Positions 1 through 64,000 of a DNA stretch of 64,000 nt are shown here, in pieces. This DNA comes from Companilactobacillus tucceti DSM 20183. Its GTDB lineage: Bacteria > Bacillota > Bacilli > Lactobacillales > Lactobacillaceae. The stretch is taken from assembly GCF_001434665.1 (NCBI RefSeq), contig NZ_AZDG01000004.1:1-64000 (forward strand), given 5' to 3'. The translations under genes and the position numbers were made by a program. Below the pieces are notes generated by a model, which saw nothing but the letters and a program-made list of their open reading frames with translations, was not told where the DNA came from and searched no databases. Positions within the stretch are counted from its first letter, which is position 1. Each line of letters begins with the position of its first letter.

Positions 1-39
1 CCGAAAACCTACATTTCTTTCTGCCGAAAACCTACATTT
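1..39. repeat. Iteron-like direct repeats at window edge
   Basis: The 16-base word CCGAAAACCTACATTT occurs at 1-16 and again, unchanged, at 24-39, a period of 23 bp. Spacing near two helical turns is typical of protein-binding iterons, as at theta-type plasmid origins. The first copy sits on the window boundary, so the array may continue to the left. No replication gene is visible inside the window, so this is only a repeat call. Confidence 0.5.
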
Positions 40-785
40 TTAAACTGCCCTTGACATGTTCTAAAAAGTTATATTTTCACATGATTAAAATGAGTTTTGA
101 TAAATTGAAATAATTAAATGAATTGCTTATATTAATTGATATTTAGCAAGTTGACATATACACTGTATGGATGAGTTCACTTGCTACACTAAGGATTGCA
201 CACTATGCCCCCGTGAATTAACGGGGCCAAGATTATAAATAATTACTTGAACGCACGTCCTCTTTTTTGCATGCTAAATTCTATTAAATAAAAATTCAAA
301 ATGGGCATAGATATTATAGATTTAAAGGCTGGTAATTTCGCTATTGTTTTGAACAAAAGCGGATTTAGTCAAAATCATTCAAAAAGATATGAAACAGGTC
401 GTTCGAAACGATCTGTTTTAACTAAAATGCATTGGTTACTCAAAAAAATAGTAACAGTTAACTAAGCTCAACTTAGGGAGTGCCGTTTTAACACCCCTTT
501 GTAAGAAATACAGGCGCCACTTTTGGCAGGCATGGGGTAAAAGACAATTTTGTCTAAAACTATATTTCTCCATAGGTGGAGAAAAGCTATTGGTCATAAA
601 AGACTAACAGTATAAAATCTATAAACTTTAAAAATAAGTCTGCGTATAATTACTCAGGGGGTAACGTTTCGTTCAATGCTTATCAGTTGGGCAATAATTA
701 CTAAACGTAAAAATTTGTTTCACATCCTAGATAGTCATTTTAATGTTTTGACTATATTTTTTATTGTCATAACATCCCTAAGTAC

Positions 786-818
786 AAAAAAAGACCGCTA
801 GTCCAATGACTAACGATC
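786..818 (-). terminator. Rho-independent terminator of the SLAP gene
   Basis: Read on the reverse strand, an 11-bp stem (arms at 808-818 and 793-803, loop 804-807, with three G-U pairs) is followed by seven U residues at 792-786. It lies about 100 bases downstream of the reverse-strand gene ending at 922. The G-U pairs only work on the reverse strand, which fixes the orientation. Confidence 0.7.
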
Positions 819-921
819 TACACGCCCCGATAGTATATTTATTTTTTGACTATATTTTGACTATATAGTTATGAAATTGATTGATAATTTTTAAAACTGT
901 AATTCGTAAAACGTTTATTTA

Positions 922-2535
922 TCAAGGCTTATAGCACCTTGTACACCTTGTGAAACACTCAATATTGGGCATATCGGTTCCAATCTTATCTACTTTCCAA
1001 TTAGTTCCACCTGATAATGCTCTAACTTTTGAAACTTCTTTTTTAGAATTTTGAAGTGCATATGTTTTATGATTTGTAGCTAAACTTATTTCTTTAGGTG
1101 TACTCAAATTTTTAACTGTCATATTTTCAGTAATTACACCATCTGCAATAAAGTCTACATCTGAAGCATTTACCCATTCATGTGTTGAAACTCTATATTG
1201 TTTTACACCATTAACAGTTCTTAATTTATCTGTTTTCCATGAGGAATTAGCCATCAAACTTCGATTAGTTACTTTTTTATTATCATCGTTATATAGTGCA
1301 TAGTGTTTTGCATCTTTATGTGTCGTAACTATTCCTGAAATCATAGTATTTTCATTAGAATTTGTATTATCTTTAGAAGGTGTTGGTTTGTCAGGAACGA
1401 CATCTACCTCTTGTACAAGTTCAAGATAATTATAAGGGATAATATCCATGTCAAGATCGGATATTGCTTTTCTTAATGGTTTACCATTAACCGTAAATTT
1501 CAACTTATTATCCCGATCAGAATCACTCAATGAAGTAGAACTAACATTTGATAGTAACCTACTTCCTTCAGTTTGATCAAAATGGTAAGGTGCCCACTCA
1601 CCGTAAACAATCTCCCCAAAAGATAAAGCTATAAGCCTATAATATGTCCCAGCTTTAAAAGTATCACCCATATCATCTATGGGAACGACATGGTCCATGA
1701 ATCCTTCCTCATTAAAAAGTTCTGGACGATCCTTTTTAAGTACATCACTACTCATTGGTTCAAACTCTCTTGCATCTTTTTTACTTGTAGCATAAAAAGA
1801 AGGCCTCTCTGTCTTAATAAAATAAGGAAGATAAATACTCCTATTGTTCCCATCTTTACTAGTATCTGTCAATCGAGGAGAAACATATTTTTTTAAGTTA
1901 TCAATTTCGGAAGTATTTTCAACAGGACTTACATTAACTATCCTTTTAATTGGGGTTCCTTCTTTTATGGTTATTTTAGATTTATAACTCAAATTGACTG
2001 ACGTCGTTGGATTTTCTAAAACATTGAACTTCAATCCTTTTTTCCCTTCAACTCGGCCAGGTTCATTTCCCTTGTGATATAAGAAATCAACATCCATCGA
2101 AAAATCACTCTTATTATCTTGTAAGTTTCGCAATTCATCTTCTGTAGTTACTTGTTTACCATTGGAATCATATATTTTCAAACCAATAAATATATCATTG
2201 TTAGTCAAGTACTCTTCATCTGAATAAGGTAACGTTGAATTGGTTATATTTGAAAAGGAATCATAATCAAAGACAAAGTAAGTATCGCCATCTAATGGTA
2301 CAATCCCTCCGCTTAAATTAAGCAGATTAACTAAATCCGGATAAAAGGCTTTTCTAACATTTCCTGATGTAAATTCATTGGCAATACTTTTCAGCCTAGA
2401 AACATCAATATTTGTTGCTTGACCATCACTTTCGTCAGCATAAACCTCAGTACTTTGAACAAGTGGGGTAAATACTGGACTAGCAAATAATAAGGTAGCA
2501 CAAATAATCCCTGAATATTTAATTGATTTTTTCAT
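922..2535 (-). CDS. Secreted SLAP-domain surface protein, C-terminal repeat truncated
   Basis: A 537-aa exported protein. Residues 1-34 form a signal peptide (MKKSIKYSG, then a hydrophobic core, cleavage near VYADES). The middle (about 40-385) is a surface-protein region I cannot assign to a family. The C-terminus holds two SLAP-like repeats. The first (about 400-467) is complete and ends YRVSTHEWVNASDVDF. The second (about 468-537) runs normally to WKVDKIGTDMPN and then becomes IECFTRCTRCYKP, lacking the expected W-x-x-A-S-D ending, so the 3' end is probably frameshifted or deleted. SLAP domains typically attach proteins non-covalently to the lactobacillar wall. The start has a good site, AAAGGGGA before ATG. 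A weak cre-like box lies upstream at 2573-2586. Confidence 0.75.
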   Translation of the reverse strand: MKKSIKYSGIICATLLFASPVFTPLVQSTEVYADESDGQATNIDVSRLKSIANEFTSGNVRKAFYPDLVNLLNLSGGIVPLDGDTYFVFDYDSFSNITNSTLPYSDEEYLTNNDIFIGLKIYDSNGKQVTTEDELRNLQDNKSDFSMDVDFLYHKGNEPGRVEGKKGLKFNVLENPTTSVNLSYKSKITIKEGTPIKRIVNVSPVENTSEIDNLKKYVSPRLTDTSKDGNNRSIYLPYFIKTERPSFYATSKKDAREFEPMSSDVLKKDRPELFNEEGFMDHVVPIDDMGDTFKAGTYYRLIALSFGEIVYGEWAPYHFDQTEGSRLLSNVSSTSLSDSDRDNKLKFTVNGKPLRKAISDLDMDIIPYNYLELVQEVDVVPDKPTPSKDNTNSNENTMISGIVTTHKDAKHYALYNDDNKKVTNRSLMANSSWKTDKLRTVNGVKQYRVSTHEWVNASDVDFIADGVITENMTVKNLSTPKEISLATNHKTYALQNSKKEVSKVRALSGGTNWKVDKIGTDMPNIECFTRCTRCYKP

Positions 2536-2686
2536 GTTTTTTCCCCTTTAGCGTTATCTAAATTTCCCGAAATGTAAACGCTATTTATACCATATATATT
2601 ATTAAAATTATGAGAAAAAATCAATATGATAAAATCAAAATATTAAAACACATAATATCATATATTGATATTATATAATGATATTT

Positions 2687-4009
2687 TTATTTCTTGTTCA
2701 ATTTTTCAATCAAATATCCGATCATTAACCCTATCGCAGCAGGAACAATCCATGATAATCCCATGCTAGATAATGGCAGGTAATCATTTGCACTAATTAA
2801 AAAACTAATTTGTAAGTTTTTGGGCATCGAAACGGCTCCAGAGATAATTGCCGGAACAATCGTAAATAATGTAGTCATACCATAGATCCAACGTGAATCA
2901 CCTAATATTGGTGACAAAACGGCCAATAATATCAAAACTATGGCTAACGGATAAATAAACATCAAAACCGGCGTGGAATACTTGATGATATTAGTTAGTC
3001 CCACATTGGCAAAAATACAAGGTATAACACTAGCAAAAATAATTAACAACTTATATGAGAGCTTTGGAAACATATTATTGATCGATTCACCAAAAGCTGA
3101 TATAAGTCCAATAGCCGTTTTTAGACAAGCTATGATGACGATCAAAGCTAAAAGAATACTCCCAAAAGATCCGAAATAATAATTAAATATCTGAGCCAAT
3201 GTAACTCCACCATTTTCAGCTCGACTGAATTGACCTAAACTCATTGTCCCAATCAATGCCAATAATGAATAAATGGCACCCATCAAAATAACACTAATAA
3301 CACCCGACTTAATGGTGTCTTTAGCAATCTGCGTTGGTTCTGTTATCCCTAAATTTTTAATAGCATCAACCACAATGCTACCAAAAGCTAATGATGCTAA
3401 AGCATCCATCGTATTGTATCCTTCAGTGAAACCACTAAAAATAGGACTACCAACGTATGATTTATTAGGTTGAAATGATAAATCTCCCATGGGCTTTATC
3501 AAAGCAACAACAATCAATATCCCTAGCAAAATTAAAAACATTGGCGTTAACCATTTACCCACATACGTCATTAATTTACTTGGCTTTCTAGCAAAGAACC
3601 AAGCTGTTAGAAAGAAGATCACAGAGAAAACCGCTAAAACTAATTTCTCATTTCCATGACCTATAAAGGGAGCAATTCCCATTTGAAAAGATGATGTTGC
3701 TAGACGAGGTGTCGCAAAGAATGGACCAATCGTCAAATAAAGTAGAATAGTAAATCCATACGCATAAGGTCGATTTACCTTTTGAGCTAGTTCAAAAACA
3801 TTCTCACTGCGAGTCATTCCCATACCAGCCACACCTAGAAGTGGCAGTCCGATTCCAGCAATCAAAAATCCAATAATTGCCAAAATAACATGACTACCTG
3901 CTTGTTGACCTAAAAAAACCGGAAAAATTAAATTTCCAGCTCCAAAAAATAGTCCAAATAACATTGAACCGATAAACATTAAATTACGCCAAGATAATTT
4001 AGATTTCAT
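2687..4009 (-). CDS. brnQ: Branched-chain amino acid carrier, LIVCS family
   Basis: A 440-aa polytopic membrane protein with about 12 hydrophobic segments. It imports Leu, Ile and Val, by cation symport in characterised relatives. The N-terminal MFIGSMLFGLFFGAGNLIFP segment is the family hallmark. I place the start at ATG 4009, preceded by GGGGGAG eight bases away, rather than at the upstream in-frame ATG at 4033, which has no site. Length matches the family (about 430-450 aa). It is monocistronic and divergent from the GNAT gene. It complements the bcaT-hicD locus at 22 kb functionally, but no leader peptide or T-box was seen upstream of it. Confidence 0.9.
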   Translation of the reverse strand: MKSKLSWRNLMFIGSMLFGLFFGAGNLIFPVFLGQQAGSHVILAIIGFLIAGIGLPLLGVAGMGMTRSENVFELAQKVNRPYAYGFTILLYLTIGPFFATPRLATSSFQMGIAPFIGHGNEKLVLAVFSVIFFLTAWFFARKPSKLMTYVGKWLTPMFLILLGILIVVALIKPMGDLSFQPNKSYVGSPIFSGFTEGYNTMDALASLAFGSIVVDAIKNLGITEPTQIAKDTIKSGVISVILMGAIYSLLALIGTMSLGQFSRAENGGVTLAQIFNYYFGSFGSILLALIVIIACLKTAIGLISAFGESINNMFPKLSYKLLIIFASVIPCIFANVGLTNIIKYSTPVLMFIYPLAIVLILLAVLSPILGDSRWIYGMTTLFTIVPAIISGAVSMPKNLQISFLISANDYLPLSSMGLSWIVPAAIGLMIGYLIEKLNKK

Positions 4010-4161
4010 TATATAAACTCCCCCAAAAAGCACTATTACAAAGATAACAATTTTTTAAAAGTTTATACAGTTTTTTGTTGAATCTATCATAACTAAGGTC
4101 TAATACTTCAATAAGAATCTAAAATAGCCTAAAATAAGAATCAATTCTGGGAGATGATGGC

Positions 4162-4713
4162 ATGAAACAAGTTGGGACTATACCATTGGAAACCGATCGT
4201 TTAGTGTTGAGACGTTTAACGATTGAAGATTCTGATGACATGTTTAATAACTGGGCTAGTGATTATAAAGTCACTAAATATTTGACATGGCGAACCTATA
4301 GGTCAGTGAAAGATGCTAAAGATTTTTTGATTGAAAAGGAAAAATCCTATCTTAATCCAGCCACATATGATTGGGGCATAGTTGTAAAAGAAACTAATGA
4401 ACTTATCGGAACTATATCAGTCGTCAATATGGAAGAAAAAACCTATACGATGGAAATTGGTTATTGCATCGGTTCTAAATGGTGGGGCAATGGATATACC
4501 CCTGAAGCACTAGAACGTATCATCGAATTTTTGTTTGAAATGACTGATGTCAATCGAATCGAAGCTAAACACGACGATAACAACCATAATTCAGGACGTG
4601 TTTTAACCAAATGCCATATGAGATTTGAGGGAATCTTACGTGACAGTGGTTTAAATAACAACGGCGTTTGCGATGAAGCATATTATTCAATATTACGCCG
4701 TGAATATTACTAA
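4162..4713 (+). CDS. GNAT acetyltransferase, RimJ/RimL type
   Basis: A 183-aa acetyl-CoA-dependent N-acetyltransferase. It begins with the RimJ/RimL signature ETDRLVLRRLTIEDSDDM. A central GWG-like acetyl-CoA loop appears as KWWGNGYTPEAL (about 112-123), followed by the usual NxxSGRVLTKCHMRFEG segment (about 143-159). Targets in this family include ribosomal protein N-termini and small molecules; the substrate cannot be told here. The ribosome binding site GGGAGATGATGGC precedes ATG. An F1 repeat in sense orientation follows the stop codon. Confidence 0.85.
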   Translation: MKQVGTIPLETDRLVLRRLTIEDSDDMFNNWASDYKVTKYLTWRTYRSVKDAKDFLIEKEKSYLNPATYDWGIVVKETNELIGTISVVNMEEKTYTMEIGYCIGSKWWGNGYTPEALERIIEFLFEMTDVNRIEAKHDDNNHNSGRVLTKCHMRFEGILRDSGLNNNGVCDEAYYSILRREYY

Positions 4714-4723
4714 TGTTTTTTCT

Positions 4724-4891
4724 TTCCGCTTGCGGTTGAAAACCACGACCTGCTGTTTGGACCGGTTCAAGCCTTGGTCTTGAACCTCGATTTTTAGCTT
4801 TGCTAACGCAAATCTAAAAATACGTCCTGTAGTGTAAGTGCTAAAGCACTAACGCTACTACAACTGCTGGTCGTGGTTTTCAACCTCCAGC
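4724..4891 (+). repeat. F1 structured 3' repeat, copy A
   Basis: A multi-hairpin element just after the GNAT stop codon. A perfect 15-bp closing stem (4736-4750 with 4869-4883) encloses three hairpins. Hairpin 1 is GGTTCAAG/CTTGAACC (4764-4771, 4779-4786). Hairpin 2 is ATTTTTAG/CTAAAAAT (4790-4797, 4814-4821). Hairpin 3 is centred on AGTGCTAAAGCACT. The conserved core GAACCTCGATTTT is shared with copies B, C and D. It is oriented with the upstream gene and has no T-run of its own. Confidence 0.75.
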
Positions 4892-4937
4892 TACTTTAGC
4901 CTTTCATACCTTAAAAAATTAATTAACAACATCAAAA

Positions 4938-4974
4938 AAAGTCGTTACAAGAAATTATCCTTGTAACGACTTTT
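4938..4974. terminator. Bidirectional terminator between GNAT and prfC
   Basis: A 14-bp stem, AAAGTCGTTACAAG (4938-4951) with CTTGTAACGACTTT (4960-4973), has an eight-base loop and is flanked by A-runs and T-runs. It can stop transcription from both convergent genes. It lies exactly between F1 copies A and B. Confidence 0.85.
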
Positions 4975-4992
4975 ACTTTTAATTTCAAATAT

Positions 4993-5141
4993 AGCCGGAG
5001 GTAGAAAATTTTGAACCAGCTGTGGAATAAGGACGAATTTTAAAATTCACCGGTTTGTGATGAAGTTTAAAATCGAGGTCCTAGACCTTGGCTAGGACCG
5101 GTCCCCACAGCAGGTTCAAAACTTTTCTACCGTAGGCGGCC
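4993..5141 (-). repeat. F1 structured 3' repeat, copy B
   Basis: The reverse-strand copy of F1, directly downstream of prfC (stop at 5148). The closing stem pairs GTAGAAAATTTTGAACC (5001-5017) with its near-perfect complement at 5113-5130. Its sequence is unrelated to the arm of copy A, but the core GGACCTCGATTTT and the downstream AAATTCGTCC are the same. The inner hairpin GGTCCTAG/CTAGGACC replaces GGTTCAAG/CTTGAACC of copy A, a set of compensatory changes. Confidence 0.75.
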
Positions 5142-5147
5142 AACACA

Positions 5148-6725
5148 CTACAGTTTAGAAGTTAATTTAACATCTGGATATTTATTAGCAAACCAGTTTT
5201 CTGCAAATCTGTTTTCAAACAAGAATAATGGCTGATCATCCAAATCCTTAACTAACATATTTCTTGTAGATGACATTGCTGGATCAAGTTGTTCAGGATC
5301 GATCCAACGAGCTGTTCTGGAGCCGATTGGCTTCATAATAACATCACAGTTGTATTCATTCTTCATTCTGAATTGGAAAACTTCAAATTGTAGTTGACCA
5401 ACAGCACCTAAGATGTAGTCATTAGTTGTATAAGTTCTATACAACTGAACCGCACCTTCTTGAACAAGTTGTTGCATCCCTTTGTGGAAAGATTTTTGCT
5501 TCATAACGTTCTTAGCTTGAACTTCCATAAACATTTCTGGTGTAAATTGTGGAAGATCTTCAAATTGAATAGATTTCTTACCAGTATAAATAGTATCTCC
5601 AATTTGAAAATTACCAGTATCGTATAAACCAACAATATCACCGGCAACAGCAGTTTTAACTTGTTCTCTTTGATCGGACATGAATTCAGTAGCGTTATTC
5701 AAACGCATTACTTTACCAGTTCTTTGTAAAGTAACATCCATTCCTTTATCAAACTCACCTGAACATATACGGACAAAAGCAATTCTGTCACGATGATTAG
5801 GATTCATATTAGCTTGAATTTTAAAGACAAAAGCTGAAAATTCTGGATCATCAGGTTTAACAACTTCATCACTATCTTGCATTTTATGTTCAGCTGGTGC
5901 TGGTGCCATATCTAAGAATGTATCCAAGAATGTTTGTACACCAAAGTTTGTCAAAGCTGAACCGAAAAATACTGGTGTTTGGTTACCTTTTTTGATCTTA
6001 TCAAGATCAAAACTATTACCAGCTTCTTTGATTAGATCGACTTCACCAACAGCTTGCTCGTAAACACCTTCGCCTTCTAATTCTTCATTTCCAGCTGGTA
6101 ATTTACCGTCTGTTAGTGGCAAATAGCGATCATCGCCTTCTTTACGGTATAGTTCAACACGATCATTAGCAATATCATAAAGACCCTTTAGTTCCTTACC
6201 CATACCAATTGGCCAATTCATTGCGCAACCTTCGATATTAAGTAAATCTTCAAGTTCTGCAATAAGATCTAATGGATCACGACCATCACGATCCAATTTG
6301 TTCATAAAGGTAAAAATTGGAATACCACGTTTTTTAACAACTTTAAATAATTTCTTTGTTTGAGGCTCAATACCTTTAGCAGAATCAATAACCATGACAG
6401 CCGCATCAACGGCCATCAAAGTACGATAAGTATCTTCAGAGAAATCTTCATGTCCTGGGGTATCCAAGATATTAACGTCTTTATCATGATAATGGAATTG
6501 CATAACTGAACTGGTTACTGAAATTCCACGTTTCTTTTCGATTTCCATCCAATCACTTGTAGCAAATTGTCCTGACTTTTTGGCTTTAACTGTACCGGCG
6601 GAACGAATAACCCCACCAAAATAGAGCATTTGCTCTGTTATTGTTGTCTTACCCGCATCCGGGTGAGAAATAATTGCAAATGTTCTACGCTTGTTAACTT
6701 CATTTTCTAATTGTTTTTGTTCCAT
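5148..6725 (-). CDS. prfC: Peptide chain release factor 3
   Basis: A 525-aa translational GTPase that recycles RF1 and RF2 from the ribosome after termination. G-motifs are visible: P-loop HPDAGKTT (21-28), switch [10 protein letters not shown] (88-95) and G4 NKLD (142-145). Domains II and III follow to the C-terminus. Length fits the family (520-530 aa). The start is preceded by GGAGAT. It is followed only by the F1 repeat and a terminator. The CNNM gene upstream ends nine bases before its start, so the two are probably one transcript. Confidence 0.97.
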
Positions 6726-6733
6726 ATTATCTC

Positions 6734-8089
6734 CTAGTAACTCTTCTTAAACATGTTGCTTGTAACTACTTTTACTTTTTCATCGGGAATGGTAACAATA
6801 ACGTCCTCGATTTTTGAACCATCCATTTTACCTGAAGTTATTTCAGTTCCATCTTCTAAGTTAAAAGATTTAGGATGATTATTATCTGGAATTTCCCCAA
6901 CATTCATAATTAAAAATCCGGCAATTGTATCAACATCATCAACATGAATATCTTCATCAAACATATCGTTGAAGTCTTCAATTGATAAACGACCGAAAAC
7001 TGAATATTTATTAGGACTGATTCGTTGATAATTAGATGTCGCTTCATCATATTCATCATCGATCTCTCCAACAATTTCTTCCAAAATATCTTCGATAGTA
7101 GCTAGACCGACGATTCCACCATACTCATCAACAACCATACTGATTTGTGTCTGAGTGCTGCGCATCTTTAATAAAACAGAATCAATATTAGTTGATTCCT
7201 GAACAAATAAAGGCTCTTTCATGATTTCATTCAAACTAATATTATCAAATCCTGATTCACGGGCCTTCTTCAATAGATCTTTAATATGTATTATTCCAAT
7301 GACCTTATCTTTATCTCCACCATAGATGGGTATTCTAGAATAAGGCTGATTCAAAATCGAATCAATATTTTCATTAATTGGATCATTTATATCAATCATA
7401 AAAGCATCTATTCGAGGAACCATAATTTCTCGAACAGTTTTATCACCAAAACGAATAATTCCTTGTAACATTTCAAACTCATCAGAATTTATCGTTCCAC
7501 TTTGACGTGATTTTTGGATAGTAGCCAGCATTTCATTTCTACTTACTGGCTCATCTTTTTGACTAAAGTCAATTGGTGTTATCTTCATCAAGAGCTCAAT
7601 TGTAGCCGTCAATAACCAGACAAATGGTTTTAATAACTTTCCAAATAGATTGATCATTGGTTCAGTAAAGCTTGCTACTTGATATGGACGATGTAATGCG
7701 ATCCTTTTGGGATATAATTCACCGAATACTAGTGATATGTATGAAAGTATCACCGTAATAACAATAATAGAAACTTCTCTACTACCTGGGAAAGTTCCTA
7801 TTAGACTTTCAAACCTGGTACTCAAACTCGTTGCTGCACTCGCCGATGAAAGAAAACCTGCCAAAGTAATTGCAACTTGAATAGTTGATAAGAAACTATT
7901 CGGATTATTGATTGCTTTTAAAACTTTAACAGCCCGACGATTTCCGTTGTCGGCTTTTTCCTCCACTTTGGTTTTATTAACCGAGACAATTGCCATTTCG
8001 CCAGCAGCAAAGAAGGCATTCAAAAGTGTTAGAACAACAATTAAGATCAATTGACCTAAAAGCGTCGCTCCGGTAGGATCATCACTCAT
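6734..8089 (-). CDS. CNNM/CorC-type membrane protein with CBS pair
   Basis: A 451-aa inner-membrane protein. It has an N-terminal CNNM (DUF21) domain with about four transmembrane segments (residues 5-180), a CBS pair (about 205-330, including [13 protein letters not shown] and [26 protein letters not shown]), and a C-terminal CorC/HlyC transporter-associated domain. Relatives are linked to Mg2+ or Co2+ efflux or resistance; the substrate is not shown here. I prefer ATG 8089 (GAGAG ten bases upstream) to the in-frame ATG at 8110, which lacks a ribosome binding site. Confidence 0.85.
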
Positions 8090-8219
8090 TAAATTTTCAC
8101 TCTCTTTCATAAAGAACTTTAAACAAAATTGATAGAATCATTATAGCAGGTGTTAAAGTTTTCAACAATAAAGCTTTTTCATGCTAGAATTAAGATATCA
8201 ATAGATTGAGGTACTAATA

Positions 8220-8684
8220 ATGTCTAATAAAAAGATCGCAGTTATTTATCTTTTCTTTTTTATCATCCCATATGTTGTTTGCTTGGGAGTAGTGGGAATT
8301 TCATACAACGCTTTAGTCCTACACGCTCTAACGTGGAGAGTTATTGCTGGAGGTATTGTCGGTGCATTTGGAATGTTTGCTGTAAAAGTAATTGCCCAGC
8401 GCCCGGTTTTGATAATGTATCGTTCATCAACAACTAAAGCACTTAAAAATTTAATAAATTTCTTTATCCTTGAACGAAAAAAAACAACCATCGGCTTAAA
8501 TTTAATGGTGGATTTCTTATTGTCGATTGCAAGTATTTATATTGTTGCTAAATTAATTCCGTTATCCACAATAATCGGTTCTGCTATTGGTTGGTTAGTA
8601 CTGATTCTCATAGTATCACTCACTTTAGCATCATATTTAGAATTTGAATCATTATCTATTTATTCAAGTAAAAGTAAAAAATGA
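8220..8684 (+). CDS. Hypothetical four-helix membrane protein
   Basis: A 154-aa protein I do not recognise. Four hydrophobic segments are visible at about 7-30, 40-58, 98-115 and 120-140. A basic loop (RSSTTKALKNLINFFILERKK) lies between helices 2 and 3 and the tail is Ser/Lys rich. The start has GAGG eight bases upstream. It stands alone between the divergent CNNM gene and the Cys-leader locus. Confidence 0.65.
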   Translation: MSNKKIAVIYLFFFIIPYVVCLGVVGISYNALVLHALTWRVIAGGIVGAFGMFAVKVIAQRPVLIMYRSSTTKALKNLINFFILERKKTTIGLNLMVDFLLSIASIYIVAKLIPLSTIIGSAIGWLVLILIVSLTLASYLEFESLSIYSSKSKK

Positions 8685-8759
8685 GAAAAAAAACACTTGA
8701 CTTAGAGATTTTTTAATAATAGTCTTTAGTCATTAAATTAATAGAGGGAGGTTTTAGAC

Positions 8760-8867
8760 ATGACAAACTTAAACAACGTAAAACAAATGCAAGCATGTTG
8801 TTGTGTAGTAATGATGCAAAATACATTACTATACTATTTCGGCATGCCTAATACCACTCTCAATTAA
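8760..8867 (+). CDS. Cys-codon leader peptide (35 aa)
   Basis: A short ORF with a very strong ribosome binding site, AGGGAGG, eight bases before ATG. Residues 13-15 are three consecutive Cys codons (TGT TGT TGT, 8796-8804). Cys is rare in lactobacillar proteins, so this run is unlikely by chance. The ORF is followed by overlapping antiterminator and terminator stems and then the amino acid ABC operon. The arrangement is that of a ribosome-mediated attenuator reading Cys-tRNA charging. The peptide probably has no function beyond being translated. Confidence 0.75.
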   Translation: MTNLNNVKQMQACCCVVMMQNTLLYYFGMPNTTLN

Positions 8868-8923
8868 CACACGTAGTGTAAATAATTAAGGAGAGCTGAC
8901 ATTAGTCAGCTCTCCTTTTTTTT
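8796..8923 (+). promoter_or_regulatory. Cysteine-responsive transcription attenuator
   Basis: Directly after the Cys codons a stem TAGTAATG/CATTACTA can form. CTCTC (8857-8861) plus TTAA (8864-8867) can pair with TTAA (8886-8889) plus GAGAG (8891-8895), around an inner ACAC-GTA-GTGT hairpin. This is a plausible antiterminator because GAGAG is also the 5' arm of the terminator at 8890-8915. Stalling at the Cys codons would favour the antiterminator and expression of the ABC operon. The mutually exclusive structures are read from sequence; the mechanism is inferred. Confidence 0.65.
8890..8923 (+). terminator. Attenuator terminator before the ABC operon
   Basis: A perfect 11-bp stem, GGAGAGCTGAC (8890-8900) and GTCAGCTCTCC (8905-8915), with loop ATTA, is followed by eight T residues (8916-8923). 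It lies between the Cys-leader ORF and the first permease gene, so it is positioned to control the whole operon. Confidence 0.9.
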
Positions 8924-8947
8924 ATACCTACAGAAAGGGGGAAATAA

Positions 8948-9607
8948 ATGAGTTGGGAAATTATTAAACAGAGTTTACCAATGTTTCAACAAGGATTTCT
9001 ATTAACGCTTTATTTATCACTGATCGGAATAATAGGCTCAATCATTGTTGGGATAATTTGTAGTCTCGTCGAGTACTTCAAAATTCCAGTTTTAAATAAA
9101 ATACTTAAAGTTTATATTGAAATTTCTAGAAATACACCTTTACTGATTCAATTATTCTTTTTGTACTATGCATTCCCTGCTATGGGAATCAAAATGAGTG
9201 CTCAACTTTGTGGGATCATCGGACTTATTTTCTTAGGTGGAAGTTATATGTCAGCTGGATTTAGTGGTGGATTCAATGGAGTAAATAAAAAGCAAGTCGA
9301 ATCTGGTAAAGCCATTGGTTTAAGTCGTTGGCAATTAGCAAGGTATGTTATCTTTCCACAAGGATTTGCATTAAGCATCCCTGCTTTAGCAGCAAATATT
9401 ATCTTCTTGATCAAAGAGACTTCTATTTTTACTGTTATTGCAATTCCAGAACTAACTAACACGGCATTAGATTTGATCGGGCTGTATTACAATTCCAATG
9501 AATATTTATTCGTCTTGGTTGTTGCATACGCAATCATCTTAATTCCACTATCAATTATTCTGACATTACTTGAAAGGAGGGTTCGTTATGGCACATTCGG
9601 GAATTAA
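8948..9607 (+). CDS. Amino acid ABC transporter permease (1)
   Basis: A 219-aa HisM/GlnP-type permease of the polar amino acid uptake family. About five membrane segments are visible, with EISRNTPLLIQLFFLYY and the coupling-helix (EAA-like) region ESGKAIGLSRWQLARYVIFPQGF (about 115-137). AAAGGGGG precedes ATG. The gene overlaps the next permease by 20 bases. Two permeases, one ATPase and one binding protein make a complete importer. The Cys-codon leader suggests cystine, cysteine or another sulfur compound as substrate; this is inference. Confidence 0.88.
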   Translation: MSWEIIKQSLPMFQQGFLLTLYLSLIGIIGSIIVGIICSLVEYFKIPVLNKILKVYIEISRNTPLLIQLFFLYYAFPAMGIKMSAQLCGIIGLIFLGGSYMSAGFSGGFNGVNKKQVESGKAIGLSRWQLARYVIFPQGFALSIPALAANIIFLIKETSIFTVIAIPELTNTALDLIGLYYNSNEYLFVLVVAYAIILIPLSIILTLLERRVRYGTFGN

Positions 9608-10280
9608 CGTTTTGTTTGAGGGAACAAACTTAACACGATTATTACTAGGAATGTGGACAACTTTTAAGATTGCTGCCGTCGCCATTATTATTGGTCTCAT
9701 CATAGGAATAATCTTGGGGATCCTTAGAACCTTCCATAATCCAATTTTAAGATTTGTTCTTAGAATCTATCTTGAATTTTTCAGAATAGTTCCGACGGTC
9801 GTATTACTATTTTTATTCTATTATATATTGCCCAGACAAATGAATCTTCATATGCCTGGTACTCAAGTGGCGATGCTCGTTTTCTCTTTATGGGTAGCTG
9901 CTGAAATGAGTGACATCGTTAGAGGCGCTTTGATATCCGTTCCAATACATCAAAAAGAATCAGGATTAGCAATTGGTTTGAATAAATTTCAACTTTATCG
10001 CTATGTTCTAGTTCCTCAAGCGGTTCAACTTGAATTGCCTGCTACGATCAACTTAATAACTCGTGTCATCAAAACAACTTCACTATTAATGCTAATAAGT
10101 GTTATGGATGTTGTAAATATCGGACAACAAATAGTTGAAGCAAATAATCAAAAATATCCCACCGGAGTCTTTTGGATCTACGGATTAATATTTTTACTAT
10201 ATTTCTTGATCGACTACCCACTATCTTGGTGGGCGGGACGCTTAGAGAAGAAGAGATTGGAGCAAACAAATGGCGAATGA
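9588..10280 (+). CDS. Amino acid ABC transporter permease (2)
   Basis: A 230-aa second permease of the same importer, related to the first. It carries IYLEFFRIVPTVVLLFLFYY and the coupling segment ESGLAIGLNKFQLYRYVLVPQAV. I place the start at ATG 9588 because AAAGGAGG lies seven bases upstream; the longer reading frame from 9570 has no site. The start is inside the 3' end of the upstream permease, suggesting translational coupling. The stop overlaps the start of the ATPase gene. Confidence 0.88.
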   Translation: MAHSGINVLFEGTNLTRLLLGMWTTFKIAAVAIIIGLIIGIILGILRTFHNPILRFVLRIYLEFFRIVPTVVLLFLFYYILPRQMNLHMPGTQVAMLVFSLWVAAEMSDIVRGALISVPIHQKESGLAIGLNKFQLYRYVLVPQAVQLELPATINLITRVIKTTSLLMLISVMDVVNIGQQIVEANNQKYPTGVFWIYGLIFLLYFLIDYPLSWWAGRLEKKRLEQTNGE

Positions 10281-11010
10281 AGTTTTAAAAGTTGAACATT
10301 TGGATAAGTATTATCAGAAGAAACATGTTTTGCACGACATCAACTTCACTATTTCTAAAGGCGAAGTTATCACATTACTTGGACCTTCAGGATCTGGTAA
10401 AAGTACCTTGATAAGATGTTTAAACGGTCTTGAAGACTTTAGAAATGGTGAAATAACTTTTGAGGGTAAAAAAGTTATTCCTAATGAAAAAAATTGGCAA
10501 CAGTTAAGACAAAAAATCGGAATGGTTTTTCAAAGTTATGACCTCTTCCCTAATCTAACTGTTTTAGAAAATATTTTATTGGGACCTACTAAAGTACAAA
10601 AGAGAAATGTTGATGAAGTAAAACAAGAAGTTGATAAACTTTTGCAGAAGGTAGATCTACTGGATTATAAAGATGCCTATCCTAGACAACTATCTGGTGG
10701 TCAAAAACAAAGAATTGCTATCATTAGAGCATTGGCACTTCATCCTGAATTCATGCTTTTTGATGAAGTTACAGCTTCACTAGATCCCGAAATGGTTCGC
10801 GGGGTCTTAAATATTATTCAAGATTTAGCAGACGAAGACAATATGACAATGATCATTGTCACACACGAAATGAACTTTGCACAACAGATAGCTGATAGAG
10901 TCTTATTTTTAAAGGATGGGAACATTTTAGAAGATACATCGGGTAAAGAATTTTTTAAAAATCCAAAAACTGATCAAGCACAGGAATTTTTACAAAGTAT
11001 GAATTTTTAA
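10270..11010 (+). CDS. Amino acid ABC transporter ATP-binding protein
   Basis: A 246-aa GlnQ-type ATPase that energises the two upstream permeases. Walker A GPSGSGKST (about 38-46), the Q-loop in VFQSYDLFPNLTV, signature LSGGQKQR (about 141-148), Walker B FMLFDEVTASLDP and the H-loop VTHEM are all present. The Walker B glutamate is kept but the usual DEPTSALD reads DEVTASLD. It overlaps the upstream permease by 11 bases and ends just before the binding protein ribosome binding site. Confidence 0.93.
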   Translation: MANEVLKVEHLDKYYQKKHVLHDINFTISKGEVITLLGPSGSGKSTLIRCLNGLEDFRNGEITFEGKKVIPNEKNWQQLRQKIGMVFQSYDLFPNLTVLENILLGPTKVQKRNVDEVKQEVDKLLQKVDLLDYKDAYPRQLSGGQKQRIAIIRALALHPEFMLFDEVTASLDPEMVRGVLNIIQDLADEDNMTMIIVTHEMNFAQQIADRVLFLKDGNILEDTSGKEFFKNPKTDQAQEFLQSMNF

Positions 11011-11025
11011 TTGGGGGAAAATATT

Positions 11026-11874
11026 ATGAAGCACAAGTTATTAGTTAAGTTAGTCGCACTAGTAGGAATAATTGCCAGTATTACTTTGGTTTTAGCTGGT
11101 TGTGGTTCATCATCTAGTTCTGAAAGTAATAATCCTAGTAGTGTTGAAAAGATTCAAAAACGTGGTACTATTCGAGTTGCTGTCTTTGGAGATTTGCCAC
11201 CTTACGGCTGGGTAAATAAAGATGGTAAACGTGTTGGTTATGATATTACTTTGGCAAGAAAGATTGCTAAGGATTTAAATGTTAAACTTAAGTTTGTTCA
11301 AGTAAATGCCAATAACCGTGTTGACGCATTGAACTCTAATAAAGTAGATATTGTTTTAGCAAACTTCACCGTTACACCTGAAAGAAAAGATGTTGTTGAT
11401 TTTGCTAAAGCATATATGAAGGTCTCTGTTGGTGTTGTTTCACCAAAAGATTCTCCAATTACTAAAGTCAGTCAATTAAATGGTAAGAACTTAATTGTTA
11501 CTAAAGGTACTACTGCTGAAAATTACTTCACATCTAAGCAAAAGAGCGTTGACTTATTGAAGTTTGATTCTAAAACACAACAATTTAATGCTCTAAAGAA
11601 TAATCGTGGAGTGGCCTTAGCCGATGACAATTCCTATTTATACGCCTGGGTAAAAGATAATCCTACCTATACTGTAGGAATCAAAAATATTGGACCTAAT
11701 CAATACATCTCACCTGCTGTTAAAAAAGGTAACAAGTCATTATTGAATTGGACTAATAAAGAGATAAAGAAATTGAACAAGCAAGGCTTTTTCACTGATG
11801 ATTACAATAGCCAGTTGAAACCATATTTTGGCGATGAAGTCAAACCATCAGACATCATTTTGCCACAAAAGTAA
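11026..11874 (+). CDS. Amino acid ABC transporter binding lipoprotein (1)
   Basis: A 282-aa solute-binding protein of family 3. It has a lipoprotein signal peptide with lipobox LAGC (Cys about 27), then a Ser-rich linker and a periplasmic-binding-type domain starting KRGTIRVAVFGDLPPYGWVN. The start is ATG 11026, with GGGGGAAA seven bases upstream; the in-frame TTG at 11011 is not needed. It completes the first ABC module. Its ligand is not readable from sequence; the Cys leader upstream points to a sulfur amino acid. Confidence 0.88.
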   Translation: MKHKLLVKLVALVGIIASITLVLAGCGSSSSSESNNPSSVEKIQKRGTIRVAVFGDLPPYGWVNKDGKRVGYDITLARKIAKDLNVKLKFVQVNANNRVDALNSNKVDIVLANFTVTPERKDVVDFAKAYMKVSVGVVSPKDSPITKVSQLNGKNLIVTKGTTAENYFTSKQKSVDLLKFDSKTQQFNALKNNRGVALADDNSYLYAWVKDNPTYTVGIKNIGPNQYISPAVKKGNKSLLNWTNKEIKKLNKQGFFTDDYNSQLKPYFGDEVKPSDIILPQK

Positions 11875-11961
11875 AATTAAAAAGACATATCTTTTCAAAC
11901 ATGTTGTTATTTGTGAGAAAATAGAAAATGGAAAATTTTTATAATTGGGAGATTATTTAAT

Positions 11962-12750
11962 ATGAAGAAAAGAATTGCGTTAATAATAGCTGCTGCATTT
12001 GCTTTCATCTTGGTATTAAGCGGATGCTCTAGCAACAGTGCCGAAAATGACACTAAGACAAAGGGAACTTTAACTGTTGGTCTTGAGGGGACTTTCGCAC
12101 CATATTCATATCGTGAACATGGCAAGTTGACAGGATTTGAAGTTGAATTAGCAAGAGATGTTGCTAAAGAACTAGATTTGAAAGTTAAATTCGTACCAAC
12201 AAAATGGGACTCACTTATTGCTGGACTAAACTCAAAGACATTTGATGTTGTCTTCAATAACGTGGCTATCAATCCTTCACGTAAGAAACAATACATTTTC
12301 TCAACACCATACATCTACTCAAAATCAGTTATCGTAACTAAGAAAGATAATACTGAAATCAAGTCGATCGATGATGTTAAGGGTAAGAAGTTAGGTGAAG
12401 GTACTGGTACTGATAACTACAATAAGGCTAAGAAATTTGATGCCGATGTTGTTCCATCATCAGATTACCAAACAACACTATCAATGATTGATCAAGGTCG
12501 TATTGCAGGTACTATCAATTCTAAAGAATCGTTCTTGACATGGAAGAAAGACGGTCACCAAAATACTGACTTACACTATATCGAAATTCCATCAAGCAAG
12601 ATCGAAACATCTAAAATTGCACCTATCTACAATAAGAACTCAAAACACTTACGTGACAGAGTTAATAAGGCACTTAAGAAGCTTGAAAAAGATGGTACAT
12701 TAACTAAGTTATCTAAGAAATACTTTACAGATGACATTACTAAAAAATAA
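11962..12750 (+). CDS. Amino acid ABC transporter binding lipoprotein (2), TcyA-like
   Basis: A 262-aa family 3 solute-binding lipoprotein with lipobox LSGC (Cys about 22). The mature domain starts GTLTVGLEGTFAPYSYRE and contains FEVELARDVAKEL and DVVFNNVAINPSRK, a pattern I associate with cystine-binding TcyA/YckK proteins. GGGAG lies upstream of the ATG. It heads the second ABC module (binding protein, permease, ATPase), 87 bases after the first module. A short AAAAGA/TCTTTT hairpin lies between the modules. Confidence 0.85.
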   Translation: MKKRIALIIAAAFAFILVLSGCSSNSAENDTKTKGTLTVGLEGTFAPYSYREHGKLTGFEVELARDVAKELDLKVKFVPTKWDSLIAGLNSKTFDVVFNNVAINPSRKKQYIFSTPYIYSKSVIVTKKDNTEIKSIDDVKGKKLGEGTGTDNYNKAKKFDADVVPSSDYQTTLSMIDQGRIAGTINSKESFLTWKKDGHQNTDLHYIEIPSSKIETSKIAPIYNKNSKHLRDRVNKALKKLEKDGTLTKLSKKYFTDDITKK

Positions 12751-12787
12751 TTTCTAATTTAAGTCAGCGAGAGGGGTTTGCTATTCC

Positions 12788-13483
12788 ATGTGGGATATTA
12801 TCATAACGTCGCTTCCGGAAATGGTTGGAGCTATGCTTCAATTTACTATTCCTTTAGCCGTAATATCGTTTATTCTAGGATTGATCCTAGCAGTTTTAAC
12901 AGCACTAATTAAATTTATTGAACCTAGTGAGAATAAGGCTATTCGTTATCCTTACCTATTATTACGAGGTATTGCCAATTTTTATGTCTGGCTATTTCGT
13001 TCAACGCCTTTACTAGTTCAATTGTTCATCATATTCTTTGGATTACCAAGTATTGGTGTTCAGTTACCAGCTTTCACAGCTGCTGTAATTGGATTCTCAT
13101 TAAATACCGGGGCATATGCATCTGAAACCATTCGTTCTGCACTCTTATCTGTACCACAGGATCAATGGGATGCAGCATATACACTGAATTTTTCAACTAG
13201 ACAGACACTGATGAAAATCGTCTTGCCACAAGCGGTAAGAATCGCCTTACCTCCACTATCCAATTCATTTATTGGTTTAGTTAAGGATACATCTTTGGCC
13301 AGTTCGATCACTATTTTGGAAATGTTCCAAGTTAGTCAACAAATCACAGCAAAGAATTATCAACCACTATTGATGTATACACTAGCTGCTGCTTTATACG
13401 CAATTGTCTGCTCGTTGCTTAGTTGGCTACAACATTACTTAGAACACAGAACTTCTAAATATGTGAAAGGGAGTGAAGCATAA
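12788..13483 (+). CDS. Amino acid ABC transporter permease, TcyB-like
   Basis: A 231-aa permease of the polar amino acid family. It has about five membrane segments, WLFRSTPLLVQLFIIFF near residue 70-85, and the coupling region SVPQDQWDAAYTLNFSTRQTLMKIVLPQAV. GAGAGGGG precedes the start. The stop codon overlaps the ATG of the ATPase gene (TAATG), implying translational coupling. It belongs to the second module; cystine is the likeliest substrate, by resemblance only. Confidence 0.87.
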   Translation: MWDIIITSLPEMVGAMLQFTIPLAVISFILGLILAVLTALIKFIEPSENKAIRYPYLLLRGIANFYVWLFRSTPLLVQLFIIFFGLPSIGVQLPAFTAAVIGFSLNTGAYASETIRSALLSVPQDQWDAAYTLNFSTRQTLMKIVLPQAVRIALPPLSNSFIGLVKDTSLASSITILEMFQVSQQITAKNYQPLLMYTLAAALYAIVCSLLSWLQHYLEHRTSKYVKGSEA

Positions 13484-14229
13484 TGATTTCAATGAAAAAT
13501 ATTATTAAGAAATATGACGGCAAAACCGTTTTGAATGATATTAGCGTTGACTTCCCTAGTGGTAAAACTTCAGTTATTCTTGGACCTTCAGGTTCTGGTA
13601 AATCTACATTGTTGCGTTCATTAGACCTACTAGTCAGACCTGAAAGTGGATCAGTTAGTTTTCCTGATTTATCAGTTAACTACGCTGAACCAATTTCTAA
13701 AAAAGATAGTTTTAGTTTAAGAAGAAAGACTAGTATGGTCTTTCAAAATTGGAATCTTTTCCCTAACCTAACAGTTTTAGATAACATTACAGCTGCTCCA
13801 ATAACTGTTTTAAAAACTTCTAAGGCAGATGCTGAAAAAGAAGCTAGATCTTTATTAAGACAAGTTGGATTAGAAGGATTAGAAAAACGCTATCCTAGCC
13901 AATTATCTGGTGGACAACAACAACGTATTTCAATTTGCCGCGCCTTAGCTATCAATCCAGAATATATTCTACTTGATGAGCCAACAAGTGCCCTTGACCC
14001 TGAACTTGAAACACAAGTTTTAAAAATTCTTGAGAAACTTGCTAATGAAGGACAATCAATGATCATTGTTACTCACAATATGGAATTTGCTCGTTTAGTT
14101 GCTGATAAAATTGTTTTTATTGAAGATGGTAATAAAGTATTTGACGGAGAAACAAAAGATTTCTTTGAAAATCCCACACCTAGAATTAAGGACTTCCTAT
14201 CAGGAATATCACTTGAAGCTGAAAATTAG
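13483..14229 (+). CDS. Amino acid ABC transporter ATP-binding protein, TcyC-like
   Basis: A 248-aa GlnQ/TcyC-type ATPase. Walker A GPSGSGKST (about 34-42), signature LSGGQQQR (about 142-149), Walker B YILLDEPTSALDP and VTHNM are intact. It ends the second module and is followed after eight bases by a strong terminator, closing a locus that begins with the Cys leader at 8760. Confidence 0.93.
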   Translation: MISMKNIIKKYDGKTVLNDISVDFPSGKTSVILGPSGSGKSTLLRSLDLLVRPESGSVSFPDLSVNYAEPISKKDSFSLRRKTSMVFQNWNLFPNLTVLDNITAAPITVLKTSKADAEKEARSLLRQVGLEGLEKRYPSQLSGGQQQRISICRALAINPEYILLDEPTSALDPELETQVLKILEKLANEGQSMIIVTHNMEFARLVADKIVFIEDGNKVFDGETKDFFENPTPRIKDFLSGISLEAEN

Positions 14230-14236
14230 AAATTGG

Positions 14237-14265
14237 GGTCGTGACATAAGTTACGACCTTTTTTT
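14237..14265 (+). terminator. Terminator of the ABC transporter locus
   Basis: A nine-bp stem, GGTCGTGAC (14237-14245) and GTTACGACC (14250-14258), with loop ATAA, is followed by seven T residues. The core TGACATAAGTTA resembles the hairpins beside other F3 copies at 20300 and 30088 and the aldolase terminator at 52087. Confidence 0.85.
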
Positions 14266-14266
14266 G

Positions 14267-14404
14267 TTTCTAAATTTTTATAGACTAAACGTGTGCCAAA
14301 AGACTGCAACCTCCACATAGCTACGAACCACAAATGATTGATAGTGCCAATCATTCGCGTCTCTAGGCTATGCTCCGGTGGCAAATCGTCTTTTGTCACA
14401 CTCT
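14267..14404 (-). repeat. F3 structured 3' repeat, copy 1
   Basis: A roughly 138-base element read on the reverse strand from AGAGTGTGAC at 14404. The outer stem pairs the GTGTG-CAAAAGAC and GTCTTTTG-CACAC segments. The middle stem pairs CCACATAG with CTATG..GGTGG. The inner hairpin is AAATGATTG/CAATCATTC. Where other copies have AAAAGGC/GCCTTTT, this copy has AAAAGAC/GTCTTTT, a compensatory change. It lies downstream of and in sense with the DUF402 gene, beyond that gene's terminator. Confidence 0.75.
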
Positions 14405-14414
14405 ATAGAAAATA

Positions 14415-14442
14415 AAAAAGACCGCGTAAGCGGTCTTTTTTT
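14415..14442. terminator. Bidirectional terminator after the DUF402 gene
   Basis: The stem GACCGC-GTAA-GCGGTC (14420-14435) is flanked by an A-run on the left and seven T residues on the right. It can act in both directions and lies 16 bases from the stop of the reverse-strand gene at 14458. Confidence 0.8.
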
Positions 14443-14457
14443 GTATATCGAGCAATC

Positions 14458-14991
14458 CTAATGGTGCGACAATTCTTTATATCGTTGCATCCATAGATCA
14501 ACATAAGCCTGTGAGAACGGCCCTTTTCCTTTATCGATCCAATCAATTAAAACGTCAACGTTGCGATGTAAGATCGTATCTATTTCTGGCGGATAGTTCC
14601 ACATTTTACTGTGTGCTGCATATTCATCTACATCAAGTAGACGCTTCTCTCCGTCAGGAAAGACTTTGACATCTAAATCATAATCAATATATTTGATGGC
14701 CTCTTTGTCTAAAGCAAATGGTGTCGCTAAATTGCAATAATAAGAAACCCCACTCTCACGAATCATAGCTATTATATTGAACCAGTAGTGCTTGTGAAAA
14801 TAAACCAGTGCTGGTTCTCTTGTAACCCAACGGCGACCGTCAGATTCAGTAACAAGAGTGTTCTCATTACAACCAATAATTTCGTTTTCACTTGTCTTTA
14901 ACACCATTGTTTCACGCCAAGTACGATGTAAATGACCATCATGCTTATAACTCTGGATTGCTACGTAATCTCCTTCTTTCGGGATCTGCAT
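14458..14991 (-). CDS. DUF402 nucleoside tri-/diphosphatase-like protein
   Basis: A 177-aa protein of the DUF402 family (B. subtilis YgaC, S. aureus SA1684 type). Characterised members hydrolyse nucleoside tri- and diphosphates. Family landmarks visible are [17 protein letters not shown] at the N-terminus, [21 protein letters not shown] and [14 protein letters not shown], with clustered acidic residues that likely bind metal. Length fits (about 175 aa). The start is ATG 14991 with a weak GGG-rich site. It is transcribed alone and divergent from nothing close. Confidence 0.8.
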
Positions 14992-15074
14992 AAATTACCC
15001 AGCTTTCCAATTCTTGTTCACGAAAAATTATAACAGAGCTGTGAAACAAATAAAAGCTATTATAGTCTTAATTG

Positions 15075-15851
15075 TTAATCGTTTTCATTCTCATTCAAAA
15101 CTTGCTTGATATCATCATAGCGATAGCCTTTACCCATTAGATATGTTATTAGTTTTGATTGATTATCATATCTTCGACTAACTTTGCCAACCATCTTACG
15201 AAGATTATCTAGTTCGGTATCGTCATCTTTTTCTAAATCCAAATTACTAATGGCCTCGTTAATAACATCCCCACTATATCCCTTTTGATAAAGACTCTGT
15301 TTTATCTTGGTCATTTGCTGCTGAAATGAAGCACGACGTTGTTTTCTAGCTTGTTTCTCAGCAAAATTTGTCGCATTTTCAATTAATCTATCCTCGTCAA
15401 TTTGATCCATTTTATCTTGAATGATCAAACTAGGGACACCTTTTTGAATCATTTTTTGTTCAATGATTTTAGGACCGTTAACTGTAGTATTAAGTTGAGT
15501 ATTGATAAAACTATTTGCATAGGATTCATCGTCCAAATAATTTAGATCCATCAATTTCTTTAATACAGCATCAATTGTTGGATAGTCATATTCTTTTTTA
15601 AAAAGGTAATCTTTCATTTCCTTTTTAGTTCGCAGCTGATAACTTAAATAGTTTGCGGCATCCCCATAAGCTTTATTTATATTCTCTCGATTTTTAATTT
15701 CTTTGATCTGAACATCTGTAAGCTCTTCATCTTTCATTAATCTAAAATCGACTAATGTCGCTTCTGACACTGGAAAAGCATATTCCCCATCAAGAAAAAT
15801 ATTATATCTGCCTTTTCTTTTTTGTGCTTGGACCTTCGTTACTTTTGCCAA
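15075..15851 (-). CDS. recX: Regulatory protein RecX
   Basis: A 258-aa RecX homologue, which modulates RecA filaments. Helical three-helix repeats are visible: YLSYQLRTKKEMKDYLFKKEY, LDDESYANSFINTQ and QKMIQKGVPSLIIQDKM. I place the start at TTG 15851 (MAKVTKVQAQKRKGRYNIFL), with GAGG eight bases upstream. The open frame continues to 16073, but that part overlaps the divergent methyltransferase gene antisense and does not resemble RecX. The 64-base gap to rlmD holds divergent promoters. Confidence 0.87.
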   Translation of the reverse strand: MAKVTKVQAQKRKGRYNIFLDGEYAFPVSEATLVDFRLMKDEELTDVQIKEIKNRENINKAYGDAANYLSYQLRTKKEMKDYLFKKEYDYPTIDAVLKKLMDLNYLDDESYANSFINTQLNTTVNGPKIIEQKMIQKGVPSLIIQDKMDQIDEDRLIENATNFAEKQARKQRRASFQQQMTKIKQSLYQKGYSGDVINEAISNLDLEKDDDTELDNLRKMVGKVSRRYDNQSKLITYLMGKGYRYDDIKQVLNENEND

Positions 15852-15915
15852 TATACTTACCTCACATGTTATACTCAAGTGTAAGTTTAACGTAGATTTT
15901 AAAAAAGGAAAAATA

Positions 15916-17295
15916 ATGAATACAAATATAACAAGTGAATTAAAAATTGGGGACCGTTTTCCCCTAACAATTAAACGTATTGGAATTAACGGTGAAGGTA
16001 TCGGGTTCTTTAAACACGTAATCGTTTTCGTTCCAAAGGCTGTGCCTGAAGATGTTATTGTCTGTGAAATCATTGATCTTCATGACAATTTTATCAACGG
16101 TAAAATTCATAAAATAAGAACTGCCAGTCCATATCGTAATCCAGATGTACCAGAATTAGCTAGTGAAGTCGGCGGATTAGAATTCGCTCATATCAAATAT
16201 GAAGACCAATTAAAATTCAAGGCTGATATTTTACGTGAATCACTGGAAAAATATAAACCATACGCATATCAAAATTATCGTATAAAATCAACGGTTCCTT
16301 CTGTTCAACAAGAAAAATATCGTAATAAAGCTCAATTTCCAATTCAAGAAGTAAACGGTAAAATTCTTTGTGGATTATATAAAAATGGAACTCAAGATTT
16401 GGTTGATCTAACACAAATGCCTACACAAATGGACTTAACAATGTCTGCCATGCGTAAGATAGTTCAAATCATTAAAGATTTAGAGATTCCTGTTTTCAAT
16501 CCCGAAAAGAAATCTGGAATTCTACGTATGATCGTCATTCGTGAATCAGTTGAATTTAATAAATTACAAGTTACATTCATCACTCGTTCACAAAAGTTCC
16601 TAAAAGAAAGACAAATCATTGAAAAAATTCAAGAAGAGATTCCTGAAGTTAGTTCAATTTCACAAAATATCAATCCCGACGATAAAGGTAGCGTTTGGGG
16701 GGATGAAACTAAATTGATCTGGGGAGATCAATATTTACAAGAAGACATCAACGGTTATGTATTTAATCTGTCCCCTCGTGCCTTTTTACAATTAAACTCA
16801 CTTCAAACTGACAAATTATATGACCTAGCGACTGAAGCTCTTCATCCTGAAGCAAATGATATTTTATTAGATGCCTATTGTGGTGTTGGTACGATTGGAA
16901 TTACTTTAGCCGATAGAGTTGAACACGTTTATGGAATTGAGATCATTCCTGAAGCTATTGAAGATGCTAAAAAGAACGCAGAATTAAACGGAATTGAGAA
17001 TACTGATTATTATGTTGGTTCGGTAGATCAAGTTTATCCACAATTATTAACTGACAATGTTCACCCTAATGCCGTTATCGTTGATCCTCCACGTGTTGGA
17101 CTTGATGGCAAGTTAATTGATACACTTCTTCGTCATCGTCCTGAAAAGCTTGTCTATGTCTCATGTAATCCATCAACTTTGGCAAAAGACTTAACTAGAT
17201 TAACAAGTAAATACCGTGTGGATTATCTTCAACCTGTCGATATGTTCCCACAAACTCCACATGTTGAAACTGTTGTTAAATTATCTAGAAGATAA
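15916..17295 (+). CDS. rlmD: 23S rRNA (uracil-C5)-methyltransferase, RlmD/RumA type
   Basis: A 459-aa SAM-dependent RNA methyltransferase. It has an N-terminal TRAM domain (about 8-68), a central RNA-binding region and a C-terminal Rossmann methyltransferase domain with DAYCGVGTIGITLA (about 319-332), IVDPPRVGLDG and the catalytic loop YVSCNPSTLAKDL (nucleophile Cys about 418). These are the family signatures of RlmC, RlmD and TrmA, and the exact uridine cannot be assigned. A simple intrinsic terminator follows. Confidence 0.9.
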   Translation: MNTNITSELKIGDRFPLTIKRIGINGEGIGFFKHVIVFVPKAVPEDVIVCEIIDLHDNFINGKIHKIRTASPYRNPDVPELASEVGGLEFAHIKYEDQLKFKADILRESLEKYKPYAYQNYRIKSTVPSVQQEKYRNKAQFPIQEVNGKILCGLYKNGTQDLVDLTQMPTQMDLTMSAMRKIVQIIKDLEIPVFNPEKKSGILRMIVIRESVEFNKLQVTFITRSQKFLKERQIIEKIQEEIPEVSSISQNINPDDKGSVWGDETKLIWGDQYLQEDINGYVFNLSPRAFLQLNSLQTDKLYDLATEALHPEANDILLDAYCGVGTIGITLADRVEHVYGIEIIPEAIEDAKKNAELNGIENTDYYVGSVDQVYPQLLTDNVHPNAVIVDPPRVGLDGKLIDTLLRHRPEKLVYVSCNPSTLAKDLTRLTSKYRVDYLQPVDMFPQTPHVETVVKLSRR

Positions 17296-17311
17296 CATTT
17301 TTCATTTGATC

Positions 17312-17354
17312 AAAAAGAGCTAGTAATCCGAATTTTGGGTTACTAGCTCTTTTG
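17312..17354 (+). terminator. Terminator of rlmD
   Basis: A long stem, AAAGAGCTAGTAA paired with TTACTAGCTCTTT, with a loop of about 11 bases, is followed by TTTTG. It lies 17 bases after the rlmD stop. Confidence 0.8.
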
Positions 17355-17367
17355 TTTAGCGCTTACA
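17354..17367. promoter_or_regulatory. cre-like box upstream of the aldo/keto reductase
   Basis: GTTTAGCGCTTACA matches the CcpA catabolite-responsive element pattern in reverse (TGTAAGCGCTAAAC). It is 44 bases upstream of the start of the next gene and overlaps a plausible TTGTTT/TATATT promoter. Glucose repression of the reductase is inferred. Confidence 0.5.
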
Positions 17368-17410
17368 AAGATTAATATATATTTATCTAATAAAAAAGGG
17401 GCATATTATT

Positions 17411-18343
17411 ATGGATAAAAATTTACCTGCTGTAGCACTTGGAACCTGGGCTTGGGGTGCAGAAAAAACTTTTGGTGATAATCTTAATGCAGAAAAATTA
17501 AAACCAGTTGTTGATGAAGCTATGAAAATGGGGCTAAATCTTTGGGATACCGCCGCAGTTTATGGAATGGGCATTTCTGAAACGGTCGTAGGTGAACTTT
17601 TAGAAAAATATGATCGTAACGACTACTATTTATCAACCAAATTTAGTCCACAAATTGCCAGTGAACATGAAAATGCCATGGAAGAAATGTTAAATGGAAG
17701 TTTGAAACGTTTAAAGACTGATCACGTCGATATTTATTGGATCCATCGTCCATCTGATGTTGAAAAATGGACTAAACAGCTTATTCCTCTTGTTAAATCG
17801 GGAAAAATTAAAAACGTAGGTGTCTCAAATCATAATCTAGCCGAAATAAAACAAGCTGAAAAAATTTTGAACGATGCTGGCATTAAATTAGCTGCCGTTC
17901 AAAATCACTTTAGCTTACTCTATCGTTCATCTGAAAAAGCCGGCATTATCGACTACTGCAATAAAAATGACATTACTTTTTACTCATATATGGTGCTTGA
18001 ACAAGGTGCACTTAACGGACAATATAACGTAAATAATCCTCTACCAAGTGGATCTGAACGTGCCGAAAAGTATAATCAAATGCTTCCCGAATTAGAAAAT
18101 TTAACTGCTAGAATGTCTGAAATCGGTAAAAAATACAACGCCAATACCGCGCAAATTGCTGAAGCATGGGCTATTAATAAAAATACTACTCCCATCATTG
18201 GTTTAACTAAGGAAAAATATCTTAAACCGACAAAAGATATGATAAATATCAAATTAACTGATGATGAAATAGAGCAATTAGAAAGCCTAGCCGCTAAAAC
18301 TAATGTAGAGACTAAAGGATTTTGGGAACACGCAATGATTTAA
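17411..18343 (+). CDS. Aldo/keto reductase
   Basis: A 310-aa NADPH-dependent TIM-barrel oxidoreductase. Catalytic tetrad positions are readable: Asp in DTAAVYG (about 45), Tyr of AVYG (about 50), Lys in LSTKFSP (about 76) and His in YWIHRPS (about 107). The substrate is not predictable. AAAAAGGGGC precedes the ATG. The gene converges with the MarR gene and the two stop codons overlap in a shared TTAA. Confidence 0.88.
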   Translation: MDKNLPAVALGTWAWGAEKTFGDNLNAEKLKPVVDEAMKMGLNLWDTAAVYGMGISETVVGELLEKYDRNDYYLSTKFSPQIASEHENAMEEMLNGSLKRLKTDHVDIYWIHRPSDVEKWTKQLIPLVKSGKIKNVGVSNHNLAEIKQAEKILNDAGIKLAAVQNHFSLLYRSSEKAGIIDYCNKNDITFYSYMVLEQGALNGQYNVNNPLPSGSERAEKYNQMLPELENLTARMSEIGKKYNANTAQIAEAWAINKNTTPIIGLTKEKYLKPTKDMINIKLTDDEIEQLESLAAKTNVETKGFWEHAMI

Positions 18344-18768
18344 TCCAAATTAACCTTTTGGCGAATGAAATCCATTGCTGAAATAACTTGTTCCATTTCT
18401 TGTTCTGATAATTTTGAAAAGAGCTGATCAATTTGTTGGTCGGCTCTTTTTTTTATGATTTCTAAAGTACTGCGACCTAATTCAGTTAAACCAAGCAATT
18501 TAGAACGCTTATCTAAATCATCTACAGTTTGTTCGATATAGCCTCTTCTTTCCAAACTCTTTAAAACTCGGCTCAAATATCCTTTATCTATATCTAAAAA
18601 GGAAACTAAATCGTTAGCAGTTTGAAGTTTATTTTCATATATCTCTAGCAATAGCCGTGACTCCAAAACAGTCAATCCTGTTCCCAGATGATATTTATTA
18701 GTAAGTTGGAGTGTTCGAGTATAAAAGCGATTAAATTTTCTTACTTCATAAATTTTATCTGCATCCAT
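18340..18768 (-). CDS. MarR family regulator
   Basis: A 142-aa winged-helix regulator. The recognition region reads TANDLVSFLDIDKGYLSRVLKSLERRGYIEQ (about 55-85), followed by the beta-wing DDLDKRSKLLGLTELG. The start is ATG 18768, with AGGAG nine bases upstream. It is divergent from an MFS drug exporter, and the 92-base gap carries a symmetrical operator/promoter arrangement. It most likely represses that exporter and itself. Confidence 0.87.
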   Translation of the reverse strand: MDADKIYEVRKFNRFYTRTLQLTNKYHLGTGLTVLESRLLLEIYENKLQTANDLVSFLDIDKGYLSRVLKSLERRGYIEQTVDDLDKRSKLLGLTELGRSTLEIIKKRADQQIDQLFSKLSEQEMEQVISAMDFIRQKVNLD

Positions 18769-18788
18769 CAAATTATGCTCCTATATTA

Positions 18789-18842
18789 AGTTGACAAAAA
18801 TAACTAACGACATTATCATTAAAAAAGTTGCTTTTGTCAACT
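18789..18842. promoter_or_regulatory. Face-to-face promoters inside an inverted repeat
   Basis: The perfect inverted repeat AGTTGACAAAA (18789-18799) and TTTTGTCAACT (18832-18842) contains the -35 TTGACA of both divergent genes. Rightward: TTGACA (18791-18796), 17 bp, TATCAT (18814-18819). Leftward: TTGACA (18840-18835), 17 bp, GATAAT. The two promoters overlap, so a MarR protein bound at the repeat could block both. Confidence 0.7.
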
Positions 18843-18860
18843 AATTAGGAGGCGCATTTA

Positions 18861-20240
18861 ATGTCAAAAGAAACCAAGCTGTCACTGTGGATAGTCACCA
18901 TAGGAAGCTTTTTTGGAGTACTTAGTTCCACTCTAATGAGTACAGCCCTACCTTCCATTATGACAACTTTTGGAATTACTGCCTCATCTGGTCAATGGTT
19001 AACCAATGGTTATATTATGGTCAACGCCATTATGATACCGACGAGTGCCTTTTTAATGAAGCGGTTCTCATTTAGAAAACTTTATCTTCTGTTTTCTATA
19101 ATTTTTCTATTAGGAACAATTTTTGGTGCTTTTGCACAACAATACGTACTTTTAATTATTGGACGTATGATCCAAGCTATTGGTGCCGGAGTAATGATGC
19201 CACTAGTTAATGTTTTAGCCATGAGCGAGGCTTCAAAAAAATCTCGTGGTGCAATTATGGGAATAATTGGTTTAGCATTTAATTTTGCGCCGGTTGTTGG
19301 TCCAACACTTTCAGGATTTATCTTGTCACAATTTTCATGGAGATTTCTTTTTATCTTCGTAATACCTTTTACAGCAATAAATATTATTTTAGCAATTATG
19401 TACTTACCTGGACTGTCTAAGAAACAAGAGGTTTCATTCAATACTTTAGGACTAATTTTATCCAGTTTTGGATTACTATTTTTGTTATTTGGACTATCAA
19501 ATATCGGGACAACCAAGGCTCTATCTTTCCATGTTATCGGTGCAATAATAATTGGATTAATTATATTGGTTATTTTTGTCTTTACTCAAACAAAAGCTCA
19601 CAGTCCTTTTATTAACTTAAAGGTCTTTGGACGACAACAATATGATGTCGCAACAGTTATCAACATGTTATTAATGATAACTATGTACGGAAATACGATT
19701 ATCATCCCACTTCTAGTGCAAAACGTTATGCATTACAGTGCCTTAGTATCTGGATTGGTAATTTTACCAGGTGCTACTTCAACAGCAATTTTATCTCCGA
19801 TAAGTGGTCGCTTATACGATCGGTTTGGGATAAAAAGGTTAGTCGTTATTGGCTTAACCATCGATGTTATAGGTACAACGATGCAGTCCTTTGTTACTAA
19901 AGACACTTCGATTTTGACGGTAACTTTTGGACAATTTGTTAGACAATTAGGGCTTGTTTTAGTGCTCATCCCTATTCAAACCCACGCTCTATCTTCAGTT
20001 CCAAGTATGATGATCTCTGATGCGGTAGCTTTATTTAATACTTTAAGACAAGTCGCTGCTTCAGTAGGTACAGCTATTTTAGTTGGAATTATCAGTGTGA
20101 CTGAAAACTTAATACCCGGTCATCATCTAGTAGGTGAACTGAGTGGTATCAAAGTAGGATTCGTAGTCTCGATCGGTATGATTTTACTCTGTTTAGTCAT
20201 GACTATTTGGTTAAAATCTGAAAACTCATATGAACAATAA
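18861..20240 (+). CDS. MFS multidrug exporter, DHA2 (EmrB/QacA) family
   Basis: A 459-aa membrane protein with at least 12 and probably 14 hydrophobic segments. Family marks are LMSTALPSIMTTFGI in the first helix, LIIGRMIQAIGAGVMMPLVN, and the antiporter motif C region AFNFAPVVGPTLSGFIL. It probably exports lipophilic drugs by proton antiport. AGGAGG precedes the ATG. Control by the adjacent MarR gene is inferred from the shared operator. Confidence 0.88.
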   Translation: MSKETKLSLWIVTIGSFFGVLSSTLMSTALPSIMTTFGITASSGQWLTNGYIMVNAIMIPTSAFLMKRFSFRKLYLLFSIIFLLGTIFGAFAQQYVLLIIGRMIQAIGAGVMMPLVNVLAMSEASKKSRGAIMGIIGLAFNFAPVVGPTLSGFILSQFSWRFLFIFVIPFTAINIILAIMYLPGLSKKQEVSFNTLGLILSSFGLLFLLFGLSNIGTTKALSFHVIGAIIIGLIILVIFVFTQTKAHSPFINLKVFGRQQYDVATVINMLLMITMYGNTIIIPLLVQNVMHYSALVSGLVILPGATSTAILSPISGRLYDRFGIKRLVVIGLTIDVIGTTMQSFVTKDTSILTVTFGQFVRQLGLVLVLIPIQTHALSSVPSMMISDAVALFNTLRQVAASVGTAILVGIISVTENLIPGHHLVGELSGIKVGFVVSIGMILLCLVMTIWLKSENSYEQ

Positions 20241-20299
20241 ATTAATTGAATACAAAAAATACACGAAATTAGAACAAAACTATTTTCTCTTTAAAAAAA

Positions 20300-20329
20300 C
20301 TAGGGCTGTGACATATGTCATAGCCCTAG
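20300..20329 (-). terminator. Palindromic terminator downstream of F3 copy 2
   Basis: A 30-base palindrome (CTAGGGCTGTGACAT paired with ATGTCATAGCCCTAG, one G-T pair) is followed on the reverse strand by seven T residues. On the reverse strand the order is degV stop, F3 element, then this hairpin. It may also serve the MFS gene weakly from the other side. Confidence 0.75.
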
Positions 20330-20335
20330 TTTACA

Positions 20336-20474
20336 TTTCCGAACTTTTTATAGCCTAAACGTGTAACAAAAGGCTGCAACCTCCACATAGTTACGAACCA
20401 CGAATGATTGATAGTACCAATCATTCGTGATTCTAGACTATGTTCCGGTGGCAAAACGCCTTTTGTCCCACTCT
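20336..20474 (-). repeat. F3 structured 3' repeat, copy 2
   Basis: An F3 element reading on the reverse strand from AGAGTGGGAC (20474), 12 bases past the degV stop. It has the conserved GGCTGCAACCTCCACATAG segment, the inner CACGAATGATTG/CAATCATTCGTG hairpin and the outer AAAAGGC/GCCTTTT stem. The distal end CACGTTTAGGCTATAAAAA matches that of the other F3 copies and resembles the F2 end. Confidence 0.78.
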
Positions 20475-20485
20475 CATGGATTTTT

Positions 20486-21352
20486 TTAAATCATTGTCTG
20501 CCAATCACGACTCCATAAAATTCCCATAGTTTTTTCACCAGTATGAACACTGATTGAAGGTCCTAAATGACTAACGGTCACACGAACACCAGGAAATGTT
20601 TCATGTAATTCGTCGACCCAAGCTTCTGACAAGACATCATTATTAGCATCAATTACAGTCGCATGGACTTTATAATCTACTTGCTCTAAATTCTTTTGTA
20701 ATTCTAACAACATTAATCTCAAGCAATGTTTCATCGTACGTTCCTTACCGATTGCGATTATCTTTCCTTCTTTGTTGAAAGTAAGTAAAGGCTTGATATT
20801 TAAGAGATTTCCAATAACAGCAGAACGATTGCTCAATCGTCCTGTACGCATTAAATGCTTTAAATCATCAACCGCAAAATATACATCAGTTGTGGATCTT
20901 AATTCCTCTAACTTAGGTACGATTTCTTCTGCTTCCTTACCTTCTGCAACTAGTGCTCCGGCTAATAAACAAAGATTGGCCTCTCCAGCACTAGCAGCTA
21001 ATGAATCCACAGGAAAAACCTTTGCTCGTGTATAACTTTTACAAAACATGCGTAAATTATCCATAAAAGAAGTTATTCCACTGGATAAATGAATAGAAAT
21101 AATCTTATCCACACCACTATCCACTAACTTGTCATAAGCTTCTTCAATTTGTCCCATTGAAACTTGTGAAGTTGTTGGTAACTCTTTTTCATTTTTTAAA
21201 TAGTCATAAAAAGTGTCCAAGTCTAACTCTTCAGTTTCCTTGTATGGCTTTCCATCTAAAATCACTGTAACTGGTAAAACAGTAATATTATACTTTTCAA
21301 TTTGTTCAGGTGTTAAGTATGCTGCTGTATCTGTCACAACTGCCGTTGTCAT
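20486..21352 (-). CDS. DegV family fatty-acid-binding protein
   Basis: A 288-aa DegV/FakB-type protein. Such proteins bind a fatty acid and can present it to a FakA kinase. The N-terminal VVTDTAAYLTPEQ and the IHLSSGITSF segment (about 83-92) hold the family's conserved Ser/Thr-rich lipid-binding residues, and HLMRTGRLSNRSAVIGNLL is the central signature. No fakA is visible here. GAGG precedes the start, and the gene is monocistronic, followed by F3 copy 2 and a terminator. Confidence 0.9.
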   Translation of the reverse strand: MTTAVVTDTAAYLTPEQIEKYNITVLPVTVILDGKPYKETEELDLDTFYDYLKNEKELPTTSQVSMGQIEEAYDKLVDSGVDKIISIHLSSGITSFMDNLRMFCKSYTRAKVFPVDSLAASAGEANLCLLAGALVAEGKEAEEIVPKLEELRSTTDVYFAVDDLKHLMRTGRLSNRSAVIGNLLNIKPLLTFNKEGKIIAIGKERTMKHCLRLMLLELQKNLEQVDYKVHATVIDANNDVLSEAWVDELHETFPGVRVTVSHLGPSISVHTGEKTMGILWSRDWQTMI

Positions 21353-21457
21353 AGATTGTCCTCGTTCCTTATATCAAATTTTTGTACGATTATAGTGCTT
21401 AAAGCATACCACAAAAACACTTTTTTCTAGACTAAAAATAATTAGTTTAATTAATTT

Positions 21458-21769
21458 TTACCACAATTTTGCTGCTATCAGTCCACCCCAACCATGACCA
21501 AATTTTGATAAGGCTAATTTCCTCAACTGTCGATAAACTTTCATAGATTCATCAGAAAAATGGTAGTCATTTTGTGAAAGTGCAATAAAGTTTCTATCTA
21601 ATTCGTCAAGTGCATCTGGTATTTCTTTTACTCTCATAGAAATTTTTTCAGGTTTATTGATCACGCTATACGCAATGAAGACAAAGTTCTTTGCATCTTT
21701 ATTATCTAAAGTAGAATTTAATTCATTTAAAAGATTATTTATCAAATCTAGTTTTGCTTCTTTTTTCAT
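21458..21769 (-). CDS. Orphan bacteriocin immunity-like protein
   Basis: A 103-aa mostly helical cytoplasmic protein. Size, charge distribution and the pattern of four amphipathic helices resemble enterocin A-type immunity proteins, which protect a producer from class IIa bacteriocins. The C-terminal KFGHGWGGLIAAKLW is unusual. No bacteriocin precursor, exporter or histidine kinase lies nearby, so it would be an orphan. GGGAGACGAG precedes the ATG. The family call is moderate, from resemblance only. Confidence 0.55.
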   Translation of the reverse strand: MKKEAKLDLINNLLNELNSTLDNKDAKNFVFIAYSVINKPEKISMRVKEIPDALDELDRNFIALSQNDYHFSDESMKVYRQLRKLALSKFGHGWGGLIAAKLW

Positions 21770-21945
21770 ACTTATCTCGTCTCCCTTATGAACAACTAAA
21801 TACTACTTTATTCCTTTATAAATATTATCATGATTGGCTCTTCGTCAAATAGCAGGATTTTACAATTCTAATCTTTATTAGATAATTTTAATACCTATAC
21901 CAATTCTACTCAAAAACTGATTTAACAGAAATTTTATGATTTTTA

Positions 21946-21975
21946 TTGACAATATTATCTAACAAGACTTATTAT
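21946..21975 (+). promoter_or_regulatory. Promoter of the BCAA leader-bcaT-hicD operon
   Basis: TTGACA (21946-21951), an 18-bp spacer and TATTAT (21970-21975) form a good sigma-A promoter. The predicted start, near 21982, is about 40 bases upstream of the leader peptide ATG. Confidence 0.65.
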
Positions 21976-22023
21976 GTGTCTAACTTAATTTTAATCATTT
22001 TCTAATCAAAGGAGGTACTAATC

Positions 22024-22119
22024 ATGATGCTATCAATTATTATTTTAATTATTGTGTTAGTCATTATTAAAAATATCAACTTGCATTCTAGTTGTACCTT
22101 CATTGGAGAATCTTTCTAA
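22024..22119 (+). CDS. Ile/Leu/Val-codon leader peptide (31 aa)
   Basis: A short ORF with a consensus ribosome binding site, AAAGGAGG (22008-22015). After MMLS the peptide reads IIILIIVLVII: eleven consecutive Ile, Leu or Val codons (22036-22068). It sits between a good promoter and an intrinsic terminator upstream of the branched-chain aminotransferase gene. The arrangement is a classic ilv-type leader peptide for ribosome-mediated attenuation. The short hydrophobic peptide could also be read as a membrane peptide, but the competing RNA structures argue for a leader. Confidence 0.8.
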   Translation: MMLSIIILIIVLVIIKNINLHSSCTFIGESF

Positions 22120-22188
22120 TTCTCTATTGATCGGAAAACCAGGGAATGACCAAGTTGATATTTATTCAACTTGGTCATTTTTTCTTTT
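22071..22188 (+). promoter_or_regulatory. Branched-chain amino acid attenuator
   Basis: AAATATCAACTTG (22071-22083), which directly follows the Ile/Leu/Val codons, is perfectly complementary over 13 bases to CAAGTTGATATTT (22151-22163). The latter includes the 5' arm of the terminator. If a ribosome stalls upstream in the Ile/Leu/Val run, the first segment is free to pair and disrupt the terminator; if it runs to the stop codon, the terminator can form. A GAGAA/TTCTC hairpin around the leader stop codon may add a pause. Confidence 0.78.
22147..22188 (+). terminator. Attenuator terminator before bcaT
   Basis: The stem TGACCAAGTTGA (22147-22158) and TCAACTTGGTCA (22166-22177), with a seven-base loop, is followed by TTTTTTCTTTT. 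It ends 33 bases before the bcaT start. Confidence 0.9.
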
Positions 22189-22221
22189 AAATTAAGAACA
22201 CACTTAAGGAGATAATTGTAT

Positions 22222-23253
22222 ATGGCAAAAGCAGATGCATCAAAACTAGATTGGAATAACTTAGGATTCGCATATATGGACTTACCTTTTCGATTCCTTG
22301 CAACTTGGAAAGATGGCAAATGGTCAGATGGAGAACTAACTGAAGATAATACTTTACATATCAGTGAGGCTTCAACTATTTTGCATTATGGCCAAGGTGC
22401 TTTTGAAGGGTTAAAAGCCTATAGAACACCCGAAGATAAGATTCAATTATTCCGTCCCGATCAAAACGCAAAAAGATTCCACAATTCTTGTGAAAGATTA
22501 TTAATGCCAGCTTTCCCAGAAGATAAATTTGTCGAAGCTGTTAAAAAGGTCGTCAAAGCAAACGCTGATTTTGTACCTCCATATGGTACAGGAGGAACAT
22601 TATATATTCGTCCATTAATGATCGGTGTTGGTGATCAAATTGGTGTAAGTCCCGCCCCAGAATATCTCTTCACAGTTTTTGCACAACCGGTTGGTGCATA
22701 CTTCAAAGGTGGCATGACTCCAATGAACTTTACAACTTCACAATATGATCGTGCAGCTCACAAAGGAACTGGTGAAGCCAAAGTTGGTGGAAATTACGCA
22801 GCTAGTCTTTTGCCACATCAAAATGCATCTCAAAAAGGATTTGCAGATTGTGTTTATTTAGATCCTGTTGAACATAGAAAAATTGAAGAAGCTGGTGCAG
22901 CTAACTTCTTTGGTATCACAAAAGATGATGTTTTTGTCACTCCTAAATCCCCTTCAATTCTACCTAGTGTTACAAAGTATTCACTACTTTGGTTAGCAGA
23001 ACACAGACTAGGTTTAGGTACAGAACAAGGCGATGTCTACATTGACCAATTAGATAGATTTAAAGAAGCCGGTGCTTGTGGTACTGCCGCTGTTATCGCC
23101 CCAATTGGTGGTATTGAACATAACGGTGATCTACACGTCTTCTACAGTGAGACAGAAGTAGGTCCAGTTACACAAAAACTCTACGATGAATTAACTGGAA
23201 TTCAATTTGGTACCGTAGAAGCACCAGAAAATTGGGTACAACAAGTAGACTAA
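22222..23253 (+). CDS. ilvE: Branched-chain amino acid aminotransferase
   Basis: A 343-aa fold-type IV PLP enzyme. It interconverts Leu, Ile and Val with their 2-keto acids, using glutamate and 2-oxoglutarate. Landmarks are HYGQGAFEGLKAYR, LYIRPLMIG, the PLP lysine region GTGEAKVGGNYAASLLPH (Lys about 189) and the C-terminal GTAAVIAPIGGI. The start is ATG 22222, with AAGGAG 10 bases upstream; the in-frame TTG at 22216 is unlikely. It is controlled by the leader attenuator and cotranscribed with the hydroxy-acid dehydrogenase 18 bases downstream. Confidence 0.93.
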   Translation: MAKADASKLDWNNLGFAYMDLPFRFLATWKDGKWSDGELTEDNTLHISEASTILHYGQGAFEGLKAYRTPEDKIQLFRPDQNAKRFHNSCERLLMPAFPEDKFVEAVKKVVKANADFVPPYGTGGTLYIRPLMIGVGDQIGVSPAPEYLFTVFAQPVGAYFKGGMTPMNFTTSQYDRAAHKGTGEAKVGGNYAASLLPHQNASQKGFADCVYLDPVEHRKIEEAGAANFFGITKDDVFVTPKSPSILPSVTKYSLLWLAEHRLGLGTEQGDVYIDQLDRFKEAGACGTAAVIAPIGGIEHNGDLHVFYSETEVGPVTQKLYDELTGIQFGTVEAPENWVQQVD

Positions 23254-23271
23254 TAAAAGGGGATAATTATT

Positions 23272-24204
23272 ATGAGAAAATTTGGAGTTATCGGAGTAGG
23301 ACACGTAGGTGTTACAGTCGCATATACATTAGTTACTAAGGGAATCGCTGACGAATTAGTTTTGATCGACAAAAACGAAAAATTGGCAGTAGCTGAACAA
23401 TTAGACTTACAAGATTGTCAGGCAAGACTAGACACAACAACTAAAATTAAAGTTCAAGATTATAGTGAATTAAAAGATGCTGATGTTTTGTTTGTCACTG
23501 CTGGAAATATTCATGCCCTAGATAATAATTCAGGAAATCGCTGGGTTGAATTTGAATATACTAGAGAAATCGTCAAAGATATTGCACCTAAAATTGCTAA
23601 ATCCGGATTCAACGGCGTTTTGGTTGATACGATGAATCCTTGCGACGCAATTGCTCAATACCTCCAAAAAGAAGCTGGTTTTACTTCTGAACAATGTTTA
23701 GCAACTGGAACATTTCTTGATACAGCAAGAATGCAACGTGTCGTTGCTGAACAGTTTGGAACTAATTCTAAAAACGTTGGCGGTTATGTTTTAGGAGAAC
23801 ATGGTGAATCACAATTTGTTGCATGGTCCACAGTTACAGTTAATAATCATCCCCTAAAAGAATATGCAAAGGCAAAAGGAAAAGAATTAGATTTAAATGA
23901 TCTTGAAGATGAAATCAGACATGGCGGCTGGGCTATCCACTCCGGGAAGGGATACACAAGTTTTGGAATCGGAACTTGTGCTGTTAAATTAGCTCAATCT
24001 GTAATCTCAGATGCACAGCTTGAATGTCCAGTTTCTACATATAATAAGAAATACGATACATACTTAGGTCAACCTGCTGTTGTTGGAAAAGGTGGAGTTC
24101 AATATGTTAATGAACTACATCTAACTGACGAAGAGGAAGCCAAATTCAAAAATTCTGCTAATACAATTAAAGAAAAGTTTGCCACAATGTATGAGAGAGC
24201 ATAA
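23272..24204 (+). CDS. L-2-hydroxyisocaproate dehydrogenase (LDH/MDH family)
   Basis: A 310-aa NAD-dependent 2-hydroxyacid dehydrogenase. It has the Rossmann GVGHVGVTVA motif, the active-site region GTFLDTARMQR and catalytic His in LGEHGESQFVAWS. These segments resemble the L-HicDH of heterofermentative lactobacilli more than lactate dehydrogenase. It would interconvert 2-ketoisocaproate-type acids and 2-hydroxy acids such as 2-hydroxyisocaproate. Pairing with the aminotransferase links hydroxy acids, keto acids and branched-chain amino acids. GGGG precedes the start. Confidence 0.82.
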   Translation: MRKFGVIGVGHVGVTVAYTLVTKGIADELVLIDKNEKLAVAEQLDLQDCQARLDTTTKIKVQDYSELKDADVLFVTAGNIHALDNNSGNRWVEFEYTREIVKDIAPKIAKSGFNGVLVDTMNPCDAIAQYLQKEAGFTSEQCLATGTFLDTARMQRVVAEQFGTNSKNVGGYVLGEHGESQFVAWSTVTVNNHPLKEYAKAKGKELDLNDLEDEIRHGGWAIHSGKGYTSFGIGTCAVKLAQSVISDAQLECPVSTYNKKYDTYLGQPAVVGKGGVQYVNELHLTDEEEAKFKNSANTIKEKFATMYERA

Positions 24205-24249
24205 AAAGGCGGTTAGCTCTTGAGCATTGTCTAGGATAATGTTAATGGT

Positions 24250-24424
24250 GGTCGGCTTCCGATATCGAGTAATTCCACCTGTTGTGTGACCGACTTCAGC
24301 CAAGGTCTGAAGTCTCGATTCTAAACTTTGCAAAAATCGCAAATTTTAGAATCGTCAGTGGAGTAAGAACGCAAGCGTTCAACTCCTCTTTCACAACTGG
24401 TTCCATTACTCGATATCTCCAGCT
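24250..24424 (+). repeat. F1 structured 3' repeat, copy C
   Basis: An F1 element downstream of and in sense with the hydroxy-acid dehydrogenase gene. The closing stem is GATATCGAGTAAT (24261-24273) with ATTACTCGATATC (24405-24417). Inside are hairpin GACTTCAG/CTGAAGTC, the core AAGTCTCGATTCTAAA with partner TTTTAGAATCGTC, and hairpin GAACGCAAGCGTTC. The arms differ from copies A, B and D but pair. A fragment resembling F2 (GTTAGCTCTTGAGCATT) lies just before it at 24211-24228. Confidence 0.75.
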
Positions 24425-24449
24425 TTTAGAATTTTGGTAATATATTAAA

Positions 24450-24506
24450 AGGGAGTTCTATAATTGTTATATTTTTTGTATAACAATTGTAGGGCTCTCT
24501 ATTTTT
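24450..24506. terminator. Bidirectional terminator between hicD and the flavodoxin gene
   Basis: A long stem pairs AATTGTTATA with TATAACAATT and extends to GGGAG with CTCTC. It is followed on the plus strand by ATTTTTAATTT and on the minus strand by CTTTTAATAT. It separates two convergent transcripts. Confidence 0.7.
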
Positions 24507-24521
24507 AATTTAACTTTTTTA

Positions 24522-25163
24522 TTATCTAAGCCAATCGCTGATTTGTTTATCAGAATGATCAACTTTATTTCCATCAACTACTAATGATGATGTAAAGGTA
24601 TTATTAATTGCTCCTTGTTGTTTGAGAATTTCTTTAACTACTTGAACGCTATCACCTTGACCATATCCACCTTCACTCATGAATGGAGCAATTTTCTTAC
24701 TGGATAATTGACTGCCGTAAGTGTTTAGAAATGAGTGCATTGGATGTGATAATGTCATTGCCCAAATTGGATATCCTAAGTAAACCGTTTTGTATTGGTC
24801 AAGATTAGGTAGTTCCATATTTAATTCTGGATAATCCATATTTTCACGTTCAAAATTTGCTCGTGACAATGTTTTTGGGTAATTACTTGGATAAGGGTCT
24901 TTCACGGTAATCTCTAAAATATCGGCATTAGTTTTCTTTGCAATTTTACTTGCCAACAATTCTGTACTACCTGATCTTGAAAAGTAAATAACGATATTCT
25001 TGGCTGAATCGGTTAACTTTCTAGTAGGATGGCTATTTTTATTAGTATCCATCCCATCAGAAATTGTTCCTGCACCATTACGCCAATCATTACTATTTTT
25101 TCCTAATTGATAAGCTGTGATTTTTTGACCATCAATTGTTGCATCTTGAAATTTATTATTCAA
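24522..25163 (-). CDS. Flavodoxin-domain protein with probable TTG start
   Basis: A 213-aa protein whose C-terminal part (about 55-213) is a flavodoxin-like domain: IVIYFSRSGSTELLASKIA is the FMN phosphate loop, with YLGYPIWAMTLSHPMHSFL and MSEGGYGQGD as later flavin contacts. The N-terminal about 50 residues are unassigned. The open frame reaches 25253, but that overlaps the upstream gene and has no site. TTG 25163 has GGGAG eight bases upstream and is the better start. Third gene of a redox operon under the LysR gene at 26856. Confidence 0.72.
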   Translation of the reverse strand: MNNKFQDATIDGQKITAYQLGKNSNDWRNGAGTISDGMDTNKNSHPTRKLTDSAKNIVIYFSRSGSTELLASKIAKKTNADILEITVKDPYPSNYPKTLSRANFERENMDYPELNMELPNLDQYKTVYLGYPIWAMTLSHPMHSFLNTYGSQLSSKKIAPFMSEGGYGQGDSVQVVKEILKQQGAINNTFTSSLVVDGNKVDHSDKQISDWLR

Positions 25164-25215
25164 TTTCTTATCTCCCAAAAGATTAAAAAATACCCACAGA
25201 TTTGTATCTTCATCT

Positions 25216-25863
25216 TTAATATACTGGTCTATCTTCACCTTGTGTGCCAGCATCAGCGATACCGACTGAATCGTTCTTCAAATAATCTGGATCAGCAACA
25301 ATTTTGACGATTACATCGGCCATACTTTGACGAGATCCAGAAACTCCAAGGTATTGTTCATTCTTGTGTGTGATTGCATATTTAACTTCATCACGATCAT
25401 TCAACCATGGAAAACGTAATGTTGTATATGTTAGACCTGATTCTTCAAGCAACTTATCAGCATTAATTGCTGCATCCAAGCCGCCTTTTACCATACTGTA
25501 GTTCCAACGACCAAATTCACCAGGGACTTCGTTATATAGACCTAATAAGCTTGATTCAATAACACGTTCAACTTTGTTTTCTTTCATAGCTTTAACAACA
25601 TTTTTAGTCATAGTGTTGTTACCATCATGGTCGACAAAAGAAATATAGACGATATCTTGGCCTTTCGTGGCGTTATTAACTGCTTCAAAATCCTTAACAT
25701 CACCATCAATCAAAGTAACATTTTTATTTGAGCCCAATTCCGCCAAACGATTACTATTACGTAAAAATAGTGTCAATTCAACATCTGGTTGTTCCTTTAG
25801 AATTCTATCTTCAACGATTCTTGCAATTTGTCCATTTGCACCTAGTACTAATACTTTTTTCAT
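25216..25863 (-). CDS. NAD(P)-binding SDR/NmrA-like oxidoreductase
   Basis: A 215-aa atypical short-chain dehydrogenase. It begins with the Rossmann motif VLVLGANGQIARIV (GxxGxxA) and carries IDGDVKDFEAV, VYISFVD and a late RFPWLNDRD segment as in NmrA-like proteins. It lacks a clear YxxxK pair, so it may act as a redox sensor or reductase on quinone-like substrates. GGAGAG precedes the start. It lies 14 bases after the aldo/keto reductase gene in one operon. Confidence 0.8.
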   Translation of the reverse strand: MKKVLVLGANGQIARIVEDRILKEQPDVELTLFLRNSNRLAELGSNKNVTLIDGDVKDFEAVNNATKGQDIVYISFVDHDGNNTMTKNVVKAMKENKVERVIESSLLGLYNEVPGEFGRWNYSMVKGGLDAAINADKLLEESGLTYTTLRFPWLNDRDEVKYAITHKNEQYLGVSGSRQSMADVIVKIVADPDYLKNDSVGIADAGTQGEDRPVY

Positions 25864-25877
25864 TTTTATCTCTCCAA

Positions 25878-26735
25878 TTATTTTAATTTAGCTAAACTTG
25901 TTCCAAAAATTTGTTCAATTGTTACTGGATCACGGTGGTCAAAGAATTGACTTTCACCTTTATCAAGACTATTCATAATATTCATATCATCATCGGTTAA
26001 TTTGAAATCAAAGACGTTGATATTTTCTTCCATACGATTTTTATGAACCGACTTAGGAATCACCACAATTCCACGTTGAAGCAACCATCTTAAAATAACT
26101 TGGCCATTAGATTTGTTATATTTGTCAGCAATTTCTTTGATAGTTTCGTTAGTGAAAATATCATGCTTACCTTCAGCAAATGGTGCCCAAGCTTCAACAC
26201 GAACATCTTCACTTTGATTGAATTCAACTTCTGAATTCTGTTGATACCAAGGATTAACTTCAATCTGGTTAATTACTGGTTTAATTTCATTTGATAATTC
26301 CAAGTTCTTCAATTGATCTGCATAGAAATTAGAAACACCAATTGCTCGAATTTTACCAGCTTTATAAGCTTCCTCTAAAGCATGCCATGCACCAGACACA
26401 TCTCCATAAGGTTGGTGCAATAAATATAGGTCTAGATAATCAACTCCAAGATTATTTAATGAAGTTTCGATACCTTTTTTTGCTCGTTCATAGTTGGCAT
26501 CTGATACCCAAAGTTTTGATGTGATGAACAATTCCTTACGATCAACTCCACTTCGTTTGATAGCACGTCCCACGGCAGATTCATTTTGATAAGCTGCGGC
26601 TGTATCAATTAATCTGTAACCTGAAGCAATTGCATCAACAACTGCTTGCTCACATTGTTCTAAGTCAGTTACTTGAAAAAAACCAAATCCTAATTGTGGC
26701 ATTTTGATTCCATTATTTAATTTCACTGTATCCAT
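25878..26735 (-). CDS. Aldo/keto reductase, diketogluconate reductase type
   Basis: A 285-aa NADPH-dependent reductase. Catalytic Asp and Tyr are in DTAAAYQNESAVG (about 45 and 50), Lys in FITSKLW (about 75), His in YLLLHQPYG (about 108), and IPKSVHKNRMEEN binds NADPH phosphate. The substrate is unknown; the family reduces small aldehydes and ketones. It is the first gene of the operon continuing with the SDR and flavodoxin genes. It is divergent from a LysR regulator across a palindromic operator. Confidence 0.88.
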   Translation of the reverse strand: MDTVKLNNGIKMPQLGFGFFQVTDLEQCEQAVVDAIASGYRLIDTAAAYQNESAVGRAIKRSGVDRKELFITSKLWVSDANYERAKKGIETSLNNLGVDYLDLYLLHQPYGDVSGAWHALEEAYKAGKIRAIGVSNFYADQLKNLELSNEIKPVINQIEVNPWYQQNSEVEFNQSEDVRVEAWAPFAEGKHDIFTNETIKEIADKYNKSNGQVILRWLLQRGIVVIPKSVHKNRMEENINVFDFKLTDDDMNIMNSLDKGESQFFDHRDPVTIEQIFGTSLAKLK

Positions 26736-26815
26736 ATCTGTTTACCTCTGCGTTTGATTTATGAGTTCATTATATGCAGGCCATGTATACTTGAAAATTA
26801 CTAGATAAACATGCT

Positions 26816-26836
26816 ACTATACGTCCAGCGTATAGT
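26816..26836. promoter_or_regulatory. LysR-type operator between the aldo/keto reductase and lysR
   Basis: The perfect inverted repeat ACTATACG-TCCAG-CGTATAGT lies 20 bases before the lysR start and 81 bases from the divergent reductase start. Its position and symmetry fit a LysR-type binding site for auto- and cross-regulation. Confidence 0.6.
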
Positions 26837-26855
26837 ACTTTAACGAGGTGATTTT

Positions 26856-27719
26856 ATGATTGATAATTACTTGCTGGAGGAATTAGTAACTTTTAGTAAA
26901 TTTGGAACTCTGGCGGCCACCGCAGAAGAACTGATGGTGACACAGCCAACGGTAACTCGTGGAATGCAAAAACTTGAAGATGAGTTAAATGTGAAATTAT
27001 TTGACCGTCAACCCAATCACATTTCTTTGACCAAAACTGGAGTTTTAGCAGCTAAAGAAGCACAAAAGGTTTTGAATCAGAATCAAAGTTTTATTAACAC
27101 AGTTCAAGCATATGAGGCCAGCAACACTACCCTAACAGTCGGTTCAGTAGTTCCTGGACCTACAATCGTTTTGCATTCAATAAATAACATGCCCAAAAAT
27201 ACTGTTATCAAGGATGCTTTATTACAACAAGATGATGTTATCAGCGACTTAGAAAACTTAAGCTATTCAATGATTCTAACTAATCAAGAAATCATGACCG
27301 ATTCGATCGAGTCTCGCTTCATTGGTAGTGAAAAATTATCAGTTAACTTAGATAAGTTCACTTACTTGGCTAATAAAAAATCAGTGAGATTTGATGAATT
27401 AAAAGGAATGAGTTTTATCGTTATTAACGATATAGGTATATGGAAAGAAATTATTCAAAATAATATTCCAGATGCTAAATTCTTGTACCAAGAACAATAT
27501 GATGCTTTTCAAGAAATAACTCAGTACTCCAATTTTCCTTATTTCAGTACCAATATTTCTCCAAAAAGTAATCATATTCCTTCAAAAGATGATGATCGTG
27601 TCAGAATCCCAATTAGTGATGATGAAAGTACAATGAATTTTTATGCTTCTTATTTAAAAAATCAAAAAGCAAAAGTTGATCCGTTGATTAAATTAATATC
27701 TCAAGCTTGGATATATTAA
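26856..27719 (+). CDS. LysR family regulator
   Basis: A 287-aa LysR-type regulator. The N-terminal helix-turn-helix reads TFSKFGTLAATAEELMVTQPTVTRGMQKLEDELNVKLF; the effector domain follows from about residue 90. It is divergent from the reductase-SDR-flavodoxin operon, which it probably controls, perhaps in response to carbonyl or redox stress (inference). GAGG precedes the ATG. A hairpin terminator follows. Confidence 0.87.
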   Translation: MIDNYLLEELVTFSKFGTLAATAEELMVTQPTVTRGMQKLEDELNVKLFDRQPNHISLTKTGVLAAKEAQKVLNQNQSFINTVQAYEASNTTLTVGSVVPGPTIVLHSINNMPKNTVIKDALLQQDDVISDLENLSYSMILTNQEIMTDSIESRFIGSEKLSVNLDKFTYLANKKSVRFDELKGMSFIVINDIGIWKEIIQNNIPDAKFLYQEQYDAFQEITQYSNFPYFSTNISPKSNHIPSKDDDRVRIPISDDESTMNFYASYLKNQKAKVDPLIKLISQAWIY

Positions 27720-27730
27720 AGAATTTCAAG

Positions 27731-27775
27731 ACAAAAAAGCCAGTAATCTAAAAATTGATTACTGACCTTGTTTGT
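27731..27775 (+). terminator. Terminator of lysR
   Basis: The stem CAGTAATC (27741-27748) and GATTACTG (27757-27764), extended imperfectly outward, is followed by CCTTGTTTGTTT. It starts about 20 bases after the lysR stop. Confidence 0.6.
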
Positions 27776-27776
27776 T

Positions 27777-27800
27777 TCCGATATCGAGTAATTTCGGCTT
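27777..27800. repeat. F1 fragment
   Basis: TTCCGATATCGAGTAATT here is the same as the left end of F1 copy C (24258-24275). The rest of the element is absent. It is probably a decayed or recombined copy, adjacent to the complete copy D. Confidence 0.5.
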
Positions 27801-27842
27801 TTAAAATTGTATTTATATAATTATAATAGTATTTCGTAAATT

Positions 27843-28017
27843 AGCCGGAAGGCGCAGAAAAATTAGGTTGCTGTGAAGGTGGCGTTAGCACTTTAGTGCT
27901 TACACCACGGGACGAATTTTGAAACTCGCGGACTTTGCAAGGTTCAAAATCGAGATTCAAGACCTCGGCTTGAATCGTTCCCCATAGCAACCTAATTTTT
28001 CTGTGACTGGAGGCGGC
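27843..28017 (-). repeat. F1 structured 3' repeat, copy D
   Basis: A reverse-strand F1 element, 22 bases past the stop of the YeiH gene and in sense with it. A perfect 18-bp closing stem (27855-27872 with 27986-28003) has a sequence unlike the other copies. The inner hairpins are GATTCAAG/CTTGAATC, AATTTTGAAAC/GGTTCAAAAT and AGCACTTTAGTGCT. The core AATCTCGATTTTGAA is shared. Confidence 0.78.
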
Positions 28018-28039
28018 AAAACATCACCTACATATATTT

Positions 28040-29056
28040 TTAGAAAAACATTTTACTAACCACAATCATAAATCCTAATAAAACAACAGAAACGATTGAT
28101 GCAGCTAAAACGGCTTTTTTGCCGCTAGTCATAAATACTTTAAAATTAACACTCATACCTAAAGCTGCCATTGCCATTCCTAGAACCAAATAAGCTAGTT
28201 TTACTAAACCATTTAATATCCCAACTGGCATTGGAATAAAAGTTCCAATAATACTAGCTAAAATAAAGCCACCCATAAACCATGGAATCGGTAATTTCTG
28301 CTTAGTAGTATTTCCATTTGATTCTGTTCTTTGATACCAAATTCCAATGATCAAGGCTGCTGGCGCCAACATCAAAACTCGTGACAATTTAGTAATAATT
28401 GCTGTACTTAAGCTAATAGATCCACCGGCACCACCAGTTGCAATAGCATGTGCTATTTCATGTAATGATCCACCCGCCATAACTCCAAATTGGGAAGATG
28501 TCATATTTAACATTGGCTTAATGGCTATTTCGATCAACGTAAATATTGTTCCTAAAATTGCTACAATAGCTACTGCCAAAACTTCGTCATCCTTTTTTTG
28601 TGCTTCAGCATCCGGATGAACTTTTATTTGTGGAGAAACTCCCATAACCGCAGCAGCACCACATATTCCTGTACCACTGGCTGTTAATATGGCTAATTCC
28701 TTATTAACTCCCAATTTTCTGGCAATATTATAAGTTAAAATCACAACACCACTAACAACTATTACTGCCACTAAAATTGTTTTAATACCAGCATTGGCTA
28801 AATCTATCAAATTCAATTTAAATCCTAAGAGAATGATTCCTAATCTCAAGAACTTATTAGAAACAAAACCTATTCCGGATTTGGCTTTCTTAATAACTGG
28901 TTGATGTATTTGAAAAAACATCCCCAATATCAAAGATATTACCAATGCACCAATAATAGTTAGGTATAGTAGTCCACCAAAAAATGTTCCTAAAGCGGAA
29001 CAAATCAAGGTCATAATAAATGCATAATAAAAACTACTTGTTCTAAAAATCCCCAT
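28040..29056 (-). CDS. YeiH family putative sulfate exporter
   Basis: A 338-aa membrane protein of the UPF0324 (YeiH) family with about ten hydrophobic segments. Typical segments are GFVSNKFLRLGIILLGFKLN, LTASGTGICGAAAVMG and AGGSLHEIAHAIATG. The family is annotated as sulfate exporters; direct proof is thin. It is divergent from a LysR gene (CysL/YeiE-like), a conserved partnership. GAGAGG precedes the ATG. Confidence 0.87.
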   Translation of the reverse strand: MGIFRTSSFYYAFIMTLICSALGTFFGGLLYLTIIGALVISLILGMFFQIHQPVIKKAKSGIGFVSNKFLRLGIILLGFKLNLIDLANAGIKTILVAVIVVSGVVILTYNIARKLGVNKELAILTASGTGICGAAAVMGVSPQIKVHPDAEAQKKDDEVLAVAIVAILGTIFTLIEIAIKPMLNMTSSQFGVMAGGSLHEIAHAIATGGAGGSISLSTAIITKLSRVLMLAPAALIIGIWYQRTESNGNTTKQKLPIPWFMGGFILASIIGTFIPMPVGILNGLVKLAYLVLGMAMAALGMSVNFKVFMTSGKKAVLAASIVSVVLLGFMIVVSKMFF

Positions 29057-29164
29057 AAATATGTTTTCCTCTCTTTTAACATGATTTAAATGATAATATA
29101 GAATTGATATAAGTAAAAATTAGTAATTGTTTTTATATTATAAATAATTCTTATGAGGTCAATC

Positions 29165-30016
29165 ATGTTAGATAAAAGATTCAAAACTTTAGCCATTCTT
29201 TCAGAAACTCTCTCCTATACTAAAACGGCTCAAAAACTGTTCGTTACTCAACCGGCGGTCTCTCAACAGATTAATTCTTTAGAAAATGAATTAAACTTAC
29301 TTTTAGTTACAAAAAATAATAATAAAATCAAACTAACTCAATCTGGAATTATTCTAGCTAACTATGCTAAAAAAACTTCTATGGAAAGTCAGCGACTCAT
29401 AAAATCACTTCAAGACGAAAAAAGTCTACGTAAATTAAAAATGGGTTGCACTTTATCACTAAGCACAACCCTACTACCAGAATTTATTAATAAACTAAAC
29501 AGTGACTTCAAGATCACTACCACTGAAATAAATAATACTAAACATGTTTTAAGCAAGATTCGTGACGGAAAAATCGACTTTGGACTCATTGAGGGTAACT
29601 TTGATAAAAAGGAATTTGACTACATCTTAATTAAGCGTGAGCCCTTTATTTGTGTAGCAAATCCTGAATTAGACGTCAAAGAACCTCTTCCTATTGAAAA
29701 ATTATTCGACCAAAATATTCTAATAAGAGAAATTGGTTCAGGTAGTCGTGATATTTTAGAAAACTGGTTAGCAATTCAAAATTTTCAAATAAATGATTTT
29801 CAAAATATCTCTGAAATTTCCAGTCCAACAACGATAATTCAATTACTAAAGCAAAATCTAGGAATTAGTTTCATGTATAAATCACTTGTGGAAAATGATT
29901 TGGAACACGGACTATTGAAACAAATTCCGATTCAAGAATTTCATATTGATCATCCTATAAACTTGGTTTTTCTAAAGGATAGTTATTTTAAAGATACTTA
30001 TAAGCAGCTTGTTTAG
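29165..30016 (+). CDS. LysR family regulator next to yeiH
   Basis: A 283-aa LysR-type regulator. The helix-turn-helix is in LSETLSYTKTAQKLFVTQPAVSQQINSLENELNLLL. I place the start at ATG 29165 (GAGG six bases upstream) rather than ATG 29153, which overlaps that site. Its effector domain begins near residue 90. Divergence from yeiH suggests that it regulates that transporter, possibly sensing sulfur status. Confidence 0.86.
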   Translation: MLDKRFKTLAILSETLSYTKTAQKLFVTQPAVSQQINSLENELNLLLVTKNNNKIKLTQSGIILANYAKKTSMESQRLIKSLQDEKSLRKLKMGCTLSLSTTLLPEFINKLNSDFKITTTEINNTKHVLSKIRDGKIDFGLIEGNFDKKEFDYILIKREPFICVANPELDVKEPLPIEKLFDQNILIREIGSGSRDILENWLAIQNFQINDFQNISEISSPTTIIQLLKQNLGISFMYKSLVENDLEHGLLKQIPIQEFHIDHPINLVFLKDSYFKDTYKQLV

Positions 30017-30033
30017 AAGTTAAACATGCGGTC

Positions 30034-30078
30034 ATAAACATGCAACCAAACATAGCTTTTTCCACTTAAAACAAATGG
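30034..30078 (-). repeat. Partial F2 repeat fused to F3 copy 3
   Basis: TAAACATGC, CAAACATAGCTTTTTCC and ACTTAAAACAAATGG match the distal half of reverse-strand F2 elements (compare 63361-63405). The proximal half with AGAG is missing; instead the sequence continues into a hairpin and then F3 copy 3. This is a mosaic junction. Confidence 0.6.
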
Positions 30079-30107
30079 TGCCATGACATACGTCACAGCA
30101 CCATTTT
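30078..30107 (+). terminator. Terminator hairpin between lysR and F3 copy 3
   Basis: GGTGCCATGACATA is paired with CGTCACAGCACC, followed by ATTTTG. The core TGACATACGTCA is shared with the hairpins at 14237 and 20300. It may end the lysR transcript. Confidence 0.55.
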
Positions 30108-30110
30108 GCA

Positions 30111-30249
30111 TTTCCAAATTTTTTATAACATAACCGTGTAACAAAAGGCTGCAACCTCCACATAGCTACGAATCACAAACGATTGATAGTACCAATCGTT
30201 CGTGCTTCTAGGCTATATTCCGGTAGCAAAACGCCTTTTTTTACACTCT
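30111..30249 (-). repeat. F3 structured 3' repeat, copy 3
   Basis: An F3 element reading from AGAGTGTAAA at 30249, five bases past the stop of the reverse-strand gene at 30254. The inner hairpin is AAACGATTG/CAATCGTTC instead of AATGATTG/CAATCATT, so both arms changed together. The other stems and conserved strands are as in copies 1, 2 and 4. Confidence 0.78.
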
Positions 30250-30253
30250 TTTT

Positions 30254-31954
30254 TTACAAATCTAACTTATACCCAGTAACAATAGGCTCACGGTCATTAT
30301 GAATATCACGGAAATATTCATATTCAGATAATCCTGAGAAAGAACCTACTATATTGTAAATATTAGTATAGCCAAGGTTATTCAACGCACGGACCATGTT
30401 ATAGCTTCTTTGACTGGTCAAACAGTGAATATAAACTGGTTTATTCCGTGGAATTTCATCTAAACGACCACGGAACTGACTTAATGGAATATTAAGAGCA
30501 CCTTTAATATGACCTTCCGCAAATTCATCTGGTTCACGTGCATCAATAATAAATGCTCCATCATCTACTAAATCACGGACTTTTGTAAGAGAAATTTGCT
30601 TATATTCATCATTTAAAATATTTGTTGCCACAAGTCCTGCCATATTAACGGCATTTTTAGCAGTGCTAAACATTGGCTGGTAGCATAATTCAAGATTTTG
30701 TAGATCTTCAACATATCCATGCATAGTGATCATTGTTGCAATAACATCAATTTGTTTATCGACTTGGCTTAGACCGACAGCTTGAGCTCCCAAAATCTCA
30801 CCGGTTGGATAACTGAATACTAATTTTAGAAAAATGGGATGTACATCAGGCATCAAAGAAACTTTGTCTTTTGGCGCTACCATAGCTACACGATATTCAA
30901 TCCCATTCTTTTGACATTGTTCTTCACTTAATCCAGTGGAAGCGGCATTTAATCCAAAGACACCGATAACTTGTGATCCAATGACACCATGTTGATGTAC
31001 TAAACGTCCATATGCATGATTTACGGCATCACGAGCTTCTATTTGAGCTGGAAAGGCTAAGTCTAGTCTTTCCTTTTTTCTAGTCAACATATTAACTACT
31101 TCAATTGCATCACCAACTGCATATACATGAGGCAAATTAGTTTGATAATTTTGATTTACTGCAATAGCTCCAGTCTCACCAATTTTCACGCCAATTTTTT
31201 TAGCTAATGAAACTTCAGGTTTAACACCAACGGCCATTATTACCATTTCAGTAGGAACGTTTTCACCAGAATCAAAAATAACCTCATCATCCGTAAATTC
31301 AACTACTTTGTGGTTAAGTAACAGACGTACCCCATGTTCCATCAATTGTTTATGAATAATTTGAGCCAAATCATCATCCATATTTCTTAAAACATGTTTT
31401 GATGATCCAACTAGTGTTACATCTTTACCAGCTTTAATTAGATTTTCTGTTACTTCTAGCCCTATGAATCCAGCACCGACTACAGTAATGTTTTGAACGT
31501 CGTTTTCTTCAATATAACCTTGTATTTTTCTTATATCGACAACATTTCTAACTGAAAAGACATTATCGTTATCAATCCCTTTAATATCACTAGGCATTTT
31601 AGGAACTGCACCTGGTGATAAGAATAATTCATCATAATTATATGTTTTAATACTCTTAGTAACTAGATCTCTTATTTGGACAGTTCTATTTTCAGCGGAT
31701 ACATCTATTACTTCTGTATTAGTAACAGCGTTGATGTTATATTGCTTTTTAAATTGTTCTGGACTCATCAAAACAATATCATCAGCATTTTCAATTGTTC
31801 CACTTAAATGATATGGAAGCGCACAATTAGAGAAGGAAACATCAGGACCCTTCTCAAACATTGTTATTTCAGCATCTTCATCTAATCTTCTAACTCTCGC
31901 TGCAACTGACGCGCCTCCAGCAACGCCACCGACAACAATAATCTTTTTTCCCAT
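30254..31954 (-). CDS. CoA-disulfide reductase with fused rhodanese domain
   Basis: A 566-aa flavoprotein-rhodanese fusion (CoADR-RHD type). The FAD motif VVGGVAGGASVAARVRRL (7-24) is followed by redox Cys44 in SFSNCALPYH. A second nucleotide motif lies in TVVGAGFIGLEV. The C-terminal rhodanese domain (about 460-550) has active-site Cys511 in HCLTSQRS. Related enzymes reduce CoA disulfide, persulfides or polysulfide with NAD(P)H. It is monocistronic, preceded by AAGGAG and followed directly by F3 copy 3. Confidence 0.9.
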   Translation of the reverse strand: MGKKIIVVGGVAGGASVAARVRRLDEDAEITMFEKGPDVSFSNCALPYHLSGTIENADDIVLMSPEQFKKQYNINAVTNTEVIDVSAENRTVQIRDLVTKSIKTYNYDELFLSPGAVPKMPSDIKGIDNDNVFSVRNVVDIRKIQGYIEENDVQNITVVGAGFIGLEVTENLIKAGKDVTLVGSSKHVLRNMDDDLAQIIHKQLMEHGVRLLLNHKVVEFTDDEVIFDSGENVPTEMVIMAVGVKPEVSLAKKIGVKIGETGAIAVNQNYQTNLPHVYAVGDAIEVVNMLTRKKERLDLAFPAQIEARDAVNHAYGRLVHQHGVIGSQVIGVFGLNAASTGLSEEQCQKNGIEYRVAMVAPKDKVSLMPDVHPIFLKLVFSYPTGEILGAQAVGLSQVDKQIDVIATMITMHGYVEDLQNLELCYQPMFSTAKNAVNMAGLVATNILNDEYKQISLTKVRDLVDDGAFIIDAREPDEFAEGHIKGALNIPLSQFRGRLDEIPRNKPVYIHCLTSQRSYNMVRALNNLGYTNIYNIVGSFSGLSEYEYFRDIHNDREPIVTGYKLDL

Positions 31955-32122
31955 TTTTATTCACTCCTTAAATGAGGTCGCACGCAATTCTAAGGTAAAT
32001 TAAATAAAGCCCTTACATTTCCAGCATACTTCATTAAGAACGATTTAGCCATAATAAATCAGTTTCTTCTACTAATTGTGCATGATAATATATTATTATC
32101 AATCAAGAAAAGAGGATTTATA

Positions 32123-32596
32123 ATGAAGATTTATTTTGCTAATGGTTTATTTTCTCAAGCCGACCGCATGTTTAACGAAGTCGTAGTTAAGCAAATAAGA
32201 GAAATGTCCAATGATATTGAGGTTTATCTTCCTCAAGAAAATGGTGACATTAACGACAAAACTAAATTCGCTGACTCAATCAAAATTGCTGAAGAAGATA
32301 ACAAAGAATTGCTTTCTTCTGATTTAGTTGTCGCAATTCTTGATGGAGAAATTATTGATATCGGTGTTGCTTCAGAAATAGGTCTAGCATTTGGTAAAGA
32401 GATCCCCGTTCTTGGACTATATACTGATTTAAGACAACATGGAGCAGAAAATCCTGAAAAGCTTAAGGCTGTAGGTGAAATTGGTGAGAATCCTTTCCAA
32501 TATGTTAATACTTATACGATTGGACTCATCAAATTGAATGGTAAAGTCGTCAACACGATCGACAAATTATTGGCTGAAATTAAAGCGTATATCTAA
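32123..32596 (+). CDS. ndt: Nucleoside 2-deoxyribosyltransferase
   Basis: A 157-aa enzyme that swaps bases between deoxynucleosides, a salvage reaction typical of lactobacilli. It begins MKIYFANGLFSQADRMFN and carries the active-site region LDGEIIDIGVASEIGLAF, where the final Glu is the likely nucleophile. The start is ATG 32123, with AGAGG seven bases upstream; the frame open from 32078 is not supported. A T-rich terminator follows. Confidence 0.87.
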   Translation: MKIYFANGLFSQADRMFNEVVVKQIREMSNDIEVYLPQENGDINDKTKFADSIKIAEEDNKELLSSDLVVAILDGEIIDIGVASEIGLAFGKEIPVLGLYTDLRQHGAENPEKLKAVGEIGENPFQYVNTYTIGLIKLNGKVVNTIDKLLAEIKAYI

Positions 32597-32652
32597 AATA
32601 ATTTTGTAAATATTGAGTTTTTTAGATTTCAATAACATTACATGTCTTTTAC

Positions 32653-32677
32653 AGTTGGATTATATCCAACTTTTTTT
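32653..32677 (+). terminator. Terminator of ndt
   Basis: The stem AGTTGGAT (32653-32660) and ATCCAACT (32664-32671), with loop TAT, is followed by six or more T residues. Confidence 0.85.
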
Positions 32678-32759
32678 ATGCCATGCGTTATATGATGTTT
32701 CTCGTAAGAAAATTCGTTAAGCCAAAAAGGCTTCAAAGTAATTCGGGGGACATATCTCA

Positions 32760-33584
32760 ATGAGAATCAAGAAATTAGCAGTATCAGTATTAACAGTCGC
32801 TTCACTTGCACTTACAACATTTGCCGCAACAGGCAATGCTGTCCAAGCCGCAGTTTCAGTTTCTAACACAGACGGTGTAGTTTACGTTACAAACGCTAAC
32901 GGCGCTACAGTATACAACGAACCTTCAGTTGATGGTGATATTACAACTGGTTCAGCTTCATTACAAAACAATACAGCATGGAAAATTGACAAGGCAATCA
33001 CACTTGATGACGCAACTTACTATGAAGTTGGTACAAATATGTGGCTTAAGTCATCTGATATTTCATTCGATGCTCCACAAGCAAATACATCTACACAATC
33101 TTCAAGCGAAGTTAATAAATGGATGTATGTTAAATCAGATCAAGGTAACGTAAATCTTTATGATGCACCAAATGGTTACTTTAACGGTAACTCTGTCTCA
33201 AATGGTTCAGGTTATGAAGTATATGATGAATATACAGACTCAAATAACCAAGTTTGGTATGATCTTGGCGCTGGTCAATGGATCAAAGCTGAATTCATGA
33301 CAGAACAACAAGTATCAGAAACAATCACTATGAACGCTACAGCTTATGATCCAGCTGTTTTAGGTTCAAGTATGGGTTACAGCGGTGTTGCTGCCAACTT
33401 ATCAAAATTCCCTAAGGGTACACATCTAAAGATCACTGATAGCAATGGTAATGTTTATGACCGTGTTGTTAATGATACTGGTTACTTTGCATACAGCAAC
33501 CCTAACCAATTAGATATCGCTATGCCAAATTCACAAGCACTACAATTTGGTCGCCAAAACGTTACAGTTCAAGTAATTAAATAA
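32760..33584 (+). CDS. Secreted 3D-domain protein with two SLAP-like repeats
   Basis: A 274-aa exported protein. The signal peptide is residues 1-30 (cleavage near VQAA). Two SLAP- or SH3-like wall-binding repeats follow, each ending in a W motif: YYEVGTNMWLKSSDI (about 87-101) and WYDLGAGQWIKAEFM (about 163-177). The C-terminal 3D domain (about 187-274) shows its three conserved Asp in TAYDP, VVNDTGYF and QLDIAMP, as in MltA/Rpf-like peptidoglycan lytic proteins. It probably acts on the cell wall. CGGGGGAC precedes the ATG. Confidence 0.82.
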   Translation: MRIKKLAVSVLTVASLALTTFAATGNAVQAAVSVSNTDGVVYVTNANGATVYNEPSVDGDITTGSASLQNNTAWKIDKAITLDDATYYEVGTNMWLKSSDISFDAPQANTSTQSSSEVNKWMYVKSDQGNVNLYDAPNGYFNGNSVSNGSGYEVYDEYTDSNNQVWYDLGAGQWIKAEFMTEQQVSETITMNATAYDPAVLGSSMGYSGVAANLSKFPKGTHLKITDSNGNVYDRVVNDTGYFAYSNPNQLDIAMPNSQALQFGRQNVTVQVIK

Positions 33585-33592
33585 ATACAAAA

Positions 33593-33730
33593 GAGTGGAA
33601 CAAAACATGTTCAGCTTTTGAGCATTAAGGAAAGCAAGACCAGTAATCCGATTTTGGATTGCGGGTCTTGTTTTGGTTAAGCGGAAAAAGCTATGTTTTG
33701 TTGCACGTTTATGCTGCATGTTTAAAGAAG
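33593..33730 (+). repeat. F2 structured 3' repeat, copy 1
   Basis: It begins AGAG nine bases after the 3D-protein stop. The outer arm GTGGAACAAAACAT pairs with ATGTTTTGTTGCAC. Conserved strands TTCAGCTTTTGAGCATTAA and TTAAGCGGAAAAAGCT enclose a hairpin around AGACC-AGTAATCC. The distal end is CACGTTTATGCTGCATG. It is in sense with the upstream gene. Confidence 0.8.
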
Positions 33731-33754
33731 TTTTGTCCAAAGCTCTTTTTACGC

Positions 33755-34534
33755 CTAATTATTGTGGTTATAAGCAAAAACAGTTAGTGGTGCAAAGACT
33801 ATTACGATTCCAATTCCAAAAAGTAATACTAACCAAGCTTCATTTGTCCAACTACCTGTGGATAAAATTTGTCTAACAGCGGTAATAACGTAAGTTATTG
33901 GATTCAGATACACAATGAATTTCATAGTTTTAGATAATGTATCAACTGGAATAAATGCATTAGATAAGAATGTTAAAGTCAACATAATCATTAGTGAAAA
34001 ACTCTGAACAGCAGATGCACTTTTAGCTAATAATCCCAATAGTGCAAATACCCATGAGATTGCCCAACCAGAGAATATTGCAAGCAATCCACTTACAACA
34101 ACTACCCAAAAGATTCCAGCAGCTGGTCTCCACCCCATTAAATAACCTACTGACAATGAAGTAATAGTTGCAATTACTAAACGTAAAATATCAGCAAAAA
34201 GTTGACCGGCTAGAGGTGCAATGTGTGCCATAGGTAATGATTTAAATCTATCAAAGACTCCAGAGTCTAAATCCTCTCTAATCTGTGACCCTGAACCAGA
34301 TGCGGCCGATAACATTGTTTGAATCAATATTCCTGGAACAATCGTTGGCAAGTAACTTTTAACGTTACCAGAAATTGCCCCTCCAAACAGATATCCAAAC
34401 ATCAACATAAACATAATTGGCTGAATAATAACATCCATAAATTGATCTGGATTATGAAGTGTTTTCAAAAGATTACGATAAGCCATTGTTGCAGTATTCA
34501 TAATTAAATTTCCATGATGTGTCTCTACATTCAT
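33755..34534 (-). CDS. ABC-2 type exporter permease
   Basis: A 259-aa membrane protein of the ABC-2 (DrrB-like) family with six hydrophobic segments. The family signature VPGILIQTMLSAASGSG and LSNAFIPVDTLSKTMKFIVYLNPITY near the C-terminus are visible. It forms an exporter with the ATPase gene 18 bases upstream. AAGGA lies eight bases before the ATG. Drug or lipid export is typical; the substrate is unknown. Controlled probably by the divergent MarR gene. Confidence 0.87.
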   Translation of the reverse strand: MNVETHHGNLIMNTATMAYRNLLKTLHNPDQFMDVIIQPIMFMLMFGYLFGGAISGNVKSYLPTIVPGILIQTMLSAASGSGSQIREDLDSGVFDRFKSLPMAHIAPLAGQLFADILRLVIATITSLSVGYLMGWRPAAGIFWVVVVSGLLAIFSGWAISWVFALLGLLAKSASAVQSFSLMIMLTLTFLSNAFIPVDTLSKTMKFIVYLNPITYVITAVRQILSTGSWTNEAWLVLLFGIGIVIVFAPLTVFAYNHNN

Positions 34535-34552
34535 AATTAATATCCTTCTTTT

Positions 34553-35488
34553 CTAATTTTTACCTACTGTCAGTTTCATAAATACATCATCTAAAGATGG
34601 TTCTTTTACTGTCAGATTACTAATGCTTATTTTTGATTGTTTTAGAGTAACTAATAATGGTGCTAGTTGATCAACACTCTTCAAAGTGGTACTTAATTGT
34701 TCACCTGCGTGATGAATTGGCTCGCCAACATTGTTTGTTAATAATTTCATAGCATCATCAATTTGGGAATTGCGTTCAACAGTAAATTCCAGCTTTGTAC
34801 CACCGATTTGTTTTTTAAGTTCTTCTGGAGTTCCAATTTTTATTAATTTGCCATGATCAATGACTGCAATTCTATCTGCTAATTGATCAGCCTCATCTAA
34901 GTATTGTGTTGTAAGTAAAATAGTAGAACCTTGTTCAACCAATTTTCTGATCGTATCCCACATTTGAGTTCTAGTTCTTGGATCTAGACCCGTTGTAGGT
35001 TCATCTAAGAAAATCAAAGCAGGTCGAGTAATTAAACTTACCGCCAAATCCAATCTACGACGCATACCACCTGAAAAGTCTTTTAATGGTTTATCCGCTG
35101 AATTTATTAGAGAAAATTCTGATAATAATTCTTGTGTCCTCTTTTTTGAATCTAATCTAGATAATCCATTAAGCCTTGAAAAGATCATTAAATTCTCACG
35201 AGCTGAAATATCTTCGTCGACGGAAGCATATTGTCCAGTTAATCCAAACATTGATCTAGCCAGTCGCCCTTCTTTAACTGAATCATGTCCAAAAATTTTT
35301 ACACTTCCATTATTAGCTTTCATTAATGTGGTCATCATTCTCAATGTTGTTGTTTTACCAGCTCCGTTTGGACCTAATAATCCAAATACTTCACCTTTTT
35401 TTACATTAAAAGAAATGTCATCTACTGCAATTTTATTATTAAATTTTTTTGTTAAATGATTAACTTCAATAGCGTTTACTGCTTCCAT
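34553..35488 (-). CDS. ABC exporter ATP-binding protein, DrrA type
   Basis: A 311-aa ATPase partner of the ABC-2 permease. Walker A GPNGAGKTT (about 39-47), signature FSGGMRRRL (about 138-146), Walker B LIFLDEPTTGLDP and TTQYLDEADQL are present, with the C-terminal extension of DrrA proteins. GAGG precedes the ATG. It is the first gene of the two-gene operon and lies divergent to the MarR regulator, separated by repeated operator sites. Confidence 0.93.
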   Translation of the reverse strand: MEAVNAIEVNHLTKKFNNKIAVDDISFNVKKGEVFGLLGPNGAGKTTTLRMMTTLMKANNGSVKIFGHDSVKEGRLARSMFGLTGQYASVDEDISARENLMIFSRLNGLSRLDSKKRTQELLSEFSLINSADKPLKDFSGGMRRRLDLAVSLITRPALIFLDEPTTGLDPRTRTQMWDTIRKLVEQGSTILLTTQYLDEADQLADRIAVIDHGKLIKIGTPEELKKQIGGTKLEFTVERNSQIDDAMKLLTNNVGEPIHHAGEQLSTTLKSVDQLAPLLVTLKQSKISISNLTVKEPSLDDVFMKLTVGKN

Positions 35489-35514
35489 ATCTATTACCTC
35501 GTTAGCTTTTGATA

Positions 35515-35588
35515 TTAATCAGGTCACCTGATTAACTACATTGTAAGGGTACCTGATTAATTATACAAGTATTTTATCAGGTACCTTG
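35515..35588. promoter_or_regulatory. Three MarR operator-like repeats
   Basis: Site 1, TTAATCAGGT-C-ACCTGATTAA (35515-35535), is a perfect palindrome. Site 2, GGGTACCTGATTAA (35547-35560), keeps one full half. Site 3, TTTATCAGGTACCTTGA (35572-35588), keeps the other half. They fill the gap between the divergent ABC operon and the MarR gene, so that regulator is the likely ligand. Confidence 0.72.
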
Positions 35589-35637
35589 ACTATCTTTTTT
35601 AAAATCAACCAGTATAATAATATTTGGAGGTATAAAT

Positions 35638-36153
35638 ATGCCTAATCTATTAAAAAAGAAAAGTGCTGCTGGTAAACTAATGGAATTCAATATGGTTCGT
35701 CACACAGTAGACAATATGTATCATAGAAACTCTGATCAAGGAGAACGACGATTTCTATTTCAAGGCCAAGGAAAAATCCTTGTAGCCTTATACCAAAATG
35801 ATGGTATTTCTCAAAAAGAATTAGCCACAAGCCTTGATCTATCAGCTCAATCAACCGCTGAATTTGTCAATAAGCTTGTAAATAAGGGATTAGTTACAAA
35901 AGAAAAATCTACGACTGACAAACGTGTATCAATTATTAAATTAACCAAATCTGGTAGAGAAATTGCGACCAAAGAATCAGAAAAAATACCAGAATTCTTT
36001 GACGTTTTAACTGATGAAGAACTAGATCAATTCACTAATATTCTGACAAAGATAAATACAAAACTATATGATGAAATAAACGAAAGTAATTCTAGCCTAT
36101 TTAAGAAAACACAAAAAATCGTTAAAGAACATTTTCGTGACTGGTTTTTATAG
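35638..36153 (+). CDS. MarR family regulator of the ABC exporter
   Basis: A 171-aa winged-helix regulator. The DNA-binding part reads GISQKELATSLDLSAQSTAEFVNKLVNKGLVTKEKSTTDKRVSIIKLT (about 58-105). A helical C-terminal dimerisation region follows. GGAGG precedes the ATG. Divergence from the exporter and the three ATCAGGT operators between them suggest local repression. Its stop codon (TAG) overlaps the first bases of an F2 element. Confidence 0.87.
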   Translation: MPNLLKKKSAAGKLMEFNMVRHTVDNMYHRNSDQGERRFLFQGQGKILVALYQNDGISQKELATSLDLSAQSTAEFVNKLVNKGLVTKEKSTTDKRVSIIKLTKSGREIATKESEKIPEFFDVLTDEELDQFTNILTKINTKLYDEINESNSSLFKKTQKIVKEHFRDWFL

Positions 36154-36286
36154 AGCGCCAAAGAACACGTTCAGCTTTCGAGCATTAAAGCAAACACCCC
36201 TACCAATCCGGCGGATTGATAGGGGTGTTCGTTTTAAGCGGAAAAAGCTGTGTTCTTTGGCGCGTTTTAGCTGAATATTTAAGAAA
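36152..36286 (+). repeat. F2 structured 3' repeat, copy 2
   Basis: AGAG starts inside the marR stop codon (TAGAG). The arm GCGCCAAAGAACAC pairs with GTGTTCTTTGGCGC perfectly, a sequence unlike the other copies. TTCAGCTTTCGAGCATTAA and TTTTAAGCGGAAAAAGCT are conserved around the hairpin CACCCCTACCAATCC/GGATTGATAGGGGTG. Confidence 0.82.
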
Positions 36287-36292
36287 ATAAGC

Positions 36293-36326
36293 AAAAAAAG
36301 ACCCCGTCTCACGACGGGGCATTTTT
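36293..36326. terminator. Bidirectional terminator after F2 copy 2
   Basis: The stem CCCCGTC (36302-36308) and GACGGGG (36313-36319) has loop TCAC, with a run of seven A on the left and CATTTTTG on the right. It follows the F2 element at the end of the marR transcript. Confidence 0.8.
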
Positions 36327-36682
36327 GAGGTGGTAAGATGAAATCTCTACTGCAGTTTTCATCAAATACATCTATCAAAAATATATACATAAGTGAATCA
36401 TACTACGTAAAACAAATCTTACTACACTACGTGTTCTTTGTTCAAAAATTGGATCCTAGCAAATCATGTATTGAGCTTGCGCGACTACTATAATTTAAGT
36501 CGATTTTATGTTAACTTTTGTTGCTAGTTCCAAAATGCCTTTGTACCGTACTACTCTAATAATTCTGTGCTCTCTAATCCTACCATCTCCTTAATGGAAA
36601 TGAATAAAACTCTATCTAGCATGAAAATTATGGGCTACAGTTCTTGGCATTTCATCTTTACCACGTCTTTAATATACCATTG
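36327..36682. other. Gene-free stretch between marR and mvaS
   Basis: About 355 bases with stop codons in all frames I followed and no ribosome binding site followed by a plausible gene. TACTACGTAAAACAAATCT and TACTACACTACGTGTTC show short repeated TACTAC words. I see no structured element or hairpin with a T-run here. It may be remnant sequence. Confidence 0.45.
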
Positions 36683-36684
36683 TC

Positions 36685-36698
36685 CGAAAGCGTTTACA
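36685..36698. promoter_or_regulatory. cre-like box just downstream of mvaS
   Basis: Read in reverse, TGTAAACGCTTTCG is one base from a strong CcpA box. It lies three bases beyond the mvaS stop codon, an unusual place for a regulator site, unless it serves an unannotated transcript or a roadblock. Confidence 0.4.
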
Positions 36699-36701
36699 AG
36701 A

Positions 36702-37856
36702 TTAATGTTCCATCTTTTTGTATAATCTTTCACTTTCTTTTATCTCACGTAAATAGAATTCATCCAACACGTCAGAAACGTTGGTACTATAGCCGTTCTG
36801 TGGGTCTTCAGCAAAAATATTTTCATATTCTTTAATGCTAATTTTTTCACGATTACTTAAGACTTCCTTAATTTCTTCACTAACTAAATTTTTCTTAAAT
36901 TCAGGCTGAATTGTAGCACTATAAAGTTCACCAACAGCACCTGAGCCATAACTGAACAACAAAATCTTCTCATTATCTTTAGGATCTCCATTGATCAAAT
37001 AAGAAATCAAAGCTAAGTAAAGTGAACCGGTATAAAGATTACCAACTTCTCGACCCATTTCGATACTTGCTTGATAATGTTTCGACAACTCATCAAACTT
37101 ATCCGGATCAATTTTATCCTTTAATGTCTTCAAAGCTTTCATCCCCATTTTAGTATATGGGACATGGAATAGCATCGTCTGAAAATCATCTACAGTTTGA
37201 TCAAAGGTATTTTGATACTTTTGCCAAAGTTCACTAAAGAATTCTACATAAACTTGATTAGAAAACTTCCCTCTCGCAAATGCAGTTTTAGAAAAAGTAG
37301 GACGCCAGAAGTCACCAACATTTTTAGTCATATAGACTTCTTCATGATTGAATTTCAAAATCTTAGGGTCTTTACCAATCAACATAGCAACAGCACCTGC
37401 ACCTTGAGTGACTTCACCTGGTGTATTAATACCATATCTAGCAATATCACTGGCAATAACCAATGCTTTTTTATCCGGATTCAATGCTACAAATCCTTCT
37501 GCCATCTTTAATCCCGCTGTAGCACCGTAACAAGCTTCCTTTATTTCAAATGCTCGAACGTCTTCTGGGAGATTTAATAAATCAACCAAAAATGTAGCAA
37601 CAGCCTTAGATTCATCAACACTGCTTTCAGTTCCAACAATGACTAAACCTATATTGTCGTCCTTTGAAATAATTTGATTGGCAGCTTCTGCTGCCATTGT
37701 GACACTGTCTTGATATTCCATAGGAACAGATTGCTTACTTTGACCAATTCCTATCGTGAATTTATCAGGGTCAACGTTTCTGGCCTTTGCTAACTCAACA
37801 ATATCAATATATTTCTTAGGTGTATAAAACCCAATTTTATCAATACCTATATCCAT
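36702..37856 (-). CDS. mvaS: Hydroxymethylglutaryl-CoA synthase
   Basis: A 384-aa thiolase-fold enzyme condensing acetyl-CoA with acetoacetyl-CoA, second step of the mevalonate route to isoprenoids. Catalytic residues are visible: Glu77 in VGTESSVDES, Cys109 in KEACYGATA and His231 in FHVPYTKMG. Its ATG overlaps the mvaA stop (TAATG), so translation is coupled. It is the last gene of the thiolase-mvaA-mvaS operon. Confidence 0.95.
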   Translation of the reverse strand: MDIGIDKIGFYTPKKYIDIVELAKARNVDPDKFTIGIGQSKQSVPMEYQDSVTMAAEAANQIISKDDNIGLVIVGTESSVDESKAVATFLVDLLNLPEDVRAFEIKEACYGATAGLKMAEGFVALNPDKKALVIASDIARYGINTPGEVTQGAGAVAMLIGKDPKILKFNHEEVYMTKNVGDFWRPTFSKTAFARGKFSNQVYVEFFSELWQKYQNTFDQTVDDFQTMLFHVPYTKMGMKALKTLKDKIDPDKFDELSKHYQASIEMGREVGNLYTGSLYLALISYLINGDPKDNEKILLFSYGSGAVGELYSATIQPEFKKNLVSEEIKEVLSNREKISIKEYENIFAEDPQNGYSTNVSDVLDEFYLREIKESERLYKKMEH

Positions 37857-39088
37857 TACTTGTTCCTCAATTCTGACAATATCTCTTGTGCATACTCCAA
37901 TGAGTATTTTTTAGTTTGATTCATCTTTTTAGCAACTAGTTTAATTTCGTCGCCAACTGCTCCAGCGGAAACTGCCAAAGATTTACTTTGAAGGCTCATA
38001 TGGCCAGCTTGAATACCTGTGGTGACAAGCGCTCTTAAAGCGGATAGATTATTAGCTAATCCAACTGCTCCAATGATCGATTGCAATTGCTTACTGTTAT
38101 CTATTTGCATAATAGCTAAACTTATTTTTGCCATGGGTAAAGCACTTATAGCTCCGCCAACACTACCAACTTCAATTGGCATTTTTAATTCACCAACCAA
38201 TTGGTTATCAATTATCTTCCAGTCACTAAATGGTCGATATTTTTCATAATAACTATGTGCAGCAGCTTCTTGGGCTCTAAAATCATTCCCTGTGGCAATA
38301 AGCACTGCATCTATTCCGTTCATAATTCCTTTATTATGAGTTACTGCACGTTTCGTAGATACCTTAGCAAATTCAGTCAATTTAACAATTCTTTTTGCAA
38401 CTTCTTGTCCAGACATTGTTTTGGTAGCTAAATTTTCAAAGTCAACTTTTGCTTTAACAACAATAACTTGATCTTGACCACTATTAGATAAAATACTACA
38501 TAAAACGTCTCCAGAGACTATTTCTAAAATTTCATGAGCAGTCTTTTCCAAAATTGAGTTAACTATATTAGCACCCATTGCATCAACAGTGTTTACTTTT
38601 AAATCTATTTCAAAAAATTTATCATTATCAATAAATTCTATTTCTTCTACACCACCACCACGTTCAACTAAACTAGGGCGTGATTCATTAGCGATATTTT
38701 GAAGATGACTTTTAGATTCAGTTATTTTCAAAATATCATCAGAAGACAAGTTTTCTAAAACAATTTGGCCTGTAACGATTCTTTTACTTGGTTCAGTTAC
38801 AAAACCGCCACTCTTCTTAATACGCTTTGCTCCATTTGAAGCTGCCGCCACAACAGATGGTTCCTCAATAGCCATTGGTACTAGATATTCTTTTCCATCT
38901 ATTAAAAAATCAGTGGCAAACCCATATGGCAAACCAAATAAACCTATTTGATTTTCACTTAAACTATCAGATAACTGACTAGTTAAAGGATCTCTTTTTA
39001 ACAAAAAACCTGCCTGTTCTTTACTAATGAGTTTCTTCGATAGTAAGTAATCTATTCGTTGTTCGTCACTCATTTGGTAAACTTTCAT
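37856..39088 (-). CDS. mvaA: Hydroxymethylglutaryl-CoA reductase, class II
   Basis: A 410-aa reductase making mevalonate from HMG-CoA. Class II features are PSVVAAASNGAKRIKKSGG, NTVDAMGANIVNSI and THNKGIMNGIDAVLIATGNDFRA. The start is ATG 39088, where GTCATGA overlaps the thiolase stop and GGGAG lies ten bases upstream. The longer frame from 39133 lies inside the thiolase gene. It is placed between thiolase and mvaS in one tightly coupled operon. Confidence 0.94.
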   Translation of the reverse strand: MKVYQMSDEQRIDYLLSKKLISKEQAGFLLKRDPLTSQLSDSLSENQIGLFGLPYGFATDFLIDGKEYLVPMAIEEPSVVAAASNGAKRIKKSGGFVTEPSKRIVTGQIVLENLSSDDILKITESKSHLQNIANESRPSLVERGGGVEEIEFIDNDKFFEIDLKVNTVDAMGANIVNSILEKTAHEILEIVSGDVLCSILSNSGQDQVIVVKAKVDFENLATKTMSGQEVAKRIVKLTEFAKVSTKRAVTHNKGIMNGIDAVLIATGNDFRAQEAAAHSYYEKYRPFSDWKIIDNQLVGELKMPIEVGSVGGAISALPMAKISLAIMQIDNSKQLQSIIGAVGLANNLSALRALVTTGIQAGHMSLQSKSLAVSAGAVGDEIKLVAKKMNQTKKYSLEYAQEILSELRNK

Positions 39089-40239
39089 GACAATTTGACT
39101 CCCATCGCCATTCCCATTCCACCACCAATACATAGTGAGGCTAAGCCGGTAGTTTTATTTTCATTTGAAAGAGAATTTAATAACGTAACGATCATTCTTG
39201 CACCAGTAGCTCCTAATGGATGACCTAGAGCAATCGCACCACCATAAATATTTAATTTATCTCCTGAAATATTTAAGTCTCTTGCTACCGCAATCGTTGG
39301 TGCAGCAAAGGCCTCGTTTATTTCAATCAAATCAAAATCATTAATATCAACATTGAATTTATCTTGATATTTATTGATAGCGTAATATGGTGCATATCCC
39401 ATATAGTTAGGATCAATTCCCATTTCGGTATATCCAGTTATCTCTGCTAGATAGTTCAATCCTAGTTCTTCTGCTTTTGTTTTCTTCATCATGATCAAAG
39501 CTGCAGCACCATCATTTAATGGTGAAGAATTTCCCGCAGTGACCGTTCCATTTTCTTCAAAAGCTGGTTTTAATTTAGACATTTTTTCTAAAGTCGTATC
39601 CGCTCTAACAGACTGGTCAGTTGTGATCTTTTGACCATCTACTTCAATTGGCAATATTTCTTTAGATAAATTCTCTTTAGCCGCAACTGCTCTCTTATGA
39701 GAATTCAAAGAATATTCATCTTGAACTTGACGAGTTACAGCATATTTTTGAGCAACATTTTCAGCGGTCATCCCCATGGGTTGATGACTGAATGCATCAT
39801 TTAACCCATCTTGGAATAACGTATCGCCCAGTTTTTCATCTGCATCTAATTTTCCTACTCTTTTGGCATAAAAAGCAGCATTTGACATGCTTTCTACTCC
39901 ACCTGCAACAACAATTTCTGCTTCTCCAAGTAAGAGTGCATTTGCAGCAGCATGTACTGCTTTCATACCTGAACCACAGACCTGATTCACAGTCATTGCT
40001 GTTGATTCAACTTTAGCTCCTGAATTAAGAGCAATTTGACGTGCAACATTTTGACCTGAACCAGCCTGATAAACATTTCCGAAAATAAACTGATCTATTG
40101 TTTGAGGATCAATTTGGTTTTTTTCAAGTAATTGCTTAACTAATTGGGTTCCCAAATCTACAGCACTTAAATTGGCAAATTGCCCACGGAATTTACCTAT
40201 CGCTGTTCTTTTAGCATCAATTATTACAATCGAATCCAT
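39085..40239 (-). CDS. Acetyl-CoA C-acetyltransferase (thiolase)
   Basis: A 384-aa thiolase supplying acetoacetyl-CoA to mvaS. Catalytic Cys88 is in [11 protein letters not shown], His in [13 protein letters not shown] (about 340) and Cys370 in SLCIGGGMG. Length fits biosynthetic thiolases. GAGAGG precedes the ATG. It is the first gene of the upper mevalonate operon, whose gene order follows part of the pathway. Confidence 0.95.
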
Positions 40240-40330
40240 ATTTCATATCCTCTCTGGTAAAATAGCCTTAAAATTAAATAATAGTTTATCTAGAAATTAA
40301 AAACAATAAAAATGCAAGGTGGTGTTTTCA

Positions 40331-40615
40331 ATGCGTGTAATTGATTTAATTTTATTATTGAACGATTTTAATAAAAATAGCCGTGTTTTAATTGAAAATA
40401 CTCCAATAAATTTAGCTGTTGTTGATATTAAAGTAATCGATAATAAATTAATTTTAGAAACTTCATCCAAATTAAAAGCTCTAAAAAATTGGGAATTCCT
40501 TTTAATGATCAATAAATCATTATATTATACTATGCCTATCTTTTTTGACCACAAAAAAAATCACCAACAACTCTTTGGATTTAGGGTTGCTGGCGATCAG
40601 CTTTTATTAGGCTAG
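40331..40615 (+). CDS. Small hypothetical protein
   Basis: A 94-aa protein I do not recognise. It starts [19 protein letters not shown] and appears mixed alpha/beta, without a signal peptide. AAGGTGG precedes ATG 40331. It converges with galU, and the two stop codons share the same CTAG. Coding is supported by the good start site and intact frame; function is unknown. Confidence 0.6.
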
Positions 40616-41508
40616 TTTTTCTTATTCTTTGGTTGTAACTTCTTGCTTAAGTCAAGAATGTATTGAGTTAGTTCATCCTTTACTTCTGGATGTGTCAATC
40701 CATATTCAATATTAGTCTTAACGTAACCAAATTTGTTACCAACATCATATCTTTGACCCTTGAATTCATGAGCAAAGACGCGTTGTGTCTTGTTCATACG
40801 ATCAATGGCATCTGTCAATTGGATCTCGTTACCTGCGCCTGGTTTTTGAGTACTTAACAAATCAAAAATTTCAGGTGTTAACAAGTAACGTCCAATAATT
40901 GCCAAGTTACTTGGTGCATCTTCAACTTTAGGCTTTTCAACAAAGTTCTTAACATTGTAAAGACCAGGTGCTTGTTCACCTTCAGGATCAATAACACCAT
41001 ATTTAGAAACATCCTTTTCAGGAACTCTCATTACGGCAATTGTTGAAGCATGTGTCTTTTCGTAATCTTCGATCAATTGTTTTGTCAAAGGAACTTTATC
41101 TTTCATCAGATCATCACCCAACATAACAATGAAAGGTTCATCTGAGATAAATGAACGTGCTTGTGCTACAGCATCGCCAAGACCATTTGGATGTGCTTGA
41201 CGACTGTAGTATAAATTAACACCTAAATCAGTAGTATCTTGAACAACTTTTAATAACTCTGTTTTATTTTTAGCTTCCAAGTTTTGCTCTAGTTCAGGGA
41301 CAGAATCAAAGTGATCTTCGATTGAACGTTTGTTTTTACCAGTAATGATCAAAATATCTTCAATACCTGAAGCTTTAGCCTCTTCGACGATAAATTGAAT
41401 TGTTGGCTTATCGACAATAGGAAGCATTTCCTTTGCGAGTGCCTTAGTTGCTGGCAAAAATCTTGTTCCTAATCCTGCAGCTGGAATAATAGCTTTTCTG
41501 ACTTTCAT
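40612..41508 (-). CDS. galU: UTP-glucose-1-phosphate uridylyltransferase
   Basis: A 298-aa nucleotidyltransferase making UDP-glucose for wall glycans and galactose metabolism. The nucleotide-binding signature [22 protein letters not shown] is at 10-31, then [19 protein letters not shown] and the late [32 protein letters not shown] precedes the ATG. It is three bases from the YihY gene, so map, yihY and galU form one operon. Confidence 0.95.
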
Positions 41509-41511
41509 TAT

Positions 41512-42456
41512 TTATCTCCTTTTTTCATGTAACCTTAAATAACTTGTGAGTTTACCAGTATTCTTAATGACTGAACCTTCGCTAGCTTCTGCAAAACCAA
41601 CGTTGATTGCATTTCCAAATAAGAATATCGTCACTGACATATTTACCCACAATAAGAAAACAATAATTGCTCCGATAGCACCATAATTATCCCAAGCTGC
41701 TCCAAAATACTTTAAGTAGTAAGAAAACAGTTGTGAGACTGTCAGCATACCAACAGAGGCAATTACCGTTCCTAATAATACATAATGAACCTTAAGACGA
41801 ACATTAGGTAAAAAATAAAATAAAGCAAAGACGATCAAGAACATTATAACAATAGCCAGAGGCCATTTCCATGTACCAAAGGCATATAAAAATCCCGGAT
41901 CCATTCCTAATAATGGAACGATCCAATTCAAAAATATTTGTCCAAAAGTAAAGACTATAATTACTGCTACAGCAACAAACATCAAAGCAAAAGTCATTAT
42001 AAAGGCCAACATTCTACGAATAATATAATTCAAAAATGTCTGCTCAACAAAAATACTATTAATATCTAGCCCATACGACTCATTCATTGACATCTGAGCA
42101 GTGTTTAACCCTCTCGAAATTGCCCACAAAGCTAAAACGATACCAACTGACAAAATTCCTTTATTAGAACTAGTCAAAACTTTCTCAATTGTTGGGATCA
42201 AGTAACTATGCAGATCTTTGGGCAAAATAAATTCAATATAACCAACCACTGATTTGCGATCAAGATGCAAGAGTGGAATCAGGTTTCCTACAATGATGAC
42301 GGCTGGAAACAGTGACAACAAAATATAATATGTTACAGCCTTTGAAGCCATAGGTATATTAGTATTTCCCATCGCTTCGGCAATACATTTAACAAACCCG
42401 ATAAATTTATCTTTAATGGAGATGGGTTGTTTAAAAATCGGTGTATTGTCTTCCAT
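41512..42456 (-). CDS. YihY/BrkB family membrane protein
   Basis: A 314-aa membrane protein of the YihY (UPF0761, formerly ribonuclease BN) family, with six hydrophobic segments. Typical stretches are MASKAVTYYILLSLFPAVIIV, LWAISRGLNTAQMSMNESYG and VFLLWVNMSVTIFLFGNAIN. The RNase assignment of this family is considered wrong; its role is unclear. GGAGAG precedes the ATG. Confidence 0.88.
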   Translation of the reverse strand: MEDNTPIFKQPISIKDKFIGFVKCIAEAMGNTNIPMASKAVTYYILLSLFPAVIIVGNLIPLLHLDRKSVVGYIEFILPKDLHSYLIPTIEKVLTSSNKGILSVGIVLALWAISRGLNTAQMSMNESYGLDINSIFVEQTFLNYIIRRMLAFIMTFALMFVAVAVIIVFTFGQIFLNWIVPLLGMDPGFLYAFGTWKWPLAIVIMFLIVFALFYFLPNVRLKVHYVLLGTVIASVGMLTVSQLFSYYLKYFGAAWDNYGAIGAIIVFLLWVNMSVTIFLFGNAINVGFAEASEGSVIKNTGKLTSYLRLHEKRR

Positions 42457-42467
42457 TTAACTCTCCA

Positions 42468-43262
42468 TTATAAAAGATATTTAGCGTCAAACTCAGGATC
42501 TTGTGATGTTAAGATTTTAGGACCATCTTTAGTGATAGCAATTGTATGCTCATATTGAGCTGAGTTTGAACCATCAGCTGAGACGAAATATTCCCAACCG
42601 TCAGCTTTAACAAACTTATCTGAAATTTCCCAAGTTCCTAAGTTGACCATAGGTTCAATTGTAATTGTCATACCTTCTTTAAGGCGCAATCCTTGTCCTG
42701 GTTCACCATAATGAGGAACATTAGGTGCTTCGTGCATTGTTGGTTGAATACCATGTCCAATAAGGTCACGAACATCCCCCATATGTTGTTCATCTTCTAC
42801 ATAATGTTGAATAGCATAACCAATATCACCCAAGCGATTACCAACAACAGCTTGATCAATACCTAGATATAAAGCCTTATGTGTTACTTCCATTAAGTGT
42901 TTATCTTCATCTGAAAGTTCACCAACAGCGTATGTCCAGCAAGAATCACTTTCATAACCGTCCAAATTAACAGTCATATCAACTTTTAGAACATCACCAT
43001 TTTTTAAGATAAGGTTTTTTCTTGGAATACCATGAGCAACTTCATCGTTAACACAAACACAAGTTGCATATTTGTATCCTTCAAATCCCTTTTCGGATGG
43101 TCTCCCACCATGTTCAGTAATGTATTTATCAGCAAAATCTTCAATTTCCATTGAAGAGATTCCTGGTTTAATGATATCTCTTAATCCAATATGAACATTA
43201 GCAAGTAGTTCACCTGACTTGCGCATGCCCTCGATTTCACGTGCAGATTTTAATGTAATCAA
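42468..43262 (-). CDS. map: Methionine aminopeptidase, type I
   Basis: A 264-aa metalloprotease removing initiator Met. Metal ligands are readable: Asp in KVDMTVNLDG, Asp in ESDSCWTYAVG, His in IGHGIQPTMHEAPNV, Glu in TIEPMVNLG and Glu in QYEHTIAI. The start codon is TTG (43262), with AAGGGA about ten bases upstream. It is the first gene of the map-yihY-galU operon. Confidence 0.93.
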   Translation of the reverse strand: MITLKSAREIEGMRKSGELLANVHIGLRDIIKPGISSMEIEDFADKYITEHGGRPSEKGFEGYKYATCVCVNDEVAHGIPRKNLILKNGDVLKVDMTVNLDGYESDSCWTYAVGELSDEDKHLMEVTHKALYLGIDQAVVGNRLGDIGYAIQHYVEDEQHMGDVRDLIGHGIQPTMHEAPNVPHYGEPGQGLRLKEGMTITIEPMVNLGTWEISDKFVKADGWEYFVSADGSNSAQYEHTIAITKDGPKILTSQDPEFDAKYLL

Positions 43263-43397
43263 TTCCTACATTTCCCTTCAAAAATAAATAATACCTATAG
43301 TATAACATTTTCAGCAATTTCCAATTAGATGGTAGAGAATATTATTTTTTGCTATAATACGTCAAGTAAATAAGCAGTTATAAGAGAGTGTATATAT

Positions 43398-43853
43398 ATG
43401 ACAAAAGTAAAAATCGTTTACGCCAGTATTACAGGTAACGACGAAGATATCGCCTATGTTTTAACAGAAAAATTTGAGGATCTAGGTGCAGATGTAGAAA
43501 TGAGTGAGATATCACAAACTGATGCAGCCGATTTTGAAGATGCTGATATTTGTGTTATCGCTAGTTATACATATGATCAAGGAATAGTCCCTGATGAGGC
43601 TTTAGATTTTTATGAAGACATGCAAGATTTAGACCTTGATGGAAAAGTTTACGGAACTTGCGGTTCGGGAGATACATTCTATGAAGATTACTGTCGAGCT
43701 GTTGACGAGTTTGCAGCAATCTTTGAACAAGTTGGTGCAACTAAGGGAGCTGAACCAGTTAGGGTCGAACTAGAACCTGAACAAGAAGATATCGATCATC
43801 TAGATAACTTTGCTGAAGAATTGGTAGGAAAAGCCAAAGAAATGGATCATTAG
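43398..43853 (+). CDS. Flavodoxin
   Basis: A 151-aa acidic FMN protein acting in electron transfer. The phosphate-binding loop is YASITGNDEDIAYVL (10-24); IASYTYDQGIVPDEALDFYEDM and YGTCGSGDTFYEDYCRAVDEF are the flavin-binding loops. GAGAG precedes the ATG. The GtrA gene starts three bases after its stop, suggesting one transcript. Confidence 0.92.
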   Translation: MTKVKIVYASITGNDEDIAYVLTEKFEDLGADVEMSEISQTDAADFEDADICVIASYTYDQGIVPDEALDFYEDMQDLDLDGKVYGTCGSGDTFYEDYCRAVDEFAAIFEQVGATKGAEPVRVELEPEQEDIDHLDNFAEELVGKAKEMDH

Positions 43854-43856
43854 ACT

Positions 43857-44297
43857 ATGGAATTGATCAAAAAACACCGAGATTTCTTGGTGTATTGTCT
43901 ATTTGGATTTATGGCATCACTAATAAATATTGCCGTCTTTACTATTTCACACAATAATCTGAAAATATCCCTTTGGTTGGCTAACACTATTGCTTGGCTA
44001 ATATCAAATATATTTTCTTTTTTTGTGACTAAATTGTATGTTTTTAAAACCAAGATTGGTACATATAAAAAGATGCTTAAAGAAGGTGCTTACTTTATAG
44101 CCTCGAGATTATTTTCCTTACTATTTGATGATATCTTCATGATCGTGGCAGTTCTTGTTTTACCACTTAATAATATTGTCATTAAAATAATCGACCAACT
44201 GGTCGTAGGATTATTTAATTACTTTTCATCTAAATGGATCTTCAACTACAATAATCGAAATATATTAGAAAAAATCAAAAATTTGAGATCAAAATAA
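43857..44297 (+). CDS. GtrA family membrane protein
   Basis: A 146-aa membrane protein with four transmembrane segments. The family signature YCLFGFMASLINIAVFTI at the N-terminus and the basic loop after FSFFVTKLYVFKTK are visible. GtrA proteins help move lipid-linked sugars for wall or teichoic acid glycosylation. It appears translationally coupled to the flavodoxin gene. F2 copy 3 follows. Confidence 0.87.
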   Translation: MELIKKHRDFLVYCLFGFMASLINIAVFTISHNNLKISLWLANTIAWLISNIFSFFVTKLYVFKTKIGTYKKMLKEGAYFIASRLFSLLFDDIFMIVAVLVLPLNNIVIKIIDQLVVGLFNYFSSKWIFNYNNRNILEKIKNLRSK

Positions 44298-44305
44298 AAA
44301 AATAC

Positions 44306-44438
44306 AGAGTGTGACAAAGCATGTTCAGCTTTCGAGCATTAAGGCAGACAAGGTCAGCAATCCGTTGGATTGCTGACCTTGTCTGTTTTAAGCGGAAAAA
44401 GCTATGTTTTGTCGCACGTTTATGCTGCATATTAAAGA
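44306..44438 (+). repeat. F2 structured 3' repeat, copy 3
   Basis: AGAG starts eight bases after the GtrA stop. The outer arm GTGTGACAAAGCAT pairs with ATGTTTTGTCGCAC. The inner hairpin is GACAAGGTCAGCAATCC/GGATTGCTGACCTTGTC, a 17-bp perfect stem. The conserved strands and the CACGTTTATGCTGCATAT end are present. It is in sense with the GtrA gene. Confidence 0.82.
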
Positions 44439-44474
44439 AAAAAGCAGTTATGTTACACTCCCTATTTTTATTAG

Positions 44475-45461
44475 TTAGCTTAAGAAGTCAGGATCAAGAT
44501 ATGCAGGATTTGGATACTTATAGAATCCTTCACCAGTACTTACTCCCATTTTCCCTTTATCAATATAATCATTCTTGATCATATCGGCTAATTCTTCATA
44601 TTCAGGATCATTTTGAGCAGCATTCGAAGTTATATCATACGCTGTCTTCAATCCAACAATATCCAAAATACCAAACGGACCGAATGGTGCTTTAGTTGCT
44701 AACATCCAAGTTTTATCAACGGTTTCAATATCAGCCACACCTTTTGCTAAAAGCATTTGCGCGGCATCCAATAGTGGAACTAATAAAGTATTTAAAACAT
44801 AACCCGGTTGTTCTTTCTTTAATTTGATTGGAATCATTCCAATTCCTTGAGCAAACTCAACTACTTCGTCATATATACTTTGGTTAGTCCATTTTGTACC
44901 CATTATTTCAGCGGTATTATTCTTCCAAATTTCATTTGCAAAATGTAATGCTAAAAACTTTTCTGGTCGACCTGTTATTTCAGCAAATTGGCTAGGTAAG
45001 AGTGTAGAAGTATTCGTAGCGAAAATTGTTTTTTCATTTGCTACTGCCGCTAATTGTTTGTAGAAACTTTCCTTTATATCCACTCTTTCAGGAATAGCCT
45101 CAATAACTAGATCAGCTTCGAAAACGGCCTTTGCAATATCACTTTCATAATTCATCCTTATCGGAACAGCCGCAGCATTACCCCTAGACGTAGTTAAATC
45201 ACGAATCAAAGTATCTTTCAAATTAGGAAGGATCGTACTTTCATAAACTCCATTATGCAAAAATACATTTAAATGTTCTGATTGACTTTGAACCTCTTTT
45301 TGATAAATATCAACTAGACCATTTATTCGTTCTTTAGCTTTAACTAAAACCTGATCGTTAATATCATAAATAGTTACGTTATATCCTCTAAAGGCAGTTT
45401 GAAATGCAATTTGACTACCCAAGACACCACTACCTGCTATAGTTACATTTTTTATCGTCAT
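44475..45461 (-). CDS. 3-hydroxyacyl-CoA dehydrogenase
   Basis: A 328-aa NAD-dependent dehydrogenase. It has the Rossmann motif VTIAGSGVLGSQIAFQT, LVIEAIPERVDIK, NTSTLLPSQ and catalytic His in ALHFANEIW; the C-terminal domain has GFYKYPNP. No thiolase or acyl-CoA dehydrogenase partner lies beside it, so its physiological substrate is open. The start is ATG 45461, with GGAG nine bases upstream. A strong cre box sits at its promoter, so catabolite repression is likely. Confidence 0.85.
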   Translation of the reverse strand: MTIKNVTIAGSGVLGSQIAFQTAFRGYNVTIYDINDQVLVKAKERINGLVDIYQKEVQSQSEHLNVFLHNGVYESTILPNLKDTLIRDLTTSRGNAAAVPIRMNYESDIAKAVFEADLVIEAIPERVDIKESFYKQLAAVANEKTIFATNTSTLLPSQFAEITGRPEKFLALHFANEIWKNNTAEIMGTKWTNQSIYDEVVEFAQGIGMIPIKLKKEQPGYVLNTLLVPLLDAAQMLLAKGVADIETVDKTWMLATKAPFGPFGILDIVGLKTAYDITSNAAQNDPEYEELADMIKNDYIDKGKMGVSTGEGFYKYPNPAYLDPDFLS

Positions 45462-45489
45462 CAAAATCATCTCCGTTCCAGAATATTAT

Positions 45490-45508
45490 TGAAATCGCTT
45501 ACAGTATA
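45490..45508 (-). promoter_or_regulatory. cre box at the 3-hydroxyacyl-CoA dehydrogenase promoter
   Basis: TGTAAGCGATTTCA on the reverse strand (45503-45490) fits the cre consensus. It directly follows a TATACT -10 box (45508-45503), so bound CcpA would cover the transcription start. Confidence 0.7.
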
Positions 45509-45548
45509 CATTCTCGAAACTTTTCATTGCAAATTTTATGCACAAAAA

Positions 45549-45582
45549 TAAACCATACCAATTTGTGGTATAGTTTATTTTT
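45549..45582. terminator. Bidirectional terminator downstream of F2 copy 4
   Basis: AAACCATACCA is paired with TGGTATAGTTT around ATTTG, flanked by T-rich tracts on both strands. On the reverse strand it follows F2 copy 4 and would end the kbl-tdh-permease transcript. Confidence 0.7.
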
Positions 45583-45583
45583 T

Positions 45584-45707
45584 ATTCCGCATAAACATGC
45601 AACACAGCATAGTTTTTTCTACTTACAATAAAATACTCCAGCAACCTGAAGATTGCTGGAGTATTTTATTTTAGTGCGCAAAAGTTGGACAGGCTTTGTT
45701 GCACTCT
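45584..45707 (-). repeat. F2 structured 3' repeat, copy 4 (divergent)
   Basis: Reading on the reverse strand, AGAG overlaps the permease stop codon (TAAGAG). The arm GCAACAAAGC pairs with GCTGTGTTGC, and the long hairpin AATACTCCAGCAA/TTGCTGGAGTATT is intact. The proximal conserved strand has decayed (GTCCAACTTTTGCGCAC), while AGAAAAAACTATG and the GCATGTTTATGCGG end remain. Confidence 0.68.
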
Positions 45708-47038
45708 TATTCTGTATCTACATTTTGTTTTGATTTATATAGGTAGAATGGCAAACCGACAAACGTCAATGCTAATCCTACTAGGGCAAGTATTGTTTGG
45801 GTAAACAATGTATTTATTACAATGAAGGAGCCTCCGAGAATGGCAATAATCGGGACTACAGGGTAAAAGAGGGTCTTGTAGGGTCTATTCATATCTGGTT
45901 CACGTTTTCTAAGTATCATTGTAGCGAGGAAGGTCATTGTATAGAAAATCCAGATTACGAATATCAACATATCAGTTAAGGTATTAAATGCACCTAAGAA
46001 AATCATAAGACTAGCAATTACAATCTGTAAGATACCACAATTAATAGGAATTCCATTTTTTGATAACTTTTTAAGTTGTTTACTAAATGGCAAGGTATTA
46101 TCTAAAGCCATTGCGTAAGGAATACGCATACCTGTCATTGTATATCCATTAATGGCACCAAACACAGAAATTAGGATACCGATCGTTACTAACTTACCAC
46201 CTAATTCACCAAATAATACGGTAGAAACATCTGAAGCAGCATTGTTATTACCGATAATTTGACCAATTGGCATAGTCTTTAGAAATACATAATTGATCAA
46301 CATATAAACAATCATGATTCCTGCTAATCCTAACAGGATAGCTTTTGGTAGATCCTTTCGAGGATTTTTCATCTCTCCAGCAATATTACCAACATGGATC
46401 CATCCGTCATAAGCAAACATTGTTGCTAATAGTCCATGTCCTAAGGCTGTGGCAAAGCCTAAGTCTTTTCCAGCTGTGACCGGGAATAAACTGATTTGAA
46501 CGTCTGATTTAGCGAATAAACCAAAGATAACAATTAAAATGATAGGAATCAATTTGAAAAGTGTTGTAAACGATTGAACACGTCCACCTACTTTGGAACC
46601 GAGCAAATTAGTTAGTGTTAAGAACAATGCTACGGCAACTCCTATCGGAACCAGTAAACTTGGACTTAAGCCAAATAAATTAATACATTGTGTACTGAAT
46701 ATAATTGCCAACGCAGCTATATTTGCAGGGAAATATATTACAGTTTCAGCCCATCCAAGCAAGAAAGCAGGCTTCTTTCCATAAGTATATTCAATATAGC
46801 GCATCATTCCACCAGTTTCAGGGATTGCGGCAGCCAGTTCAGCAGCTGTCAAACCAGCACAGATGGTAATTACACCACCTAAAAACCATGCTAAAAGTGA
46901 TAAGCTAACGGTTCCTGTCGCTTCAGAAACCACGGCAGCTTTGAAAAATACACCCGCACCAATAACTGTACCCATTACGGTGGACAAAGCAGCAACAAAT
47001 CCAATATTTTTCTTTAGATCAGTTGTTCCTTCTCCCAT
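45707..47038 (-). CDS. APC family amino acid permease
   Basis: A 443-aa membrane transporter with 12 hydrophobic segments. The N-terminal GFVAALSTVMGTVIGAGVFFKAA and AELAAAIPETGGMMRYIEYTYG are typical of the LAT-type APC family. It lies 23 bases downstream of the threonine dehydrogenase gene and shares its cre-controlled transcript, so threonine, serine or glycine transport is a reasonable guess. GAGG precedes the ATG. Confidence 0.87.
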   Translation of the reverse strand: MGEGTTDLKKNIGFVAALSTVMGTVIGAGVFFKAAVVSEATGTVSLSLLAWFLGGVITICAGLTAAELAAAIPETGGMMRYIEYTYGKKPAFLLGWAETVIYFPANIAALAIIFSTQCINLFGLSPSLLVPIGVAVALFLTLTNLLGSKVGGRVQSFTTLFKLIPIILIVIFGLFAKSDVQISLFPVTAGKDLGFATALGHGLLATMFAYDGWIHVGNIAGEMKNPRKDLPKAILLGLAGIMIVYMLINYVFLKTMPIGQIIGNNNAASDVSTVLFGELGGKLVTIGILISVFGAINGYTMTGMRIPYAMALDNTLPFSKQLKKLSKNGIPINCGILQIVIASLMIFLGAFNTLTDMLIFVIWIFYTMTFLATMILRKREPDMNRPYKTLFYPVVPIIAILGGSFIVINTLFTQTILALVGLALTFVGLPFYLYKSKQNVDTE

Positions 47039-47061
47039 TTGTTCACCTCTAAGCTAGGAAA

Positions 47062-48018
47062 TTATCCTTGCTCTACTCTATCTTTTAATTTGTCAAGCAT
47101 GTCGCGTGTCATTGCGTCTAAGTCGTAGTTTGGAGAGAAGCCCCATTCTTCTTTAGCGCATGTTGGGTCAATACTATTTGGCCATGAGTCAGCAATTGTT
47201 TGACGCATTGGGTCAACATCGTATGTCATATCAAATTCTGGCATAACTTTTTGGATAGATTTCTTGATGTCTTCTGGTTCAAATGACATTGCTGTGATAT
47301 TGAAAGCATTTCTATGAACAAGTTTGTCTGGATCAGCATTCATCAATTTGATAACAGCATCAATAGCATCTGGCATGTACATCATATCCATGTATGTGCC
47401 TTCTTTAATGAATGATTCGTATGATCCCTTCTTAAGTGCTTCGTAGTAAATATCTACAGCGTAGTCTGTTGTTCCTCCACCTGGTAATGTCTTATATGAG
47501 ATAAGTCCAGGGAATCTAACACCACGAGTATCTACACCAAATTTTGTGTGGTAGTAGTCACATAATAATTCACCAGATACTTTTGTTACACCATACATGG
47601 TAGTTGGTCTTTGAAGAGTATCTTGAGGTGTATTATCTTTTGGAGTATTTGGACCAAATGATCCGATTGAACTTGGAGTAAAGAATTTCAAATTAAGTTC
47701 ACGTGCAACTTCAAGGGCATTAACTAAACCACCCATATTCAAGTTCCATGCTAATTGAGGTTTCTTTTCAGCTACAGCTGATAGAAGTGCTGCTAAGTGA
47801 ATCAAGGTATCAACATTATTATCTTTTGCGATTTGTAGCATGTGGTCATAATCATTAACATCTAATTCTTCAAATGGTCCGCTTTGAACTGTAGGATTAT
47901 CAATTGGTCTTCTGATATCTGTTGCAATAACACTATCAGGACCATTTAATTCTCTTAATTTTGCTACCAATTCTGAACCAATTTGACCTAAACAACCTGT
48001 AACCATAACTTTTTTCAT
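47062..48018 (-). CDS. L-threonine 3-dehydrogenase, epimerase-fold type
   Basis: A 318-aa NAD-dependent extended SDR. The Rossmann motif [41 protein letters not shown] and catalytic [10 protein letters not shown] (Tyr and Lys) match the TDH proteins of the UDP-galactose epimerase fold. It oxidises L-threonine to 2-amino-3-ketobutyrate, substrate of the adjacent kbl. The start is ATG 48018, with GGAGG eight bases upstream. Confidence 0.88.
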
Positions 48019-48052
48019 CGTGAAATCCTCCAACTAAGGTAATTTGATTTTT

Positions 48053-49240
48053 TTAAATTAAATCTAGTTCTTTACCAACTTTTTCGTACACGGTGATAGC
48101 TTGATCCAACATTTCTTTAGTGTGTGTACGCATTGGCATGTTTCTAATACGTCCAGTTCCTAGAGGAACAGTAGGATAAACGATTGGTTTGACGTAAACG
48201 CCATTTTCAATCAGTTTGTTTGAAAATTGTTGTGTCTTGTTTTCATCACCAAGAATAACTGGTGTGATAGGTGTTTCTGATTTTGAAAGAGTAAAACCAA
48301 TTCTTTCAAGGTTTTCTTTGAAGTAATTTGCGTTGTCCCATAATTGGTCAACATATTCTGGATGATCCATAATCAAATCTAATGAAGCGATACAAGCAGC
48401 TGAAGCTCCTGGTGTTAGAGATGTTGAGAATAGGAATGGACGACCACGTGCCTTTAGCCATTCAATTAATTCTTTTGTTCCGGCAACGTAACCACCGACA
48501 ACACCAATAGCTTTTGATAATGTACCCATTTGGAAATCAATCTTATCTTGAAGTCCAAAATGTTTAACTGTACCTTTACCATGTCCCATAACACCTGACC
48601 CATGGGCGTCATCAACATAAGTTATAAGGTTATATTCTTCTGCTACTTTTACAGCTTCTGGAAGGTTTGCAACATCCCCATCCATTGAGAAAACACCATC
48701 TGTGATATACATGATCTTTTCGTATAGGCCACTTTCTGTAGCTTCTTTAGCTTTTTGACGAAGATCGTCCATATCTTGATGCTTAACACGAATAATTTTG
48801 GCACCTGATAAACGGCAACCATCAATAATAGATGCATGGTTTAATTCATCTGACAAAATGGCATCTTTTTTTGTCATAACCGCAGAAATGGCACCCATAT
48901 TACAATTGAATCCTGATTGGAAGGCAATTGCTGCTTCTGTTCCCTTGAACTCGGCAATCTTTTCTTCCAATTCCTTATGAATCATTAAAGTTCCGTTAAT
49001 AGGACGAACGGCACCCGCACCTACACCCCATTTTTCAGTTGCCGCAACATCGGCATCCTTTAATTCATCACGACTAGCAAATCCCAGGTAGTTATTTGAT
49101 GCAAGATTGATCATTTCATGACCATTTATTTTGATGATTGGTCCATTGTGATCTTCCAAGACATCGATTGAATTGAGAAGTCCTTTTTGCTTAAGATCGT
49201 CTAAATTTTCTCTCAAGTACTTTTGTAAAACCTCTGACAT
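48053..49240 (-). CDS. kbl: Glycine C-acetyltransferase (2-amino-3-ketobutyrate CoA ligase)
   Basis: A 395-aa PLP enzyme of the alpha-oxoamine synthase family. It splits 2-amino-3-ketobutyrate with CoA into glycine and acetyl-CoA. Landmarks are [31 protein letters not shown] and the PLP lysine in [12 protein letters not shown]. The start is ATG 49240, with AAGGAG nine bases upstream. It is the first gene of the threonine catabolic operon, behind a promoter overlapped by a cre box. Confidence 0.93.
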
Positions 49241-49277
49241 AACTATTTGCTCCTTCATTAAGATTTGGTTCACCGAG

Positions 49278-49306
49278 AATATATCATGTTACGAAATCGC
49301 TTACAA
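49278..49306 (-). promoter_or_regulatory. kbl promoter overlapped by a cre box
   Basis: On the reverse strand TTGTAA (49306-49301), 17 bases and TATATT (49283-49278) form a promoter. The cre box TGTAAGCGATTTCG (49305-49292) overlaps the -35. CcpA binding would compete with RNA polymerase, so threonine catabolism is likely repressed by preferred sugars. Confidence 0.68.
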
Positions 49307-49543
49307 TCGATAACACTCGGGTTATGATTAGTAATTTCTTAATATAACGATTATTCAATACAAAATATTTCACAAGTTAAATGTATGCAAATGTATTTTA
49401 GGTAAAAAAGGCTTATTTCATAATAAAGTGATAGCAAATAATGTTTATGAATAAATTTCCAAATTTCAAAAAATTATTAGACAAAATTTAATAAAAAAAT
49501 TTTACAATATTAAATAAACGAACATTTTTTTGTAACAAAAAAA
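49307..49543. other. AT-rich gene-free stretch upstream of kbl
   Basis: About 235 bases of very AT-rich DNA. Beyond the kbl promoter on one side and the epimerase terminator on the other, I see no ORF with a start site and no structured element. Confidence 0.5.
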
Positions 49544-49597
49544 GACCACTTGTTGACTATTTTTGATACAGTGTATCAAATTAGTTAACAAGTGGCC
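49536..49597 (-). terminator. Terminator of the UDP-GlcNAc 2-epimerase gene
   Basis: A two-part hairpin: an outer stem CCACTTGTT/AACAAGTGG and an inner stem TTTGATAC/GTATCAAA, followed on the reverse strand by a T-run (49543-49536). It lies about 50 bases past the stop at 49647. Confidence 0.8.
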
Positions 49598-49646
49598 ATG
49601 CTATATGCACATTATTTAAATCTTATATTTAACTTTTTGAACCGGA

Positions 49647-50789
49647 TTATTCAAATTCTTCCGGTTTATTTTTTATTTGTTTAAAGTAATAACTTATAGA
49701 ATCTAAAATGCGTTCTGATGCCTTACCGTCACCATAAGGATTTTTAGCATTTGCCATACGTTGATACTCATCACTATTATCAAGCAAATTGTTCATTTCT
49801 TTTTCAACGACACTTGAATCAGTACCAACTAATTTTAAGGTTCCAGCTTGAACTCCTTCTGGACGTTCAGTCGTATCACGTAAAACTAAAACTGGTTTCC
49901 CTAATGAAGGGGCTTCTTCTTGAACACCACCAGAATCAGTCATAATAAAGTAACTCTTTGATGCAAGATTGTGAAAATCAACAACGTCTAAAGGATCGAT
50001 CAAATGAACTCTATCAACATCACCAAGGATCTCTTTAGCAGTCTTTTGAACAACAGGATTTAGATGCACTGGATATATCAATTCAATATCATCATGTTTT
50101 TCAACGACTTTTTTCATGGCATTGAAGACTTGCTTCATAGGTTCACCTTGATTTTCACGACGGTGCATCGTTACCAAGATCATCTTCTTATTTGGATCAA
50201 TAATATCAAGGATATCATGATGATAGTCTTGGTGAACTGTACTACTTAATGCATCGATTGCTGTATTACCAGTAACGAAAATATTACTTTCATTATGATT
50301 CTCTTTGATAAGATTAGCTTTACTTTGATCAGTTGGAGCAAAATACAGATCAGATAGATCATCGGTCATTTGGCGATTCATCTCTTCAGGCCATGGAGAA
50401 TACTTATTCCACGTTCTAAGTCCTGCTTCAACATGCCCAATACTTGTTTGATGATAAAAGGCTGACAAAGCTGCGCTGAATGTAGTTGTAGTATCACCAT
50501 GAACAAGGACAATATCAGGTTTTTCTTTTTCAATGATATTATCTAGTTCTTTAAGAACTAATCCAGTTATTCCACTTAGAGTTTGACGTTCCTTCATTAT
50601 GTTCAAATCATAATCAGGTTTTATCTTAAATATCTCTAAAACAGAATCGAGCATTTCACGATGTTGAGCTGTAACAACGGTTACTGTCTCAAAGCGATCA
50701 CTATTTTGTTTTAATTTTAAAACTAATGGTGCCATTTTTATTGCCTCTGGTCTTGTTCCAAAGACTGTCATAACTTTTATTTTATCCAA
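49647..50789 (-). CDS. wecB: UDP-N-acetylglucosamine 2-epimerase (non-hydrolysing)
   Basis: A 380-aa epimerase interconverting UDP-GlcNAc and UDP-ManNAc, precursor of wall teichoic acid linkage units. Landmarks are VMTVFGTRPEAIKMAPLV, VTAQHREMLD, VHGDTTTTFS, GHVEAGLRT and the late MTDSGGVQEEAPSLGKPVL. GAGG is eight bases before TTG 50789, a better start than the in-frame GTG at 50798 that overlaps the site. Monocistronic. Confidence 0.92.
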   Translation of the reverse strand: MDKIKVMTVFGTRPEAIKMAPLVLKLKQNSDRFETVTVVTAQHREMLDSVLEIFKIKPDYDLNIMKERQTLSGITGLVLKELDNIIEKEKPDIVLVHGDTTTTFSAALSAFYHQTSIGHVEAGLRTWNKYSPWPEEMNRQMTDDLSDLYFAPTDQSKANLIKENHNESNIFVTGNTAIDALSSTVHQDYHHDILDIIDPNKKMILVTMHRRENQGEPMKQVFNAMKKVVEKHDDIELIYPVHLNPVVQKTAKEILGDVDRVHLIDPLDVVDFHNLASKSYFIMTDSGGVQEEAPSLGKPVLVLRDTTERPEGVQAGTLKLVGTDSSVVEKEMNNLLDNSDEYQRMANAKNPYGDGKASERILDSISYYFKQIKNKPEEFE

Positions 50790-50892
50790 AGTATTCACCT
50801 CAATAACTGTTCAAATTATATCAGAAATAAGACGATAAACCTAACCAGCTCTAGACTAACTAATCTACCAGAGTTTTCAGAAAATAATCTGA

Positions 50893-50898
50893 TATAAT
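50893..50898 (+). promoter_or_regulatory. -10 box very close to a start codon
   Basis: TATAAT at 50893-50898 is only nine bases before ATG 50908. A transcript from this promoter would begin at or next to the start codon, so the mRNA would be nearly leaderless. No ribosome binding site is present. Confidence 0.45.
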
Positions 50899-50907
50899 AA
50901 TATTATT

Positions 50908-51105
50908 ATGATAAATTTACCCCTATTAATAACTTTAAGTATATTCACCACTTTAGTCGCCTTTTTTCTTGTCATGGCAATTTATAATACCTTAATCAAA
51001 TCTAACAGTAAAAAATACTGGTGGATTATTCTAATAATTTTAGTAATCCTCTATATCATAGCCTTTGTAGCCTATTTTCATTTCAAAACCGGTACTTTAC
51101 TGTAA
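50908..51105 (+). CDS. Small two-helix membrane protein
   Basis: A 65-aa protein with two strongly hydrophobic helices (about 4-28 and 37-57) separated by a basic turn, IKSNSKKYW. It has no ribosome binding site but a consensus -10 just upstream, so it could be translated from a leaderless mRNA. It lies 88 bases upstream of the aldolase gene. Function is unknown; that it is a real gene is uncertain. Confidence 0.5.
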   Translation: MINLPLLITLSIFTTLVAFFLVMAIYNTLIKSNSKKYWWIILIILVILYIIAFVAYFHFKTGTLL

Positions 51106-51193
51106 ATACTTTTAGAAAAAGGATATTAATTATTCGTGTTTTGCGTTAAAATGATGATTGTATTCTAAAGATGAATTTTTTGGAGGATTATCG

Positions 51194-52063
51194 ATGGTTT
51201 TAACAAATGGAAACGAAATTTTCAACAACGCTCGTAAAGGAAAATATGCCGTTGGTGCTTTTAACATCAACGACTTGGAATGGACTCGTTCTATCTTAGC
51301 TGCAGCCCAAGAAACAAACACACCAGTATTGGTTCAAACATCAATGGGTGCTGCAAAGTACATGGGTGGCTATGAATTATGTCTACACCTTGTACAAGAC
51401 ACAATCAAATCAATGGGTATCACTGTTCCAGTTGTTATGCATTTGGATCATGGTAACTTTGAAGCTGCTAAAGAATGTATCGAAGTTGGTTACAACTCAG
51501 TTATGTTTGATGGACATGACTTACCTTTCGACGAAAACCTTGCAAAGACAAAGGAAATCGTTAAATTAGCTCACGCTAAGGGCATTTCTGTTGAAGCAGA
51601 AGTTGGTTCAATCGGTGGTACTGAAGATGGTATCGTTGGTTTAGGTGAATTAGCTGATGTTGAAGAAGCTAAGACTCTTAACGCAACTGGTGTTGATTAT
51701 CTTGCCGTTGGTATTGGTAACATTCATGGTGTTTACCCTGACAACTGGAAAGGTTTAAGCTTTGACCGTCTTAAGGAATTAGCTGACGTTATCGATACAC
51801 CACTTGTTCTTCATGGTGGTTCAGGTATTCCTAAGGAACAAATTATCAAAGCTGTTTCAATGGGTATCTCAAAGGTTAACGTTAATACTGAATTACAACT
51901 ATCATTTGCTAAAGCAACACGTGAATATATCGAAGCTAAGAAAGACTTGGATATTGATGAAAAGGGTTATGACCCACGTAAGTTACTAGCACCTGGTGCA
52001 AAGGCTATTACAGAAACAACAAAGGAACGTATCGCTTGGTTCGGTACACCTTCAATCAAATAA
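51194..52063 (+). CDS. fba: Fructose-bisphosphate aldolase, class II
   Basis: A 289-aa zinc-dependent aldolase splitting fructose-1,6-bisphosphate. Zn and catalytic motifs are VMHLDHGNFEAAKEC (catalytic Asp and Zn His), EAEVGSIGGTEDG, VGIGNIHGVYP and VLHGGSGIPKEQI. The start is ATG 51194, with GGAGG seven bases upstream; the frame open from 51158 is not used. Codon use is strongly biased to preferred codons, as expected for a glycolytic gene. Confidence 0.95.
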   Translation: MVLTNGNEIFNNARKGKYAVGAFNINDLEWTRSILAAAQETNTPVLVQTSMGAAKYMGGYELCLHLVQDTIKSMGITVPVVMHLDHGNFEAAKECIEVGYNSVMFDGHDLPFDENLAKTKEIVKLAHAKGISVEAEVGSIGGTEDGIVGLGELADVEEAKTLNATGVDYLAVGIGNIHGVYPDNWKGLSFDRLKELADVIDTPLVLHGGSGIPKEQIIKAVSMGISKVNVNTELQLSFAKATREYIEAKKDLDIDEKGYDPRKLLAPGAKAITETTKERIAWFGTPSIK

Positions 52064-52086
52064 TCTATCGATAAGATAAATTCAAA

Positions 52087-52120
52087 AAGAAGCTGTGACG
52101 TGAGTCATAGCTTCTTTTTT
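52087..52120 (+). terminator. Terminator of fba
   Basis: AAGAAGCTGTGAC is paired with GTCATAGCTTCTT around GTGA, followed by TTTTTTG. The core TGACGTGAGTCA resembles the F3-associated hairpins. Confidence 0.85.
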
Positions 52121-52147
52121 GTTTAGAAAAAAAATAGCCCTTACGGA

Positions 52148-53503
52148 CTATTTTTTAGCTTCAGCTTCTTGTTCTTCTTTAGCCACAGCCATTTGAGCTA
52201 CTAAGTTCAAATAGTTGAATGGATTATCATAATTTGGTTGGAATAACATATCTACAAAAGCAAGATCATCAATAGTATTTCCATTTTGAATACTAATTGA
52301 TAAAGCATTAGCTGATTGAGCCACTTCATGCTTACTAAATAATTGAGCACCAAGAATCTTTCTAGTATCTTTATCGTAAACCAAATCAATCATTAACATT
52401 TCATTACTTGGCATAAAGGTAGGACGGTAATAATCATCGTAAATAACATGATCTGCATTGATTCCATCATCAAGGGCATTCTTCAATGTTGCACCTGTTG
52501 ATGCTAATGTATGTTCGAATAATTCTAGTCCTGTCGAAGCTTGTGTTCCCATATACTTTTGAATATCACCAAAAACATTTTTACCAGCTAAGAATCCTTG
52601 GCGAACTGCATTAGTTGCTAAAGGAATATAGACAGGTTTCTTTGTAGGGTTAAAGTTAACTGAACAAGAATCACCAGCAGCATAAATATCAGGGTTAGAT
52701 GACTGAACATATTCATTAACAATGATTTCTTCATGCTCGCCTCTTTTAACTTGACCCTTTAACAAATCAGTATTAGCTACAAAACCGGTACATACAATAA
52801 TTAAATCGGCCTTATGCTCACCTTTGTTTGTCTTAATAGTGATTTCATCACCGTCTTCAAAACCAGATACACGTTCATTCAAAAACACATCAACGTAATG
52901 ATCTCTCAATAGACCAACTATTTTATCAGACATGGGTTTATCAATATAATGATTCAACACTTGCTCACCAGCGTGGATCAAAGTTACATTATGAATTGTA
53001 TTAGCGTAACTTTCAGCTAATTCAACTCCAACGTATCCTCCACCAATGATAGCAATACTTTGATAATTCTTAGCTGATTCATAAATTTGTTGAGCTTGTT
53101 CATAATTTTTACACAATAAAATACGTGGATTATCGAAATTCTTCAAAACCGGTGTATAAGTCTTTGATCCTGTAGTCATGATCAACTTATCATAACTATC
53201 TTCGAATTCTTCACCAGTTTCAAGATCTTTTACTATCAACGTTTTCTTTTTTGAATCAATCTTTAAAACTTCATGTTTCATCTTAACGTCGGCACCATCT
53301 TGTCTCAATGTGTCAGGGTCGGCATAGAACATGTCTTCCAAACGATTCACAATTCTGCCTAAGTATAAAGCAATTCCACAAGATAAAAATGCAATATTAT
53401 CTTCACGTTCATACACTGTAACATCTGTTTCAGGATGATCTTTAAGGATTTGTTCCACAGCTGCCGTTCCAGCATGTGTACAACCAACAACTACGACTTT
53501 CAA
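52148..53503 (-). CDS. nox: NADH oxidase, H2O-forming (1)
   Basis: A 451-aa FAD enzyme reducing O2 to water with NADH. It has the FAD motif VVVVGCTHAGTAAV, single redox Cys42 in FLSCGIALYLG, the NADH-binding IAIIGGGYVGVELAESYA and IYAAGDSCSVNF. The start is TTG 53503 with GGAGG eight bases upstream, giving the usual MKVVVVG beginning. A close paralogue lies at 56051. It helps regenerate NAD+ and detoxify oxygen. Confidence 0.92.
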   Translation of the reverse strand: MKVVVVGCTHAGTAAVEQILKDHPETDVTVYEREDNIAFLSCGIALYLGRIVNRLEDMFYADPDTLRQDGADVKMKHEVLKIDSKKKTLIVKDLETGEEFEDSYDKLIMTTGSKTYTPVLKNFDNPRILLCKNYEQAQQIYESAKNYQSIAIIGGGYVGVELAESYANTIHNVTLIHAGEQVLNHYIDKPMSDKIVGLLRDHYVDVFLNERVSGFEDGDEITIKTNKGEHKADLIIVCTGFVANTDLLKGQVKRGEHEEIIVNEYVQSSNPDIYAAGDSCSVNFNPTKKPVYIPLATNAVRQGFLAGKNVFGDIQKYMGTQASTGLELFEHTLASTGATLKNALDDGINADHVIYDDYYRPTFMPSNEMLMIDLVYDKDTRKILGAQLFSKHEVAQSANALSISIQNGNTIDDLAFVDMLFQPNYDNPFNYLNLVAQMAVAKEEQEAEAKK

Positions 53504-53665
53504 TGATAATACCTCCAATGCCTATTCATATATAGCTTACATCTTTTCATATTCAAATACTCATCATCATTTACGAATACTTTTTTCATATAATGAAGTA
53601 ATATTCAATATACCTTTAGGTATAACCTTATCATATTCTAAAAAAACTTTTAATCATTAGATGCT

Positions 53666-54655
53666 CTAATTAAGAATTGTGCCAATATTTTGTAAACTTG
53701 CTTTTTGAACTATTTTATCTGCCACAATTATGTCTAAAACAGCTGTACCAACAGTTTTAAAGATTGTTATATCTGAATCACTCTTACGACCTTTGATGTC
53801 TTTATTGACTAATTGTCCGAGTTCACCGTCAATATCTGCCTTTTTTATTAGAGCTTTTTCTAATGCTTGGATTATATCACCTGCTTCAGATAAAACCCCA
53901 TCTAACGTATCGAAAATTATTTTGTCAGCTTTTTGAAGAGCAACCGCTGGAATCTCACACATTTCTGGAGTATATGCTCCTACACCATTAATATGTGTTC
54001 CTGGTTTAACAAGATCTCCGTTAAAAGTAGCCTTTCTTGAAGTTGTCACAGTCGTGATTATGTCAACTTTTGGAACAACTTCATTAGGATCAGAAACAGC
54101 AACAAATTTTGTTGAGAAGGTCTTTTGGAATTCTTTAGTGACTCTTTCGCAAAATTCTTCTGCTTTTTCCAAATCACGGTCAGATACATATACCGTATCT
54201 AAGTTACGAACTGTAAGCATTGCCTCTAGCTGTGTCAAAGCCTGTCCACCGGTTCCTATAAGAAGGGCAAACTTTGCATCCTCTTTAGACAACAAATCAG
54301 TTGCAGCACCTTGGATCGCCCCCGTTCTTAATTGTGTTAAGTATGTTCCATCAAGGATCGCATTAACAATACCTGTTTTAGCATCTTGAGTAATCATAGT
54401 TGCAGGTACACTGGGCAAACCAGATTTAGGATTATCAGGATAAACAGCTACTATTTTTAAACCTAATGTGGGATCTTCGCCACTTGTTGTTCCAGGCATA
54501 TACAAACTTTGTCCATATCCCTCAACTGATAAATTAGTACGTAAAGGTATATCGGCCTTACCTTTTGAATAGAGACTAAGAGCTTTTTTGTCTTCCTCAA
54601 TAGCTTCTTTCATACTTAAAACTTGCTTAATATCTTCAGCAGATAGATAGCGCAT
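53666..54655 (-). CDS. Ornithine cyclodeaminase / mu-crystallin family protein
   Basis: A 329-aa NAD(P)-binding protein of the ornithine cyclodeaminase family, which includes alanine, lysine and ketimine reductases and dehydrogenases. Landmarks are ADIPLRTNLSVEG, YLTQLRTGAIQGAATDLL, LLIGTGGQALTQLEAM and HINGVGAYTPEMCEI. The substrate cannot be set. ATG 54655 has GGAGGG upstream. It is monocistronic, between the NADH oxidase and GNAT genes. Confidence 0.85.
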   Translation of the reverse strand: MRYLSAEDIKQVLSMKEAIEEDKKALSLYSKGKADIPLRTNLSVEGYGQSLYMPGTTSGEDPTLGLKIVAVYPDNPKSGLPSVPATMITQDAKTGIVNAILDGTYLTQLRTGAIQGAATDLLSKEDAKFALLIGTGGQALTQLEAMLTVRNLDTVYVSDRDLEKAEEFCERVTKEFQKTFSTKFVAVSDPNEVVPKVDIITTVTTSRKATFNGDLVKPGTHINGVGAYTPEMCEIPAVALQKADKIIFDTLDGVLSEAGDIIQALEKALIKKADIDGELGQLVNKDIKGRKSDSDITIFKTVGTAVLDIIVADKIVQKASLQNIGTILN

Positions 54656-54797
54656 ATTTATCCCTCCATTGATTTTGATAAACGAAGTAATCGATTTCAT
54701 TATATCAACTAATCTGTTCTATTGCATAAGAAGTCTCAATACTCTTCTATTATTTACAAATTTAAAGTAAAATTATTTAAAAGTTAGGAGAAAACTT

Positions 54798-55229
54798 ATG
54801 AAGGAAATAAAATATTCAAATAGTTTAAATTCAAAAGTTTATCAAGATGATTTAACAATCAGGAAAAAGGTTTTCGTAGAAGAACAAAAAGTTCCTTCTT
54901 CTATGGAGGTTGATGAAATGGAAAATAAGTGTATGTATGCTACGCTGTATATAGACAAAAATCCAGCAGCTACAGCACGTTATTTTCCAACTGAAGATAA
55001 TGGAATTCATATCCAAAGAGTTGCTGTTTTAAAAGAGTTTCGAAAACAAGGATTAGCTTCATTTTTACTAAAAGATATTTTTAAAAAAGTTAAAAAAGAT
55101 TACCAATATATTATTTTAGGTGCACAAGATCAAGCTCAAGAATTTTATAAAAAATTGGGTTTGCGTGTAGTAAGTGACCAGTACCTTGACGCTGGTATAT
55201 TGCATCACGATATGCGCTTAGATTTGTAA
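54798..55229 (+). CDS. GNAT acetyltransferase, ElaA/YjcF-like
   Basis: A 143-aa N-acetyltransferase. It begins with the YjcF-like KVYQDDLTIRKKVFVEEQKVPSSMEVDE and has the acetyl-CoA loop RVAVLKEFRKQGLASFLL, then LGAQDQAQEFYKKLGLRVV. The target is unknown. AGGAG precedes the ATG. The EAL-domain gene starts 30 bases later, so the two may be cotranscribed. Confidence 0.85.
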   Translation: MKEIKYSNSLNSKVYQDDLTIRKKVFVEEQKVPSSMEVDEMENKCMYATLYIDKNPAATARYFPTEDNGIHIQRVAVLKEFRKQGLASFLLKDIFKKVKKDYQYIILGAQDQAQEFYKKLGLRVVSDQYLDAGILHHDMRLDL

Positions 55230-55259
55230 TATAGGGGATTATCAGACTAGGGGATTACT

Positions 55260-55934
55260 ATGTACAGATACTTTATTCAACCACAATTAAATAAATACAA
55301 TAATACCTTAATCGGCTATGAGTTATTGATGAAGCATGACACACCTGATGGATGGCGCCCGCCATTACATTTCTCAGATATACCTTCTCATACTTTAGCC
55401 GAAGTACTTGTTGCTACCACTAAGTTACTTTCATTAAAAATTGGCTCAGTGTCAGTAAATCTTAATAGAACTCAACTAATGGACCCTGAAGTTAGAAAGG
55501 CTATTATCCTTTCGCAAAGCCAACTAAGACCACTAAAATTAGTCGTTGAATTAACTGAAGAGCCCGGAAACGAACAATGGTCCAACGAAGATCTAATTCC
55601 TTTGATCCAACAATTCAAAAACTATGGTATGGACTTTAGTTTAGATGATGTCGGTACTGGTGAAAATAAATTGGATCATATTAGATCATTAGTTCCACTT
55701 GCTGATGAAATGAAATTTGCAATTCAGAATTTCTCTGAAAAGCTACGTGATCCAGATATTGAAAATAAAGTGATTTTTTGGAGAGATTTTACGAAAGAAC
55801 ACAATTTGCGTTTTATCTTAGAAGGTATTGAAGATAAGAACGATGATCGTTTAGCAGATACTTTAGAGATTGACCTACGACAGGGTTATTTCTATGGACG
55901 CCCACACCTTCTAAAGTTAGAGGGAGATAAATAG
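55260..55934 (+). CDS. Stand-alone EAL domain (c-di-GMP phosphodiesterase-like) protein
   Basis: A 224-aa single-domain EAL protein, soluble, with no sensor domain. Catalytic positions look preserved: Glu in YELLMK (the EAL motif), Asn in VNLNRTQL, Glu in VELTEE, DDVGTG (for DDFGTG), Lys in EMKFAI, Glu in LEGIED and QGYFYGRP. The Asp that usually follows the Lys (KID) is replaced by Ala. It may degrade c-di-GMP made by the GGDEF protein at 57569. GGGG precedes the ATG. Confidence 0.82.
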   Translation: MYRYFIQPQLNKYNNTLIGYELLMKHDTPDGWRPPLHFSDIPSHTLAEVLVATTKLLSLKIGSVSVNLNRTQLMDPEVRKAIILSQSQLRPLKLVVELTEEPGNEQWSNEDLIPLIQQFKNYGMDFSLDDVGTGENKLDHIRSLVPLADEMKFAIQNFSEKLRDPDIENKVIFWRDFTKEHNLRFILEGIEDKNDDRLADTLEIDLRQGYFYGRPHLLKLEGDK

Positions 55935-55943
55935 ATTACTTAT

Positions 55944-56063
55944 CTCAAACGCGCAAATAAACACAACTTTTTCCGCTTAAAGTAAACAGCTCCATCAATC
56001 CGCTTGGATTGATGGAGCTGTTTATTTTAATGCTCGAAAGCTGAACGTGTTTATTTGCGCTCT
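55944..56063 (-). repeat. F2 structured 3' repeat, copy 5, overlapping nox codons
   Basis: On the reverse strand the arm AGAGCGCAAATAAACAC begins inside the last codons of the NADH oxidase gene and includes its TAA. It pairs perfectly with GTGTTTATTTGCGC. TTCAGCTTTCGAGCATTAA and TTTAAGCGGAAAAAGTT enclose the hairpin ACAGCTCCATCAATCC/GGATTGATGGAGCTGT. Confidence 0.82.
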
Positions 56064-57394
56064 CTTTCCTTATCCACAGCCATTTGACCTACTAAGTTCA
56101 AATAATTAAATGGATTATCATAATTTGGTTGGAACAACATATCGATAAATGACAAATCATCGATCGTATTATTATTTTGAATACATACTGATATTGTATT
56201 TGCTGACTGTGCAACTTCATGCTTACTGAAGAATTGAGCACCTAATATCTTACGAGTGTCTTTATCGTAAACTAACCTGATCGTAAGCATTTCTGTCGTT
56301 GGCATATAATCTGGACGATAATAGTCATGATAAACGACTGCATCGGCGTTAAATTCATGCTCAAGTGCATTTGTTAAGGTCAAACCAGTAGAAGCTACTG
56401 TATAACCAAACAATTCCATTCCTGAAGTTGCTTGTGTACCCATATATTTTTGAATATTTCCAAAAATATTGATTCCGGCTAACGCACCTTGTCTAATAGC
56501 ATTAGTAGCTAAAGGCATATATGAAGACTTGCCAGTTGGATTAAAGTTGACTGTACATGCATCCCCTGCTGCATAAATATCAGGGTCTGAAGTTTGGACA
56601 TAGTCATTGATTATAATTGCACCATGACGATCCATATCAACTTGTCCACGCAAAAGATCAGTATTAGCAATAAATCCTGTACATACAATTACTAAATCTG
56701 CCTTATGATCTTCCTTGCTTGTCTCAATAACAACTTGATCATCACCACTAAATCCATTAACATGCTCGTTCAAAAATACATTAACACCATGTTCCTTCAA
56801 AAGATCCACAACATTATCAGACATTTCAGGATCTAAGTAATGATTTAAAACCTGATTATTTGATTGTATTAAAGTAACCTCATGGTCTGTATTAGCGTAA
56901 CTTTCTGCTAGTTCTACACCAATATACCCAGCTCCAACAATTGCAATATGCTTATTCTTTTTAGCAGTTTCATAAATTGCTTTAGCTTGAGCATAACTCT
57001 TACACATTAGAATTTTTGAATTATCAATTCCCACAATAGGTGGTACTTGAACATAAGAACCAGTTGTCATGATCAACTTATCATATGTATCTTCAAAGAC
57101 ATCATGAGTCTCTAAGTTCTCACACATAATCTTTTTATTTTTAGCATCAATTTTTAAAACATCATGTTTCATACATACTTTGGCACCTAATTTCTCAAGT
57201 GTCTCAGGATCGGCATAAAACATATCTTCCAGTTTTTTAACTCTACGTCCTAAATACAAGGCTATCCCACAGGACAAGAAAGAAATATTATCATCACGTT
57301 CATAAACTGTGACTTCTGTCCCAGGATGATCCTTTAAAATCTGATCAACAGCAGCTGTCCCTGCGTGTGTACAACCAACTACTATAACTTTCAC
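56051..57394 (-). CDS. NADH oxidase, H2O-forming (2)
   Basis: A 447-aa paralogue of the protein at 52148, sharing MKVIVVGCTHAGTAAV, redox Cys42 in FLSCGIALYLG, IAIVGAGYIGVELAESYA and most of the C-terminal domain. The start is GTG 57394 with GGAGGG seven bases upstream. Its last residues (ERK) and stop lie within an F2 element, so this C-terminus differs from its paralogue. The tandem-like pair brackets the GNAT, EAL and ornithine cyclodeaminase-family genes. Confidence 0.9.
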   Translation of the reverse strand: MKVIVVGCTHAGTAAVDQILKDHPGTEVTVYERDDNISFLSCGIALYLGRRVKKLEDMFYADPETLEKLGAKVCMKHDVLKIDAKNKKIMCENLETHDVFEDTYDKLIMTTGSYVQVPPIVGIDNSKILMCKSYAQAKAIYETAKKNKHIAIVGAGYIGVELAESYANTDHEVTLIQSNNQVLNHYLDPEMSDNVVDLLKEHGVNVFLNEHVNGFSGDDQVVIETSKEDHKADLVIVCTGFIANTDLLRGQVDMDRHGAIIINDYVQTSDPDIYAAGDACTVNFNPTGKSSYMPLATNAIRQGALAGINIFGNIQKYMGTQATSGMELFGYTVASTGLTLTNALEHEFNADAVVYHDYYRPDYMPTTEMLTIRLVYDKDTRKILGAQFFSKHEVAQSANTISVCIQNNNTIDDLSFIDMLFQPNYDNPFNYLNLVGQMAVDKERERK

Positions 57395-57568
57395 AATAAT
57401 TCCCTCCAATATATAACTTTATTTTACTATATAAACAATAATATTGAATTTTATTATATATATTTTAATATTCTCGTAGAAAAAATACATTTTAGTGTTA
57501 ATGTGTTAAGTGTATACCATTATATGATACTCGTATTAAAAAATAAAATCTCGGATTAGGGGTGAAGA

Positions 57569-58765
57569 ATGTCAATTAATAACATTAATGGTCTTCAATC
57601 ACTTTTAAGTGTCGACGGGAATATCAATGCAATAATCATCGGTCTTATTACGATAGGACTGATTACCATTATCACTGTATCAGCTTATTCTTTTGAAAAT
57701 ATTATAAATAATAGCAAAAAGAAATCAGTTAAAATAGGACTTCAAATAGCCGAAGGAGTCATCTTGGCTATTAGTATGATTTTGGTTCAGCATATCTTCA
57801 AGGCTTTAAACTCTGGAGATACGCGTAGTTGGTTTTATGCAACTACTCAATTGACATTATTACTCTATAGTCTTTACACTATGCAAAATTATGTCATTGA
57901 ATTTATGAATATTGCAATGCCTATTTACGTCTTTGGACACCATCTTATAAACGGAAACAATAATTACTTATTACTATTTATTATCTTAACGATTTTACTG
58001 GCCTTAACAGTCAGTTATATTTCAAGAAACACCGATCAATTACTTAATTCTGAATGGAAATACATTATCCTACAGGTAATTTATGGTGCCATCTGGTGGG
58101 TAATAATTTGGTCGTTCCATCGCTTCACACTTTATTACACTATCAGCATGCTTGTCGGATTCGTTATTTATATGTCTATTATTAGATATATCGCTAAATG
58201 GATTCGTGATTCATTTAATAACTACCATGACTTATCCGAAAAAGTTAATTACGACGAACTTACAGGAATTAGAAATAGAGCAAACTTTGATGAAGTCTCT
58301 AGAGAAGTTTTTAAAGTTTACAGTAAAGATCTAGATGTTCCCTTAACAATGGTTATGTTTGACATTGACCATTTCAAAATTTTCAATGATGATTACGGTC
58401 ACGCTGCCGGTGATGTGGTACTTAGACATGTTGCTACATTATTTGAAAAAGAATTGTTTAAAATGACTACTAGAGGACAAATTTTCCGTTTTGGAGGCGA
58501 AGAGTTTGTAATAATTTTCAGAGGTACTACTCCTGAGGATGCTTTAGAAGTTATTAAAAAAATTCGTAATGATTTGATCAATGATCCGGTTGAATACGAA
58601 GGTAAAGAATTAAATATCCGTATTTCATTAGGAGCTTCAGCATTGCAGCCATCTGACAAAAATGTAGATGATCTATTCAATCGAGTAGATAAATATCTGT
58701 ATGAGTCTAAGAATCAAGGCCGTAATCGTATAACTGTTGAGGATGAAACAATTGCATTTAATTAA
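57569..58765 (+). CDS. Membrane-bound diguanylate cyclase (GGDEF)
   Basis: A 398-aa sensor-type diguanylate cyclase. The N-terminal 210 residues hold six or seven membrane segments. The GGDEF domain (about 225-392) has YDELTGIRNRANFDEV, FDIDHFKIFNDDYGHAAGD and the active site RFGGEEFVIIF (GGEEF). It should make c-di-GMP from GTP. GGGGTGAAG precedes the ATG. Its stop codon overlaps the AGAG of F2 copy 6. With the EAL gene 1.6 kb upstream it makes a local c-di-GMP pair. Confidence 0.9.
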   Translation: MSINNINGLQSLLSVDGNINAIIIGLITIGLITIITVSAYSFENIINNSKKKSVKIGLQIAEGVILAISMILVQHIFKALNSGDTRSWFYATTQLTLLLYSLYTMQNYVIEFMNIAMPIYVFGHHLINGNNNYLLLFIILTILLALTVSYISRNTDQLLNSEWKYIILQVIYGAIWWVIIWSFHRFTLYYTISMLVGFVIYMSIIRYIAKWIRDSFNNYHDLSEKVNYDELTGIRNRANFDEVSREVFKVYSKDLDVPLTMVMFDIDHFKIFNDDYGHAAGDVVLRHVATLFEKELFKMTTRGQIFRFGGEEFVIIFRGTTPEDALEVIKKIRNDLINDPVEYEGKELNIRISLGASALQPSDKNVDDLFNRVDKYLYESKNQGRNRITVEDETIAFN

Positions 58766-58897
58766 GAGTGCAAGGATACACGTTCAGCTGTCGAGCATTA
58801 AGGCAAACGACCCTATCAATCCGATTTTGGATTGATAGGGTCGTTTGTTTTAAGCAGAAAAAGCTGTGTATCCTTGCACGTTTACGCTTCATATTTA
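58765..58897 (+). repeat. F2 structured 3' repeat, copy 6
   Basis: AGAG begins at the last base of the GGDEF stop codon (TAAGAG). The arm GTGCAAGGATACAC pairs perfectly with GTGTATCCTTGCAC. TTCAGCTGTCGAGCATTAA and TTTAAGCAGAAAAAGCT flank the hairpin ACGACCCTATCAATCC/GGATTGATAGGGTCGT; note the paired TTT-to-TGT and CGG-to-CAG drift in otherwise conserved strands. Confidence 0.82.
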
Positions 58898-58970
58898 ACC
58901 CTTCTTCAGGGTACAAAAAAAAGTTCCAAGTAAAAAAATATTTACTTAGAACAAATCTTAGTTGTTTTGC

Positions 58971-59109
58971 ATTTCTAAATTTTTATAGCCTAAACGTGTG
59001 ACTAAAGGCTGCAACCTCCACATAGCTACGAACCACGAATGATTGATGGAGCCAATCATTCGTGATTCTAGGCTATGCTCCGGTGGCAAACCGCCTTTTG
59101 TCACACTCT
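58971..59109 (-). repeat. F3 structured 3' repeat, copy 4
   Basis: It reads on the reverse strand from AGAGTGTGAC at 59109. All three nested stems are present, with inner hairpin CACGAATGATTG/CAATCATTCGTG and the conserved GGCTGCAACCTCCACATAG strand. It lies downstream of the reverse-strand YczE-like operon, beyond its terminator, and meets F2 copy 6 of the opposite gene tail to tail. A hairpin, GTTCCAAGTAAA/TTTACTTAGAAC (58923-58951), lies between the two. Confidence 0.78.
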
Positions 59110-59112
59110 CAC

Positions 59113-59139
59113 AAAAAAAAGATGAGATACTATCTCATC
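59113..59139 (-). terminator. Terminator of the YczE-like cluster
   Basis: The stem GATGAGATA-GTATCTCATC is followed on the reverse strand by eight T residues. The bases just upstream (59140-59185) can form a second small hairpin, TCAG..CTGA with AGGA..TCCT. That could be a 3' UTR structure or the body of a small RNA. Confidence 0.7.
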
Positions 59140-59294
59140 TCCGGGAAGGATCAGTTGTTTTGTCCTGATGGTCCTAGAAGTAATAGTAACCCATATAAAA
59201 TTCATTCTCAATAGTTTAATAACTTTTTATAATAACCCTAGTTTTGATAAATGTGCTTATTTTTACTCTTTTTTAAACAAAGATTAACCATATT

Positions 59295-59951
59295 TTAAAG
59301 ATTGTAGTGATGCTTTAACGAAGGAACGATTAATTTATCCATTCTTCCAATAATATAACCTTGAAAGAAAATTGCTAAAATAGTTCCGATTCCTACTGAA
59401 TAAATCTTACCACTGACAAGATAACAAATAATCATGATAATTATTGGCGGAGAATAGCTCACTATTTGTCCCCACCCAGCCGATCCATGAAGATACTTGA
59501 ATCTTAATAAATATGCTAATTCATCATTGGGATGTTGAATTATGTTACAACGCTGATAAATCGAAACAGCCATAGAAACACCAAATAGTCCGATAATATC
59601 AATTAAGATCCGTAAAAACATGTTCATTTGTTCAAAGTGAAGAGGTATATATAATTTGGTAAAAAATCCGACTAAATAACTAAAAGGTAATGAAAACAAA
59701 ATATTAGAAATAAATATATGACCATCAAACTTTCCTAAAAGAAATTGATTAGTAATGGCTACTAAAATGGCATAAACAAACAAAGTCGTACCGTAATCAA
59801 CTTTTATCAAATTAGAAATATTAACACCCGAAGCCATCCAGACAGCACTTCCGACATCACTATCTATCATTAATGCGTTTGAAGCTGCATTAAATATAAT
59901 TGAGAAGGCTAAATACCCCATCCTCTTTTTAAAGTCCCCTTTTGTATCCAT
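59295..59951 (-). CDS. YczE-like membrane protein (copy 1)
   Basis: A 218-aa protein with five or six hydrophobic segments, of the YczE/YyaS type (COG2364-like). The family pattern is ASNALMIDSDVGSAVWMASGVNISNL, with an N-terminal basic GDFKKRMGYLAF. It ends LIVPSLKHHYNL. ATG 59951 has GAGGG upstream. It is one of three tandem paralogues; function is unknown. Confidence 0.78.
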   Translation of the reverse strand: MDTKGDFKKRMGYLAFSIIFNAASNALMIDSDVGSAVWMASGVNISNLIKVDYGTTLFVYAILVAITNQFLLGKFDGHIFISNILFSLPFSYLVGFFTKLYIPLHFEQMNMFLRILIDIIGLFGVSMAVSIYQRCNIIQHPNDELAYLLRFKYLHGSAGWGQIVSYSPPIIIMIICYLVSGKIYSVGIGTILAIFFQGYIIGRMDKLIVPSLKHHYNL

Positions 59952-59996
59952 GCATCCACCCTCTTAATAAAATAAGCAGTCAAATGAGACTGCTTA

Positions 59997-60010
59997 TGAA
60001 AACGTTTGTT
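59997..60010 (-). promoter_or_regulatory. cre-like box between YczE copies 2 and 1
   Basis: TGAAAACGTTTGTT is a weak cre-like palindrome 15 bases past the stop of copy 2. It is followed on the reverse strand by the hairpin TAAGCAGTC/GACTGCTTA and TTTTATT, before the start of copy 1. Confidence 0.4.
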
Positions 60011-60024
60011 TTTCATTATATCAT

Positions 60025-60681
60025 CTAAAGATTGTAATGATGCTTTAGTGATGGAATAACTATAAAATCAGCTTTACCAATCATATAACCTTGTAAAAAT
60101 ATTGCCAAGATGGTTCCGATACCTACTGAATAAATCTTGCCAGTCATAAAATAACAAATAACCATGATCAATACTGGCGGTAAGTAACTAAAAACCTGTC
60201 CCCATCCAGCTGATCCATGAAGATACTTGAATCTTAAAATGTAAGCTAGTTCATCATTAGGGTGCTGAATAATATTACAACGTTGATAAATTGAAGCACC
60301 TATTGAAACACCTAATAATCCAATAATATCAATGACGACTTGCCAAAATAAGCCTAATCTCTCAATATGTAATGGCAAATATAATTTAGTAAAGAAACCC
60401 ATTAAATAGCTAAATGGTACTGAAAAAATCAAATTTGAGATAAAAACATGCCCATCGAATTTCTTTAAGAGTAATTGATTAACTACAGATACAATAATGG
60501 CATAAAAAAATAGTGTTGTACCATAATCAACATTTATCAATTTAGAAATATTAACACCAGATGCCATCCAGACAGCACTTCCAACATTACTATCAACCAT
60601 CAACGCATTGGACGCTGCAATAAATACAATTGCAAATGCCAAATAACCTAATCTTCTTCTATAATCCCGCTTTGCTTCCAA
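60025..60681 (-). CDS. YczE-like membrane protein (copy 2)
   Basis: A 218-aa paralogue of copies 1 and 3, with the same GYLAFAIVFIAASNALMVDSN start and the HPNDELAYILRFKYLHGSAGWGQ segment near residue 137-159. It appears to start at TTG 60681 (GAGGG eight bases upstream), in line with the N-termini of its paralogues. It ends IVIPSLKHHYNL like copy 1. Confidence 0.76.
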   Translation of the reverse strand: MEAKRDYRRRLGYLAFAIVFIAASNALMVDSNVGSAVWMASGVNISKLINVDYGTTLFFYAIIVSVVNQLLLKKFDGHVFISNLIFSVPFSYLMGFFTKLYLPLHIERLGLFWQVVIDIIGLLGVSIGASIYQRCNIIQHPNDELAYILRFKYLHGSAGWGQVFSYLPPVLIMVICYFMTGKIYSVGIGTILAIFLQGYMIGKADFIVIPSLKHHYNL

Positions 60682-60717
60682 GTGCTACACCCTCTTCTAA
60701 GTTTAATTTACTCGAAA

Positions 60718-60763
60718 AAAAAATGACCGGCAAATTTTCCAGTCATATATGTAAGCGTTTTAT
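60718..60763 (-). terminator. cre-like box plus terminator between YczE copies 3 and 2
   Basis: On the reverse strand ATAAAACGCTTACA (60763-60750, cre-like) is followed at once by the hairpin ATGACTGG/CCGGTCAT (arms 60747-60740 and 60731-60724) and nine T residues. The same order, box then hairpin then T-run, recurs upstream of copy 3. Confidence 0.65.
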
Positions 60764-60787
60764 AAAATGCGTGTAAAAGTGATACTT

Positions 60788-61462
60788 TTAACCTGCTATT
60801 TTGATACTTTCATTAGGATGATGTTTCAAAGATGGCATGAACCAATGATCTGCTTTTCCTATTAATATTCCTTGGAAACAAACCGCCAAAACAGTTCCTA
60901 ATCCAACAGAATCGATCCTTCCTATAATAAAAAAGCAAACTAACAAAACAACTATTGGTGGCAAATAACTAAAGAACTGTCCCCAACCGGCTGAACCATG
61001 TAGATATTTGAACCTTATTATATAAGCCAACTCATCATTTGGATGTTGGATCAAGTTAACTCTTTCATAAACTGAACACCCTATTGAAGCTCCAAATAAT
61101 CCTAAAACATCTAATAACACTTGCCAAAATAATCCCATATTCTCAATGTGCAAAATCAGATAGAATTTAGTAAAAAAGCCTACTAAATAACTAAATGGAA
61201 ATGCAAAAACTAAATTTGATAACAAAATATGTCCATCAAATTTTCCTAATAAAAACTGATTAGCAATTGTCACAACGATTGCATATAGAAATAGTGTTGT
61301 TCCGTAATCTATCTTAATGATATTAGTAACATTTACCGCTGATGCCATCCACACCATGCTTCCAACACTACTGTCAATCATCAATGCGTTTGAAGCTGCT
61401 ATTAAAATTATTGCAAAAGCCAAATATCCTAATCTTTTCTTAAAATCACTTTTTTCTTCCAA
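60788..61462 (-). CDS. YczE-like membrane protein (copy 3)
   Basis: A 224-aa paralogue with the same architecture. I place the start at TTG 61462, after GAGAGG, because it aligns with the starts of copies 1 and 2 (EEKSDFKKRLGYLAF); the frame is open to 61543 without support. Its tail, SLKHHPNESIKIAG, differs from the LKHHYNL of the others. It lies downstream of the multicopper oxidase gene but after its own terminator. Confidence 0.75.
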   Translation of the reverse strand: MEEKSDFKKRLGYLAFAIILIAASNALMIDSSVGSMVWMASAVNVTNIIKIDYGTTLFLYAIVVTIANQFLLGKFDGHILLSNLVFAFPFSYLVGFFTKFYLILHIENMGLFWQVLLDVLGLFGASIGCSVYERVNLIQHPNDELAYIIRFKYLHGSAGWGQFFSYLPPIVVLLVCFFIIGRIDSVGLGTVLAVCFQGILIGKADHWFMPSLKHHPNESIKIAG

Positions 61463-61522
61463 AAAATCCTCTCCCAGATAAGTCCTCAATAAATATCCTA
61501 GAACAAATTTTCGAAAAAAATA

Positions 61523-61564
61523 AGCGATTGAATATAATTCCAATCACTTATGTAAGCGTTTTAT
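61523..61564 (-). terminator. cre-like box plus terminator downstream of the multicopper oxidase
   Basis: On the reverse strand ATAAAACGCTTACA (61564-61551) is followed by the hairpin ATAAGTGATTG/CAATCGCTTAT and six T residues. It repeats the layout seen between YczE copies 3 and 2. Confidence 0.65.
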
Positions 61565-61616
61565 ATAATTGCTGTAGATGTGATAGTAATCAGTTATCAA
61601 ATCTAGTGTTTTGACA

Positions 61617-63071
61617 CTATGCCTTTTTACCACCATTCATCATTTCATCCATACTGATCAAATGGAATTTATGCTCATGATCTGGATCATATGCTTCAAT
61701 TTGTGCCATCATTCCAGTATCCTCATGCTCCAAAATATGGCAATGATACATATAAATTCCAAACTTACTGAACTTAACGGCAATTCTAACTGTTTCACCG
61801 GCATTAACTCCAACAACATCTTTCCAACCATGTTCATTTGGATAAACTTCTTTACCATTTCTACTCAAAACTAAGAACTGGCACCCATGAAGGTGGAATG
61901 GATGAATCATACCTTTATCCATGTCGTTAGTATTAGTAACATCCCAAAGAATAGTATCGCCAATCTTTTGTTTACGATCAATTCTTTGCATATCAAATAA
62001 TTTTCCATCTAATTTTACTTGGTCATCCATACCTGACATTACTGTATGAACGATCTTGCTACCAGGAGTAACAACCGGTTTAGGAATCGTATTTAGATGT
62101 TCTGGTAATTTAACATCTTGCTTGACGTAATTTCCAATTTTGAATTTAAGAATTGGAACATCATCACTCATTAAAGTTACTTCGTCTCCTGGTTTTTTAT
62201 CACCAAAATCAACAATAACTTCGTCACGTTCAGCAGTCGTTATCATCACCTTAGTCAATTCAACTGGTTTTGGTAAAGTTCCGCCATCTGAAGCTATTTG
62301 TGTAAATTCATGGTTATCATCAAAGTGTAATCTCCACTCACGACGATTTGAACCATTTAAAATTCTTAAACGAACACGTTGTGTTGTAACGTTGAACACT
62401 CCATTTATAGTTCCGTTGATAACAGCATATTTACCAAGTGTTCCATCCATATCATAGTCAGCTTTATAATCTAGTTGATTATCATGATAGTTTCTATCTT
62501 GTAAAATAATAGGAATATCATCAACACCATAATTTCTAGGAAATGGTAACTTAGCTTCCTCTGGGTCCGTTACAATAACCTCAGCAGCCAAACCGTTCCA
62601 TACTTGGCGTGCAGTATTTGGACATGGATGTGGATGCAACCAATCTGTCTGTGCAGGTTGATCCAATGTAAAATCAATATCACGACTTCCACCTGGATAA
62701 ACTGGTGCGTGTGGACCACCATCTACGATTGGACCAGTTACATTTAGACCGTGCCAATGAAAAGTAGTTACTTCAGGTAATTTATTAACTAAATGAATAT
62801 GGTAATGAACACCTTGTTTAAAGACCACGGTTTTACCCAACAAGGGAGCACTGAATCCCCAAGTCTTTGTTTTCTTACCCGGTAAAATCTGGGTCTCCCC
62901 TTCTTGAGCTGTCAAAGTATAATAAACGTCATTTCCCTCAACTTTATCGGGCTTTAACAATTCAGGAATATTCAGAGGCTTCTCCGGTAGGTCTGTCTTC
63001 TCTAACGGGACATACCCACCATCATGCAAGTCAAAAACCGGCTCATCAAAGAAATAATCCGTATAAACCAT
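61617..63071 (-). CDS. Multicopper oxidase (laccase-like)
   Basis: A 484-aa cupredoxin oxidase without a signal peptide. Copper-ligand motifs are FHWHGLNV (about 103-110), LHPHPCPNTARQVWNGL (about 145-161), MIHPFHLHGCQF (about 392-403) and MYHCHILEHEDTGMM (about 447-461), giving the type 1, 2 and 3 sites. It oxidises phenols or metal ions with O2; lactobacillar relatives have been linked to biogenic amine breakdown. GGTGG precedes ATG. It is cotranscribed with a 53-aa membrane protein. Confidence 0.92.
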   Translation of the reverse strand: MVYTDYFFDEPVFDLHDGGYVPLEKTDLPEKPLNIPELLKPDKVEGNDVYYTLTAQEGETQILPGKKTKTWGFSAPLLGKTVVFKQGVHYHIHLVNKLPEVTTFHWHGLNVTGPIVDGGPHAPVYPGGSRDIDFTLDQPAQTDWLHPHPCPNTARQVWNGLAAEVIVTDPEEAKLPFPRNYGVDDIPIILQDRNYHDNQLDYKADYDMDGTLGKYAVINGTINGVFNVTTQRVRLRILNGSNRREWRLHFDDNHEFTQIASDGGTLPKPVELTKVMITTAERDEVIVDFGDKKPGDEVTLMSDDVPILKFKIGNYVKQDVKLPEHLNTIPKPVVTPGSKIVHTVMSGMDDQVKLDGKLFDMQRIDRKQKIGDTILWDVTNTNDMDKGMIHPFHLHGCQFLVLSRNGKEVYPNEHGWKDVVGVNAGETVRIAVKFSKFGIYMYHCHILEHEDTGMMAQIEAYDPDHEHKFHLISMDEMMNGGKKA

Positions 63072-63085
63072 ACAATCGCCACCTA

Positions 63086-63247
63086 TTAATTTTTTTTGAA
63101 AGTTCCGATACAGTTAACGACCGCTTCCAAAAGCATGCCGATCGCCATCATATACATTGCTATCATGTTTTTATTCTCAATCACAAAGTAAAACAAAATA
63201 GCATAGAATATAACCATAAAAACTGAAAACAATTTTGAACTGCCCAT
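63086..63247 (-). CDS. 53-aa membrane protein upstream of the multicopper oxidase
   Basis: A short ORF reading MGSSKLFSVFMVIFYAILF then FVIENKNMIAMYMMAIG. Two hydrophobic helices (about 6-23 and 28-43) are joined by a short polar turn, and it ends GTFKKN. GGTGAG precedes ATG 63247, and its stop is 14 bases before the oxidase ATG, so the two are one operon. No known family is recognised. Three internal Met residues lie close together (NMIAMYMM), which could matter for copper; this is speculation. Confidence 0.68.
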   Translation of the reverse strand: MGSSKLFSVFMVIFYAILFYFVIENKNMIAMYMMAIGMLLEAVVNCIGTFKKN

Positions 63248-63349
63248 CAAAATCTCACCTTCAAACTGTTTACATTTACATCTTAGTCCTCTTCCTTAAA
63301 TAGAAAAAGGCCGGTGAATAAAAAAAATCTGAGACATAACCTTATTTTT

Positions 63350-63474
63350 TAATACTACCTAAACGCGCGACAAATCATAGCTTTTTCCGCTTAAAACAAA
63401 TGAGACAGTAATCCTATGGATTGCTGTCTCATTTGTCTTAATGCTCGAAAGCTGGGCATGATTTGTTACGCTCT
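63350..63474 (-). repeat. F2 structured 3' repeat, copy 7
   Basis: AGAG starts inside the tautomerase stop codon (TAGAG). On the reverse strand the arm GCGTAACAAATCAT pairs with ATGATTTGTCGCGC. CAGCTTTCGAGCATTAA and TTTTAAGCGGAAAAAGCT enclose the hairpin AATGAGACAGCAATCC/GGATTACTGTCTCATT. In sense with the gene. Confidence 0.82.
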
Positions 63475-63862
63475 ACAACTTACCGTTCATAAATTGTGCT
63501 TCACCATTACCAAAGCTCCAGTCAGCTTTCGTATTGCTGGTGATATTTATCATAACATCAGATGGTGATATACCTACTTTTTCATGAAATGCTTTAACTA
63601 AACTTGCATAAAAATGTTCTTTATCGATTTCTTCTCTTGGACTTGATGTAAGACTGAATAATAAAACCTTATCAGTTCTTTCTAGTCCCAAACCTACATC
63701 CCATATAATCATTTCTTCAGGGTCATGTTGTGTGACTACTTGATATCTGTCACGTGGAAGTAAGTGTAATTCATCAGTCGCAACTTTATAAGAAATGTCC
63801 AAAATTTCCTTAATTTCTTCCTTACTGCGACCCTTGATCATATCAATTCTCATTAATGGCAT
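63473..63862 (-). CDS. Tautomerase family protein
   Basis: A 129-aa protein of the 4-oxalocrotonate tautomerase superfamily (long Tautomerase_2 type). The catalytic N-terminal Pro (after Met removal: PLMRIDMIKGRSKEEIKEIL) and Arg residues in LPRDRYQVV are visible. The true substrate is unknown. AAGAGG precedes the ATG, 13 bases after the stop of the preceding edge gene, so they are probably cotranscribed. Confidence 0.85.
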   Translation of the reverse strand: MPLMRIDMIKGRSKEEIKEILDISYKVATDELHLLPRDRYQVVTQHDPEEMIIWDVGLGLERTDKVLLFSLTSSPREEIDKEHFYASLVKAFHEKVGISPSDVMINITSNTKADWSFGNGEAQFMNGKL

Positions 63863-63874
63863 ATTATTTTCCTC

Positions 63875-64000
63875 TTAATCTTTTACAATTTTTCCAACAG
63901 CAATTGGCAAAGTAACATGCTGATCGTAATGACCAACTGCTCCTGCAATTGTATCTGGTAGTTCTAGGTCTTCTGGAACGCCATGAACATAAATAACTCT
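63875..64000 (-). CDS. Truncated gene at the window edge (C-terminal 41 aa)
   Basis: Only the 3' end is in the window. It reads RVIYVHGVPEDLELPDTIAG, then AVGHYDQHVTLPIAVGKIVKD and a TAA stop. I do not recognise the family from this fragment. It lies just upstream of the tautomerase gene on the same strand. Confidence 0.6.
   Translation of the reverse strand, partial: RVIYVHGVPEDLELPDTIAGAVGHYDQHVTLPIAVGKIVKD

Follow-up and report, generated by a model that had tools for sequence, protein, structure and literature searches.

The window, a 64,000-nucleotide stretch of the Companilactobacillus tucceti genome, carries copies of a structured repeat, F2, on both strands, together with copies of a sister family, F1. 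Covariance-model matches and motif counts identify six near-complete F2 copies, one diverged copy (at 45584) and one fragment, which bears out the set of repeats proposed in the original prediction.

14291–14403, minus strand: sister family F1, found by family scan
20361–20473, minus strand: sister family F1; ends GAGTG .. CACGTTTA as in F2, with a different core
30030–30130 (limits approximate), minus strand: F2 fragment with right core, right arm, tail and inner hairpin, without the left core
30115–30251, minus strand: sister family F1, degenerate; 59.3 bits, missed by a stricter scan
33590–33727, plus strand: F2 copy, 132.6 bits; GAG begins 8 nt past the stop of the gene ending at 33584; convergent genes on either side
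36150–36284, plus strand: F2 copy, 150 bits; overlaps the stop of the gene ending at 36153
44304–44438, plus strand: F2 copy, 151.2 bits; downstream of the gene ending at 44297
45576–45709, minus strand: diverged F2 copy, 88.2 bits; immediately 3′ of the minus-strand gene with a stop codon reaching 45707
55930–56065, minus strand: F2 copy, 138.7 bits; overlaps the end of a minus-strand frame stopping at 56051; convergent genes on either side
58763–58900, plus strand: F2 copy, 142.9 bits; immediately 3′ of the gene ending at 58765
58996–59108, minus strand: sister family F1, covariance-model match
63344–63476, minus strand: F2 copy, 124.7 bits; at the stop of a minus-strand gene (63473)

The right motif matches the window 7 times at up to 3 mismatches, the fragment included, against 0.42 matches by chance; the left motif has 6 matches, with 0.02 expected. 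A single long hairpin is predicted for each of the six full copies (z of −6.1 to −12.7 against shuffles). The outer arms vary among copies and, as had been claimed for them, each is complementary to its own partner, apart from a few wobbles and mismatches.

F2 is built, in order, of (A)GAGYG, a variable outer arm (P1), a 4-nt bulge, P2, a conserved internal loop, a variable inner hairpin (P3), P2′, the matching outer arm and CRCGTTT. In the internal loop, YGA and GGAR enclose G-C pairs together with a bulged A, and UUAA follows; a kink-turn was considered and rejected, as the loop misfits the consensus of that motif, and an attC-like site was considered as well. A covariance-model search finds 77 copies of at least 80 bits in the 2.17-Mb genome, with 60 distinct left arms among them. 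Standard pairs fill 95.7% of the pair cells across these 77 copies, and 37 of the 48 pairs change on both sides, a level reached in 0 of 500 shuffles, so that the covariation anticipated from the window copies holds genome-wide. Constraint on the folded structure of F2 is thus very well supported. However, covariation alone is no proof of an RNA function, since the hypervariable inner 7 bp show double changes with G-U or mismatched intermediates almost absent, a pattern poorly explained by stepwise RNA compensation. In P1 of the own-genome copies, G-U outnumbers A-C by 47 to 22, an excess that suggests some RNA-level selection. Across genera the figures are 33 to 3, in a set of best matches picked by a pair-scoring model and hence biased toward G-U over A-C.

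The same covariance-model approach extends F2 to relatives, as the original prediction had envisaged. The core YGAGCAUUAA / UUAAGCGGA is found in 35 of 36 Companilactobacillus genomes (E ≤ 0.001) and also in other genera, and within the order matches at E ≤ 1e-4 occur in 42 of 395 genomes, representing 17 of 80 genera. Core and ends are conserved across genera, the loop nucleotides are invariant and P2 covariation is strong; for this comparison 14 opposite-strand rows of 71 were dropped and then a further 6 of the 57 left, these being diverged or of other core types, and the MAFFT alignment uses 43 chosen rows of the 57, the 14 left out including several diverged ones, a choice that can inflate the pairing figure. 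Two sister families have the ends of F2, and one copy of the sister family F3 lies after a tRNA gene. F2 is one member of a broader set of hairpins that resemble it in related bacteria. The expectation that no existing Rfam family would account for it holds: Rfam 15 gives no match in the window at the gathering cut-off, and permissive scans of window positions 33000–64000 and five other loci return only sub-threshold matches, bar two tRNAs at one locus. Among the best-ranked literature, represented mainly by titles, abstract openings and passages, we found no published description, and F2 is apparently undescribed as a repeat.

Could the right half act as a leader-like device? It combines the SD-like GCGGAAAAAG with a short frame and its RTG start, which the outer arm would hide. 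Among 208 motif matches, false ones included, the start position is occupied by ATG (108) or GTG (38), and many of the matches listed have a stop codon at a constant distance. However, some copies have ATA or GAG at the start position, others stop early, the stop is absent from most C. baiquanensis copies among the matches listed, and one sister-family copy lies behind a tRNA gene. We consider this device extremely unlikely, and reject a mini-ORF in the right half on the same losses of starts and stops.

How are the elements placed relative to genes? The distances were counted on elements matched by a motif descriptor (60 in the own genome, with 400 nt of flank, 47 in the genus and 14 in other genera) and not on every copy. 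In the own genome a frame of at least 80 codons ends no more than 350 nt away for 53 of the 60 elements, and 44 of the 53 have their GAG starting between −8 and +12 nt from the stop codon, in line with the earlier description of F2 as attached to stop codons. The 3′ end is equally close to a convergent stop in only 3 of 41 elements. A separate count places 54 of 66 starts at −8 to +11 nt, with 10 of 76 copies lacking a frame. From the 77 matches of a motif regular expression, one false match was dropped. The fit is looser in other species of the genus (16/38, median 16 nt). F2 lies near stop codons in part because terminators sit there, and judged by eye the upstream proteins have no common theme.

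By a scripted criterion, a GC hairpin with a U-rich tract behind it, a terminator-like hairpin lies inside the element in 56 of 60 own-genome, 40 of 47 genus and 1 of 14 other-genus cases, in a count without a matched control and for an element that is a hairpin by construction. A further such hairpin within 160 nt after F2 is about as frequent as in controls in the own genome (8/60 versus 9/60) and the genus (9/47 versus 10/47); in other genera the figures are 6/14 versus 1/14. In Companilactobacillus, transcription may thus end at the inner hairpin, whose 3′ side is U-rich. In other genera this hairpin mostly has no U-tract, and termination is therefore unlikely to be an ancestral property of the element. 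In addition, efficient termination at P3 would leave the 3′ half seldom transcribed, and yet P1 and P2 pairing is kept, which counts against the terminator reading. Intrinsic terminators resemble F2 in Companilactobacillus in their hairpin and U-rich side, and F2 occupies the position of plain terminators in relatives; unlike F2, they are not nested in a larger conserved fold, a fold mostly without a U-tract in the other genera examined. A terminator switch involving arm A′ and an A″ farther downstream was rejected, as A″ occurs in only some copies and at one locus (L035) does not, by eye, track changes in arm A.

F2 is dispersed and turns over quickly. C. baiquanensis has the same element at none of the 8 window sites, and at murC F2 stands exactly where that species has a plain terminator stem-loop, with both flanks aligning; murC is the only clean replacement with both flanks. 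Among murC and asnS 3′ ends, with loci from 30 of the 36 genus genomes each (two asnS loci being too short), the script finds plain terminators at 26 and 19, respectively, and by eye elements or their remnants, belonging to different subfamilies, are present at about 5 and about 7 loci. At both genes a plain terminator is found in the three nearest relatives (G018, G005 and G023). No target-site duplication is visible by eye at the compared sites, and the murC flanks are continuous with the stem-loop site. The inner stem does not seem to be inherited from the replaced terminator, as by eye we see no resemblance at murC, asnS or 33593.

These comparisons bear on whether selection or mobility shaped F2. 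The original prediction read the matched arms as selection on a folded RNA or cruciform rather than copying of a mobile element. The constrained fold stands; the contrast with mobile copying fails on the presence or absence of elements at the ends of orthologous genes, differences in orientation, sister families with common ends and tandem partial copies. A conserved 3′UTR regulatory RNA, whose loop would bind a protein or RNase controlling mRNA decay or read-through and whose copies host selection would keep gene by gene, is in our view rather unlikely. It would agree with the invariant loop, the P2 covariation, the P1 G-U excess and the constant orientation relative to the upstream gene. However, close species differ in which gene ends carry F2, the upstream proteins are without a common theme, and the across-genera G-U excess can come from the pair-scoring selection.

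What, then, would move the element? F2 has features of a MITE, being short, non-coding, high in copy number and bounded by inverted ends, with a short frame that is unconserved. A classical MITE mobilised by a DDE transposase reading inverted ends would suit a short, dispersed element, some copies of which continue at the tail into a second arm (A″). DDE enzymes normally recognise the sequence of the ends, and the outer arms are free to vary as long as they pair; together with the lack of visible target-site duplications and the scarcity of plasmid or phage copies in blastn searches, this makes such an origin improbable. In blastn searches of plasmids with six queries of one copy each, single diverged copies being weak queries, five had no match; for the sixth query, an f5 copy, the one match was a 591-kb Aerococcus record, perhaps chromosomal since it carries rpsR and ssb; one query against phages had no match. 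This near-absence is unusual for an active transposon, and we discarded spread by plasmid or phage. Hairpin, conserved flanks and bulge would also fit mobilisation by a Y1 (RAYT) transposase, as a REP-like element, or by a reverse transcriptase, as a retro-element. However, neither Pfam family (Y1, RVT_1) is found in the own genome with its 77 copies or in the congener G002 with at least 55 matches, which largely refutes such mobilisation for the own genome and renders it very unlikely. Y1 is present in 18 of 36 genus genomes, and some genomes with few F2 matches, such as G012, carry a Y1 or RVT_1 family.

Other bacterial repeats offer partial parallels. EFAR elements of Enterococcus faecalis are reportedly mostly 170 bp long with two adjacent stem-loops, and in a 2007 study are said to integrate into pre-existing stem-loops that are mostly deleted in the process. 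By description they are, like F2, small intergenic palindromic repeats, and differ in their two adjacent stem-loops from the one long hairpin of the six full window copies. At murC, our one clean site, the arrangement would match an EFAR-like integration into a stem-loop, with insertion as the presumed direction. PMC3733652 mentions EFAR elements as MITEs, and they are possibly the same as Efa-1 of PMC2267715. REP elements are described in PMC3733652 as palindromic extragenic repeats of 20–40 bp, RAYT-linked and with a GTAG or CGTC tag; F2 is likewise palindromic and extragenic, but has about 115–135 bp, AGAG / CGTTT ends, no such tag and no Y1 gene in its genome. According to passages of PMC3049150, BOX, RUP and SPRITE of Streptococcus pneumoniae are structured repeats that lie dispersed, with an enrichment between convergent genes; the authors regard them as parasitic and find them almost exclusively in S. 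pneumoniae and S. mitis, with BOX relatives in S. suis; SPRITE is terminator-like, lies near gene 3′ ends and has an 18-bp duplex and a U-rich tract. They are dispersed and structured like F2, and an internal loop of the F2 type is absent from these passages (PMC3049150).

In conclusion, we regard it as moderately probable that F2 is a non-autonomous dispersed hairpin of the Lactobacillales, MITE- or EFAR-like, that settles at intrinsic-terminator sites as a putative substitute terminator. The element would insert where the intrinsic terminator of a gene stands, its inner hairpin with the U-rich 3′ side would then end transcription in Companilactobacillus, and copying may involve a trans-acting factor that reads the conserved core and the ends. 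Termination by the inner hairpin would make insertion near-neutral for the host, and a high copy number could thus be tolerated. More tentatively, and with some doubt, F2 could belong to a superfamily of mobile hairpins present throughout the Lactobacillales. Such hairpins would have a conserved, RNA-like internal loop, would swap with terminator stem-loops without Y1 or reverse transcriptase, and would change both strands of their hypervariable inner stems in one step by hairpin-templated copying. With 77 copies in one 2.17-Mb genome, F2 is a repeat class that can be annotated, and it raises the questions of which factor reads the conserved internal loop and by what process the two bases of a pair change together almost without intermediates. 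As a substitute terminator, F2 would be one route by which species of lactic acid bacteria swap their transcription stop signals.

The window carries six near-complete copies of the folded hairpin repeat F2 together with one diverged copy and one fragment, so that the fragment and six of the seven near-complete copies originally predicted stand, the seventh being the diverged one. All six full copies are predicted to form one long hairpin each, far stabler than shuffled sequence.

45576-45709, minus strand, diverged F2 copy
near 30034, F2 fragment

A covariance model built from the six window copies and run on the 2.17-Mb genome of Companilactobacillus tucceti recovers at least 77 copies with at least 80 bits, a lower bound because scoring covered only 150 of the 707 first-look candidates. 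In the 77-row alignment, which was fitted to the model and is thus biased towards its pairs, standard pairs occupy 95.7% of pair cells, 37 of 48 pairs show double-sided change, none of 500 shuffles matches the observed values and shifting the partner by 1-3 columns leaves pairing at only 34-46%. When 43 copies spanning many genera, picked by us from 57, are aligned separately with MAFFT, pairing is 94.5% in the variable outer arm (P1), the stem between that arm and the conserved internal loop (P2) and the core, with double changes in 22 of 26 pairs; again none of 500 shuffles equals the observed alignment on any measure, which bears out the proposed covariation. The loop letters YGAG.A and GGA are near-constant, and the ends AGAG and CGTTT are almost invariant (51 rows). 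No Rfam family matches the window at its gathering score, in agreement with the original prediction, and permissive scans of positions 33000-64000 and five further loci returned sub-threshold matches only, two tRNAs excepted.

The repeat is also more widespread than first noticed, extending to other genera. Within the genus the model matches 35 of 36 genomes (E<=0.001) and, order-wide under stricter filters (E<=1e-4), 42 of 395 genomes in 17 of 80 genera. Among named genomes, a set from which the nearest may be absent, the exact core occurs in Companilactobacillus nantensis, baiquanensis, kedongensis, insicii and suantsaicola and in no other genus. Clear conservation of the core extends to further genera of the same family and to family f5, probably the Aerococcaceae, judging from one BLAST match. 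Hairpins in families f2, f3 and f9 share the plan of F2 with differing cores, and their homology is less certain. The C. tucceti genome also holds two sister families with the ends of F2, F1 (GAGTG .. CACGTTTA, with a different core) and F3. One F3 copy (L152) lies directly 3' of a tRNA gene, another locus (L151) is a tandem pair and a third (L153) a partial copy.

14291-14403, minus strand, F1 copy
20361-20473, minus strand, F1 copy
58996-59108, minus strand, F1 copy
30115-30251, minus strand, F1 copy
loci L150, L151, L152 and L153, F3 copies

What ties F2 to gene ends? Of 60 C. tucceti elements examined, 53 have an identifiable upstream frame, and 44 of these start -8 to +12 nt from the stop codon, as do 16 of 38 in the genus and 10 of 14 in other genera (median distances 3, 16 and 5 nt, respectively). 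The stops upstream of C. tucceti copies are TAA 29, TAG 23 and TGA 1, compared with 35, 12 and 3 among the window's long frames; a TAG stop can overlap the AGAG start. The predicted attachment to stop codons is therefore real in position, but partly what a terminator site would give, since plain terminators of relatives also start near the stop, at medians of 10 nt (murC) and 16 nt (asnS). A U-tract hairpin lies inside F2 in 56 of 60 C. tucceti elements and 40 of 47 from the rest of the genus, against 1 of 14 in other genera; within 160 nt downstream the counts are 8/60, 9/47 and 6/14, with 9/60, 10/47 and 1/14 in control stretches. Because of this difference inside the element, a putative terminator role appears to have been acquired in Companilactobacillus. 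There is a tension here, as efficient termination in the variable inner hairpin (P3) would keep the 3' half from being transcribed.

The murC and asnS loci were compared in 30 of 36 genomes each, two asnS loci being too short. By eye, elements or remnants of several subfamilies adjoin the stop in about 5 species at murC and about 7 at asnS. The script calls an element at 3 murC and 6 asnS loci (L272, among the latter, falsely), a plain terminator at 26 and 19, at least one of which (L233) is an element by eye, and neither class at 1 and 3. At murC, C. tucceti and C. baiquanensis align up to an A-rich left flank and again from the T-run on; between lies a stem-loop in one species and an F2 element in the other. 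We read this as probable substitution of the stem-loop by the element, because each of the three nearest relatives has a plain terminator there. The eight window sites were also compared, with classes assigned by eye, with C. baiquanensis, whose DNA is about 85% identical in this region. Three of them (33593, 45584 and 63350) correspond to a plain terminator in that species. At 55944 it has only a hairpin resembling the inner one, and at 58765 only a P1-like hairpin, adjoining an element in the other orientation; 44306 corresponds to a different, minimal member and 36152 to unrelated sequence, and the intergenic region corresponding to 30034 is absent. Most of 37 elements in named relatives share no gene end with any C. 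tucceti copy, and several seem to occupy the same convergent gap in opposite orientation (both by eye).

In P1 of the C. tucceti copies, 47 G-U pairs stand against 22 A-C mismatches, a count that yields no clean probability because the copies are related; the excess favours selection on an RNA of the upstream gene's strand. Across genera the ratio is 33 to 3, biased because the rows are mostly best hits of a pair-scoring model. The hypervariable inner 7 bp form 58 distinct helices among 77 copies which, each counted once, contain 396 Watson-Crick, 6 G-U, 3 A-C and 1 other cells. Between nearest-neighbour copies the inner stem changes mostly on both sides (102 double, 18 wobble, 28 broken), and P1 does not (60, 34 and 43). 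Stepwise RNA compensation fits this inner-stem pattern less well than a change of both bases in a single step, for example by hairpin-templated copying or by exchange of the whole hairpin.

Pfam searches found neither a Y1 transposase nor a reverse transcriptase in C. tucceti or a second copy-rich genome, and plasmid and phage collections yielded almost no matches (blastn, single copies as queries). One locus (L219) lies in CP127381.1, a 591-kb record labelled an Aerococcus tenax plasmid; the presence of rpsR, ssb and a gene for a DHH phosphoesterase suggests that it may belong to a chromosome. Irregular copies also occur. In tandem partial copies (L019, L022, L024, L026, L037, L079, L080, L082, L093, L095 and, in another genus, L172) a second right half follows the first element and often shares its outer arm; several have a AAAAGGAG-like stretch between the parts (by eye). 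L036 and L073 repeat the left outer arm itself in tandem, and L161 and L162 are minimal copies without the inner hairpin. L001, L005, L008, L016, L081 and others have a second downstream arm, in most GTTTTGTYCCAAACT followed by T's, and the left outer arm could pair with it as well.

By description, F2 resembles EFAR, BOX and SPRITE as a palindromic dispersed repeat. It is unusual in that its core is conserved over families of an order, that it appears to stand in for terminators and that its inner stems appear to change both strands at once.
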